33,722 nucleotides of DNA from a virus: positions 1 through 33,722 of IMG/VR virus record IMGVR_UViG_3300032085_000333; one strand, written 5' to 3'. Numbering within the stretch: position 1 is the stretch's first letter; each line of letters opens with the position of its first letter. This document shows positions 1-33,722 of this stretch, piece by piece. Made by a program: the position numbers and the translations under genes. The notes under the pieces were generated by a model. The model was not told where the DNA came from. It saw only the letters and a program-made list of their open reading frames with translations, and did not search any database.

Positions 1-199
1 CGATATAAACTCTCTTAAACAGTCGCTAGAGAAGAAAGAACATCAAATAGAAATGCTAGTAGCAGCTAAAGACAATCTTGAAGAAATGGTAATTAACTTA
101 CAAAAAGAGATGTTACAAAACCAAGATAATATGATGGATAAAATCATCCTTAAAGCTGCTATGGATTTTGACGATAAGAATTACCCACCTAAAAAATAA
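1..199 (+). CDS. Coiled-coil membrane protein, 3' part (5' end outside window)
   Basis: This is the C-terminal 65 residues of the protein that appears complete at 33010-33411, read in frame from base 2. It is a charged helical segment rich in Leu, Glu, Lys and Gln, predicted coiled coil, ending in NYPPKK where the other copy ends NYPPK. The transmembrane N-terminus lies outside this end of the window. The stop TAA overlaps the ATG of the next ORF (TAATG). The differences from the 3' copy are mainly synonymous. The role is unknown; its position beside the endolysin and holin genes suggests lysis or the cell envelope. Confidence 0.8.
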   Translation, partial: DINSLKQSLEKKEHQIEMLVAAKDNLEEMVINLQKEMLQNQDNMMDKIILKAAMDFDDKNYPPKK

Positions 200-342
200 T
201 GAGAATTTTATTGTTTCTTTTATTTATTAGCTGCACTATTGATAAACAAGAAGAAGAATGTATTGTGGTTTCAAAAGAATGTCAAGTTAATAGACAAGGA
301 TTAAAGGAGTGTAACTCAATTTACGAATGTTACTATTATTAA
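199..342 (+). CDS. Small lipoprotein-like or secreted protein, 47 aa
   Basis: The ORF begins with a hydrophobic stretch (MRILLFLLFISC) followed by a polar, Cys-rich tail with Cys at positions 12, 21, 28, 38 and 44. The first Cys falls where a lipobox Cys would sit, but the preceding residues FIS are not an ideal lipobox. Placed beside an endolysin and a holin, it could be an Rz1-like outer-membrane spanin subunit; that is inference from size and position only. It is completely absent from the second copy of this region, where the flanking genes join directly, so it is dispensable or strain-variable. The start overlaps the upstream stop. Confidence 0.5.
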   Translation: MRILLFLLFISCTIDKQEEECIVVSKECQVNRQGLKECNSIYECYYY

Positions 343-354
343 ATAAATTATAAA

Positions 355-507
355 ATGGATAAAATAAAAGCACTAGCCTTAAAAGGATATGAAATGTTAA
401 AGGCTCAAATTATTAAAGATTGGAACGGTGGATTATTTCACAGGGGTAAACTTATATTTATTGGTGGAATATTATTATTAATTTTATTAGGCTTAATTAC
501 AAAATGA
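355..507 (+). CDS. Small single-TM membrane protein, 50 aa
   Basis: An amphipathic N-terminal half (about residues 1-30) precedes one hydrophobic helix (about 33-48, LIFIGGILLLILLGLI). The same gene occurs in the second copy of the region at 33420-33572 with a few conservative changes (K10Q, G25S, L27M), which supports its being a real gene. The stop overlaps the M15 peptidase start (ATGA), implying translational coupling. It could be a holin-like or accessory lysis protein that works with the peptidase; no family is recognised. Confidence 0.65.
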   Translation: MDKIKALALKGYEMLKAQIIKDWNGGLFHRGKLIFIGGILLLILLGLITK

Positions 508-860
508 ACCTTAATTACTTTTCCTTATCAGAGTTTGATTGTCCTAGTTTACCTAATTCAGGTAAGAATATGGATATTAACTTTCTTTATAAACTTGAAC
601 ACGCAAGAGAACTTGCAGGTATACCCTTTAAAATCACAAGTGGTTATAGAACAAAAGACCACAACGAAGCAGTTGGAGGAGTACCCAATTCAAGCCACCT
701 TATCGGAGTTGCAGCAGATATCGCAGTCGGTAGTGGAAACGAAAGATACATTATACTTAACGCACTTATCAGAGCAGGATTTAAAAGACTCGGAGTTGCA
801 AAAGGATTCATTCACTGTGATACAGACGAATCCAAACCAAACTCTGTTTGGACATACTAA
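504..860 (+). CDS. M15-family peptidase (endolysin)
   Basis: This 118-residue protein has the zinc-peptidase pattern of the M15 family (D-Ala-D-Ala carboxypeptidase / L-Ala-D-Glu endopeptidase type): ITSGYRT at 44-50, then SSHLIGVAADI at 63-73 with zinc ligands His65 and Asp72, and GFIHCD at 101-106 with the third ligand His104. Such single-domain enzymes cut the peptide stems of peptidoglycan and serve as endolysins in many phages. There is no signal peptide, so release probably depends on the holin encoded next at 879. The start overlaps the preceding stop by 4 bases. A second, diverged copy begins at 33569 and is cut by the window end. Confidence 0.9.
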   Translation: MNLNYFSLSEFDCPSLPNSGKNMDINFLYKLEHARELAGIPFKITSGYRTKDHNEAVGGVPNSSHLIGVAADIAVGSGNERYIILNALIRAGFKRLGVAKGFIHCDTDESKPNSVWTY

Positions 861-878
861 TACCGTAGGCACTACCTT

Positions 879-1295
879 ATGGCTGACAAAAAGAAATTTA
901 AAGATACCCAAGTAGGACAATTCCTTTTAAACAAAATACCTAACGTTGTACAAGCGGTTGCAGGAGATACTTTAGCAGGAAGTGTTATACAAGCTATTAT
1001 AGGGGGTTCTGAAATGTCAGATGAAGATAAACAGATAGCCTTAAAAAAACTTGATATAGAACGTGCTGAAATAGATGGTACTACAAGACGTTGGGTAGCT
1101 GATGCAAGAAGTGGTTCTTGGTTATCTTCAAATGTAAGACCATTAACATTAGTTTTCCTTACGGTTAGTTATGTAGTAGGATGGTATCTTAACTATCCTT
1201 TAGATTCAATTACAGGATTACTTTCAATTGTTATTGGAGGATACTTTGGAAGTCGTGGAGTAGAAAAAGTATTTGGTAATTCAAAACATAAGTAA
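879..1295 (+). CDS. Three-TM holin
   Basis: The 138 residues contain a hydrophobic N-terminal segment (about 20-43), a polar middle (44-75), and two strong transmembrane helices (about 84-103 and 108-128). The middle motif (TTRRWVADARSGSWLSSNVRP) followed by membrane helices is typical of the three-TM holin family also found in gene-transfer agents. It should form inner-membrane lesions that free the peptidase encoded immediately upstream. The start lies 18 bases after the endolysin stop, and the stop overlaps the next ATG (TAATG). The family assignment is by motif recognition. Confidence 0.8.
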   Translation: MADKKKFKDTQVGQFLLNKIPNVVQAVAGDTLAGSVIQAIIGGSEMSDEDKQIALKKLDIERAEIDGTTRRWVADARSGSWLSSNVRPLTLVFLTVSYVVGWYLNYPLDSITGLLSIVIGGYFGSRGVEKVFGNSKHK

Positions 1296-1426
1296 TGGCA
1301 AAGCAAATAGTTATTAACTACAAAAAAGTTAAAGTTAAACGTAAGGGTATCCATAGTAAAAACAAACAATCACAATTAAAAACTTCTAAAAACTACGTTA
1401 AGAAATATCGTGGTCAAGGAAGATAG
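1295..1426 (+). CDS. Small highly basic protein, 43 aa
   Basis: The product is rich in Lys and Arg (KKVKVKRKGIHSKNKQS) and has no acidic residues. Start and upstream stop overlap as TAATG, the usual coupling here. High positive charge suggests nucleic acid binding, or packaging with DNA, but no family is recognised. It is the last gene of the late block before the early-region promoter at about 1452. Confidence 0.6.
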   Translation: MAKQIVINYKKVKVKRKGIHSKNKQSQLKTSKNYVKKYRGQGR

Positions 1427-1451
1427 TGTTTATAACTTCTATTCATAAAAG

Positions 1452-1483
1452 TTTACATTAATCAAAAAAATGTTGTAATTTTG
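1452..1483 (+). promoter_or_regulatory. Putative host-type promoter for early region
   Basis: In the 110-base gap after the lysis genes, TTTA at 1452-1455 is followed 20 bases later by TAATTTTG at 1476-1483. This fits the Bacteroidetes housekeeping arrangement of a TTTG-like -33 box and a TAnnTTTG -7 box. It lies 53 bases before the first early gene. The assignment is by consensus only. Confidence 0.5.
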
Positions 1484-1536
1484 GTGGGTTAGTGGTAAAC
1501 TAATTAATAAATTTAACCATTAAATAAATATAATAA

Positions 1537-1779
1537 ATGTCAGAAGATTTAACAATAAGAAATTTAGCAGAAAAAATTGCTAAAGATTTTCAATTATCTG
1601 TAAAAGATAGAACAGATAGTATTTTAGAATTAGATGCTATATCATATACTAACTTAGGTATAGATAGTACTAAAGCTGAAACAAATAAAGTTAAATCAGA
1701 TAGTAAATATTTATATAGATTGATTAAAGGTTTTAATGAAACTGATGGCAAACTATTATTAAACCATCTTGATTCGTAA
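1537..1779 (+). CDS. Early protein of unknown function, 80 aa
   Basis: This is the first gene of the early region, preceded by an A+T-rich leader and a putative host-type promoter. The product is hydrophilic and predicted helical, with no cysteine and no membrane segment. The N-terminal half (TIRNLAEKIAKDFQLSVKDR) could be a small helical fold, but I do not recognise a family. First-expressed small phage proteins often modify host functions; that is only an expectation from position. Confidence 0.65.
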   Translation: MSEDLTIRNLAEKIAKDFQLSVKDRTDSILELDAISYTNLGIDSTKAETNKVKSDSKYLYRLIKGFNETDGKLLLNHLDS

Positions 1780-1783
1780 AACA

Positions 1784-2176
1784 ATGCCTAAAACAGCTAA
1801 AAAACCTACTAGAAGTAAACTTGTAAAAAAATTAGATACGATATTTAGCCAATACATAAGATTAAGCAATGCGGACAACAATGGATATTGTACTTGTGTT
1901 ACTTGCAATAAGACGTTCCATTGGAAAGAAATTCAAGCGGGACACTTTATGAGTAGAAAACATTATAGTATTCGTTGGGATGAACGTAATGTAAAACCTC
2001 AATGTGTAGCGTGTAATGTATATAGAGCAGGGGAACAGTATAAATATTCACTTTATTTAGGAAAAGAACTATCAGATGTATTATATTTACAAAGTAAAGA
2101 AATAGTCAAGTTTACTAACTACGAATTGGAAAATATGATAAACGATTACAGCGAAAAGCTGAAAAAACTTACTTGA
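1784..2176 (+). CDS. ninG: NinG/Rap-like recombination protein
   Basis: The 130-residue protein has the zinc-finger and HNH-like layout of lambda NinG (Rap): CTCVTC (Cys36, 38, 41), AGHFMSR around His54, and QCVACN (Cys74, Cys77, Asn78). Lambda NinG acts on branched recombination intermediates in phage recombination. I chose ATG at 1784 because an upstream extension would need an ATT start. The neighbours fit a recombination role: an ERF annealing protein, an SSB-like protein and a RecE-like exonuclease are in the same early region. A strong terminator follows the stop. Confidence 0.85.
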   Translation: MPKTAKKPTRSKLVKKLDTIFSQYIRLSNADNNGYCTCVTCNKTFHWKEIQAGHFMSRKHYSIRWDERNVKPQCVACNVYRAGEQYKYSLYLGKELSDVLYLQSKEIVKFTNYELENMINDYSEKLKKLT

Positions 2177-2205
2177 TTTTTTCTTGTAATATTGTTCTTT
2201 GTTTT

Positions 2206-2238
2206 AAGGGTAGGATTAATTTCTTACCCTTTTTTTTT
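2206..2238 (+). terminator. Rho-independent terminator after ninG
   Basis: A 7-bp stem, AAGGGTA at 2206-2212 pairing with TACCCTT at 2225-2231, encloses a 12-base loop and is followed by a run of T. It ends the first early transcript, and a new promoter-like sequence lies directly downstream. Confidence 0.85.
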
Positions 2239-2240
2239 AT

Positions 2241-2265
2241 ATGTTAATTTTTTTTTATAAATTTA
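2241..2265 (+). promoter_or_regulatory. Putative host-type promoter for recombination genes
   Basis: ATGTTAA at 2241-2247, a T tract and TAAATTTA at 2258-2265 resemble the better copies at 6295, 8707 and 12485. It lies between a terminator and the small ORF at 2270, exactly where a restart promoter is needed. The match is weaker than the others, and the -7-like box is only 4 bases from the ATG. Confidence 0.4.
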
Positions 2266-2269
2266 CATT

Positions 2270-2371
2270 ATGGAACAATACACAAAAGCAGAACTCTATG
2301 GCAAGGTCTTAGAACTGCAGCACGAACTAGAACAAGTTAAAAAACAATTAATTTTAAATTTAAAACAATGA
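2270..2371 (+). CDS. Small coiled-coil protein, 33 aa
   Basis: A 33-codon ORF rich in Glu, Lys, Gln and Leu with heptad spacing (KVLELQHELEQVKKQL) suggests a short coiled coil. Its TGA overlaps the ATG of the ERF gene (ATGA), so it may act as a translationally coupled leader peptide. No family can be assigned to so short a protein. Confidence 0.55.
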   Translation: MEQYTKAELYGKVLELQHELEQVKKQLILNLKQ

Positions 2372-2895
2372 GCAAAGAAGTAAGTATTAACGAAAAGCTG
2401 TTTAATCTACAACAAGAGATAGGTACAATTAGTAAAGACACTAAAAACCCATTTTATAAATCAAAGTATTTTGATATTAATTCACTTATTAAACAATTAC
2501 AACCATTACTAAAACAAAATAGATTACTTCTATTACAACCTATTGAGGAAGATATGGTATACAGTAAACTAATATGTATAGATGGAACAGGTGGTGTCAT
2601 AAGTGCTTTAAAATTGCCACAAATAACAGATCCACAAAAGTTAGGATCATGCATTACATATTATAGAAGATATACTTTAGCAAGCTTATTAGGTTTACAA
2701 GCTGTTGATGATGATGGTAATTTAACTGTAAATGCATCTTCTACAAATAATAAAGAAGAAAAAAGGACTTTAAATATAAATACCAATGCTTTTGAAAAAG
2801 CTAAGGAATTTATTGTTAATGGAGGATCTATAGATAATATAGAAAAAAAATACACACTTACTAAAGATGCTAGAGATGTCCTCTCTAAATTGTAA
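2368..2895 (+). CDS. erf: ERF-family single-strand annealing protein
   Basis: The protein is 175 aa. The N-terminal 120 residues match the ERF family: KNPFYKSKYFDINSLI at 26-41, then GSCITYYRRYTLASLLGL at 93-110 and the acidic DDDG at 114-117. ERF proteins bind single-stranded DNA and anneal complementary strands, usually with an exonuclease and an SSB. Here those partners are probably the RecE-like nuclease at 9314 and the DUF3127 protein at 2955. The C-terminal 50 residues after the Ser/Thr/Asn-rich linker (about 121-145) form a small extra helical part. Translation is coupled to the 33-codon ORF upstream. Confidence 0.9.
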   Translation: MSKEVSINEKLFNLQQEIGTISKDTKNPFYKSKYFDINSLIKQLQPLLKQNRLLLLQPIEEDMVYSKLICIDGTGGVISALKLPQITDPQKLGSCITYYRRYTLASLLGLQAVDDDGNLTVNASSTNNKEEKRTLNINTNAFEKAKEFIVNGGSIDNIEKKYTLTKDARDVLSKL

Positions 2896-2912
2896 AATAA
2901 AATGTGTATATT
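2890..2912 (+). promoter_or_regulatory. Host-type promoter-like motif before SSB-like gene
   Basis: TTG at 2890-2892 and TATATT at 2907-2912, 17 bases apart start to start, match the TTG/TATATT arrangement of the sites at 6295, 8707 and 12485. The site overlaps the end of the ERF gene and lies 42 bases before the next ATG. Confidence 0.5.
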
Positions 2913-2954
2913 ACACAACTAAATATAATAATAAACAAGTAAAAATTAAAATTT

Positions 2955-3287
2955 ATGGAAATCAGAGGTATTATCAAAACTATTCAAGAAAAACAAACTA
3001 TAAGTGATAAACTAAGTAAACAAAGTTTTGTTGTAACAACAGATGAAAAATATCCGCAAGATATTATAATCGAGTTGATAAATGACAATATTAGTTTATT
3101 AAGTACTCATAAGGTAGGTAGTAAAGTTGAAGTTGGTATTAATTTAAGAGGACGTGAGTGGATAAACCCACAAGGTGAAACCAAATATTTTAACTCAATT
3201 CAAGGTTGGAGAGTAGCTCAATGGCTTGGTGGGGTTAGCAATTCAGACCAACAACCAGGAAGAGAAGAAGATGATTTTTTAATTTAA
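2955..3287 (+). CDS. DUF3127-like single-strand DNA-binding protein candidate
   Basis: The 110-residue protein begins MEIRGIIKTIQEKQTIS and contains KQSFVVTTDEKYPQDI and GREWINPQGETKYFNSIQGW, all features of the DUF3127 family, which is common in Bacteroidetes and their phages and has an OB-like, SSB-resembling fold. The acidic tail (EEDDFLI, residues 104-110) resembles the C-terminal tip by which SSB proteins dock partners. The genome has no other SSB candidate, so it probably covers single strands during replication and recombination. It is placed between the ERF and helicase genes and is followed by a terminator. Confidence 0.8.
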   Translation: MEIRGIIKTIQEKQTISDKLSKQSFVVTTDEKYPQDIIIELINDNISLLSTHKVGSKVEVGINLRGREWINPQGETKYFNSIQGWRVAQWLGGVSNSDQQPGREEDDFLI

Positions 3288-3296
3288 TATTTAATA

Positions 3297-3320
3297 GGGG
3301 GTTAATAGCCCCCATTTTTT
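3297..3320 (+). terminator. Rho-independent terminator or attenuator
   Basis: Five G (3297-3301) pair with five C (3309-3313) around a 7-base loop, followed by ATTTTTT. The next ORF begins 3 bases after the T run. No new promoter is evident, so it probably acts as an attenuator that lowers helicase expression relative to ERF and SSB. Confidence 0.75.
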
Positions 3321-3322
3321 GT

Positions 3323-3469
3323 ATGAAAAAATACATGGTAGGTGATCCTTTCCCAGATGATTTTTGGAATTACGATGTAAACGTAATAACAGGATATAAG
3401 GTAGAAAAAAAAGAGGTAAATTCAAAAGCGGTAGAACAAAAGTACAAACAAACAACACAAGGAATATGA
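3323..3469 (+). CDS. Small protein of unknown function, 48 aa
   Basis: The ORF starts just behind the terminator hairpin and ends with ATGA overlapping the helicase start. The N-terminal half has an aromatic acidic patch (DPFPDDFWNYD) and the C-terminal half is basic. No family is recognised. The tight junction with the helicase gene supports its being translated. Confidence 0.6.
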   Translation: MKKYMVGDPFPDDFWNYDVNVITGYKVEKKEVNSKAVEQKYKQTTQGI

Positions 3470-4383
3470 TAGCTCAAGCAAAGAAATTACAAGACAAGAT
3501 ATTAGATATAAAGTATGGTAGAATAAAAGAGGGATTAAAAATAGATATTCCTGAAATAGATGAACATTTAAGATATAAACAAGGAAATTTTAACTTAATA
3601 ATTGGTCATGCAAATGTAGGTAAAACTACGATTATTATATATTTATTTGTATTATGGGCAATAAAACATAAATTAAAGTTTCTTATTTGGTCAAGTGAAA
3701 ATACTCCACAAAGTATCGTAAGAAAAGTTATAGAATTTAAAATGGGTAAACCAATACAACAAGCTAACGAATCTGAAATAGCTTTAGCTATTACTTGGTG
3801 TGATAATCATTTTAAAATAATAGATGTTGAGGATTTATATTCATATAAAAACCTACTTAAAGAAGCTAACCAGATAAAAGATGCATGGAACTACGATTCA
3901 TTATTGATTGATCCATATAATAGCTTAAGTAAAGATCCATCATTACAAAAGTTATTAGGTAATTCTCATGAATATGATTATCAAGTTGCTTCAGAGTTTA
4001 GATTATTAGCTAAAAAAAGAAACATAACAGTGTTTTTAAATGCTCACGGTGTTACTTCAGCTTTAAGATCAATACACCAAAATGGACACGAATACCAAGG
4101 ATTACCAAAACCATTATCAATGGCTGACGTAGAAGGTGGTGGTAAGTGGGGAAACAGAGCTGATGATATTTTATGCATACATAGATATACAAGTCACAAT
4201 ACTGACTGGATGTACAGTAATTTATATATTTTAAAGGTAAAAGAAAATGAAACAGGTGGAAGACCTACTGTACATGAAAGTCCTTTAAAGTTAAAAATGA
4301 AAAAAAATAATGTAGGATTTGAATTTTTAGGAAAAGATTTAATACATGACAAACAAACTATAGTTAAGGAATTAGATATATGA
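3466..4383 (+). CDS. DnaB/RecA-type ATPase, probable replicative helicase
   Basis: The 305-residue protein has a RecA-fold core: Walker A GHANVGKTT at 47-55, a SENTP segment at 77-81, Walker B DSLLIDP at 144-150, and a later AHGVTS region typical of DnaB-like hexameric ATPases. There is no DnaB N-terminal domain and no fused primase, so it is the short KaiC/DnaB-like form found in phages. It is the only helicase candidate in the genome, which encodes no DNA polymerase or primase that I can see, so it presumably recruits the host replisome. The RecA-like fold does not exclude a recombinase role. Confidence 0.8.
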   Translation: MIAQAKKLQDKILDIKYGRIKEGLKIDIPEIDEHLRYKQGNFNLIIGHANVGKTTIIIYLFVLWAIKHKLKFLIWSSENTPQSIVRKVIEFKMGKPIQQANESEIALAITWCDNHFKIIDVEDLYSYKNLLKEANQIKDAWNYDSLLIDPYNSLSKDPSLQKLLGNSHEYDYQVASEFRLLAKKRNITVFLNAHGVTSALRSIHQNGHEYQGLPKPLSMADVEGGGKWGNRADDILCIHRYTSHNTDWMYSNLYILKVKENETGGRPTVHESPLKLKMKKNNVGFEFLGKDLIHDKQTIVKELDI

Positions 4384-4601
4384 TTGTAATAGGATTTTTA
4401 TTAATAGTAGCATTTGTATTTGTAATCATTGGGCATAACAAAGGTGCTGATGTTTATATAAGTCCTATTAAAGGAATAATGTTTGGCTTTTTATATCACA
4501 AAGAACAAGAAACACAAGGAGACGAGTATACCCTGCAATGTTTGTTAGGGGTAATTAGTATAACTGTGATATGGATAAACCAACAGAATGGCTCTCAATA
4601 G
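4380..4601 (+). CDS. Small membrane protein, 73 aa
   Basis: Two hydrophobic segments (about residues 2-18 and 54-67) flank a polar middle. The start overlaps the helicase stop (ATGA), and the 3' end overlaps the sigma-like gene by 31 bases. The function is unknown; early phage membrane proteins sometimes affect superinfection or host envelope functions. Support comes from overlap geometry and hydrophobicity rather than a recognised family. Confidence 0.6.
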   Translation: MIVIGFLLIVAFVFVIIGHNKGADVYISPIKGIMFGFLYHKEQETQGDEYTLQCLLGVISITVIWINQQNGSQ

Positions 4602-5134
4602 TCTTTAAAAGGCACAAAGAGTGGATTAAAATAGTAAATAGCTTTGGCGAGTTTAACTATGCTGAGGATTTTGTGCAAGAAATGTATCTTGTAATATATA
4701 AATATGCAGATGAAGATAAAATTATTAAGAATGGCAATGTCAGTCGTGGCTACATTTATTTTACTCTTCGTTCTATCTATTTCCAATATTATAATAGTAA
4801 AAAAAGAATTGACAAAATTTATATTGATGATAATGAATCTACCATCCAAATTCAAGACCATTCGGAAATGGATGAACAAGTAGCTTATAATAATTTATGT
4901 CAACTAATAGATGAACATATAGAAAATTGGAGATGGTATGAAAGAAAAATGTTTACATTATATAGAGACTCTAGTTTAAGCATAAGAGGAATAGCTGCTG
5001 AAACTGGAATAAGTTGGGTGAGTATATACCATACTTTAAAAAAAGCTAAAAATGAAATTAAAGAAAAATTTAATGACAATTATATAGATTATAAAAACCA
5101 AGATTATGAAAGAATCCAAAAAAACAAAAAGTAA
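4571..5134 (+). CDS. Small sigma-70/ECF-like transcription factor
   Basis: The 187-residue protein has the two-part layout of ECF-type sigma factors. A region-2-like helical segment spans 28-80 (NYAEDFVQEMYLVIYKY, then GYIYFTLRSIYFQYYNSKKR). An acidic linker (81-105) follows, and then a region-4-like helix-turn-helix at about 136-160 (LSIRGIAAETGISWVSIYHT), where a sigma factor would read the -35 element. The C-terminal tail is very basic. It is expressed from the early region, before the structural genes, and is the obvious candidate to direct host RNA polymerase to the TAACAAA-N12-TTATTGT sites found only before late genes. That link is inference. It could instead be an HTH regulator without sigma activity. 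Confidence 0.75.
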   Translation: MDKPTEWLSIVFKRHKEWIKIVNSFGEFNYAEDFVQEMYLVIYKYADEDKIIKNGNVSRGYIYFTLRSIYFQYYNSKKRIDKIYIDDNESTIQIQDHSEMDEQVAYNNLCQLIDEHIENWRWYERKMFTLYRDSSLSIRGIAAETGISWVSIYHTLKKAKNEIKEKFNDNYIDYKNQDYERIQKNKK

Positions 5135-5513
5135 AAAATACAAAGAATACAAAGATAATTATGAATCAAAAAGCAAAGGTGTTGGTGATACAGTTGCAAA
5201 GATTACAAAAGCAACTGGAATAGAGAAAGCAGTTAAGTTTTTAGCAGGTGAGGACTGCGGATGTGATGAACGTAAAAAAGTTTTAAATCATATATTTCCT
5301 TATCAAAAGCCTTTATGTTTTACAGAAAATGAGTATATTTACTTGACACAACGTATTAATAAAATTAATAAAGTTACTGTTGAAGAACAAAAAGAGTTAT
5401 TAAGTATTTATAATAGAGTATTTAAAGACAATAGAGAATTAACAAGTTGCAGTAGTTGTTTTTTAAATGGTGTTTGGAAAAAACTAGAAAGATTATATAA
5501 AGAATATGAATAA
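5106..5513 (+). CDS. Cys-rich conserved phage protein, possible zinc binder
   Basis: The 135-residue protein has a Lys-rich N-terminus, then GVGDTVAKITKATGIEKAVK at 26-45, CGCDERK around 52-58, and a later CSSC pair near 117-120. Proteins with this GDTVAKIT...GxDCGCDERK pattern recur in Bacteroidetes phages. The paired cysteines suggest a structural metal site. It overlaps the sigma-like gene by 29 bases, so the two are co-expressed and might cooperate. The function is not known to me. Confidence 0.7.
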   Translation: MKESKKTKSKKYKEYKDNYESKSKGVGDTVAKITKATGIEKAVKFLAGEDCGCDERKKVLNHIFPYQKPLCFTENEYIYLTQRINKINKVTVEEQKELLSIYNRVFKDNRELTSCSSCFLNGVWKKLERLYKEYE

Positions 5514-5820
5514 AAAATTGAACAATATTAAAGAAGCAGAGTATTATACTAATTTTAATTTAGTTGGAGAAAACATTGTTAAATCCAAAAAAGCTAAACC
5601 TAATAATAAATCTATTTTAGATATGTATTTTGCATGGCAAGAAATAGGTTTTTATGTGCACAACCTTATTAGTAATGAAAGGGCATACGAACAATCGTTA
5701 AGCGAATACAGAAGCGACAAAATACGAGCAGTTGAACGTGCGAGAATAGCAGAGGAAGAAGTTGCTAAACTAAAGGTAGAGATAGACAAATTACAAACTA
5801 GAATCAATGTTGGTATTTAA
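5506..5820 (+). CDS. Coiled-coil protein of unknown function, 104 aa
   Basis: An N-terminal globular part (1-55) with aromatic residues is followed by a long helical stretch (about 60-100, RVERARIAEEEVAKLK-like heptads) that should form a coiled coil. It overlaps the preceding gene by 8 bases. No family is recognised. Such proteins in this position may be adaptors for replication or transcription complexes, but nothing in the sequence decides this. Confidence 0.65.
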   Translation: MNKKLNNIKEAEYYTNFNLVGENIVKSKKAKPNNKSILDMYFAWQEIGFYVHNLISNERAYEQSLSEYRSDKIRAVERARIAEEEVAKLKVEIDKLQTRINVGI

Positions 5821-5899
5821 AATAATTTTAGGTTATGGAGTGTTGAGGTTGTTTGAAGCAATGATAGTAAAAGCAATAAAAGAAAGTAAAGATGAGTGA
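5807..5899 (+). CDS. Very small hydrophobic ORF, 30 aa
   Basis: A 30-codon ORF overlaps its upstream neighbour by 14 bases and its downstream neighbour by 8, filling a gap that would otherwise be empty. The peptide is hydrophobic and amphipathic in its first 24 residues and charged at its end (ESKDE). It may be a real micro-gene or just a coupling leader; the length gives no family evidence. Confidence 0.4.
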   Translation: MLVFKIILGYGVLRLFEAMIVKAIKESKDE

Positions 5900-6161
5900 T
5901 AGTAAAAAGAAATACCAAGAAATGATGGAAGATGGTAAGTGGTCAACTGATAGTACAAGTTATTCATATAACAATATACCTAAAGACCCGATAGTGCAGA
6001 AGGTAGTTAATAAATTTCATTCACGTTCTAGGGATGGTATATTAAAATACGGAACTACTCTGTACGATAGTCCAGATGATTTTTATTCTTTTTTAAACCA
6101 TCTACAAGAGGAACTTATGGATGCTTGTCTTTACATAGAGACAATAAAAAAACAAAAGTAA
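5892..6161 (+). CDS. MazG-like nucleotide pyrophosphohydrolase candidate
   Basis: The 89-residue protein has the pattern of small phage all-alpha NTP pyrophosphatases: R45, R47 and G49 leading to KYG at 52-54, then HLQEELMDACLYIE at 70-83, where Glu73, Glu74 and Asp77 would bind metal. These enzymes cleave (d)NTPs to (d)NMPs and pyrophosphate. A second family member is encoded at 9012. Together they may empty the normal dCTP pool and supply dCMP to the hydroxymethylase-like enzyme at 8055. Substrate cannot be read from sequence. A non-catalytic relative is possible because only one helical metal motif is clear. Confidence 0.6.
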   Translation: MSDSKKKYQEMMEDGKWSTDSTSYSYNNIPKDPIVQKVVNKFHSRSRDGILKYGTTLYDSPDDFYSFLNHLQEELMDACLYIETIKKQK

Positions 6162-6165
6162 AACA

Positions 6166-6291
6166 ATGAAAGAAAGTACATTAGTAAAAATGCAATACGA
6201 TTTAAAGTTAGTGCAACAAGTATCAGTAGTATTGTTAAATAAAGTTGAGGCACTAGAAAAAAAATTAGAAGAAAATAAAGTAGAAAAATAG
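6166..6291 (+). CDS. Small helical protein, 41 aa
   Basis: A 41-codon ORF with regular Leu/Val heptads (LVQQVSVVLLNKVEALEKKL) predicts a short coiled coil or oligomerisation helix. It begins 4 bases after the MazG-like gene and ends just before a promoter-like sequence. No function is recognised. Confidence 0.55.
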   Translation: MKESTLVKMQYDLKLVQQVSVVLLNKVEALEKKLEENKVEK

Positions 6292-6294
6292 TAG

Positions 6295-6318
6295 TTGTTA
6301 AAAAATTGTTTATATTTA
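6295..6318 (+). promoter_or_regulatory. Host-type promoter for modification module
   Basis: TTG at 6295-6297, with TATATTTA at 6311-6318, is spaced exactly as in the sites at 8707 and 12485 (16 bases start to start), and shares the intervening TTAAAAAA-n-TGTT. An A-rich leader ending CAAAACAATT precedes the ATG at 6335, and an almost identical leader precedes the gene at 8755. This should drive the genes from 6335 through the glucosyltransferase. Confidence 0.65.
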
Positions 6319-6334
6319 CAAAAACAAAACAATT

Positions 6335-6484
6335 ATGTACGAACAATTATTTTATCAATCTTACACTATCCAAGAACTAGAAAGGGTAGTAAATGACCCT
6401 ACACAACTTGATGGGTATCGTAGGAGATGCGAACAAGAATTAAACAACCGTAAAGAACAACAGCAAGAAATAACAAGGTTATGA
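6335..6484 (+). CDS. Small hydrophilic protein, 49 aa
   Basis: This is the first gene after the promoter at 6295. The product is acidic to neutral at the start (MYEQLFYQSYTIQELERVV) and Arg/Gln/Glu-rich at the end, likely helical. The stop overlaps the next start (ATGA). The function is unknown; it is co-transcribed with the glucosyltransferase. Confidence 0.6.
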   Translation: MYEQLFYQSYTIQELERVVNDPTQLDGYRRRCEQELNNRKEQQQEITRL

Positions 6485-6747
6485 ATATACTAGAAAAAGC
6501 AAATGAGATAGTAAACACTAGATCAGAAGAAAAAGAACGTATGTATGGTCCTTTTGAAGAAGGAATGGAAAGAGCTGCTATGATAGCATCGGGTTGCACA
6601 GGTAAGACTTTAACAGCAAGTGACATGTATCTATGCCTTGTAGCTTTAAAGCTATCTAGACAATCTTATAATCACAAAGAAGATAATTTATTAGATGCAG
6701 TAGCGTATTTAGGATCTTTAAATAATCATAAAAACAAAGAGCAATGA
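6481..6747 (+). CDS. DUF6378-like phage protein
   Basis: The 88-residue protein has the layout I associate with DUF6378: RxxxYGPFEEGMERAA at the front (19-33), a central LTASDMYLCLVALKLSR (44-60), and EDNLLDAVAYLGSL near the end (67-80). This family is widespread in phages, often near nucleotide-metabolism genes, with a helical fold resembling MazG-type proteins; its activity is not established as far as I know. It sits directly upstream of the DNA glucosyltransferase (stop and start overlap as ATGA), so a nucleotide-pool role in base modification is plausible but inferred. Confidence 0.65.
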   Translation: MNILEKANEIVNTRSEEKERMYGPFEEGMERAAMIASGCTGKTLTASDMYLCLVALKLSRQSYNHKEDNLLDAVAYLGSLNNHKNKEQ

Positions 6748-7937
6748 AAATATCCATATTATTAGGAAGAGGTGTAGAAGGTTGTGGAGTTACAAGGTTT
6801 GCAACAGAATTTCAAAATTATTTAACATCTCAAGGTTACGAATGTAATACTTATGCTAGTTTAGATAAAAAATGGGGTAGAAAAAATAGTCAAAATATAA
6901 ACGTTATTGAGTTTACTAATGAAGAAATAAATAAAATAAAAAATAAACTTAATGAAAGCGACATTGTATTTTATCAATCATTACCTAGTAAATCAAACTC
7001 AGATATATATAAAGAAAAGTTTTTTAATGAATTAGTTGTTAATGTAACTAAACCAATAAAGATAATTTTCCAAAATGACCATCATGTTATGAGTTTAAAT
7101 AGAAATCATAACTTATGGGAAACTGTAGATAATGTTGATTGTGCTTTTACTTTTGGAAAAGGAACCGTGTTTTATAAAAAAATACAAGATTATAACATTA
7201 CGACACCGGTTAAATTTTTTAATAATGGACATGATTTTAATAAATTAAAACACTTAATAAAAAAAGATCAAATAAAAAAAGTTTCTTACTTAGGTAGGTT
7301 TGCAACATTTAAGGATCCTAAAAGAATGATATATTTACAACCTATGTTAAAAGAACATGGTATATATTCAGAGGCTCGTGGTATTGAAAAATCAATAGGT
7401 GCTAAATGTAAGTTTTTTTCTAAAAATGAAAAGAACATTAAAGATGGTGAATTTGAAAACATCATGTATAGATCTAAAAGCATTGATGACGAACAAGATA
7501 TAAACTTTTTAAATGTATATGGACCTTATGAAAGGTTAAGTACTTTGGAATTATTATCAAACAATATGTTTGGCGCTAATTTCTTTAACTTACCTGTTAA
7601 TCAATATAGCAATATATTAGAATATTCTACATTAGAAATGATTAATGTTGGAATGATAAATATAGTTGATAAACATTGGGCTGAAAATAATTATCATATA
7701 CAAGGTGATAGTTTTTTTGACTTAGATTGTTTTGTTTATAGCGATAAAAATAATTTACAAGACACTGTAGATCAAATAGTTACATTGTCAAACAACAGGG
7801 ACTTGAGGAGAAAAAAAAGGAAATTAGCTTATGAGGTTGCCAAAACACATTGTAGTGTTGAAGTGGCTTTTAAAGACTTAATAGAAAAATCTAAAAAAAT
7901 AACAAAACGTGAAAAAGAATCAACATTATTATTTTAA
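6744..7937 (+). CDS. agt: DNA alpha-glucosyltransferase homologue (T4 AGT type)
   Basis: The 397-residue GT-B enzyme resembles T4 alpha-glucosyltransferase, which transfers glucose from UDP-glucose to 5-hydroxymethylcytosine in DNA; T4 AGT is about 400 residues. Matches recalled from the T4 protein: the opening GRGVEGCGVTRF at 8-19 (T4 ARGLEGCGVTKF); FQNDHHVMSLNRN at 109-121 (T4 YQHDHSVLSLRRN), keeping the Asp equivalent to T4 Asp115 but with Asn for T4 His114; YLGRFATFKD at 182-191 (T4 WIGRTTTWKG); and LEYSTLE at 292-298 (T4 LEYTHLE), in the nucleotide-sugar half. Similarity over the glycine-rich start is far beyond a generic glycosyltransferase. A dCMP-hydroxymethylase-like gene follows two ORFs later, supporting a DNA acceptor. 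The sugar donor and anomer cannot be proven here; a protein or other modified-base acceptor is less likely. Confidence 0.85.
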   Translation: MKISILLGRGVEGCGVTRFATEFQNYLTSQGYECNTYASLDKKWGRKNSQNINVIEFTNEEINKIKNKLNESDIVFYQSLPSKSNSDIYKEKFFNELVVNVTKPIKIIFQNDHHVMSLNRNHNLWETVDNVDCAFTFGKGTVFYKKIQDYNITTPVKFFNNGHDFNKLKHLIKKDQIKKVSYLGRFATFKDPKRMIYLQPMLKEHGIYSEARGIEKSIGAKCKFFSKNEKNIKDGEFENIMYRSKSIDDEQDINFLNVYGPYERLSTLELLSNNMFGANFFNLPVNQYSNILEYSTLEMINVGMINIVDKHWAENNYHIQGDSFFDLDCFVYSDKNNLQDTVDQIVTLSNNRDLRRKKRKLAYEVAKTHCSVEVAFKDLIEKSKKITKREKESTLLF

Positions 7938-8076
7938 ATTTGCAGGCACGATAATAGAAGGTAGGTTTATTAGAGAAGATGTATTGAATGACGATACAAA
8001 AGTGTTTATATTTAACGACGGTGAATTTACATATCCAATTAGAAAAGAAAACTTATGTGGCAATTCAAAACAATAA
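7909..8076 (+). CDS. Small protein with GTG start, 55 aa
   Basis: An open frame of 55 codons begins at a GTG inside the end of the glucosyltransferase gene and runs 22 bases into the hydroxymethylase-like gene. It fills a gap that otherwise has no gene. The product is Tyr/Phe-rich with alternating strands (HYYFKFAGTIIEGRFIRE, then KVFIFNDGEFTYPI), suggesting a small beta fold. There is no in-frame ATG, so GTG is the only good start. Its place between two modification enzymes makes it a possible accessory factor. No family is recognised. Confidence 0.5.
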   Translation: MKKNQHYYFKFAGTIIEGRFIREDVLNDDTKVFIFNDGEFTYPIRKENLCGNSKQ

Positions 8077-8699
8077 CAGAGGCATTTGAACATTATTATG
8101 AAAAGTTAGATAGTCAACCAGAATTTAATGGTACTAAAGCTTTTTATAATCAAATGTTTACTATTACAGATACAACTGATAAAATAGTAAGAACTCCATG
8201 GCGTAACTTTAAAATAGACTATGCTGAAAAAGAATGGGAATGGTATTTAAGTAAGAATCCATCAGCTGAAAGTATAGCAAAAGTAGCTAAGATTTGGTAT
8301 AATCACATGGATGAACGTGGATATGTTAACTCTAATTATGGATTTCAATGGAGTCGTAACGATCAATTAGGTTATGTTATTAAAGAACTACAACGTAACA
8401 AATATTCAAGACGTGCAGTAATATCTATATATGATGGAAAAGAACATGACAAATATTCTAAAGATACACCATGTACTTTAAGCATACAATTCTATTTTAC
8501 ACCTGATTCTGATAAATTACACATGACTGTATTAATGAGATCAAATGACTTATGGTTTGGATTTTGTAATGATGCATATTGTTTTTTAAATTTGCATGAT
8601 ATTGTATGTAGTTATTTAAAAGTAGATAAAGGTTTTTATACTCATTATGCACAAAACTTACATATTTATGAAAGACATTATAAAAAAATGCCAAAATAA
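8055..8699 (+). CDS. dCMP hydroxymethylase-like enzyme (thymidylate synthase fold)
   Basis: The 214-residue protein has the core of the thymidylate synthase family: VNSNYGFQW (about 94-102), SRRAVIS (about 118-124), TPC with the catalytic Cys near 139, MRSNDLWFGFCND (about 160-172), and NLHIYERHY near the end. In thymidylate synthase the last residue of the RSxDxxxGxxxN motif is Asn, which reads dUMP. Here it is Asp, as in T4 gp42 dCMP hydroxymethylase (recalled motif MRSNDVVFGFRND), which specifies dCMP. The PCH of thymidylate synthase is PCT here. Predicted reaction: dCMP plus methylene-tetrahydrofolate to 5-hydroxymethyl-dCMP. At 214 aa it is somewhat shorter than gp42. Pairing with the glucosyltransferase upstream supports 5-hydroxymethylcytosine over methylation. 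No dedicated hmdCMP kinase is visible, so a host kinase would be needed. Confidence 0.85.
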   Translation: MWQFKTITEAFEHYYEKLDSQPEFNGTKAFYNQMFTITDTTDKIVRTPWRNFKIDYAEKEWEWYLSKNPSAESIAKVAKIWYNHMDERGYVNSNYGFQWSRNDQLGYVIKELQRNKYSRRAVISIYDGKEHDKYSKDTPCTLSIQFYFTPDSDKLHMTVLMRSNDLWFGFCNDAYCFLNLHDIVCSYLKVDKGFYTHYAQNLHIYERHYKKMPK

Positions 8700-8706
8700 T
8701 TTTTCA

Positions 8707-8728
8707 TTGTTAAAAAAATGTTTATATT
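8707..8728 (+). promoter_or_regulatory. Host-type promoter before gene at 8755
   Basis: TTG at 8707-8709 and TATATT at 8723-8728 have the same 16-base spacing and the same TTAAAAAAA-TGTT core as the site at 6295. The leader ends AAAACAAAACATT before the ATG, nearly the same as the leader before 6335. It should drive the unknown gene, the MazG-like gene and the RecE-like nuclease. Confidence 0.65.
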
Positions 8729-8754
8729 AGCTTTATAATTAAAAACAAAACATT

Positions 8755-9015
8755 ATGAATTTATTACACGGAATTAAATTTGAACATATTGGTTACTTTG
8801 TAGAATACATGCAAGGTAATAAATATATTGGATCTATTAATTTAGAAGAAGCAGATAGAGATATTATTGGTTATTATGGTAGACAAGATCATATAGCAAC
8901 TGAAGATATTATTTTCAAAAACAAACGTATACGTAAAGGTGAATCATATCATACTAGATTATATCCTTTATGTGGTCGTTCTAATTTTAACCCTAAAAAT
9001 GTAACAACGTTATGA
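8755..9015 (+). CDS. Protein of unknown function in modification module, 86 aa
   Basis: This is the first gene behind its own promoter, between the hydroxymethylase-like and MazG-like genes, overlapping the latter by 4 bases (ATGA). The 86 residues are rich in Ile, Tyr and Gly (HIGYFVEYMQGNKYIGSIN, DRDIIGYYGRQDHI) and look like a compact alpha/beta domain. I recognise no family. The placement suggests a function in nucleotide metabolism or protection of modified DNA, but the sequence does not show it. Confidence 0.6.
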   Translation: MNLLHGIKFEHIGYFVEYMQGNKYIGSINLEEADRDIIGYYGRQDHIATEDIIFKNKRIRKGESYHTRLYPLCGRSNFNPKNVTTL

Positions 9016-9314
9016 TATTAAACAATGAATTCGAACCAATTAGAAATTGGGCAAAAGAAAAAGGAATACTAGATAAAGGAGATCCAAAGACTCAATTCGT
9101 AAAATTACTAGAAGAAGTTGGTGAATTGTCACATGGTATTTTAAAGCAAGATAGATTAGAAATAGAAGATGCTATCGGAGATTGTGTTGTAGTACTTACT
9201 AATTTAGCTTACTTGTGTAATACTTCTATAGAATCATGTATTGAAGGAGCTTACTCTGAAATATCAGGTAGAACAGGTGAAATGATTAATGGAACATTTG
9301 TAAAGGATAAATAA
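9012..9314 (+). CDS. MazG-like nucleotide pyrophosphohydrolase
   Basis: The 100-residue protein has the MazG motif pair: KLLEEVGELS at 31-40 (Glu34, Glu35, Glu38) and IEDAIGDCVVVLTNLA at 51-66 (Glu52, Asp53, Asp57), which bind magnesium in enzymes that cleave NTPs to NMP and pyrophosphate. In a phage that also has a dCMP hydroxymethylase-like enzyme, a role like that of T4 gp56 (dCTP to dCMP, keeping normal C out of DNA and feeding the hydroxymethylase) is attractive but inferred. Start and stop both overlap the neighbouring genes. Confidence 0.8.
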   Translation: MILNNEFEPIRNWAKEKGILDKGDPKTQFVKLLEEVGELSHGILKQDRLEIEDAIGDCVVVLTNLAYLCNTSIESCIEGAYSEISGRTGEMINGTFVKDK

Positions 9315-10351
9315 TGATAGAAGTAATAAAACAACCTAAGTGGAAACATATAACTTTTAAAACTTCTAAATTAAACTTTCTTAATTGGTCTTTAGAACAA
9401 GGTGGTGTCAATATAATTATTGATGATAATAACTATAAGTTTGAAACTCAAAACGAATTAGAAGCTTTAAGAATTAATTTAGTACCATCTTTTAAAGGTC
9501 CTGAAACATGTTTTGTACCAGTAGCAGACATGAAATCAATATACACAAAAAGCAAAGATAGAATGGAAAAGATAAAACTATTAAATGGATCTGTTTGGAA
9601 TAAAGAAGAATTGATATCTAAAATGTATGATGATTCTTTTTATTATGGAGAACTTGGTAAATATGCTTTAAGTAGTTCAGCTATTAAATCTTTAATGGAT
9701 TCACCTAAAAGTTATGCAAGATCATTAAACTTTCATTCTGATTCAGGTGCTTTTAAAATGGGTAGATTAATTCACTTAGCTGCTTTAGAACCAGAAAAGT
9801 TAGATACATTATGTCATGTTGTAGAAGTACAATCAGCAGTAACTAAAAAGTATAAAGAAAAAGTAGCAGAAGTAGGTAGTGCTCAATTTGTATTTACAAG
9901 AAAAGAATATGATAAGGCTATGTATACTGTAGATGCTTTATTACAAAATGATATTTGGCAAGACTTAACTAGAGGTGCTCAATTTGAACAGCCAGCATTT
10001 GACATATTAGATGGTTTTCCTTTTAGAGCTAAAGCTGATGTATTAGGTTTTGACTACATAGCTGATTTAAAAACAACAAGTGATCTTAAGAATTTTACTT
10101 GGGCAGCTAAAAAATATGGTTATGATGTACAAGTTTACATTTACTGTAACTTATTCAAGGTTGACTATAAAGATTTTAAGTTTTTTGCAATAGATAAATC
10201 TTCTGGTGATTTAGGAATATATGATGTAAAAGAAAGTTTTTATAATTCAGGCAAAGACAAAGTACAATATGGATTAGATATATTTAAAAAGTTTTTTGTA
10301 GATCAAACTGATCAAATAAACGAATATGTTATCCAAGGAACACTTGAGTAA
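9314..10351 (+). CDS. RecE-like PD-(D/E)XK exonuclease
   Basis: The 345-residue protein has a nuclease core from about residue 115: LSSSAIKSLMDSPKSYA (119-135), GRLIHLAALEP (150-160) with His154, PFRAKADVLG with Asp242, IADLKTT with the Asp251-x-Lys253 pair, and Gln273 in VQVYIY. This is the RecE/exonuclease VIII-type motif order. It would resect double-stranded ends so that the ERF protein at 2368 can anneal them. Oddly, the first 105 or so residues are not part of the nuclease; they carry a separate small domain (about 8-75) similar in size to domains sometimes fused ahead of phage exonucleases. Its start overlaps the MazG-like stop by one base. Confidence 0.85.
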   Translation: MIEVIKQPKWKHITFKTSKLNFLNWSLEQGGVNIIIDDNNYKFETQNELEALRINLVPSFKGPETCFVPVADMKSIYTKSKDRMEKIKLLNGSVWNKEELISKMYDDSFYYGELGKYALSSSAIKSLMDSPKSYARSLNFHSDSGAFKMGRLIHLAALEPEKLDTLCHVVEVQSAVTKKYKEKVAEVGSAQFVFTRKEYDKAMYTVDALLQNDIWQDLTRGAQFEQPAFDILDGFPFRAKADVLGFDYIADLKTTSDLKNFTWAAKKYGYDVQVYIYCNLFKVDYKDFKFFAIDKSSGDLGIYDVKESFYNSGKDKVQYGLDIFKKFFVDQTDQINEYVIQGTLE

Positions 10352-10559
10352 AAATTTAGTTAGTGAATTTTATTTACTAGCATTAATAGATATAGCAAAC
10401 GGTAAGGATATAGCGGAACTTGAAAAAGCTATTGATATGTATGAAAAAGTAGAAGAATACGAAGCCTGTGCAGGAATATTAAAAGCAATACACGAATCAG
10501 GTTATATGACAATAAGAGAAATAATAAACGAAATAAACGATATAAAAAATGACAAGTAA
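10326..10559 (+). CDS. Helical protein of unknown function, 77 aa
   Basis: The acidic, helical protein (DIAELEKAIDMYEKVEEYEA) overlaps the exonuclease gene by 26 bases and the next gene by 11. No family is recognised. It could be a small partner of the nuclease or of the DnaA-like protein, judging only from the tight packing. Confidence 0.65.
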   Translation: MLSKEHLSKNLVSEFYLLALIDIANGKDIAELEKAIDMYEKVEEYEACAGILKAIHESGYMTIREIINEINDIKNDK

Positions 10560-11013
10560 ACTAGTAAAAGAAATAGTAGAAGATTATTACAAACTAAAGA
10601 TAGATACTAAGACACGACAAAGAAAGTATGTAGAAGCAAGAGCAATTTATTACAAACTACTAAGAGAAAACAGTAGGATGAGTCTAGAAGCAATAGGCAA
10701 AACAGTAAATAGAGACCACGCTACTGCTATACATTCTTTAAAACAAATAAAAGACTGGTTAGAATATGACAAAGAAATAAAAAGAGATTACAATACTATC
10801 AATAGTAGGTTACAGGATGCAATGAGATTAAACCCTGAACTATTTAAGGATGTACTAACGATGGAAAGTTTTTATGAGATAGAATACCACAGACTAAAAC
10901 ACGATAGCGACATTAAATATAAATCACTTTTAACTAAATATCACTTCTTAAAATCACGTTTAGAAAAGTACGAACCTAATAGAGTTGAACGTGGAGAATT
11001 TGATCTAGTTTAA
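10549..11013 (+). CDS. DnaA domain IV-like DNA-binding protein
   Basis: The first half matches the DNA-binding domain IV of DnaA: RKYVEARAIYYKLL (25-38), where DnaA has its R..AR..A..L helix, and IGKTVNRDHATAIHS (49-63), which equals the DnaA signature around DHTTVxHA that reads DnaA boxes. There is no AAA+ ATPase domain; the second half (about 75-154) is an extended helical tail. It probably binds a phage origin or acts as a regulator. It ends the early block, two bases before the first late-type motif at 11011 (the motif begins within its stop codon). Confidence 0.75.
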   Translation: MTSKLVKEIVEDYYKLKIDTKTRQRKYVEARAIYYKLLRENSRMSLEAIGKTVNRDHATAIHSLKQIKDWLEYDKEIKRDYNTINSRLQDAMRLNPELFKDVLTMESFYEIEYHRLKHDSDIKYKSLLTKYHFLKSRLEKYEPNRVERGEFDLV

Positions 11014-11036
11014 CAAAATAAAGTAAATCTTATTGT
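11011..11036 (+). promoter_or_regulatory. Late promoter-like motif 1 (before terminase)
   Basis: TAACAAAA at 11011-11018 and TTATTGT at 11030-11036, 19 bases start to start. This is the same bipartite element found before six structural genes. It lies 32 bases before the small terminase ATG. The two halves also form an imperfect dyad (TAACAA versus TTATTGTTA), so an operator is an alternative reading. Confidence 0.7.
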
Positions 11037-11068
11037 TATAGTAGAATCATTAATGAAATTTTTTGATT

Positions 11069-11308
11069 ATGGATAAAAGAAAGTTTAACGGTGGTAATAA
11101 AAATGCAGGTAGAAAACCTAAAGCGGAAGAAGTTGCATTGATTGAAAAACTAACACCATTAGAACCATTAGCGTTTGAAGCATTGCAAAAAGGATTAGAA
11201 CAGAAAGACTTTAAATATGTTCAGTTGTTTTATAATTACTATGCAGGTAAACCAAGAGAAACTAAAGATATTACTATCAACGAAGATTTACCTTTATTTA
11301 TTGATTGA
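11069..11308 (+). CDS. terS: Small terminase subunit
   Basis: The 79-residue protein begins MDKRKFNGGNKNAGRKPKAE, the basic GGxNxxAGRKPK start typical of Bacteroidetes phage small terminases, followed by helices that would form the oligomerising core. It recognises phage DNA for packaging with the large subunit encoded next. I prefer ATG at 11069 over an in-frame TTG at 11063. It is short for a small terminase, and its TGA overlaps the large-subunit ATG. The position after the first late motif supports the assignment. Confidence 0.75.
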   Translation: MDKRKFNGGNKNAGRKPKAEEVALIEKLTPLEPLAFEALQKGLEQKDFKYVQLFYNYYAGKPRETKDITINEDLPLFID

Positions 11309-12477
11309 TGCAGGTTAAACAAACCATAGCATTAAAAAAGTTAAGGAAGTTAGATAAAAGGATTAGAATAATTAAAGGGGGTACAAGTGCTTCCAAGACT
11401 ATTTCAATACTTTGTCTACTTATTGACTATGCCATTAAAAATGAAGGTAAAGAAATAAGTGTAGTAAGTGAATCAATACCTCATCTTCGTAGGGGAGCTC
11501 TAAAGGACTTTCTTGGTATACTTAATGGGTTAAATAGGTACAAAGATAATCAATTCAACAAGAGCACTCTAAAATACACTTTTACAAATGGAAGCTATAT
11601 AGAGTTCTTTAGTACAGACCAACCTGATAAGCTACGTGGAGCAAGAAGAACAGACTTATATATTAATGAGTGTAACAATGTACCCTTTGATGCTTATACA
11701 CAATTAGCAATAAGAACAAGTGGCACGGTCTGGTTAGACTATAACCCATCTAACTTGTTTTGGGTAGACAAAGAATTAATAGGAAAAGAAGATACTGACT
11801 ACATCACACTAACTTATAAGGACAACGATGCACTACCAGAATCTATTGTAAAAGAAATAGAGAAAGCTAAAGAGAAAGCAAAGACTTCTACGTATTGGGC
11901 AAATTGGTGGAGAGTATATGGGTTAGGAGAAACAGGAAGTTTAGAAGGTGTGTGTATTCCTGACTGGAAAGAAATAGATACAATACCAAACGAAGCAAGG
12001 TTGTTAGCCTATGGAATGGATTTTGGATATAGTGTTGACCCTACAACATTAATTGCTTTGTACAAATGGAACGATGCTTACATATACGATGAGGTTCTAT
12101 ATAAAAAAGGAATGCTTAATAGAGACATAAGTAGATTCTTATCACAGCTTGATATAAAAGAAAACATTGTAGCTGATTCAGCTGAACCAAAATCAATAGC
12201 AGAACTACAAGGGTATGGACATTCTGTATATGGAGTAAGCAAAGGAAGAGATTCAGTAGTATATGGATTGAACCTAATAAACCAAAACGAAATATATGTA
12301 ACTGCAAGAAGTAAGAACCTTAAAAGAGAACTAGCAGGATATGTATGGGCAAAAGACAAAGAAGGTAACCAACTACAAAAACCAACAGGAGAACATCCTG
12401 ACTGCATAGATGCAGCTAGGTATGTATTAACAGACCAATTAGAGAATCCTAATAAAGGAGAATATTTTATCTATTAA
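11308..12477 (+). CDS. terL: Large terminase subunit (ATPase-nuclease)
   Basis: The 389-residue motor has Walker A GGTSASKT at 24-31, Walker B DLYINEC with catalytic Glu121, a coupling segment near 139-150 (GTVWLDYNPSN), and an RNase-H-like nuclease domain with Asp238 (YGMDFG), Asp290 (IVADSAEP) and Asp365/Asp368 (HPDCIDAARY). It drives DNA into the prohead and cuts the concatemer. The Walker A with Ser-Ala-Ser resembles PBSX/SPP1-type terminases, so headful packaging is likely. A permuted genome with overlapping ends would fit that. ATG at 11308 overlaps the upstream TGA; an in-frame TTG at 11305 is less likely. Confidence 0.93.
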   Translation: MQVKQTIALKKLRKLDKRIRIIKGGTSASKTISILCLLIDYAIKNEGKEISVVSESIPHLRRGALKDFLGILNGLNRYKDNQFNKSTLKYTFTNGSYIEFFSTDQPDKLRGARRTDLYINECNNVPFDAYTQLAIRTSGTVWLDYNPSNLFWVDKELIGKEDTDYITLTYKDNDALPESIVKEIEKAKEKAKTSTYWANWWRVYGLGETGSLEGVCIPDWKEIDTIPNEARLLAYGMDFGYSVDPTTLIALYKWNDAYIYDEVLYKKGMLNRDISRFLSQLDIKENIVADSAEPKSIAELQGYGHSVYGVSKGRDSVVYGLNLINQNEIYVTARSKNLKRELAGYVWAKDKEGNQLQKPTGEHPDCIDAARYVLTDQLENPNKGEYFIY

Positions 12478-12484
12478 TTTTTTC

Positions 12485-12510
12485 TTGTTAAAAAAAAGTT
12501 TATATATTTG
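12485..12510 (+). promoter_or_regulatory. Host-type promoter of post-terminase cassette
   Basis: TTG at 12485-12487 with TATATATTTG at 12501-12510 contains a perfect TAnnTTTG box (12503-12510) and shares the TTGTTAAAAAA core and spacing with the sites at 6295 and 8707. It starts a two-gene unit lying inside the late region, unlike the late-type motifs around it. Confidence 0.7.
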
Positions 12511-12540
12511 TATAAACAAAGTTTAATTAATACAATAATT

Positions 12541-12735
12541 ATGGAAAACAATACAGAGTACACAATTATCAAAGAAGTAATTGCAAAAGAAAACAGGAAG
12601 CAAGTAATAAAAACAATATTAGGCGGTGCACTTATGGGTATAGGTGGAGCATTAAGTTTTGTGTTCTTTTTAAATATGTTAGTAGCATTTGACTGGATTA
12701 GTGATGCAATAGTAAGAATCATTGGAGGATTATAA
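12541..12735 (+). CDS. Small membrane protein, 64 aa
   Basis: A charged N-terminal 25 residues (NRKQVIK) precedes one long hydrophobic segment (about 27-50, ILGGALMGIGGALSFVFFLNML) with Gly-rich packing, and then a short second hydrophobic patch. ATG at 12541 is chosen because it follows the host-type promoter by 30 bases and has an A-rich leader. It is independently transcribed from the terminase and tail genes, suggesting a host-interaction role such as superinfection exclusion; that is inferred. Confidence 0.6.
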   Translation: MENNTEYTIIKEVIAKENRKQVIKTILGGALMGIGGALSFVFFLNMLVAFDWISDAIVRIIGGL

Positions 12736-12736
12736 A

Positions 12737-12946
12737 ATGAGACAAGCATGCTGGTATGAAGGAATCTACATAATACAGAGACCAATAGTAAGAGGTATGA
12801 AAAATGTAGATGTTAAATTAGATATGGATATTAGAGGACAAATAAAAAAAGGAAAGCATACATATAAACAAAACAGTATTGAGTTAGAAAACAAAATAAC
12901 TGAAGCTTATGAATACTGTTATAAAAGATTTATATTAGGACATTAA
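12737..12946 (+). CDS. Small basic protein of unknown function, 69 aa
   Basis: This soluble, Lys/Tyr-rich protein (CWYEGIYIIQRPIVRGMKN, then KKGKHTYKQNSIELENK) starts one base after the preceding stop. Together with the membrane protein it forms a self-contained transcription unit closed by the terminator at 12979. No family is recognised. Confidence 0.55.
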   Translation: MRQACWYEGIYIIQRPIVRGMKNVDVKLDMDIRGQIKKGKHTYKQNSIELENKITEAYEYCYKRFILGH

Positions 12947-12978
12947 GAATTTTCATTTTGTTAGTTTAGTAGGAAATT

Positions 12979-13009
12979 GGGTAGTAGAGATACTATCCTT
13001 TTTCTTTTT
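12979..13009 (+). terminator. Rho-independent terminator closing post-terminase cassette
   Basis: An 8-bp stem, GGGTAGTA (12979-12986) with TACTATCC (12991-12998) including one G-T pair, encloses a GAGA loop and is followed by TTTTTCTTTTTA. It separates the host-type cassette from the late motif that begins immediately downstream. Confidence 0.85.
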
Positions 13010-13035
13010 ATACAGTTTACCTATTTAATTATTGT
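13010..13035 (+). promoter_or_regulatory. Late promoter-like motif 2 (tail block), degenerate left half
   Basis: TTATTGT at 13029-13035 is preceded by ATACAG at 13010-13015, whose C is 16 bases before TTATTGT as in the other six sites. The left half is the weakest of the set. The motif is followed by ATATAT and then the ATG at 13042, so the right half ends 6 bases before the start codon. Confidence 0.6.
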
Positions 13036-13041
13036 ATATAT

Positions 13042-13704
13042 ATGAAGATTGAAATAAACGTTCCTGATACACTTGGAGAGATTACACTAGGTCAATATCA
13101 AAAGTTTGAAAAGCTAAATACTAAAGAGAATCAAGACACTACCTTTTTACTTCAGAAGATGGTACAGATATTTTGTAATCTTGATTTAAAGGATGTAGCT
13201 ACAATTAAATACAAAAGCGTACAAGAGATTGTAATGCACTTAAATAAAGTGTTTGATACCAAACATACATTAATACCTACTTTTGAATTAGGAGGCGTTA
13301 AAATGGGTTTTATACCTGTACTAGACGATATGACACTTGGAGAATATATAGACCTTGACGAAAACTTAGGAGATTGGGAAACGATGCACAAAGCAATGAG
13401 TGTTTTATATAGACCAGTTACATATAGTAAAGGTCATAAATACCAAATAGAAGATTACACAGGAATGGTAAATGCCGAAGCAATGAAACAAGCACCTTTA
13501 GATGTAGTATTTGCTGCTATGGTTTTTTTTTATCATTTAAGCAACGAGTTAACACAAACTATCCTGAACTATTTACAGCAGGTAACGGAGAAGGAAATGA
13601 CTACTCAACAGAAGCAAACTTTGGGAATAAATGGGGATGGTATCAGTCAATCTATGGAATCTCTAAGGGGGATGTTACCAAGTTTAATGACATTACAAAA
13701 CTAA
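13042..13704 (+). CDS. Tail assembly chaperone-like protein, zero-frame product
   Basis: The 220-residue product is the first gene of the tail block. The N-terminal 160 residues (ITLGQYQKFEKL at 14-25, GFIPVLDDMTLGEYIDLD at 89-106, YRPVTY at 123-128) have the layout of the chaperone-like protein seen before the tape measure in Bacteroidetes siphophages. At codons 161-163 (GTT TTT TTT) the mRNA runs through nine T, 13523-13531. A shift of -1 there enters a second open frame ending at 13784. Chaperone genes of this kind are classic sites of programmed -1 frameshifting (lambda G/GT). The stop at 13704 leaves a 76-base gap unusual for this genome. Function is inferred from position and frameshift layout. 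Confidence 0.7.
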   Translation: MKIEINVPDTLGEITLGQYQKFEKLNTKENQDTTFLLQKMVQIFCNLDLKDVATIKYKSVQEIVMHLNKVFDTKHTLIPTFELGGVKMGFIPVLDDMTLGEYIDLDENLGDWETMHKAMSVLYRPVTYSKGHKYQIEDYTGMVNAEAMKQAPLDVVFAAMVFFYHLSNELTQTILNYLQQVTEKEMTTQQKQTLGINGDGISQSMESLRGMLPSLMTLQN

Positions 13705-13784
13705 ACGTACACGAATGTTTAATGTATTTAGCATTTGAAAAAGACAAAGTAGAACTAGAAAAACAATTAATAAAACGTAGATGA
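13530..13784 (+). CDS. -1 frame extension of tail chaperone (frameshift product)
   Basis: From the T9 run the -1 frame stays open for 84 codons to a TGA at 13782-13784. It reads like true protein: NYPELFTAGNGEGNDY, then KWGWYQSIYGISKGDVTKF and LNVHECLMYLAFEKDKVE. A WGWYxSIY...GD+TKFxxITKL...CLxYLxFEKxK pattern is typical of the C-terminal part of these phage proteins. Its stop overlaps the next ATG as ATGA, the usual coupling here. The fused product would be about 247 residues. The alternative is a one-base homopolymer sequencing error, in which case this is the only C-terminus. The shift could also lie elsewhere in the overlap 13531-13704. Confidence 0.7.
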   Translation, partial: LSFKQRVNTNYPELFTAGNGEGNDYSTEANFGNKWGWYQSIYGISKGDVTKFNDITKLNVHECLMYLAFEKDKVELEKQLIKRR

Positions 13785-14239
13785 AAGGTTTTTACAATTT
13801 AACGGACAAATTAAAAGATGCTTTAATAGCAGAACCATTTGTAAATACAGTAACCTTTGGAAGTTTAGACGATGTAGATTTAAACAAACAAACTATATTT
13901 CCATTATCTCATATAACGGTAAACAACACAACAGTAGGAAGTAAAACACTTACGTTTAACGTTAGTATATTAGCTATGGATATTGTAGATATAAGCAAGG
14001 CAGAAACTACTGATGTATTTGTAGGAAACGATAACGAACAAGACGTATTGAATACTCAATTAGCTTTACTTACTAGAATCATTAACATATTACAACGTGG
14101 TGACTTATATACTGAATTGTACCAAGTACAAGGAGATGTAAGTTGTGAGCCATTTGTAGATAGATTTGAAAACAAATTAGCAGGATGGGCAGCAACTTTT
14201 GATGTGGTAGTACAAAACGATATGACAATATGCGACTAG
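13781..14239 (+). CDS. Putative tail terminator/completion protein
   Basis: The 152-residue protein starts with FYNLTDKLKDALIAEPFVNTVTFG and ends FENKLAGWAATFDVVVQNDM. This alpha/beta layout, with a first helix, a central strand pair and a long strand at the end, resembles tail-completion proteins of the gpU type found in Bacteroidetes phages. It lies between the chaperone and a neck-like protein and overlaps the next gene by 10 bases. The assignment is moderate; it rests on pattern and position. Confidence 0.55.
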   Translation: MKGFYNLTDKLKDALIAEPFVNTVTFGSLDDVDLNKQTIFPLSHITVNNTTVGSKTLTFNVSILAMDIVDISKAETTDVFVGNDNEQDVLNTQLALLTRIINILQRGDLYTELYQVQGDVSCEPFVDRFENKLAGWAATFDVVVQNDMTICD

Positions 14240-14751
14240 AAAAAACAGAAGCAGCTTTAGAGGCATTTAAAAAGTTTGTCATACAACAATCACGGTCAAG
14301 GTTGTCTAAAAGCAATAAGAACGTTTCTAAGGAACTTTATAATAGTTTAAAGGGTAATATAAAGGTTATGCCTAATTCTATTGCTGTGGAGTTTGAAATG
14401 GAAGATTACGGTGTATTTCAAGACAAAGGGGTTAGTGGTACTGAAAAGAAATATAATACACCTTATAGTTATAAATCTAAAATGCCACCTGTAAAGCCTT
14501 TAGCTGATTGGGCAAAGAGTAGAAACATAAGGCTAAGAGATGAAAAAGGAAAGTTTAAAAAAGGAAGTTACAATACAATAGGGTTTTTAATAGCAAGAAG
14601 CATATATAGAAAAGGTATCAAACCTTCTTTGTTTTTTACTAAACCATTTGAACAAGGATTTAAAAAACTACCTGATGAATTAATAAATAGTTTTGGCTTA
14701 GACGTAGAAGATTTCTTAGCCTTTACACTTAAAGAAGATAGATTAAGATGA
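14230..14751 (+). CDS. Neck/tail-completion protein (HK97 gp10-like)
   Basis: The 173-residue protein contains EMEDYGVFQDKGVSGTEKK (55-73), PPVKPLADWAKSRNI (about 90-104) and FLIARSIYRKGIKPSLFFTKPFE (about 117-139). This is the typical signature of the gp10-like neck family in Bacteroidetes siphophages. It would help to join head and tail. It overlaps both neighbours, consistent with stoichiometric late expression. Confidence 0.65.
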   Translation: MRLEKTEAALEAFKKFVIQQSRSRLSKSNKNVSKELYNSLKGNIKVMPNSIAVEFEMEDYGVFQDKGVSGTEKKYNTPYSYKSKMPPVKPLADWAKSRNIRLRDEKGKFKKGSYNTIGFLIARSIYRKGIKPSLFFTKPFEQGFKKLPDELINSFGLDVEDFLAFTLKEDRLR

Positions 14752-16343
14752 GTACAAAGATAAATGTTAGAAGTCCGTTTTATTTAAAGTATGGAGAACC
14801 TGCTTTACCTGCGGTTGCTCTTGATTGTGCAACAATTAATTTACAAGGTTTTGCAGTAGACCAATTTGGTAATGTTACTTTACCTGATTCGGATTATGGT
14901 ACAATAGCATCTTATACATCTTCAGCAGGAGATTTTACTGATGGTAGGTTTGCCACAGTAGGAAGTGATACAAGTAGAACAGTAACGTTTTCCATAAGTA
15001 TACCACCGAACTTTAGTAATGCAGGAGATACAACAATAGACTGTGATGCAACTGCTACACAACCTCAATACGTTTGTACAGGAGGTGTAACACTAAATGG
15101 TAGTATTCCTAATCAGTCAATAGATACCGATGGAGATATAGCAACAATAGATTTATCATCTTACTTTACTCAAGGTGTTGCTCCAATTGCTAACTATACT
15201 ATTACTAATAATTATTTAGATTTCTTTACTCATAGTATTAATGGAAATACATTAACGATAATTGGTACAAGTAGAGCAGGAACTAAAAATATGTATGTAG
15301 AGGCAAGTGATGCAGACCCATTAACTTGTAATGCTACACAAACAATACAAATCACAACTATTGCACAAGCAACTTATACGTGTACCGATGCTTATATATC
15401 AGGAGGTAGTATTACGCAAACAGGAGTAATAACAAACCCTACTGTAAATGGAACTATTACTGCGGTAAAAGATTCAAGTGGAGGTAGTACAATAACAAGT
15501 TATCCTGCTAATACAACAGGAAGCGATAGAAATGTAACATTATATTTTGATATAACTGTACCTACTGGGTATTCTAATAGTGGTAGTACTGTAGAATGTT
15601 CTAAAACATTTTCACAACCTACCGCAGCTTTACCAACCTTTACCTGTGCAATAGCTTCTTTAACAAATCAAGCTGTATATTCATCAGGTGCAATAGTAAA
15701 AGGTATTTCAAACGTAGGAACTATATCAAGTTTTACACCCATAGGTTTTGATGCAGTAACAAGTGATACATCAAGAACAGTTACTTACTCAATTACCCCT
15801 CCTGCAAGTGGTTACTCTAATAGTGGAGGTTCAGATATAACTTGTGATATTACAATGACACAACCTGCAATTAAACCAACAGCAGGAAATATATATTGGT
15901 ATACAGGTGGCGTAGGGTTACCGTTTATGACTAAAGCACAATTCCAAGCAGTAGACCCATCTGTTTCAACTTTGAATTTAAACTTTAATACCTATGAAGG
16001 CGCATTAGAAACACAGGGCATATATGACCCTAAAAAGAAAGTAACAAGCAAAGCGGTAATAGTATTAAAACTATCTTCTACAAACGTAGAAAGTCTTGTA
16101 AACACTTATGCTTTTATAGATAGAGGTACAGGTAATCCTTATTTGTGGGCAACTAATAATTACTCACAGTACAACCCAACAGGAGGTGTTTATTGGAGAA
16201 TTACAAAAGTACAAGAATCAGGAGCATATATATCACCAGCTTTCTTACAAACAAGTCATTATATGAAATTAGAACCATCAGGACTTATAACAGAAATTTG
16301 GTTTGTTGATTGGTCAGCAGCAACCTTTACTAAAATAGCTTAA
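14748..16343 (+). CDS. Repeat-containing beta-rich tail protein, 531 aa
   Basis: A Thr/Ser-rich, strand-rich protein contains three internal repeats of about 33 residues, at 75-106, 259-291 and 340-373. Each has the form (T/D)(S)RxVT.S...P..(Y/F)SN(S/A)G...CD...QP, probably the last strands of Ig-like modules. Cysteines at the module ends (99, 110, 284, 300, 366) could pair. The C-terminal part (about 378-531, starting GNIYWYTGG) is a separate aromatic domain. Low charge and repeated beta modules suit a surface-exposed tail protein, perhaps carbohydrate binding. The specific role is unknown. Confidence 0.65.
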   Translation: MSTKINVRSPFYLKYGEPALPAVALDCATINLQGFAVDQFGNVTLPDSDYGTIASYTSSAGDFTDGRFATVGSDTSRTVTFSISIPPNFSNAGDTTIDCDATATQPQYVCTGGVTLNGSIPNQSIDTDGDIATIDLSSYFTQGVAPIANYTITNNYLDFFTHSINGNTLTIIGTSRAGTKNMYVEASDADPLTCNATQTIQITTIAQATYTCTDAYISGGSITQTGVITNPTVNGTITAVKDSSGGSTITSYPANTTGSDRNVTLYFDITVPTGYSNSGSTVECSKTFSQPTAALPTFTCAIASLTNQAVYSSGAIVKGISNVGTISSFTPIGFDAVTSDTSRTVTYSITPPASGYSNSGGSDITCDITMTQPAIKPTAGNIYWYTGGVGLPFMTKAQFQAVDPSVSTLNLNFNTYEGALETQGIYDPKKKVTSKAVIVLKLSSTNVESLVNTYAFIDRGTGNPYLWATNNYSQYNPTGGVYWRITKVQESGAYISPAFLQTSHYMKLEPSGLITEIWFVDWSAATFTKIA

Positions 16344-16344
16344 T

Positions 16345-17331
16345 ATGGCACTTAAAACAGTACAATTACAAGTATATATATATGAGGGTACATCTGGCTC
16401 TTATTCAAACGGAGATTTAAAATATACAATACAAAACTCTATAATAGGAGAAGATACAAATGTAGTATTTGAAATAGCAGAACTTGTTAGGGATTATTTA
16501 TATCTAACATTTAATGATGATTATTTATCTAAAACTATTTGGGTTACAACAATAGCTACTTTGTTAGATGAAAACAATAACGTATTTACTTATGGCTCAC
16601 CAATTACAAATACATATTTAGCAACAGATGGGTATGGTTATTTTGAAGATGGAGCAAGTCCTGAATTATCAAGAAATGCTTTAATGACTGCTAATAGTAT
16701 TTACTTACCTGAAAACACAGCAGGAAAACTACCAATATACGCAGAGGGTGTAGGTAAAGTTACTATTGATAACGTAGATACGCAAATAACCGACAACGAC
16801 AATTCAAATCAAAAGATACAATACATTACTATTCCTGCTAATAGTTCTATTGTACAAGTGTATGATACAAACGATACAACACTACTTAAAACAATAAAAG
16901 TCACTAATGTTTGTGAACCTAAGTTTACACCTTATAAAGTAACTTTTGTAAATAAATATGGTGCATATCAAGATTTATGGTTCTTTAAAAAAGCGATAGA
17001 ATCATTTAACGTAACAGATGAAAAATATAAAAGAAACACCTTATCTAATAGCACAGCAACATACGCAAAATATTCAGGTCAAGAAGAAAGGTATAATACA
17101 AATGCAACAAAAAGCATTACGCTTAATACAGGTTTTATAAACGAGGATAATAACTCTACTATTGAGGAATTGTTTTTATCTGAAAATGTATGGATTAAAT
17201 ATGATGGGGATACATTACCTGTAATACCCAAAAGTAAATCACTTACATTAAAAACAAGTTTGAACGATAGGGTATCAAACTACACTATTGATTTTGATTT
17301 TGCGTTTAATAAGATAAACAATGTACGTTAA
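16345..17331 (+). CDS. Tail structural protein, 328 aa
   Basis: The protein begins with a strand-rich domain (LKTVQLQVYIYEGTSGSY) and has in its second half FVNKYGAYQDLWFFKKAIESF (about 200-220), followed by SITLNTGFINEDNN and LFLSENVWIKYDGD. The NKYGxxQDLWFFKK...LNTG...L.SE.VW order is shared by tail proteins of Bacteroidetes siphophages. It begins one base after the preceding gene and overlaps the next (TAATG). Probably a tail-tip or baseplate component; the exact position in the virion is unknown. Confidence 0.65.
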   Translation: MALKTVQLQVYIYEGTSGSYSNGDLKYTIQNSIIGEDTNVVFEIAELVRDYLYLTFNDDYLSKTIWVTTIATLLDENNNVFTYGSPITNTYLATDGYGYFEDGASPELSRNALMTANSIYLPENTAGKLPIYAEGVGKVTIDNVDTQITDNDNSNQKIQYITIPANSSIVQVYDTNDTTLLKTIKVTNVCEPKFTPYKVTFVNKYGAYQDLWFFKKAIESFNVTDEKYKRNTLSNSTATYAKYSGQEERYNTNATKSITLNTGFINEDNNSTIEELFLSENVWIKYDGDTLPVIPKSKSLTLKTSLNDRVSNYTIDFDFAFNKINNVR

Positions 17332-20012
17332 TGCTTACACTACAATTATATATAGAAAACAAACAAGTAGATTTATACAAAGATGAATCTGTTACATTAA
17401 CACAAACGATTCAAGATGTAAGAGATATAGAAAAAGTATTTACTGACTTCACAAGAACGTTTTCTGTACCTGCCTCTAAAACAAACAATAAGATATTTCA
17501 GCATTTTTATAACTATCATATTATAGGATTTGATGCACGAAAAAAGAAAGAGGCAAAACTATACTTAAACAATGAATTATTTAAGGAAGGTAAAATTAAA
17601 TTAGAAGGTGTAACAAGAAAAAACAATAAAGCACATACATACAAAGTAACGTTTTATGGTAATGGTGTAAACTTAAAAGATTTATTAGGAGAAGATAAAA
17701 TAGATTCATTATCACAAATACAAGAATCATTTAACTTTACATATAGTGATGCAAATATTAAAAGCTATTTAGCGGATGGTTTAGATGTTACTGTTGGTGA
17801 TACGATATATCCAGATGCAATTATATTTCCTTTAATATCTCATACTAAAAGGTTTATTTATGATTCAGGGTTTTCAGGCACAAGTGCAAATTCAGATAAG
17901 ATAAACAACATAGCGTATGAATCAGCTGAATCAGGAAATCACGGATTACAGTTATCACAATTAAAACCTGCTATAAGAGTATATCCTATTATAAAAGCTA
18001 TTGAAGCTGATTTTAATATTACGTTTAGTAATGACTTCTTCAATACACAAAACGAGTCTTTTTATAATCTGTATTTATGGATGCACAATAAAACAGGAGG
18101 ACTATTTGTAGATGATGAAAACGAAACTCCTGTAGGTTCTTTTGAATTAAATGATGCTAATGGTGCGGTATTAGATTTGTATGACAATTACTTTGTTACA
18201 CCACAAGCAGACCAAACAGGAAAAGAAGCAAGAGCGCAAAGAATATTAGATGTAACTATATATCCAAGTGTTGCAGATGAGTTTACTTTTACTATTTACA
18301 AAAATGGTAATGTATTTGAACAATATGCAAACATAAGCAGAGATACAACATCTTTACGATATGAAATTAGAGATTTAGATATTGATGCAGGTAAGTATAA
18401 CTTTACAATAGAATCTTCAACCCCATCAACTTATGATATTGATTTTTACGTTAAAAGAAAAAAGAATATAGGAGGTGGATATAGGGATGTACACTTTAGC
18501 GGTACTTCAGAAGTATTATCAGGTGTACAAATCAACACAAGTAAGAAGCTACCCAATATTAAAATTATAGACTTTCTTACTTCTTTATTTAAGATGTTTA
18601 ATTTAACATCATTTCAAAATGATAATGGAATTATAGAGGTAAAAACCTTAGATAATTTTTATAGTCAAAGTAGTAAGATATGGGATATAACAGAATACTT
18701 AGATAAAACAGAATCAACAGTAGATAATGTTTTACCATATAAGCAAGTAGATTTTAATTATGAGGGTCTAACTAATTTTTTTGCAAAGAATCACAACGAA
18801 TTATTTAACGCAGAATGGGGTAGTGAATATTATACTGCTACCGATTTAGACAAAATAGAAGGAGAAATATATACTGTTAAAATACCTTTAGAACATTTTA
18901 AATACGAAAGATTAAAAGATGTTGCTAATTCAACTTTTGAAGATTTGTTATGGGGATGGAGTGCGGATATAAAACAAGAGGCTACATTAGGAAAACCGCT
19001 TTTATTCTATCCTATTAATCAAACAAAAACAATAGGTGTTATAAATAGTGATGGTAGCGTAGATTCACAATTAAAAGTTTACATACCAAGTAATTCAGTT
19101 AGATTAACAGATTCAAAAAATATAAACTTTAGTGCAGAACCTAATGAGTATTTAGGTACACCATTTAAAAAAACATTATTTGCAGAATATTACAAAAACT
19201 ACATAAAAGAAATATTTGACCCACAAAGAAGATTATCTACAATTAAAGCATTTTTACCTTTATCAATGTTACTTGAATATACACTTGCAGATAAAGTACA
19301 AGTGTTTGATGGTTTGTATAAAATAAATAAAATCACTACAAACTTTGAAACAAAGCAATCTTCATTAGAGTTAATAAATATAAAATCCCAAGCAGGGGAG
19401 TTAATAGAAGATACAATTATTGTACCTGATAAGTTTGTACCAAACTCGGTTTGTTTTACTGCTGACCAAACAGATTTATTTGCTGATAATTTTGTTATTA
19501 CAGCAGATGCTGATTGTGACGTAGAAGGTTTAGAAATAAAATCAACAACAGAAATAATACCAAATGCTGTAGATGCAGGTAACAAACCACAAACAGTTGA
19601 CCATTCAGTGCCTATGCCTGTTACACAAGCGTTAATTAGTTTATCACCAGCAGGATTTACAGGTAGTAATACAGTAATGTTTTCAGCATTAATAGATGAA
19701 ACAGGACAAATAGGTAATGTATCTAATTGGGCAGAATATGGAGTGTTCTGGACAACTAGCGAACACGCTTTAAATTCTACTGATTTTTCAGTATTAGATA
19801 CAAATTCATTATTAACAAAAATAGCTGTACAAAGTTCTGCATTAAATAAACATTCAGCACCCAAAAGTTTTAGTTTAAAAGTAACTGCTTTATCACCTAA
19901 CACAACTTACTACTACAAAGCATATATAAAAACAAATGCAGATAGTAATTACAACACAGGAGATGAAACAATAGCAATAACAGAAGTAGGATTTAGAAAA
20001 ACAAATGTATGA
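17331..20012 (+). CDS. Large tail/tail-tip protein with C-terminal FN3-like domain
   Basis: The 893-residue protein starts with the conserved Bacteroidetes phage segment VFTDFTRTFSVPASKTNNKI (36-55), followed by a domain with KLYLNNELFKEGKIKLEGV (about 76-94) typical of tail-tip hub proteins. The central part is a long beta-rich body. The last 150 residues include YGVFWTTSEHALNS and LSPNTTYYYKAYIKTNA, a fibronectin-III-like strand pattern that often decorates tail surfaces. It is the longest gene of the tail block and lies directly before the tape measure cluster. It may be the tail-tip or host-contact protein. Confidence 0.65.
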   Translation: MLTLQLYIENKQVDLYKDESVTLTQTIQDVRDIEKVFTDFTRTFSVPASKTNNKIFQHFYNYHIIGFDARKKKEAKLYLNNELFKEGKIKLEGVTRKNNKAHTYKVTFYGNGVNLKDLLGEDKIDSLSQIQESFNFTYSDANIKSYLADGLDVTVGDTIYPDAIIFPLISHTKRFIYDSGFSGTSANSDKINNIAYESAESGNHGLQLSQLKPAIRVYPIIKAIEADFNITFSNDFFNTQNESFYNLYLWMHNKTGGLFVDDENETPVGSFELNDANGAVLDLYDNYFVTPQADQTGKEARAQRILDVTIYPSVADEFTFTIYKNGNVFEQYANISRDTTSLRYEIRDLDIDAGKYNFTIESSTPSTYDIDFYVKRKKNIGGGYRDVHFSGTSEVLSGVQINTSKKLPNIKIIDFLTSLFKMFNLTSFQNDNGIIEVKTLDNFYSQSSKIWDITEYLDKTESTVDNVLPYKQVDFNYEGLTNFFAKNHNELFNAEWGSEYYTATDLDKIEGEIYTVKIPLEHFKYERLKDVANSTFEDLLWGWSADIKQEATLGKPLLFYPINQTKTIGVINSDGSVDSQLKVYIPSNSVRLTDSKNINFSAEPNEYLGTPFKKTLFAEYYKNYIKEIFDPQRRLSTIKAFLPLSMLLEYTLADKVQVFDGLYKINKITTNFETKQSSLELINIKSQAGELIEDTIIVPDKFVPNSVCFTADQTDLFADNFVITADADCDVEGLEIKSTTEIIPNAVDAGNKPQTVDHSVPMPVTQALISLSPAGFTGSNTVMFSALIDETGQIGNVSNWAEYGVFWTTSEHALNSTDFSVLDTNSLLTKIAVQSSALNKHSAPKSFSLKVTALSPNTTYYYKAYIKTNADSNYNTGDETIAITEVGFRKTNV

Positions 20013-20149
20013 TAGAAAATATATTAAACTTATTGGAGTTTGCAAGAAACGAAAAGTGGAAAGGGCAGTATATAGATATTGCTTTAGGTAAAAACAAATA
20101 TCCTGAATCAATTAAGGAAGCGTACCAACAATTTAGAAAAGAACTATGA
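20009..20149 (+). CDS. Small protein of unknown function, 46 aa
   Basis: A 46-codon ORF overlaps the upstream stop and the tape measure start, both as ATGA. The peptide MIENILNLLEFARNEKWKGQ... is helical. Overlaps at both ends make it very likely translated. No function is recognised. Confidence 0.6.
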   Translation: MIENILNLLEFARNEKWKGQYIDIALGKNKYPESIKEAYQQFRKEL

Positions 20150-21759
20150 GTATTAAAAAAACAATAGAATTAGAAGCTAAAGTAGATAAGGCTGAAAAGG
20201 ACTTACAAGGTGTAGCTAAAAGCGTACAGCGTATAGATGATAACTTAACCGAAGTAAAAGAAACTACTGGTGGAGTTGCAAAAGGCGTAAAAGGTATTGG
20301 TAATGCTTTAAAAGCAGCAGGGATTGGTTTAGCTATTGCAGCTTTTTCTAAACTAGCAGAAGTATTTAATGAAAATCAAAAGGTAACAGATGCGTTTAAT
20401 ACTGCATTTGAAACATTAAGTTTAGCTTTTAACGACTTTTTTAATTTTTTAAACGCAAACGTTGGTACTGTTATGGAATACTTTAAAGGTATTTTTAGCG
20501 ACCCTCAACAAGCATTAAAAGATTTTGGCATAGCTATAAAAGAAAACCTAATTGAACGCTTTAATAGTGCTTTAGAAGTACTTGGTTATCTTGGTACAGC
20601 TATTAAAAAGGTTTTTGAAGGAGATTTTGATGGTGCAATGGAAGCTGCTAAAAATGCAGGTAAAGAATATGTAGATGTTTTAACGGGTGTAGATAATTCA
20701 GTAGATAAAATAGTAGAAGGCACTAAAGAAATTACAAGTAGTATTGTAAATTATGCTAAATCTACGGTTAAAGCTGCACAAGGGACTGTTGAACTAAACA
20801 AACAAGCAGAAGTAGCTGCTGTTATAAATCAAGGTCTTATTGAAAAGTACGATAGACAAGCAGAACAACAAAGACAAATAAGAGATGACGAAAGCAAGAC
20901 TATTGCAGAGCGTATTGAAGCAAACAATAAGTTAGGAGAAGTATTAGAAGAACAACAAAAGTTAATGCTTGAAAATGTAGATATTACAATTAGAGCAGCA
21001 CAAGCAGAATATGATAAAAACCAAAACCAAGAAAACTATATAGCTTTACTAGAAGCACAGAATGAACGTGAAGCAGTATTAGCACAAATAGAAGGGTTTA
21101 GGTCTGAACAATTAATAAATAAAATATCTTTAGAAAAAGAATTAGCAGACACTAAAAAAGAAGCTGATGAGGAAGAATTAGAAAGAATAAAAGAAAAAAA
21201 CGAACTTGAACAAAAAGCAGCAGAAGATAAAAGACAAGGCATATTTGATGCTATGGATGCGGTAGCTATGGCGGCAGGTGAAGAAAGTAAAATAGCAAAA
21301 GCGTTGTTTCTTTTAAAAACAGGAATGATACTTAAAGAACAAATAATGGCTGCACAAGCTACAATGCAAAGAATATTAGCATCAGCGGCAGAATCAGCTG
21401 TGGATGGAGCAAAAGGGTTTATGAAAGCGGCATCAGCAGCACCTCCTCCTGCTAATGTACCTTTGATAGCAATATTTGCAGCACAAGCAGCAGGAATCGC
21501 AATGAGTATTAAGAGTGCGGTAAGTACTGCTAAATCTATGGTAGGAAGTAAAGGTGGTGGAGTTAGCGGAGGCGGTGGTTCAATATCAGCACCACAAGCA
21601 CCAAGTTTTAACGTAGTAGGTGCAGCACCAGAAAACCAATTAGCACAAGTCATAGGGCAGAAAGAAGATAAGCCAATAAAAGCGTTTGTAGTAAGTAATG
21701 ATGTAACAAATGCTCAAGCATTAGATAGAAACATAGTAGAAGGTGCTTCAATAGGTTAA
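20146..21759 (+). CDS. Tape measure protein
   Basis: The 537-residue protein starts with a coiled-coil segment (KLAEVDKAEKD-like heptads in 1-45), then a Gly/Ala hydrophobic segment GIGNALKAAGIGLAIAAF (about 50-67) as in tape measures that insert into the host membrane. A long helical Glu/Lys/Gln-rich region follows (about 215-400), then an Ala-rich hydrophobic stretch (about 405-470), a Gly-rich linker (GGGVSGGGGS) and a short C-terminus. At about 1.5 angstrom per residue, the tail would be near 80 nm; this is a rule-of-thumb estimate. It belongs to a long-tailed non-contractile phage, since no sheath gene is seen. Confidence 0.8.
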   Translation: MSIKKTIELEAKVDKAEKDLQGVAKSVQRIDDNLTEVKETTGGVAKGVKGIGNALKAAGIGLAIAAFSKLAEVFNENQKVTDAFNTAFETLSLAFNDFFNFLNANVGTVMEYFKGIFSDPQQALKDFGIAIKENLIERFNSALEVLGYLGTAIKKVFEGDFDGAMEAAKNAGKEYVDVLTGVDNSVDKIVEGTKEITSSIVNYAKSTVKAAQGTVELNKQAEVAAVINQGLIEKYDRQAEQQRQIRDDESKTIAERIEANNKLGEVLEEQQKLMLENVDITIRAAQAEYDKNQNQENYIALLEAQNEREAVLAQIEGFRSEQLINKISLEKELADTKKEADEEELERIKEKNELEQKAAEDKRQGIFDAMDAVAMAAGEESKIAKALFLLKTGMILKEQIMAAQATMQRILASAAESAVDGAKGFMKAASAAPPPANVPLIAIFAAQAAGIAMSIKSAVSTAKSMVGSKGGGVSGGGGSISAPQAPSFNVVGAAPENQLAQVIGQKEDKPIKAFVVSNDVTNAQALDRNIVEGASIG

Positions 21760-21763
21760 TAAA

Positions 21764-21789
21764 TAACAAAATAAGATAAAATTTATTGT
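21764..21789 (+). promoter_or_regulatory. Late promoter-like motif 3 (before protease)
   Basis: TAACAAAA at 21764-21771 and TTATTGT at 21783-21789, 19 bases start to start, followed by TTAAAT and then ATG at 21796. The right half ends only 6 bases before the start codon, so a transcript starting downstream of it would be leaderless or nearly so. Confidence 0.75.
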
Positions 21790-21795
21790 TTAAAT

Positions 21796-22794
21796 ATGGA
21801 TATAATAGAACTATTTATAGATGAAACAGATGAGGTATCAGGAATTGAAGCTATTAGCGTAGTAGAAAATCCAGCTATTGAATCAGACTTTATTGCATTA
21901 AAGAACCAAGAGTTTAAACTTGCAGAGGTTGATAAGGAAAAGCGTATTTTAATGGGTGCTGCTTTAATACCTAACAAACCAATTTACAGAACTAGTGGAG
22001 AACAAGAATATTATATTTACTTTTCTAAAGATACAGTACGTAAAGCAAGTGAATTATTCTTTATAAAAGGTAATCAAAACAATGCAACACTAGAACACCA
22101 ATTAGAACTTAAAGGATTAACTGCTGTTGAAAGTTGGATAGTAGAAAGTGAACAAGATAAAAGTAGAATGTACGACTTAGACGTACCTATTGGAACTTGG
22201 ATGGTATCTATGAAGGTTTTAAATGATGATGTTTGGAAACAAGTTAAAGAAGGTAAGGTAAAAGGCTTTTCAATAGAGGGTTATTTTGCTGACAAGTTAG
22301 AAAGACCAAACGAACCTAATAATCTATCTGAAATAGAAGATGAATATTTATTAGAGGAACTAAAAGAACTTCTACAAGAAGAACAATTAGAATCATATTC
22401 AGATTATCCTGATAGTGTTTCAAACAATGCTAAACGTGGTATTGAACTAAACGAAAAAGTAGGAAATAAGTGTGCTACACAGGTTGGAAAAGTAAGAGCG
22501 CAACAGTTAGCGAATAAAGAACCTATTAGCGAAGCAACCATAAAAAGAATGTTTAGTTACTTATCAAGAGCAGAGGTATATTATGATAAGGGTGATACAG
22601 AGTCTTGTGGTTATATATCTTATTTGTTATGGGGTGGAAAAAGTGCTAAATCTTGGGCTGAAAGTAAAATAAAAAAATTCGAAGGTATAGCTGATGAAGT
22701 TAACTTAGAAGCTCCTTGTTGGGAAGGATATGAAATGTATGGATGGAAAACTAAAAATGGTAAAAAAGTACCTAATTGCATACCTAAAAAATGA
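21796..22794 (+). CDS. XkdF-like prohead protease with C-terminal fusion
   Basis: The N-terminal part (about 45-165: ILMGAALIPNKPIYRTS, ATLEHQ with His101, LDVPIGTWMVSMKVLND, VKGFSIEGYF at 155-163) matches the XkdF-like prohead protease family, which trims scaffold and capsid during head maturation. An acidic linker (170-200) leads to a second domain at 203-293 (YPDSVSNNAKRGIELNEKVG, CATQVGKVRAQQL, SYLSRAEVYYDKGD, SYLLWGGKSAKSWAESKI), a module often fused to such proteins in phages and of unknown role. The location just before the scaffold and capsid genes supports the assignment. Confidence 0.75.
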   Translation: MDIIELFIDETDEVSGIEAISVVENPAIESDFIALKNQEFKLAEVDKEKRILMGAALIPNKPIYRTSGEQEYYIYFSKDTVRKASELFFIKGNQNNATLEHQLELKGLTAVESWIVESEQDKSRMYDLDVPIGTWMVSMKVLNDDVWKQVKEGKVKGFSIEGYFADKLERPNEPNNLSEIEDEYLLEELKELLQEEQLESYSDYPDSVSNNAKRGIELNEKVGNKCATQVGKVRAQQLANKEPISEATIKRMFSYLSRAEVYYDKGDTESCGYISYLLWGGKSAKSWAESKIKKFEGIADEVNLEAPCWEGYEMYGWKTKNGKKVPNCIPKK

Positions 22795-23159
22795 GAAAAT
22801 ACAAAGAAAGAAATCCTAGTCCACAAAACGACAAAAGAGCGTGTATGTGCAAAGATGGTACTTACTCACGAAAGTGTTGTGATGGTAGTTATCAAGCACA
22901 AGGTATTGGAAACATTACTGGCGAATCTATGGCAGGTGTTTGGAATAGTTATTTGATAACCGCTTGTAGCGATGGTCATACTCACCACGCTCATATTCAC
23001 GATACTACTTTAACAGTAGGCAAAACTTACTATTTAAGTTTAGAAAACAATCACAATGAATGTTATACAATTACTTCAACACACCATTCAGAAGGAATAC
23101 ATATAAATTCAGCATCTATTGTCTATGATGATTGCGTAGAGTGTGAAGCAGCAAACTAA
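22791..23159 (+). CDS. Cys/His-rich virion-associated protein
   Basis: The 122-residue protein contains ACMCKDGTYSRKCCDGSYQA at 17-36 followed by QGIGNI, a pattern recurring in Bacteroidetes phage head regions, then a His-rich beta region (HTHHAHIHD) and a C-terminal CVEC. The clustered Cys and His could bind zinc or iron or form disulphides. It overlaps the protease stop (ATGA). A head or decoration role is inferred from location. Confidence 0.65.
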   Translation: MRKYKERNPSPQNDKRACMCKDGTYSRKCCDGSYQAQGIGNITGESMAGVWNSYLITACSDGHTHHAHIHDTTLTVGKTYYLSLENNHNECYTITSTHHSEGIHINSASIVYDDCVECEAAN

Positions 23160-23164
23160 AAATA

Positions 23165-23190
23165 TAACAAAACGTTAAATATATTATTAT
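23165..23190 (+). promoter_or_regulatory. Late promoter-like motif 4
   Basis: TAACAAAA at 23165-23172 and TTATTAT at 23184-23190 (one mismatch to TTATTGT), again 19 bases start to start. The ATG at 23206 is 15 bases further on. Confidence 0.65.
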
Positions 23191-23205
23191 AATAAAAAAC
23201 ACATT

Positions 23206-23589
23206 ATGAAACCAAGCATACATAAAATATTAGCAAAGTTAAATAAGGAAAAAATAGATTTAAGTTTAAAAGGATATACAACTAAAGTAACTATAACTGA
23301 TTTTTTTAAAAGACAAAGAGATAATGCTAGTATTATTAATGAAATAATTAGTAAAGGTCAAAAAATTTTTAATAAGTTAAATGATTTTGAATTAGAATTA
23401 AAATCAGCTCGTAGCGTAACGGATAGAGCTGAAATGGAAATTTCAAAATTAAAAAACACAATGAAAGAAAATGACATTGATACTTCTTCTTTAAACCAAA
23501 AAGAAAAACAAATAGCAAAAGATAGGCAACAAATAAATGAAATGCTAAAAGTAGTAGATTTACATAAAAAAAGAATACGTTCTTTATAA
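23206..23589 (+). CDS. Coiled-coil head-region protein, 127 aa
   Basis: A basic N-terminal 45 residues is followed by continuous heptads (about 50-125, including RAEMEISKLKNTMKEND and KEKQIAKDRQQINEML), a strong coiled-coil prediction. It sits between the protease and the scaffold-like protein and has its own late motif. It may be a scaffold or assembly cofactor; no family is recognised. Confidence 0.65.
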   Translation: MKPSIHKILAKLNKEKIDLSLKGYTTKVTITDFFKRQRDNASIINEIISKGQKIFNKLNDFELELKSARSVTDRAEMEISKLKNTMKENDIDTSSLNQKEKQIAKDRQQINEMLKVVDLHKKRIRSL

Positions 23590-23594
23590 AAATA

Positions 23595-23620
23595 TAACAA
23601 ACACATTTATAATTTATTGT
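23595..23620 (+). promoter_or_regulatory. Late promoter-like motif 5 (scaffold and capsid)
   Basis: TAACAAA at 23595-23601 and TTATTGT at 23614-23620, 19 bases start to start, then AATATAT and ATG at 23628 (7 bases). It drives the scaffold-like and capsid genes, whose transcript is closed by the strong hairpin at 25222. Confidence 0.75.
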
Positions 23621-23627
23621 AATATAT

Positions 23628-24245
23628 ATGAAAGCAACAGATATGTTAAACAAAGTAAAAGAACTTGTTGGGGTAGAATTATCCGAAGAAGTTAAGTTGG
23701 CTCAAGCCACATTAGAAAACGGTACTGTTATTGAAAGTGAATCTTTTGAAGCAGGAAGCGAAGTATTCATTGTAACAGAAGATGAAATGGTAGCTTTACC
23801 AATCGGAGAATACAAACTTGAAGATGGAGAAACTTTAATTGTAGAAGAAGAAGGAATTATTGCTTCTGTTGGTGCAGTTGAAGAAGAAGTTGAAGAAGAA
23901 GTAGAAGCCGCTGAAGACAAAAAAGAAGAAATGGAATATGCTACTAAAGCAGAACTTTCTGAAATTAAGGCAATGATTGACGAAATCAAAGCAATGATTG
24001 AACCTAAAGAAGAAATGAGCGAGGAAGTAGAATCTAATACTATTAAATCAGAGGAAACAACTACAAAAACGGTTTACGCATCAGAAGAAGAGGTTAAAGA
24101 AGAATTGTCTATTGAAACACCAGTAGAAAAAATTACTCATAACCCAGAGGCTGAAACAAAACCAAACTTAAACCTTTATGCGCAAAAAAGAAATTTAACT
24201 ACTGCGGATAGAGTACTACAAAAAATAGCAAACATTAAAAAATAA
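23628..24245 (+). CDS. Acidic scaffold-like protein, 205 aa
   Basis: The protein has a small N-terminal domain (1-85, with ENGTVIESESFEAGSEVFIV) followed by a very Glu-rich coiled-coil body (about 86-165, EEEVEEEVEAAEDKKEEMEY) and a basic C-terminal end. An acidic helical body with a basic tail is typical of scaffolding proteins, whose C-terminus binds the capsid shell. It sits directly before the major capsid gene and after the protease. No sequence family is decisive. Confidence 0.7.
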   Translation: MKATDMLNKVKELVGVELSEEVKLAQATLENGTVIESESFEAGSEVFIVTEDEMVALPIGEYKLEDGETLIVEEEGIIASVGAVEEEVEEEVEAAEDKKEEMEYATKAELSEIKAMIDEIKAMIEPKEEMSEEVESNTIKSEETTTKTVYASEEEVKEELSIETPVEKITHNPEAETKPNLNLYAQKRNLTTADRVLQKIANIKK

Positions 24246-24257
24246 ATAAATTAAATT

Positions 24258-25202
24258 ATGGCAACTACAACAAGTATTACAACTACTTATGCTGGAGAAT
24301 TTGCAGGAGAATATATTTCTGCTGCTCTTTTAAGTGGTTCAACTATTGAAAACGGTGGAATTACCGTAAAACCAAACGTAAAGTTTAAAGAAGTAATCAA
24401 AAAAGTATCTACTGACGATATCGTAAAAGATGCAGGATGTGACTTTGACCCCACTTCTACTATTACACTTACAGAAAGAGTTTTACAACCTGAATTTCAG
24501 CAAGTAAATTTACAATTATGTAAAAAAGATTTCCAAAATGATTGGGATGCAATTTCTATGGGATATTCTGCATTTGACAGTTTACCTCCTTCATTTTCTG
24601 ATTTCTTAATCTCTCACGTTGCTTCTAAAGTAGCACAGAGAACTGAAACATCTATTTGGGAAGGTACAACAGCAACTAATGGACAGTTTGATGGATTAAC
24701 TACTTTACTTGATGCAGATGCTGCTCACACAGGTGGTTCTAAAATTGCAGGGAGTGCAGCAATTGGTGCTGCTTCTACAGTTATCACGGAATTAGGTTCT
24801 ATTGTAGATGCAATCAATTCAAATATCTACGGAAGTGAAGATTTAAATATCTATATTTCTCAAAATATTGCACGTGCTTACGTAAGAGCATTAGGAGGAT
24901 TTGGTGCAGCAGGATTAGGTGCAGCAGGTACTAACGCAATGGGTACTCAATGGTGGAATAACGGAAGTTTATCATTTGATGGAGTTAAATTATTCGTAGC
25001 AAACGGATTAGCGGATAACACAGCTATCGCTGCTGAAAAATCTAACTTATTCTTTGGTACTGGTTTATTAGCAGACCACAATGAAGTAAAAGTTATTGAT
25101 ATGGCTGACATTGATGGTTCTCAAAATGTAAGAGTTGTAATGAGATTTACAGCAGGTGTACAATACGGAATTGTAGAAGATATCGTATCTTACGGAATCT
25201 AA
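24258..25202 (+). CDS. Major capsid protein
   Basis: The 314-residue protein has no Cys-rich or coiled regions and reads as an HK97-fold capsid of the Bacteroidetes siphophage type: LTERVLQPEFQQVNLQLCKKDF (72-93), WDAISMGYSAF, SHVASKVAQRTETSIWEGT (about 119-137), an Ala/Gly-rich loop (GGFGAAGLGAAGTNAMG), and a strand-rich C-terminus ending VVMRFTAGVQYGIVEDIVSYGI. It follows the scaffold gene and is followed by a strong terminator, as expected for the most abundant virion protein. Codon choice looks more uniform than in the early genes. Confidence 0.85.
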   Translation: MATTTSITTTYAGEFAGEYISAALLSGSTIENGGITVKPNVKFKEVIKKVSTDDIVKDAGCDFDPTSTITLTERVLQPEFQQVNLQLCKKDFQNDWDAISMGYSAFDSLPPSFSDFLISHVASKVAQRTETSIWEGTTATNGQFDGLTTLLDADAAHTGGSKIAGSAAIGAASTVITELGSIVDAINSNIYGSEDLNIYISQNIARAYVRALGGFGAAGLGAAGTNAMGTQWWNNGSLSFDGVKLFVANGLADNTAIAAEKSNLFFGTGLLADHNEVKVIDMADIDGSQNVRVVMRFTAGVQYGIVEDIVSYGI

Positions 25203-25221
25203 TAAAAAGATTAACTAACTT

Positions 25222-25263
25222 AAAGGGTGGGTAAGCCGAATTTGTGCCTACCTACCCTTTTTT
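25222..25263 (+). terminator. Strong rho-independent terminator after capsid gene
   Basis: A 12-bp stem (25222-25233 with 25249-25260, one G-T pair) with a 15-base loop is followed by TTT. It ends the scaffold-capsid transcript. No late motif is seen between it and the next ATG at 25277, so downstream genes up to 25825 rely on read-through or on a promoter that I cannot see. Confidence 0.9.
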
Positions 25264-25276
25264 AATATAAAAAACT

Positions 25277-25825
25277 ATGGCTTGTGATTTAACTAGAGGG
25301 CGTAAAGAACCGTGCAAAGATGTAGTAGGTGGTCTTAAAGCTGTTTATTTTACTGATTTCGGAGATTATGGAACGGTAACAGAAACAGACGATGAGATTA
25401 CTGATATGACAGGGACTTTTACTGCTTTTAAATATGAATTAAAAGGAAATAGTAGCTTTGAACAGGCTATTACTTCTTCACGTGAAAACGGAACGACTTT
25501 CTTTGACCAAACTTTAACACTTACTTTGAAAAAATTAAGTAAAGAAGATAACAAAGAATTGAAACTATTAGCTTACGGTAGACCTCACGTTGCAGTTGAA
25601 GATTACAACGGTAATGTATTTGTAATGGGTCTTGAACACGGAGCGGAAGTAACAGGAGGAACTGTTTCTACAGGAGCTGCAATGGCTGACTTATCAGGAT
25701 ATACTTTAACGCTAAATGCACAAGAGTTAAAACCTGCTAACTTTGTTAATGCACCAACTGCTGCTGACCCATTCGCAGGAATGAGTAGCGCAACTGTAAC
25801 TGTTACAGAAGGTACAAACTCTTAA
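25277..25825 (+). CDS. Putative major tail tube protein
   Basis: The 182-residue protein begins ACDLTRGRKEPCKDVVGGLK, a conserved start in Bacteroidetes phages, followed by a beta-rich core with FEQAITSSRENGTTFFDQTL and a C-terminal GGTVSTGAAMADLSGYTLTL...ELKPANFV. The glycine-rich loop, long strands and ending with ...L..QE..PA..V fit tail tube (gpV-type) proteins. It sits between the capsid and portal genes, which is unusual for a tube protein, so a head-decoration role is an alternative. Confidence 0.6.
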   Translation: MACDLTRGRKEPCKDVVGGLKAVYFTDFGDYGTVTETDDEITDMTGTFTAFKYELKGNSSFEQAITSSRENGTTFFDQTLTLTLKKLSKEDNKELKLLAYGRPHVAVEDYNGNVFVMGLEHGAEVTGGTVSTGAAMADLSGYTLTLNAQELKPANFVNAPTAADPFAGMSSATVTVTEGTNS

Positions 25826-25848
25826 ACCGAGTTTTATTTTGATAAATT

Positions 25849-25874
25849 AGGGGGCTTTATGCCCTCTTTTTTTT
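25849..25874 (+). terminator. Rho-independent terminator after tube-like gene
   Basis: A 7-bp stem, AGGGGGC (25849-25855) with GCCCTCT (25861-25867) including one G-T pair, encloses a TTTAT loop and is followed by a run of T. A late motif begins 11 bases downstream. Confidence 0.85.
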
Positions 25875-25884
25875 GCTTTATAAA

Positions 25885-25910
25885 TAACAAAAATCAAATA
25901 ATATTATTGT
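25885..25910 (+). promoter_or_regulatory. Late promoter-like motif 6 (portal unit)
   Basis: TAACAAAA at 25885-25892 and TTATTGT at 25904-25910, 19 bases start to start, then ATATAT and ATG at 25917. It is placed directly after a terminator, as a promoter should be. Confidence 0.8.
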
Positions 25911-25916
25911 ATATAT

Positions 25917-26258
25917 ATGATAGTATTAGAAGAAAGTGCATCAGCACAAACAATCAATTTTATACCTAGACAATTTGTAAGCGGAAATACTTATAATGTA
26001 ACTATTGTAAATGAAACTACAAATACAGAGGTATATAATCAAGATACAACTGAAATAACAGAACACTTATATCATAATCAATATAGTGCGGTGTTTCCAG
26101 TAAAGCAAGATATAACTTACACAATAACGGTAACAGGAAGTGAAGTAGTATATAAGGATAAAATCTTTTGTACTAATGAATCAGATGTTACTTCTTATAG
26201 CGTAAACGAAGGTGCATACATTTTCAATGATACAGATAACGAATTTATTACATTATAA
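25917..26258 (+). CDS. Small beta-rich structural protein, 113 aa
   Basis: The protein reads as alternating strands with Thr/Val/Ile (SGNTYNVTIVNETTNTEVY, then YTITVTGSEVVYKDKIFCT). This layout is common in Bacteroidetes phage genes before the portal. It overlaps the portal start by one base. A head-surface or joining role is inferred. It is the first gene of the portal transcript. Confidence 0.6.
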   Translation: MIVLEESASAQTINFIPRQFVSGNTYNVTIVNETTNTEVYNQDTTEITEHLYHNQYSAVFPVKQDITYTITVTGSEVVYKDKIFCTNESDVTSYSVNEGAYIFNDTDNEFITL

Positions 26259-27997
26259 TGGATAACTTACATATAGTTAATTTAGCTTCATATAATAGAC
26301 CTAAAATAAGCGAGGATAAAAACCGTGAATGGGTAGAGTATGGAGAAAATAACGACTACTATTCTTATTTGATTAATCTTTACACAGAATCAACTACAAA
26401 CAATGCTATTATAAATGGTATTAGTAATATGATTTACGGTAAAGGTTTAGATGCTTTAGATAGCAATAGAAAACCAAACGAATACGCTTCAATGCGTTCT
26501 ATATTTTCTGATAGTTGTTTAAGAAAAATATCACTTGATTTAAAACTATTAGGAGAAGGTTCTATACAGGTTCTTTACAAGGATAAAAAAGTAGTAAAAG
26601 GAGAACACTTTCCACGTCAAACATTACGAGCAGAAAAATGTAATGAAGATGGTGAAATAGAAGCATACTATTACTATCACGATTGGGCAAACCTCAAAAG
26701 AAGTGATACACCAAAAAGAATAGCAGCATTTGGATTTGGTAACGGTACTGAACCAGAGATAAAAATTATTAAAAAATACGTTTCAGGATATGATTACTAC
26801 TGTCCTGTAGATTATCAAGGTGGTTTAGCTTATGCAGAACTAGAAAGTGAGGTATCTGATTACCTTATAAACGATGTACAAAACGGTTTTAGTGGTACTA
26901 AGGTAGTAAACTTCAATAACGGAGTACCTGACCAAGAAAAACAAATACAAGTCAAAAACGATGTAATGCGTAAATTGACTGGTGCAAGAGGTGAAAAGGT
27001 AGTAATTGCATTTAACAACAATGCAGAATCAAAAACAACAGTTGACGATATACCATTAAACGATGCACCTCAACACTATGAATATCTTTCAAATGAATGT
27101 TCAAATAAGTTAATTGTAGCACACAGGGTAACAAGTCCTTTACTTTTAGGAATTAGAACTGAAAACAATGGTTTAGGCTCTAATGCAGACGAAATAAAGA
27201 CCGCTGCGCTACTTTTTGACAATATAACTATAAAACCATACCAAGAACTAATTTGCGATGCCCTAGACGATATTTTGGCAATCAATGGAATTAGTTTAAA
27301 ACTTTACTTTAAGACTTTACAACCTTTAGCGTTTATTGAAACAGATAATGCTATTACAGACGAAGCTAGAGAAGAAGAAACAGGAGTAAAAGATGAACTA
27401 ACATTGTCTAAAGAAGAAAGTTTTGACGATGATGAAATGTTTGATTTGCTTAGCGAGTTTGGTGAAGAAGAAGATTTAGAAAATTGGGAATTAGTTGATG
27501 AAAGAGAAGTTGATTATGACCAAGAAGAAACATTAGATAAAATGATTGGTTTAGCTTCAACAGGAACTGCAAGACCAAATGCTAAAAGTGAACAAGATGG
27601 AGAAGCAGATAATATGCGTTTTAAAGTACGTTATCAATATGCACCATTAAAAACACAAGCAAATAGTAGAGAGTTTTGTAAGAAAATGGTAAGTGCTAAA
27701 AAGATTTATCGTAAAGAAGATATTACTCAAATGAGTACTAAAGCGGTAAATGCAGGTTGGGGATTAAGTGGAGCAGCTACTTATGATATTTGGTTATATA
27801 AAGGCGGTGGAGGTTGCCACCATTTTTGGATGCGTAAAACCTATATGGCTAAAGATGTACAACCTGATGCAACAAACCCAAACGCAGAAGTAAGCGTAAA
27901 CAAAGCAAAAAAGGAAGGTTTTAAACCTGAAACAAACGACCCTAAAGTGGCTAAACGACCAAAGGATATGCCCAATCAAGGATTTGTAAATAAATAA
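26258..27997 (+). CDS. Portal protein with C-terminal head-morphogenesis-like domain
   Basis: The 579-residue protein has a portal core in its first 370 residues: ENNDYYSYLINLYTESTTNNAIIN (30-53), KISLDLKLLGEGSIQVLY, a central segment with VPDQEKQIQVKNDVMRKLTGA, HRVTSPLLLGI near 290, and a stem-like helix beyond. It forms the dodecameric ring at the capsid vertex where the terminase docks. After an acidic linker (about 370-430), a separate domain at about 450-560 (RFKVRYQYAPLKTQANSREFC, GAATYDIWLYKGGGGCHHFW) with paired Cys/His resembles MuF-type or zinc-binding segments usually encoded as a separate gene. Location after the tube-like gene is unusual. Confidence 0.8.
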   Translation: MDNLHIVNLASYNRPKISEDKNREWVEYGENNDYYSYLINLYTESTTNNAIINGISNMIYGKGLDALDSNRKPNEYASMRSIFSDSCLRKISLDLKLLGEGSIQVLYKDKKVVKGEHFPRQTLRAEKCNEDGEIEAYYYYHDWANLKRSDTPKRIAAFGFGNGTEPEIKIIKKYVSGYDYYCPVDYQGGLAYAELESEVSDYLINDVQNGFSGTKVVNFNNGVPDQEKQIQVKNDVMRKLTGARGEKVVIAFNNNAESKTTVDDIPLNDAPQHYEYLSNECSNKLIVAHRVTSPLLLGIRTENNGLGSNADEIKTAALLFDNITIKPYQELICDALDDILAINGISLKLYFKTLQPLAFIETDNAITDEAREEETGVKDELTLSKEESFDDDEMFDLLSEFGEEEDLENWELVDEREVDYDQEETLDKMIGLASTGTARPNAKSEQDGEADNMRFKVRYQYAPLKTQANSREFCKKMVSAKKIYRKEDITQMSTKAVNAGWGLSGAATYDIWLYKGGGGCHHFWMRKTYMAKDVQPDATNPNAEVSVNKAKKEGFKPETNDPKVAKRPKDMPNQGFVNK

Positions 27998-28000
27998 GAA

Positions 28001-28504
28001 ATGGCAGAAGCATTATTAATAACTAGAAAAGACGTAGTAAAGTTTACTGCAATGAATGGTAATGTAGATACTGATAAATTTATTCAGTATGTAAAGATTG
28101 CTCAAGACGTACATATTCAAAATTATGTAGGAACTGAACTTTTAAAGGCTATTCAAACTAAAATTACAAATAGTACATTAACAGGAGATTATTTAAGCCT
28201 TGTAACGGACTATATAAAGCCTATGCTGATACATTGGGCAATGGTTGAATACTTACCCTTTGCAGCATATACAATCGCTAATAAGGGCGTTTATAAGCAT
28301 AGTTCAGAAAACTCTGAAAACGTATCAAAAGAGGAAGTGGATTTCTTAATGGAAAAGGAACGTGATATTGCACAATATTATACAGATAGATTTATATCTT
28401 ATATGAGTTTTAATGCAAGTTCAAAGTTTCCTGAATACTACACAAATAATAACGAGGATGTATATCCTGATAAAGATGCAAGTTTTGAAGGATGGGTGCT
28501 TTAA
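28001..28504 (+). CDS. Head-tail adaptor-like protein (DUF6712-like)
   Basis: The 167-residue helical protein reads ITRKDVVKFTAMNGNVDTDK at the start, HIQNYVGTELLKAIQTKI at 38-55, and YIKPMLIHWAMVEYLPFAAY at 71-90, then NVSKEEVDFLMEKERDIAQYY. This is the pattern of the DUF6712 family found beside portal genes in Bacteroidetes phages and resembling gp6-type connectors. It begins 3 bases after the portal stop. Confidence 0.7.
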   Translation: MAEALLITRKDVVKFTAMNGNVDTDKFIQYVKIAQDVHIQNYVGTELLKAIQTKITNSTLTGDYLSLVTDYIKPMLIHWAMVEYLPFAAYTIANKGVYKHSSENSENVSKEEVDFLMEKERDIAQYYTDRFISYMSFNASSKFPEYYTNNNEDVYPDKDASFEGWVL

Positions 28505-28608
28505 AATATAAACCAAAACAGGAAAACGTGAATAAGTTAAAACAGTACTTAGCTTATATAACAAAAACCAAAAAAAGTAATTGTAATAATATAAATAACA
28601 TTAAATGA
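28492..28608 (+). CDS. Small basic ORF, 38 aa
   Basis: A 38-codon ORF overlaps the adaptor gene end by 13 bases and the next start by 4 (ATGA). The peptide is Lys/Asn-rich (MGALKYKPKQENVNKLKQYL). Late motif 7 lies inside it, so it is transcribed only from upstream. It could be a real gene or only a translational link between neighbours. Confidence 0.4.
   Translation: MGALKYKPKQENVNKLKQYLAYITKTKKSNCNNINNIK
28559..28584 (+). promoter_or_regulatory. Late promoter-like motif 7 (fibre unit)
   Basis: TAACAAAA at 28559-28566 and TAATTGT at 28578-28584 (one mismatch), 19 bases start to start. The next ATG at 28605 is 20 bases further on. It should drive the tail-fibre genes. Confidence 0.65.
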
Positions 28609-28772
28609 GTTGGGGTTCTATTTATTCTGTTTCTTGGTGGGGAAACACAAACGAAGCAAATGGTTGGGGTATTGTTTATCCTTTTGATGCTGATAAATCA
28701 TATTTTACAGCAGATAATACATTAGTAACATCAGATACAACTCTATATAAAGCAGACGCAACAGAATTTTAA
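28605..28772 (+). CDS. Small aromatic fibre-region protein, 55 aa
   Basis: The ORF reads MSWGSIYSVSWWGNTNEANGW, then YFTADNTLVTSDTTLYKADA. Trp/Gly/Tyr-rich small proteins of this kind occur next to fibre genes in Bacteroidetes phages. It follows late motif 7 and precedes the fibre-like gene by 10 bases. Role unknown; a fibre-associated protein is likely. Confidence 0.6.
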   Translation: MSWGSIYSVSWWGNTNEANGWGIVYPFDADKSYFTADNTLVTSDTTLYKADATEF

Positions 28773-28782
28773 ACAATAAAAA

Positions 28783-29283
28783 ATGGCACAACAACAAATA
28801 AATATCGGAGCTACTGCTAACGATGGCACAGGTGACCCGTTAAGAACTGCCTTTGACAAGGTGAATGATAACTTTACAGAACTTTACTCAGATGATGCAG
28901 GTGATGTAGGAAGTATTATTGCAGGAAGTGGGATAGCAGTAGACCAAGCAACAGGAGATGTAACGGTAAGTGTTGCAACAGATGGTATTGATTATGCTAA
29001 ACTAGGAGCAGAATTTACAACAAGCGCAGCAGTAACAACTGCCTTAGATTTTAGTGCAGCACAAATATTTACTAAGACTATGACTGCTGACACTACTTTT
29101 ACTTATTCAAATGTAGGTATTGGAATGGTTAAAGACTTTATCTTAACAGGAGCATTTGTACCTACTTTCCCAGCAGGGACAAAAACAGTAGCAGGAACGT
29201 ATGATGGTTCTGTATCTAACTTAATTCAAATAGTCGCAGTAGCAAGTGGAGATTACTGGATGTCAATTTCAAAAGCACAATAA
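28783..29283 (+). CDS. Tail fibre-like protein, 166 aa
   Basis: The protein starts INIGATANDGTGDPLRTAFD (6-25) with KVNDNFTELYSD, the N-terminal attachment motif found in many marine phage fibres and spikes. The rest is Gly/Thr/Ala/Val-rich beta structure typical of trimeric fibres. It likely forms the anchor for the longer fibre encoded downstream. Confidence 0.7.
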   Translation: MAQQQINIGATANDGTGDPLRTAFDKVNDNFTELYSDDAGDVGSIIAGSGIAVDQATGDVTVSVATDGIDYAKLGAEFTTSAAVTTALDFSAAQIFTKTMTADTTFTYSNVGIGMVKDFILTGAFVPTFPAGTKTVAGTYDGSVSNLIQIVAVASGDYWMSISKAQ

Positions 29284-29284
29284 A

Positions 29285-29869
29285 ATGAAAGCAAAAGATT
29301 TCAACGGTCAAATAAAAACTTGGAGAAAACTACCAGATGTTTGGGAAGATGAAAATGGGGTACACTTAAACTTTAGAAAAGCTAACCACGCTTCTTTTGG
29401 GTTTTACGATGTAGTTACGCCAACTTATGACAGTATTAGTCAGAGGTTAGGTGCTATTGAATTTGATAGCGAAAACGAAGTATTTACTTATCCTGTAATA
29501 GATATTGATTTTGCTTCTACTTATGAGGTGCAAACGCCAATAGTAGACGATAATGGTGATGCTGTTTTAGATGAAGATGGAGAACCAACTTACAACGTTA
29601 CAACTGAAAATACTTATAAGATTGACGAACTAAAGTCTAGTAAGAAGAAAGCAGTAAATGAAGAAGCAGGGAGATTACTAAAGCCAACTGATTGGTATGT
29701 TATTAGAAAGTCTGAAAGAGATATTGATATCCCTACAGATATAGCTACCGAAAGAGCGGATATTATAACAAAGGCTAATGGATTTGTAGATGCTATTGAT
29801 GCACTAGAAACCGTAGAAAGCGTGTTAAGATATACGTTTGATTACTACCCAAGTGAAGATTTAGTATAA
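29285..29869 (+). CDS. Tail-fibre-associated protein (DUF4376-like C-terminus)
   Basis: The 194-residue protein begins MKAKDFNGQIKTWRKLPDVW and HLNFRKANHASFGFYDVVTP. The second half (KIDELKSSKKKAVNEEAGRL, LLKPTDWYVIRKSERD) has the helix and TDWYVIRK pattern seen at the C-terminus of fibre-associated proteins. I start at 29285 (ATG two bases after the preceding stop) rather than at an upstream non-ATG codon. It may be a fibre assembly protein. Confidence 0.65.
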   Translation: MKAKDFNGQIKTWRKLPDVWEDENGVHLNFRKANHASFGFYDVVTPTYDSISQRLGAIEFDSENEVFTYPVIDIDFASTYEVQTPIVDDNGDAVLDEDGEPTYNVTTENTYKIDELKSSKKKAVNEEAGRLLKPTDWYVIRKSERDIDIPTDIATERADIITKANGFVDAIDALETVESVLRYTFDYYPSEDLV

Positions 29870-29882
29870 TTTAATTTAAGAT

Positions 29883-32873
29883 ATGTTAGGCAAAAGAATT
29901 ATAAATACTGCAACAGAAGCAGGAGCAGCCTGTACCACAGATACAGTTCAAATATTAGATGGTGCACCATTTCAATCTATTGCTACATATCAATTAGATG
30001 GGAATGCTAATGACTTAACTACTAATTATAATGGTACTGCTAGTAACGTAACTTATAGTACTGGTAAGTTTGGTCAAGCTGGTGATTTTAATGGTAGTAG
30101 TAGTTATATAGACACAACTTACACAGTTCCTGCTGTGTCAACGCAATCTATAAGCGTTTGGTTTAAAACCACTTCAACAGGAAGTTATAGAACAATATTT
30201 TCTGATGCACCTTCAAATGGAGCAGCGGTAAATACAAGAATGCAAATTTACACAACACCAACAAGTACTTATGATGTTATTATAGGAAATAATTCAGGTT
30301 ATTGGATAGGCACAGGTAATTCAATATCTTCTTATATAGATGGGAATTGGCATAATCTTATTGCTACTTATAATGGTACTGATGTTAAAATTTATATAGA
30401 TGGCTCTTTATTTCAATCGTTTACTTCAACAATTCCTTTTGGAACGGCAGGAAATCAAAGTTTAGTTTTAGGTAAAGCAGGTTTAAATAATGTAAACTAT
30501 TGGAATGGCTCATTAGACCAAGTAAGAATATACGACAAAGCAATTTCAGCAGCAGACGTAACAACGTTATACAACGAAACAGTAGCAACTGCTTCAACTA
30601 ATATCACTCTTGAAGCACCCTCTCTAGTAGCATATTATAAAATGTCAGATGCTACAGACGAAACAGGTTCTTACGATGGAACTCCTACTAATGTTAACTT
30701 TAACGTAGCAGGTAAGTTTGGTAATGCAGGGGATTTTAATGGGAGTAGTAGTAAGATAGATTTGCCTAATGGAACAGGAGGAACAGGGGCTATTACTGTT
30801 AGTACTTGGGTTAATACAAATAATATATCAACTACACAAGGGCTTTGGTCTTTTGGTTCTGTGCCAAATACTGCAAGTTATGCTGTTGAATGTTTAATTG
30901 AAAATGGTTATTTGTTTTTTAGAACACTTAATTCTGCTGGTACTGCAGGATTTCAAATACAAACTAGTACAGGTCATATTTCAAATAATACTTGGCATAA
31001 TATAATTTGTGTTTTTCCAAATACAACAGCTTCTAATGCCTGTAAAATTTATATAGATGGTACAGAAAGAGCAACAGGAACTTCTACTTTAGGTTCTATA
31101 ACAAGAAACACATTAAATAATGGATTAGGAGGTAGATTTTATAGTGGCTCTCTTTCTTTGCCTTTAAACGGAAAAATAGACCAAGTACGCATATTCGACC
31201 GAGCAATAACAGCAAACGAAGTAACAACACTTTATAACGAGGTTTACTGTCAGCCTACTATTGTACCTACAGACCACTTTGAACCTGTTATATATACTGG
31301 TAATGGTAGTTCTCAATCTATATCTACTTTGGATTTTCAACCAGATTTGGTTTGGATAAAACAGAGGAATGATAGTACGCATTGGCATATTTTAAACGAC
31401 AGTTTAAGGGGAGCAGGATATAGATTATTTTCAAATGAAGTTAACGCTGAAAGTTATTACAATCTAAACCTACAATCTTTTGATTCTAATGGTTTTACTG
31501 TGGGTTCTGACACAGATATAAACGAAAATACAGGAACTTACGTAGCTTGGAACTGGAAAGCAGGAGGAGCAGACGTACAGAACACAGATGGAACTATTAC
31601 AAGTCAAGTATCAGCTAATACAGATGCTGGGTTTAGTATTGTGAAGTATACAGGTAATAATACAAATGGTGCAACTGTAGGACACGGACTTTCTTCTACT
31701 CCTGAAATGTTTATAGTTAAAAGATTAGAAGCAGCAGAAGATTGGGCAGTATATCATAAATATGCAGATGCTACAGCACCTGAAGATTATGTTTTAATTT
31801 TAAATACAGCTGCTGCTGCAAGTGATAATAATTTGAGGTGGAATGATACTGCTCCTACAAATTTAGTATTTTCTTTAGGAACTTCTGCTGCAGTAAATGG
31901 AAGTTCAGAAGATTATATCGCCTACTGCTTCCACAGTGTAGACGGAATGTCTAAATTCGGTTCGTACGTTGGGACAGGAGCAGCAGGAAATAGTATTGTA
32001 ACAGGATTTAGACCAGCTTTTGTAATGATAAAAAGAACAAGTGCTTCAGGCAGTAGTTGGGCAATATTTGATAATAAAAGAGGTGTAGGCGAGCCATCTA
32101 AAGTTTTATATGCTAATTTATCAGACTCAGAGTATTCCGACAACCTTAATGATATTGAATTTTCATCTAATGGATTTACGTTATTAGATAACAATGAACA
32201 TACTAATTACTCTTCTAATACTTACATCTTTATGGCATTTGCAGAGGAGGTATTTGTACCAGATAACTTCTTTAATGATGATTCAACTTTAGCTACTTAT
32301 AAACTAAATGGAGATACAGGAGATGATTCAGGTAATGGATATAACGGTACTGCTAGTAACGTAACTTATGCCACAGGTAAATTTGATAAAGCTGCGGTGT
32401 TTAATGGGAGTAGTAGTTATATTTCAGCAGCTAATATATTAGACACTTCTTCTGCTTTTAGTTATTCTTTTTGGATTAATCCAAGCACAATATCCTCGCT
32501 TGATTATGTAATAGGACATCAACAAGCAGGAAGTCCTTATGCAGGAATTTCTTTATTAGGAAGTGGTTCAAATAAACTATTTTTATCTATATCAGGTGGA
32601 ACTGCACAAGATATGACACCATCATTAAGTTTAAACACTTGGTCTCATATTGTATTAACCCACGATGGCAGCGGTAATTATGTTTGTTATACAAATAATA
32701 ATGGTAGCCCAATAAGTTATTCAGGGGCAACAAGTAATAATAGTTCTAATCCTTTTAGATTAGGATTTTCAAGCGTCAGTGGTTGGGGTTACTTTGAAGG
32801 CAAAATAGACCAAGTAAGAATATTTAACAAAGCCTTAGACGCAGGAGAAGTTACACAATTATACAACGAATAA
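29883..32873 (+). CDS. Long tail fibre with three LamG-type domains and central DUF7483-like region
   Basis: The 996-residue protein has three concanavalin-like LamG modules: about 34-229, 249-450 and 800-996. Each starts YxLxG...YNGTASNVTYSTGKF and DFNGSSSYI, and ends with DQVRI(Y/F)(D/N)(K/R)A...VTTLYNE. Between modules two and three lies a region (about 460-790) with DLVWIKQRNDSTHW, AWNWKAGG, WAVYHKYADATAPEDYVL and AYCFHSVDGMSKFGSYVGTG, matching the DUF7483 type common in marine phage fibres. LamG domains bind sugars, so it probably contacts host surface polysaccharide. Near-identical DNA segments at 30033 and 32346 show recent duplication. Length and repeats suit a receptor-binding protein. 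Confidence 0.8.
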   Translation: MLGKRIINTATEAGAACTTDTVQILDGAPFQSIATYQLDGNANDLTTNYNGTASNVTYSTGKFGQAGDFNGSSSYIDTTYTVPAVSTQSISVWFKTTSTGSYRTIFSDAPSNGAAVNTRMQIYTTPTSTYDVIIGNNSGYWIGTGNSISSYIDGNWHNLIATYNGTDVKIYIDGSLFQSFTSTIPFGTAGNQSLVLGKAGLNNVNYWNGSLDQVRIYDKAISAADVTTLYNETVATASTNITLEAPSLVAYYKMSDATDETGSYDGTPTNVNFNVAGKFGNAGDFNGSSSKIDLPNGTGGTGAITVSTWVNTNNISTTQGLWSFGSVPNTASYAVECLIENGYLFFRTLNSAGTAGFQIQTSTGHISNNTWHNIICVFPNTTASNACKIYIDGTERATGTSTLGSITRNTLNNGLGGRFYSGSLSLPLNGKIDQVRIFDRAITANEVTTLYNEVYCQPTIVPTDHFEPVIYTGNGSSQSISTLDFQPDLVWIKQRNDSTHWHILNDSLRGAGYRLFSNEVNAESYYNLNLQSFDSNGFTVGSDTDINENTGTYVAWNWKAGGADVQNTDGTITSQVSANTDAGFSIVKYTGNNTNGATVGHGLSSTPEMFIVKRLEAAEDWAVYHKYADATAPEDYVLILNTAAAASDNNLRWNDTAPTNLVFSLGTSAAVNGSSEDYIAYCFHSVDGMSKFGSYVGTGAAGNSIVTGFRPAFVMIKRTSASGSSWAIFDNKRGVGEPSKVLYANLSDSEYSDNLNDIEFSSNGFTLLDNNEHTNYSSNTYIFMAFAEEVFVPDNFFNDDSTLATYKLNGDTGDDSGNGYNGTASNVTYATGKFDKAAVFNGSSSYISAANILDTSSAFSYSFWINPSTISSLDYVIGHQQAGSPYAGISLLGSGSNKLFLSISGGTAQDMTPSLSLNTWSHIVLTHDGSGNYVCYTNNNGSPISYSGATSNNSSNPFRLGFSSVSGWGYFEGKIDQVRIFNKALDAGEVTQLYNE
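30033..30110 (+). repeat. Internal DNA repeat in LamG fibre gene, copy 1
   Basis: The first 24 bases (30033-30056) are identical to 32346-32369, and the rest of the segment remains similar to about 30110. It encodes the NGTASNVTY...GKF...FNGSSSYI start of LamG module 1. Confidence 0.85.
32346..32423 (+). repeat. Internal DNA repeat in LamG fibre gene, copy 2
   Basis: This is the partner of 30033-30110, 2.3 kb away in module 3. Module 2 (from about 30629) shares only short pieces, such as TAATGGGAGTAGTAGT. The pattern points to duplication or gene conversion among the modules. Confidence 0.85.
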
Positions 32874-33013
32874 TGGAAGATTTGAAGATAGCCTTTACTA
32901 ATTTATTTGCTTTAGGGTTAAGCATAACAGAAGCAAATCCTGTATTACAAACAGTATCTTTAGTGTTAGCTATCGGATATACGTCAATTTCAATATATAA
33001 AAAGATAAAATGA
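32873..33013 (+). CDS. Small single-TM membrane protein, 46 aa
   Basis: A short N-terminal part precedes a hydrophobic segment (about 23-42, LQTVSLVLAIGYTSISIY) and a basic end (KKIK). It overlaps the fibre stop (TAATG) and the next start (ATGA). It is the first gene of the lysis cluster. It may be a holin-like accessory protein; no family is clear. Confidence 0.6.
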   Translation: MEDLKIAFTNLFALGLSITEANPVLQTVSLVLAIGYTSISIYKKIK

Positions 33014-33411
33014 ATTTACCTAAGAACGGTGTAGCGAGAGAGATAAGAAGTTATGTAGGTTCGTTACTTATATTTTTATTTGTAATAGGGCTTATAATAG
33101 CTTTAATTCAGTTCCCTGTACTTGATACAAATAAGGAGGTCGTGATGATGTTAATAGGAACAATTAGTGCCAGTATCGGTATTACAGTAGCAACTATAAC
33201 AGGAAGTAAGCCTGACGATATAAACTCTCTTAAACAGTCGCTAGAGAAGAAAGAACATCAAATAGAAATGCTAGTAGCTGCTAAAGACAATCTTGAGAAT
33301 ATGGTAATTAACTTACAAAAAGAGATGCTACAAAACCAAGATAATATGATGGATAAGATTATATTGAAAGCTGCTATGGATTTTGACGATAAGAATTACC
33401 CACCTAAATAA
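33010..33411 (+). CDS. Two-TM protein with cytoplasmic coiled coil (holin/spanin-like)
   Basis: The 133-residue protein has two hydrophobic segments (about 16-36, SLLIFLFVIGLIIALI, and about 45-63, MMLIGTISASIGITVAT), then a 60-residue coiled coil (about 70-125, SLEKKEHQIEMLVAAKDN). Its last third is the partial gene seen at the window start with about 95 percent base identity. Location before the endolysin suggests a lysis or membrane role. It differs from the 3-TM holin at 879, so the phage may carry two membrane lysis factors. Confidence 0.65.
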   Translation: MNLPKNGVAREIRSYVGSLLIFLFVIGLIIALIQFPVLDTNKEVVMMLIGTISASIGITVATITGSKPDDINSLKQSLEKKEHQIEMLVAAKDNLENMVINLQKEMLQNQDNMMDKIILKAAMDFDDKNYPPK

Positions 33412-33419
33412 ATTATAAT

Positions 33420-33572
33420 ATGGATAAAATAAAAGCACTAGCCTTGCAAGGATATGAAATGTTAAAGGCACAAATTATTAAAGATTGGAATAGTGGAATG
33501 TTTCACAGGGGTAAACTTATATTTATCGGTGGAATATTATTATTAATTTTATTAGGCTTAATTACAAAATGA
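33420..33572 (+). CDS. Small single-TM membrane protein, second copy, 50 aa
   Basis: This is the same protein as at 355-507, with K10Q, G25S and L27M and several silent changes; the transmembrane part is identical. It supports the reality of this gene and shows purifying selection. The stop overlaps the peptidase start in both copies. Confidence 0.65.
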   Translation: MDKIKALALQGYEMLKAQIIKDWNSGMFHRGKLIFIGGILLLILLGLITK

Positions 33573-33722
33573 ATCTTAATTACTTTTCCTTATCAGAGTT
33601 TGATTGTCCTAGTTTACCTAATTCAGGTAAGAATATGGATATTAACTTTCTTACTAAACTTGAATCAGCAAGAAAAATTGCAGGAATACCCTTTAAAATC
33701 ACAAGTGGTTACAGAACAGCAG
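33569..33722 (+). CDS. M15 peptidase, second copy, 5' part (cut by window end)
   Basis: The first 51 codons correspond to residues 1-51 of the endolysin at 504. They have amino-acid differences around residues 29-37 (LTKLESARKIAG versus LYKLEHARELAG) and at the last codon (A for K). The zinc-binding part lies beyond the window. Confidence 0.85.
   Translation, partial: MNLNYFSLSEFDCPSLPNSGKNMDINFLTKLESARKIAGIPFKITSGYRTA

Follow-up and report, generated by a model that had tools for sequence, protein, structure and literature searches.

Phage sigma factors that are made early and switch the host RNA polymerase to late genes are represented by T4 gp55 and SPO1 gp28. T4 gp55 is not of the ECF type; it reads a -10 element only and needs gp33 as well as the sliding clamp. 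The phiEco32 protein gp36 is usually called ECF-type. As described in PMC8948821, phi32_gp36 recognizes a single element, tAATGTAtA, has no region 4 homology and works together with gp79, with transcription starting 6-8 bp after the element. For SaPh711_gp47 of the Salmonella phage 7-11 the same account gives a bipartite late promoter, GTAAtg-(16)-aCTA, with a start 6-9 bp from the element. The original prediction for the locus studied here had hinted at an unprecedented late reader outside the T4 and SPO1 type; these two proteins are precedents. The motif computed earlier for phage 7-11 (as given in PMC4331800) differs from the later experimental one (as given in PMC8948821), and such pairings of sigma factor and promoter can thus fail. 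We found no literature on the late regulation of Bacteroidota phages, judged in part by title, and the topic appears to be little described.

The stretch of DNA analysed here, called the window in the following, is a 33.7-kb virus record (33,722 nucleotides) whose plus strand holds nearly all genes. We consider it very probable that an early-made phage ECF-type sigma factor, encoded at 4571-5134, together with the host core RNA polymerase starts late transcripts at a two-block motif.

The sigma gene and its surroundings

The early genes of the window encode an Erf-like annealing protein, SSB, a helicase, the sigma factor, a PDDEXK-like protein and a DnaA-C-like protein. Tail genes follow the terminase, and the late half also contains tail/adhesin genes. 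The features that bear on the argument are the following:

4571-5134, plus strand: predicted ECF-type sigma factor, 187 aa (ATG at 4571, stop codon ending at 5134), with region 2 at about residues 6-79, a linker at 80-98 and region 4 at about 99-175
5106-5513, plus strand: conserved Cys-rich neighbour, 135 aa, overlapping the sigma gene, with invariant G-GDT and DCGC..R
10549-11013: DnaA-C-like HTH protein (Pfam Bac_DnaA_C, E 1.8e-12)
11305: terminase large subunit
21796: head maturation protease
24258: putative major capsid protein, so named from its position (PHROG_11320, without function)
26258: portal

The sigma ORF overlaps both its upstream gene and its downstream neighbour. Searched as a single sequence against Pfam, the protein gives a weak match (Sigma70_r4_2, E 0.0022, under the curated cut-off). 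It is matched by PHROG_1740, 'RNA polymerase sigma factor' (E 1.3e-9), by NCBIfam TIGR02985 (E 6e-10) and by TIGR02937 (sigma70-ECF) with E 1.5e-8 over 26-164 of 165, but with 34.5 bits against a cut-off of 42.9. All 28 of the 28 family members match TIGR02937 at E <= 0.01, and the region-2 signature ED-VQEMY, within residues 32-39, is invariant in the alignment of these 28 sequences. The family profile found no match among PDB sequences. The AlphaFold model (pLDDT 80.5) consists of two helical domains and a low-confidence linker near 81-97, which is the ECF (group IV) arrangement of regions 2 and 4 only with a short linker between them. The best whole-chain Foldseek matches were E. coli sigmaE (6jbq and 1or7), followed by Mtb SigL/SigH. 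Predicted region 4 aligns with sigmaE region 4 on -35 DNA (2h27; Z 8.6, rmsd 1.9 A, 69 residues) and predicted region 2 with sigmaE region 2 on -10 DNA (4lup; Z 8.1, rmsd 3.1 A, 78 residues), Z values of 8-9 being middling for helical models. The assignment is made because both domains, the domain order and the sequence families agree; apart from the single-sequence Pfam match, 4571-5134 is thus clearly predicted to encode a two-domain ECF-type sigma factor.

In relatives having both genes, the homologue of 5106-5513 adjoins the sigma gene or lies within ~230 nt of it. The encoded protein, whose predicted structure is poor (pLDDT 65), is possibly a sigma co-factor. Among the 31 of 47 listed ORFs that were scanned with Pfam and/or PHROGs, there was no other RNA polymerase subunit and no antiterminator, in agreement with the original prediction, and no T4-type gp33 co-activator or sliding-clamp gene was seen. 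Rfam and tRNA scans were empty.

As an observation in its own right, the window carries, close together (6744-7937, 8055-8699 and 9012-9314), genes for a T4-type DNA alpha-glucosyltransferase (AGT, E 1.6e-16), a thymidylate-synthase-family protein that is a candidate nucleotide hydroxymethylase, and a MazG protein. Taken together, these genes suggest that glucosylated hydroxymethyl-pyrimidines may be present in the phage DNA. Of the 45 records examined below, only G001 has the glucosyltransferase. Furthermore, the window ends 1-639 and 33216-33704 repeat each other with 94%, not 100%, identity, as would be seen with an assembly that overlaps itself across two strain variants or with terminal redundancy of the genome.

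The late motif in the window, in relatives and in P12024S

A motif resembling TAACAAAA-N11-TTATTGTA occurs in six copies with identical spacing, and a seventh copy, at 13010, has a weak -35 block:

11011..11039, plus strand: putative late promoter before the small ORF 11063/11069 and the terminase large subunit gene (11305)
13010..13038, plus strand: putative late promoter with weak -35 (ATACAGTT) and strong -10, 5 nt before ATG 13042
21764..21792, plus strand: putative late promoter 5 nt before ATG 21796 (head maturation protease)
23165..23193, plus strand: putative late promoter 14 nt before ATG 23206
23595..23623, plus strand: putative late promoter 6 nt before ATG 23628 (gene preceding the putative major capsid gene 24258)
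25885..25913, plus strand: putative late promoter with the exact consensus, 5 nt before ATG 25917; the portal gene follows at 26258
28559..28587, plus strand: putative late promoter 19 nt before ATG 28605 (tail/adhesin end)

All seven sites are on the plus strand and fall in gaps immediately ahead of late genes, within the part that runs from the terminase region to the tail end; none lies in 1-10,999. Both the early sigma-like ORF and the restriction of the motif to late genes, as originally claimed, were therefore confirmed. Two blocks with an AAC-type -35, as in six of the copies, are what an ECF factor would be expected to read, and we infer that the 4571-5134 protein is their reader. Searching the window for TAACAAA-N12-TTATTGTATA with up to 3 mismatches gave 7 matches against 1.41 expected, a number reached in 0 of 100 shuffles. 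Six of these are sites of the list, all on the plus strand; the remaining match (16888, minus strand) is inside a gene. De novo EM scored the window motif at 86.7 compared to 70-77 in shuffled controls, a small margin, and returned mostly terminators in relatives; it was therefore not used as evidence.

A T-tailed hairpin lies directly upstream of the 25885 promoter (~25850-25874). T-tailed G+C-rich hairpins at 25203-25276 and 25826-25880 stand between the putative capsid gene, gene 25277 and this promoter, so that the head genes seem to be split into short transcription units. Another repeat, TTGTTAAAAAANTGTTTATATT, is of an early type:

6295..6316, plus strand: TTGTTAAAAAANTGTTTATATT, with more copies at 8707 and 12485-12506

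Its 3 matches (0.07 expected) precede genes 6481, 8755 and 12508. As the small gene 12508 is inside the late half, the division into early and late is not absolute.

Related phages were collected by two scans. A viral scan with the sigma protein gave 57 loci, from which 25 records were taken whole or nearly whole (G019 among these is unlikely to be a true relative). The other scan, which used the putative capsid protein, kept 80 of 597 loci; 33 records were tested for sigma and 20 of the 33 were read. The sigma gene was found in 12 of these 33, including 10 of 10 longer than 25 kb; its presence or absence was dropped as a test, the gene occurring in almost every long relative. In a host search, the sigma profile matched none of the genome contigs. 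The putative capsid gene occurs in three genome contigs, labelled Flavobacteriaceae, Bacteroidia and Woesearchaeota MAG; the last of these, a 59% relative on a chromosome (L212, CP070803.1), is probably a binning error or indicates an unexpected host.

In relatives whose sigma is 85-94% identical, both blocks are kept and the spacer is changed; the 11011 and 13010 promoters are kept in G001, G002 and G003, where the 11011 spacer is altered. Transferring the exact window matrix to distant relatives found almost nothing, since the -10 differs there, which becomes visible only when orthologous late genes are aligned. Such alignments reveal a homologous promoter with a lineage-specific -10. Among 46 genomes (the window and 45 records), 35 could be given a promoter class, set by eye from three genes. 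Six genomes were left unclassed for lack of a usable site (G011, G019, G022-G025) and five because they gave none or conflicting classes (G015, G031, G039, G040, G043); the labels of G020, G021 and G038 depend on one weak site each. The -10 classes are:

class A: TATTGTA
class B: [AG]GTTATA
class C: CGTTATA
class E: ATTACTTT

The check for co-occurrence in relatives, proposed together with the original prediction, thus found the motif alongside the sigma gene, with a -10 specific to the lineage. An AACA-type -35 block, [AT][AG]CA, precedes the -10 core by 19 nt in class A (23 sites), 18-19 nt in B (25 sites) and 20 nt in C (8 sites). The promoter is also in fixed register with the gene: at three orthologous genes, selected for having the motif right against the start codon in the window, the distance from the start of the -10 core to the ATG is 12 nt at 31 of 32 B, 13 of 16 C and 20 of 30 A sites. 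For seven of the A sites the distance reads 15 nt, probably because the pattern catches the TATTATT of TATTATTGTA three bases early.

In the 35 classed genomes, class-specific motif matches by identifiable genes number 93 before late genes (583 starts) and 0 before early genes (262 starts), a contrast whose Fisher p should not be read at face value, as the genomes are related. Matches followed by an ATG 3-6 nt on exceed those in shuffles in class A (45 vs 3.8), B (33 vs 6.2) and C (11 vs 0.6), counts for which the patterns were partly designed on the sites later counted. When the held-out genes 23628, 11063 and 28605 were searched, 32 of 50 starts carried the genome's own class and 3 of 50 a different one, chance rates per stretch being 0.1-2.3%; only 5 of 14 B sites were recovered, and the test was not blind, as the B pattern had been loosened (GT[TA]A) after one of the genes (23628) had been seen.

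These data also bear on whether the motif might be a translation or processing signal, an A/T-rich sequence favoured by flavobacterial ribosomes before start codons. In favour of such a signal are the fixed distance between motif and ATG and the absence of Shine-Dalgarno sites in these hosts. We nevertheless regard it as most unlikely, given a -35 block at a fixed offset of 18-20 nt, the absence of the motif from all 262 early gene starts, window copies standing 14-31 nt from the start codon and the T-tailed hairpin directly upstream of one copy.

A promoter read by a phage sigma factor also fits a cultured phage. The gp33 of Nonlabens (Persicivirga) phage P12024S, annotated as a hypothetical protein containing Sigma-70 region 2 (P12024S/L: NC_018271, NC_018272), matches the sigma family profile with E 6e-14, and gp35 matches the profile of the Cys-rich 5106 family with E 1e-15. 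Searching P12024S for AAAACAAA-N14-CGTTAATA gave 10 matches. Seven of them (4 exact and 3 near) stand before gp01, gp05, gp08, gp35, gp41, gp44 and gp45, each 3-4 nt from an annotated late ATG, and the remaining three are scattered. The gp35 gene, homologous to 5106-5513, thereby has its own putative late promoter. This phage fits class C, although classes A, B, C and E were already known when it was looked at, and the distance of its promoters from the ATG predicts leaderless late mRNAs.

Promoter classes and sigma lineages

The sigma tree covers 29 of the 35 classed genomes, the other 6 being without a full sigma. Promoter classes change 3 times on this tree, which is the minimum, compared to a mean of 14 after shuffling. 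The tree of the putative capsid gene requires 6 changes and that of its neighbour 25277 requires 9. Early genes compared with sigma on the same rows gave 3 vs 2 changes (5106), 4 vs 2 (10549), 4 vs 2 (504) and 4 vs 3 (9314). Trees of the terminase, the portal, 28001, 21796, 23628, 13042 and 13781 also require 3 changes; these late-gene trees fit equally well, so that the result is congruence, not proof, and much of it is shared phylogeny.

In a partial Mantel analysis of 25 genomes, the correlation of promoter similarity with sigma identity was 0.42 (p 0.0005) once putative-capsid identity was controlled for, and the reverse, capsid given sigma, gave -0.02 (p 0.54). With 17 control genes the sigma partial correlation had p < 0.05 in 16, but several controls keep a correlation too; controlling for gene 13781 brought sigma down to 0.12 (p 0.10), and gene 9314 correlates more strongly (0.57) than sigma (0.52) in the 19 genomes that have it. 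A telling genome is G027, where gene 24258 is 81% and gene 25277 88% like its window counterpart, the sigma is divergent (31%) and the promoters are of class C. By this comparison of sequences, capsid genes have passed from one lineage to another and left their promoters behind, but the present data alone do not set sigma apart from the remainder of the genome. A case in the opposite direction is the contig G023 (L096), which has a B-type sigma in its early half and one A-type site in its tail end; it switches relatives inside the long tail gene 1470-5429 and may be mosaic or chimeric. Overall, the original claim that the sigma factor reads the late motif is supported by homologous late promoters in relatives and by classes fitting the sigma tree with 3 changes, a pairing that is inferential and in part reflects shared phylogeny.

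The same comparisons apply to other candidate readers. Another early phage DNA-binding protein, for example the DnaA-C-like HTH protein 10549-11013, might bind the motif and activate late transcription; it has a DNA-binding fold, its gene adjoins the first late promoter, and its identity tracks promoter similarity (0.38; 0.27 given sigma). This is very unlikely in our judgement: on the 18 rows shared with sigma its tree requires 4 changes and the sigma tree 2, tblastn found no homologue in class C records, which still have the promoters, and a pair of blocks with constant offset is the layout of a promoter rather than of a DnaA box. Unlikely, too, is that a host alternative (ECF) sigma, activated by infection, reads the motif while the phage sigma acts at other promoters or sequesters the host polymerase. 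Flavobacteria have several ECF sigmas, and different phage lineages may have different hosts; but a motif read by a host factor should tend to stay the same, whereas the late promoters vary between lineages in step with the phage sigma, and the latter is kept in every one of the related records longer than 25 kb.

Proposed late switch and comparison with known systems

With the phage sigma as the reader, the early region including the sigma gene would be driven by host-type promoters; these we infer, because a host-promoter scan for TTTG-N-TAnnTTTG gave 4 matches against 3.1 expected and thus no signal. The 4571-5134 protein would then bind the host core RNA polymerase, with the AACA block (-35) recognized by region 4 and the TTATTGTA block (-10) by region 2, and the resulting holoenzyme would open the late promoters and initiate late transcription. 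With the -10 core beginning 12 nt ahead of the ATG at most of the genes concerned, and if the start lies 6-8 bp after the element as reported in PMC8948821 for phi32_gp36, late transcription would begin at or beside the A of the ATG. The motif-ATG distance thus points to late mRNAs that are leaderless or nearly so.

We lean towards a broader reading, in which one Bacteroidota phage lineage holds at least four distinct specificities of ECF sigma and late promoter, moving capsid genes land under the promoter of the resident sigma, and leaderless late mRNAs are the rule, the promoter being tied to a fixed register with the start codon. If the proposed switch is right, leaderless late mRNAs would be programmed in a host group where such mRNAs are reported to make up only 5.5% (F. 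psychrophilum, PMC9723704). The lineages would provide naturally diverged pairs of sigma and promoter in which the evolution of ECF specificity could be studied, the late promoter set would be readable from any genome of the group, and a cultured phage, P12024S, is available for testing.

Like E. coli sigmaE and other cellular ECF sigmas, the window protein has region 2 and region 4 only, and its proposed promoters have an AAC-type -35 and a matching -10 offset: sigmaE promoters have the form GGAACTT-N16-TCTAA, in which AAC and -10 are offset by ~21 nt, as in the window motif. The cellular factors differ in being stress regulators with anti-sigma factors, and in structural alignment they share only ~13-18% identity with the window protein. 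With T4 gp55 and SPO1 gp28 the window sigma has in common that it is placed early and proposed to switch the host polymerase to late genes. There is also a likeness to phage 7-11 gp47, a phage sigma that sends the host core RNA polymerase to bipartite late promoters, as proposed for the window; the likeness is in logic only, since the window motif is not GTAAtg-(16)-aCTA. The phiEco32 gp36 is likewise a divergent phage sigma using the host core, in its case at middle and late promoters (as described in PMC8948821); the window protein differs from it by a clear predicted region 4 (1.9 A over 69 residues) and by its two-block motif. P12024S/L gp33 belongs to the same sigma family by profile, has a neighbour of the same Cys-rich family (gp35) and is accompanied in P12024S by the seven CGTTAATA-type late promoters, whose -10 is class C-like, unlike that of the window. 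Phage sigma factors reading late promoters are already known from the enterobacterial phages phiEco32 and 7-11. What would be new, as read from these genomes, is such a system in Bacteroidota phages, with a full region 4, an AAC-type -35, several diverged specificities and a promoter in register with the start codon.

Follow-up and report, generated by a model that had tools for sequence, protein, structure and literature searches.

The window, that is, the whole stretch of 33,722 nt analysed here (IMG/VR record IMGVR_UViG_3300032085_000333), encodes an ECF-type sigma factor in its early region (4571..5134, plus strand) which, associated with the RNA polymerase core of the host, very probably reads seven late promoters, four of which are predicted to give leaderless messages. 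Region 4 of this sigma factor would recognise AACAAA as the -35 element and region 2 would recognise TTATTGTA as the -10 element, the spacing between the two being set by the sigma factor itself. The RNA would start about 6-9 nt past the -10 element. With such a start, transcription at four of the seven sites would begin at or within a few nucleotides of the AUG, and the message of the leading gene in each of these late operons would be leaderless. As the early genes display a host-type TAHHTTTG promoter, synthesis of the phage sigma factor would be the early-to-late switch. We infer the promoter identity, the binding of the sigma factor at these sites, the RNA start and the timing from sequence and modelled structure.

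The initial annotation had described a bipartite motif, TAACAAA-N12-TTATTGT, recurring with a fixed spacing, and this description is sustained by the counts. The window contains four exact copies, at 11011, 21764, 23595 and 25885, compared with 0.003 expected from dinucleotide shuffles. Near-exact copies, defined by 0 mismatches in the left half and 1 in the right half, amount to six on the plus strand and none on the minus strand (0.047 expected), the single right-half mismatches being located at 23165 (TTATTAT) and 28559 (TAATTGT). When gaps of 0 to 30 are scanned in the window, gap 12 alone stands out. If three mismatches in all are allowed, 30 matches are found against 26.6 expected, no excess over chance, and the signal is therefore carried by the strong sites. 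The scan with a spaced matrix, which had been proposed as a check, gives the same picture, with strict counts and scores well above those of shuffled or random sequence. A matrix trained exclusively on other contigs (L002-L081), with the window left out, matches exactly the six strong sites, with scores of 22.7-35.3; random genomes under the same matrix reach a mean top score of 6.6, and the best of 60 scores 17.7. All six lie on the plus strand and in front of late genes, as expected from the claim that the motif precedes terminase or structural genes and never early ones. A scan for E. coli-type sigma-70 promoters gives matches that are rarer than in shuffles.

The first site (11011..11036) is an exact copy ahead of the small and large terminase genes, and both its position and the long gap of 32 nt to the ATG at 11069 are conserved. 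The exact copy at 21764..21789 lies 6 nt before the ATG (21796) of a head maturation protease-like gene, and has orthologous sites in all three -10 classes described below. It is followed by the site at 23165..23190, located 15 nt before the ATG at 23206, and by the exact copy at 23595..23620, 7 nt before the ATG at 23628. The exact copy at 25885..25910 precedes a 113-aa gene (ATG 25917, 6 nt on) and the portal gene (26258-27997), and is also orthologous across the three -10 classes. The last site (28559..28584) obtains the top matrix score of the window despite its mismatch; a 55-aa ORF begins 20 nt on, at 28605, and a tail-fibre-like gene from 28783. The site at 13010..13035, 6 nt before the ATG at 13042, has a weak -35 element (ATACAGT), scores under the matrix threshold and is uncallable on its own. 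However, orthologous sites in three related genomes (G014, G001 and G008) read ATACAAA-N12-TTATTGT with the same gene downstream, and ATACATA is also found among the orthologues; for this reason the site is genuine, and its earlier listing as a degenerate seventh copy is upheld. Two sites directly follow terminator-like hairpins, as had been noticed before: a hairpin with an 8-bp stem and a T-tract (12979..12998, plus strand) ends about 12 nt before the 13010 site, and another with a 7-bp stem and a T-tract (25849..25867, plus strand) ends 18 nt before the 25885 site. The proteins encoded at 21796-22794 and 23628-24245 match the first and second half, respectively, of a single PHROG family (24921), as though the insertion of two genes had divided what was once one protein.

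The same layout is found in related phage genomes, where it had been suggested to look for it. In the best 80 of hundreds of viral contigs retrieved with the portal protein, the exact motif is present 98 times at gap 12 and at no other gap between 0 and 24. A sequence-naive search for bipartite words before genes returns AACA-N16-ATTG as its top word (105 observed, 2.9 expected). In nine further clade genomes the outside-trained matrix detects three to six sites each; apart from two weak minus-strand matches, all of these precede late genes and have the orientation of the coding strand. The upstream regions of the genes orthologous to those starting at 13042, 21796 and 25917 align across lineages, with the distance to the ATG mostly kept and a different -10 word. 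When the late region is compared with phages by megablast, no match is obtained. The strict orientation, the fixed spacing, the association with late genes, the conservation at orthologous starts and the presence of a phage ECF-like sigma factor all point to phage-specific late promoters, as initially proposed. Also in line with that proposal, the consensus of the sites, T(T/A)ATTGTA, lacks TTTG and is unlike the host-type TAHHTTTG.

The candidate reader of these promoters, P0001, is a protein of 187 aa. Among PHROG families it matches 1740, a sigma factor family (E 1.3e-9); it also matches TIGR02985, the ECF model for Bacteroidota (E 6e-10, below the curated cut-off), and TIGR02937 (E 1.5e-8; 34.5 bits, the cut-off being 42.9). 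TIGR02937 is matched by all 25 members of the sigma family, the best at 1.5e-9, and a region 2 signature, ED(F/I)VQEMY, is common to the family. The AlphaFold2 model (mean pLDDT 81.6) shows two helical domains with a disordered linker between them (80-97). As modelled, the protein would have the layout of ECF (group 4) factors, sigma2-linker-sigma4, with neither region 1.1 nor region 3. Its closest solved folds are E. coli SigE and mycobacterial SigH and SigL, and the second domain of the model can be superposed, within 1.6-1.8 Å, on region 4 of SigE in complex with -35 DNA. The promoters of SigE and SigW carry an AAC-bearing -35 element and a short fixed spacing, to which the window motif is similar. 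A profile search with the sigma factor gives a weak match to SigL (E 0.054), and tblastn against phages finds no match even at E 0.01. The one match of phmmer against the PDB, to an antibody, was dismissed as chance. Each of the seven clade contigs that are 28 kb or longer encodes a sigma2-linker-sigma4 protein; some related fragments are without it, and these may be incomplete.

Three sigma lineages can be distinguished, with the -10 words ATTGTA, CGTTA and RGTTA and with nearly equal spacing between -35, -10 and ATG at orthologous genes. Contigs whose sigma factors are roughly 25-36% identical display CAAA-N14-CGTTA-7-ATG or AACA-N15-RGTTA-7-ATG, the spacer of the RGTTA form usually being one base shorter. 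A scan for the CGTTA form returns 120 stretches, 50 of them with homologues of window genes. The CGTTA lineage includes Nonlabens phage P12024S, whose portal protein shares 38% identity with that of the window. Its gp33, which is small and carries an annotated sigma region 2, is tied to the P0001 family by profile comparison alone (E 1e-13), and AAC(AAA)-N14-CGTTA-6/7-ATG is found before six late genes, the ATG coinciding with the annotated starts. Sites with ATTGT and an ATG at +6/7 number 31 in 10 genomes with a window-type sigma factor and 2 in 18 others. In the corresponding counts of CGTTA sites, those of the L129 group are a lower bound, since the regular expression is one base off for TGCAAA variants. 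On the sigma tree the three -10 words need just two changes, the minimum possible, with labels assigned by hand from the motif sites; the long branches of this tree (P12024S, G033) are uncertain. Sigma gene and late region may share their ancestry, so that this agreement amounts to concordance rather than proof of causation. A bipartite-word search on the sigma-gene loci alone (L098, L096 and L129 groups) gives no credible motif, whereas full contigs gave the motif; the top words in the L098 loci were discarded because they derive from conserved coding sequence. One contig (L414, contig G047) has 77% of its large-terminase residues in common with the window and a portal of about 46%, together with a diverged sigma factor and CGTTA promoters, a mosaic that suggests recombination near the terminase gene.

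These data also bear on the origin of the sigma factor that acts at the late promoters. They could be read not by P0001 but by one of the host's own alternative (ECF) sigma factors, or by host polymerase assisted by a phage activator. Bacteroidota hosts hold many ECF sigma factors, and the closest cellular relative found, a distant host FecI-type ECF sigma factor returned by a search of bacterial genomes, lies beside FecR and a TonB-dependent receptor, with no prophage at that match. Nevertheless, we regard transcription by a host factor as improbable: a phage sigma factor is encoded in every near-complete clade contig and the -10 word shifts along the sigma tree, and a host sigma factor offers no explanation for lineage-specific -10 words.

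The preferred reading, a phage sigma factor acting at these promoters, has a further consequence for translation. Among 143 distinct sites, the ATG follows TTATTGT after 6 nt in 73 and after 7 nt in 32 (together 105/143). In the window the distance is 6-7 nt for the ATGs at 13042, 21796, 23628 and 25917, and 15-32 nt at the other three sites. A scan of IMG/VR for the motif, blind to gene content, served as control: among the matches listed, an ATG is located at +6/+7 in 78/105 for contigs with homologues of window genes and in 2/35 for contigs without them. At the promoters of the phage sigma factors phiEco32 gp36 and 7-11 gp47, the element and the RNA start are 6-9 bp apart (PMC8948821), and an ATG at +6/7 is consistent with a late transcript start 6-9 nt from the motif. 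An ATG 6-7 nt past the -10 element implies that most late mRNAs should be leaderless, with most late messages probably beginning at the start codon itself. In F. johnsoniae, by contrast, leaders exceed 10 nt in 87% of the transcripts for which a probable promoter is given (PMC6847099). The small-terminase site is the exception, its 32 nt to the ATG being shared by the window and its closest relatives, with a comparable longer gap in the CGTTA lineage. The segment concerned (11037-11068) thus stays long across relatives, and at this position those with CGTTA have an inverted repeat, TTGATTAATCAA.

The fixed distance of 6-7 nt between the right half and most start codons could also mean that the motif acts in RNA, as a translation or stability element whose right half signals the start site. 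This seems very improbable, because the 12-nt gap between the halves is still kept where the ATG lies 15-32 nt or further away, as expected of an element that is recognised in DNA. In addition, relatives have CGTTA or RGTTA at the same genes, and sites are present right behind terminators, a position that requires transcription to start anew.

Alternatively, the motif could be the operator of a repressor or activator such as a DnaA-C-like protein, the true promoter lying elsewhere. At 11011, TAACAA and TTGTTA form an inverted repeat, and just upstream (10549-11013) a protein with a DnaA C-terminal DNA-binding domain (Pfam E 1.8e-12) is encoded, whose gene ends right at the first late promoter. 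However, the symmetry is missing from the consensus and from other lineages, the orientation and the distance to the ATG are strictly maintained, and the site consensus contains no host-type TAHHTTTG; we consider an operator extremely improbable. The dyad-operator and DnaA-box readings were both dropped, as symmetry or consensus is lacking.

The early genes differ from the late ones in their promoters. In each of the eight clade genomes that have a close orthologue of the first early gene, this gene is preceded, at a distance of 39-68 nt, by the host -7 element TAHHTTTG. In the window this candidate early promoter is TAATTTTG (1476..1483, plus strand), 53 nt ahead of the ATG at 1537. With such an element and a leader of 39-68 nt, early genes look host-read and leadered, while late genes look phage-sigma-read and mostly leaderless. 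Phage-sigma promoters fused to start codons would mean that the sigma switch changes the mode of translation initiation as well. It seems rather likely, then, that a widespread flavobacterial-type phage group runs a dedicated leaderless late regulon, unlike its early genes and the mostly leadered mRNAs of the host, and that the promoter geometry of this regulon persists as sigma factor and -10 word diverge together. The window phage itself is marine, and its host is probably a flavobacterium, judging from P12024S. A further host-type element, TATATTTG at 12503, and the terminator-like hairpin at 12979 bracket two small ORFs within the late region; the segment (12503-12998) resembles an accessory cassette that the host would transcribe from a separate promoter, and among the genomes searched its first ORF has relatives in G014 and G001 alone.

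Phage sigma factors with dedicated late promoters are known from phiEco32 and 7-11. As in those phages, a sigma factor is encoded in the window and a recurring motif occurs before late genes alone. Salmonella phage 7-11 gp47 shares with the window phage the use of bipartite late promoters (GTAAtg-16-aCTA) and host-sigma early promoters (PMC8948821), but 7-11 is an enterobacterial podophage with another consensus, and the text of PMC8948821 that was searched holds no leaderless layout. The sigma factor gp36 of phiEco32 likewise drives late genes, its middle/late promoters having a -10 element (tAATGTAtA) that resembles TTATTGTATA by eye (PMC8948821). However, phiEco32 has a single-element promoter and a sigma factor without region 4; in the window, the -35 element (AACAAA) is as conserved as the -10 element, and region 4 is predicted by the model. 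The sigma2-linker-sigma4 architecture is shared with Bacteroidota FecI-type ECF sigma factors (TIGR02985) and E. coli SigE, although, in contrast to the FecI type, no anti-sigma or outer-membrane receptor partner was noted for P0001, which scores below the family cut-offs and would serve a phage late regulon. P12024S (genus Inhavirus) is similar in its related portal, its small sigma factor and its late layout, and differs in its CGTTA -10 element. The literature searched contains no description of P12024S promoters, nor does the searchable literature, which leaves out most subscription journals, describe the regulation of this phage group. New are the ECF-type sigma factor in flavobacterial-type phages, the lineage-variable -10 element and the fusion of promoters to start codons. 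The sigma gene, the fixed ATG distance and the lineage-specific -10 variants go beyond the initial annotation.

These features would provide a concrete early-to-late switch for a well-represented environmental, largely marine phage group, and predict that structural genes are translated from leaderless messages in hosts whose own mRNAs are mostly leadered (one relative studied). A sigma gene linked to a lineage-specific promoter code constitutes a natural data set for the co-evolution of sigma factor and -10 element. P12024S is an isolate with a cultured host, which makes the model directly testable.

Two other features of the window are of note. An alpha-glucosyltransferase-like gene (6744-7937; PHROG 2888, E 6e-68) is located in the early region, adjoining thymidylate synthase-like and MazG-like genes, and DNA modification is a possible function of this neighbourhood. 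The ends of the window overlap (1-657 and 33216-33722), and the genome is thus probably circularly permuted, with a length of about 33.2 kb. The overlapping copies are not identical: besides substitutions, a segment of about 150 bp (about 190-339) with a small lipoprotein-like ORF is present in the start copy and absent from the end copy. The copies are strain variants joined in one assembly.
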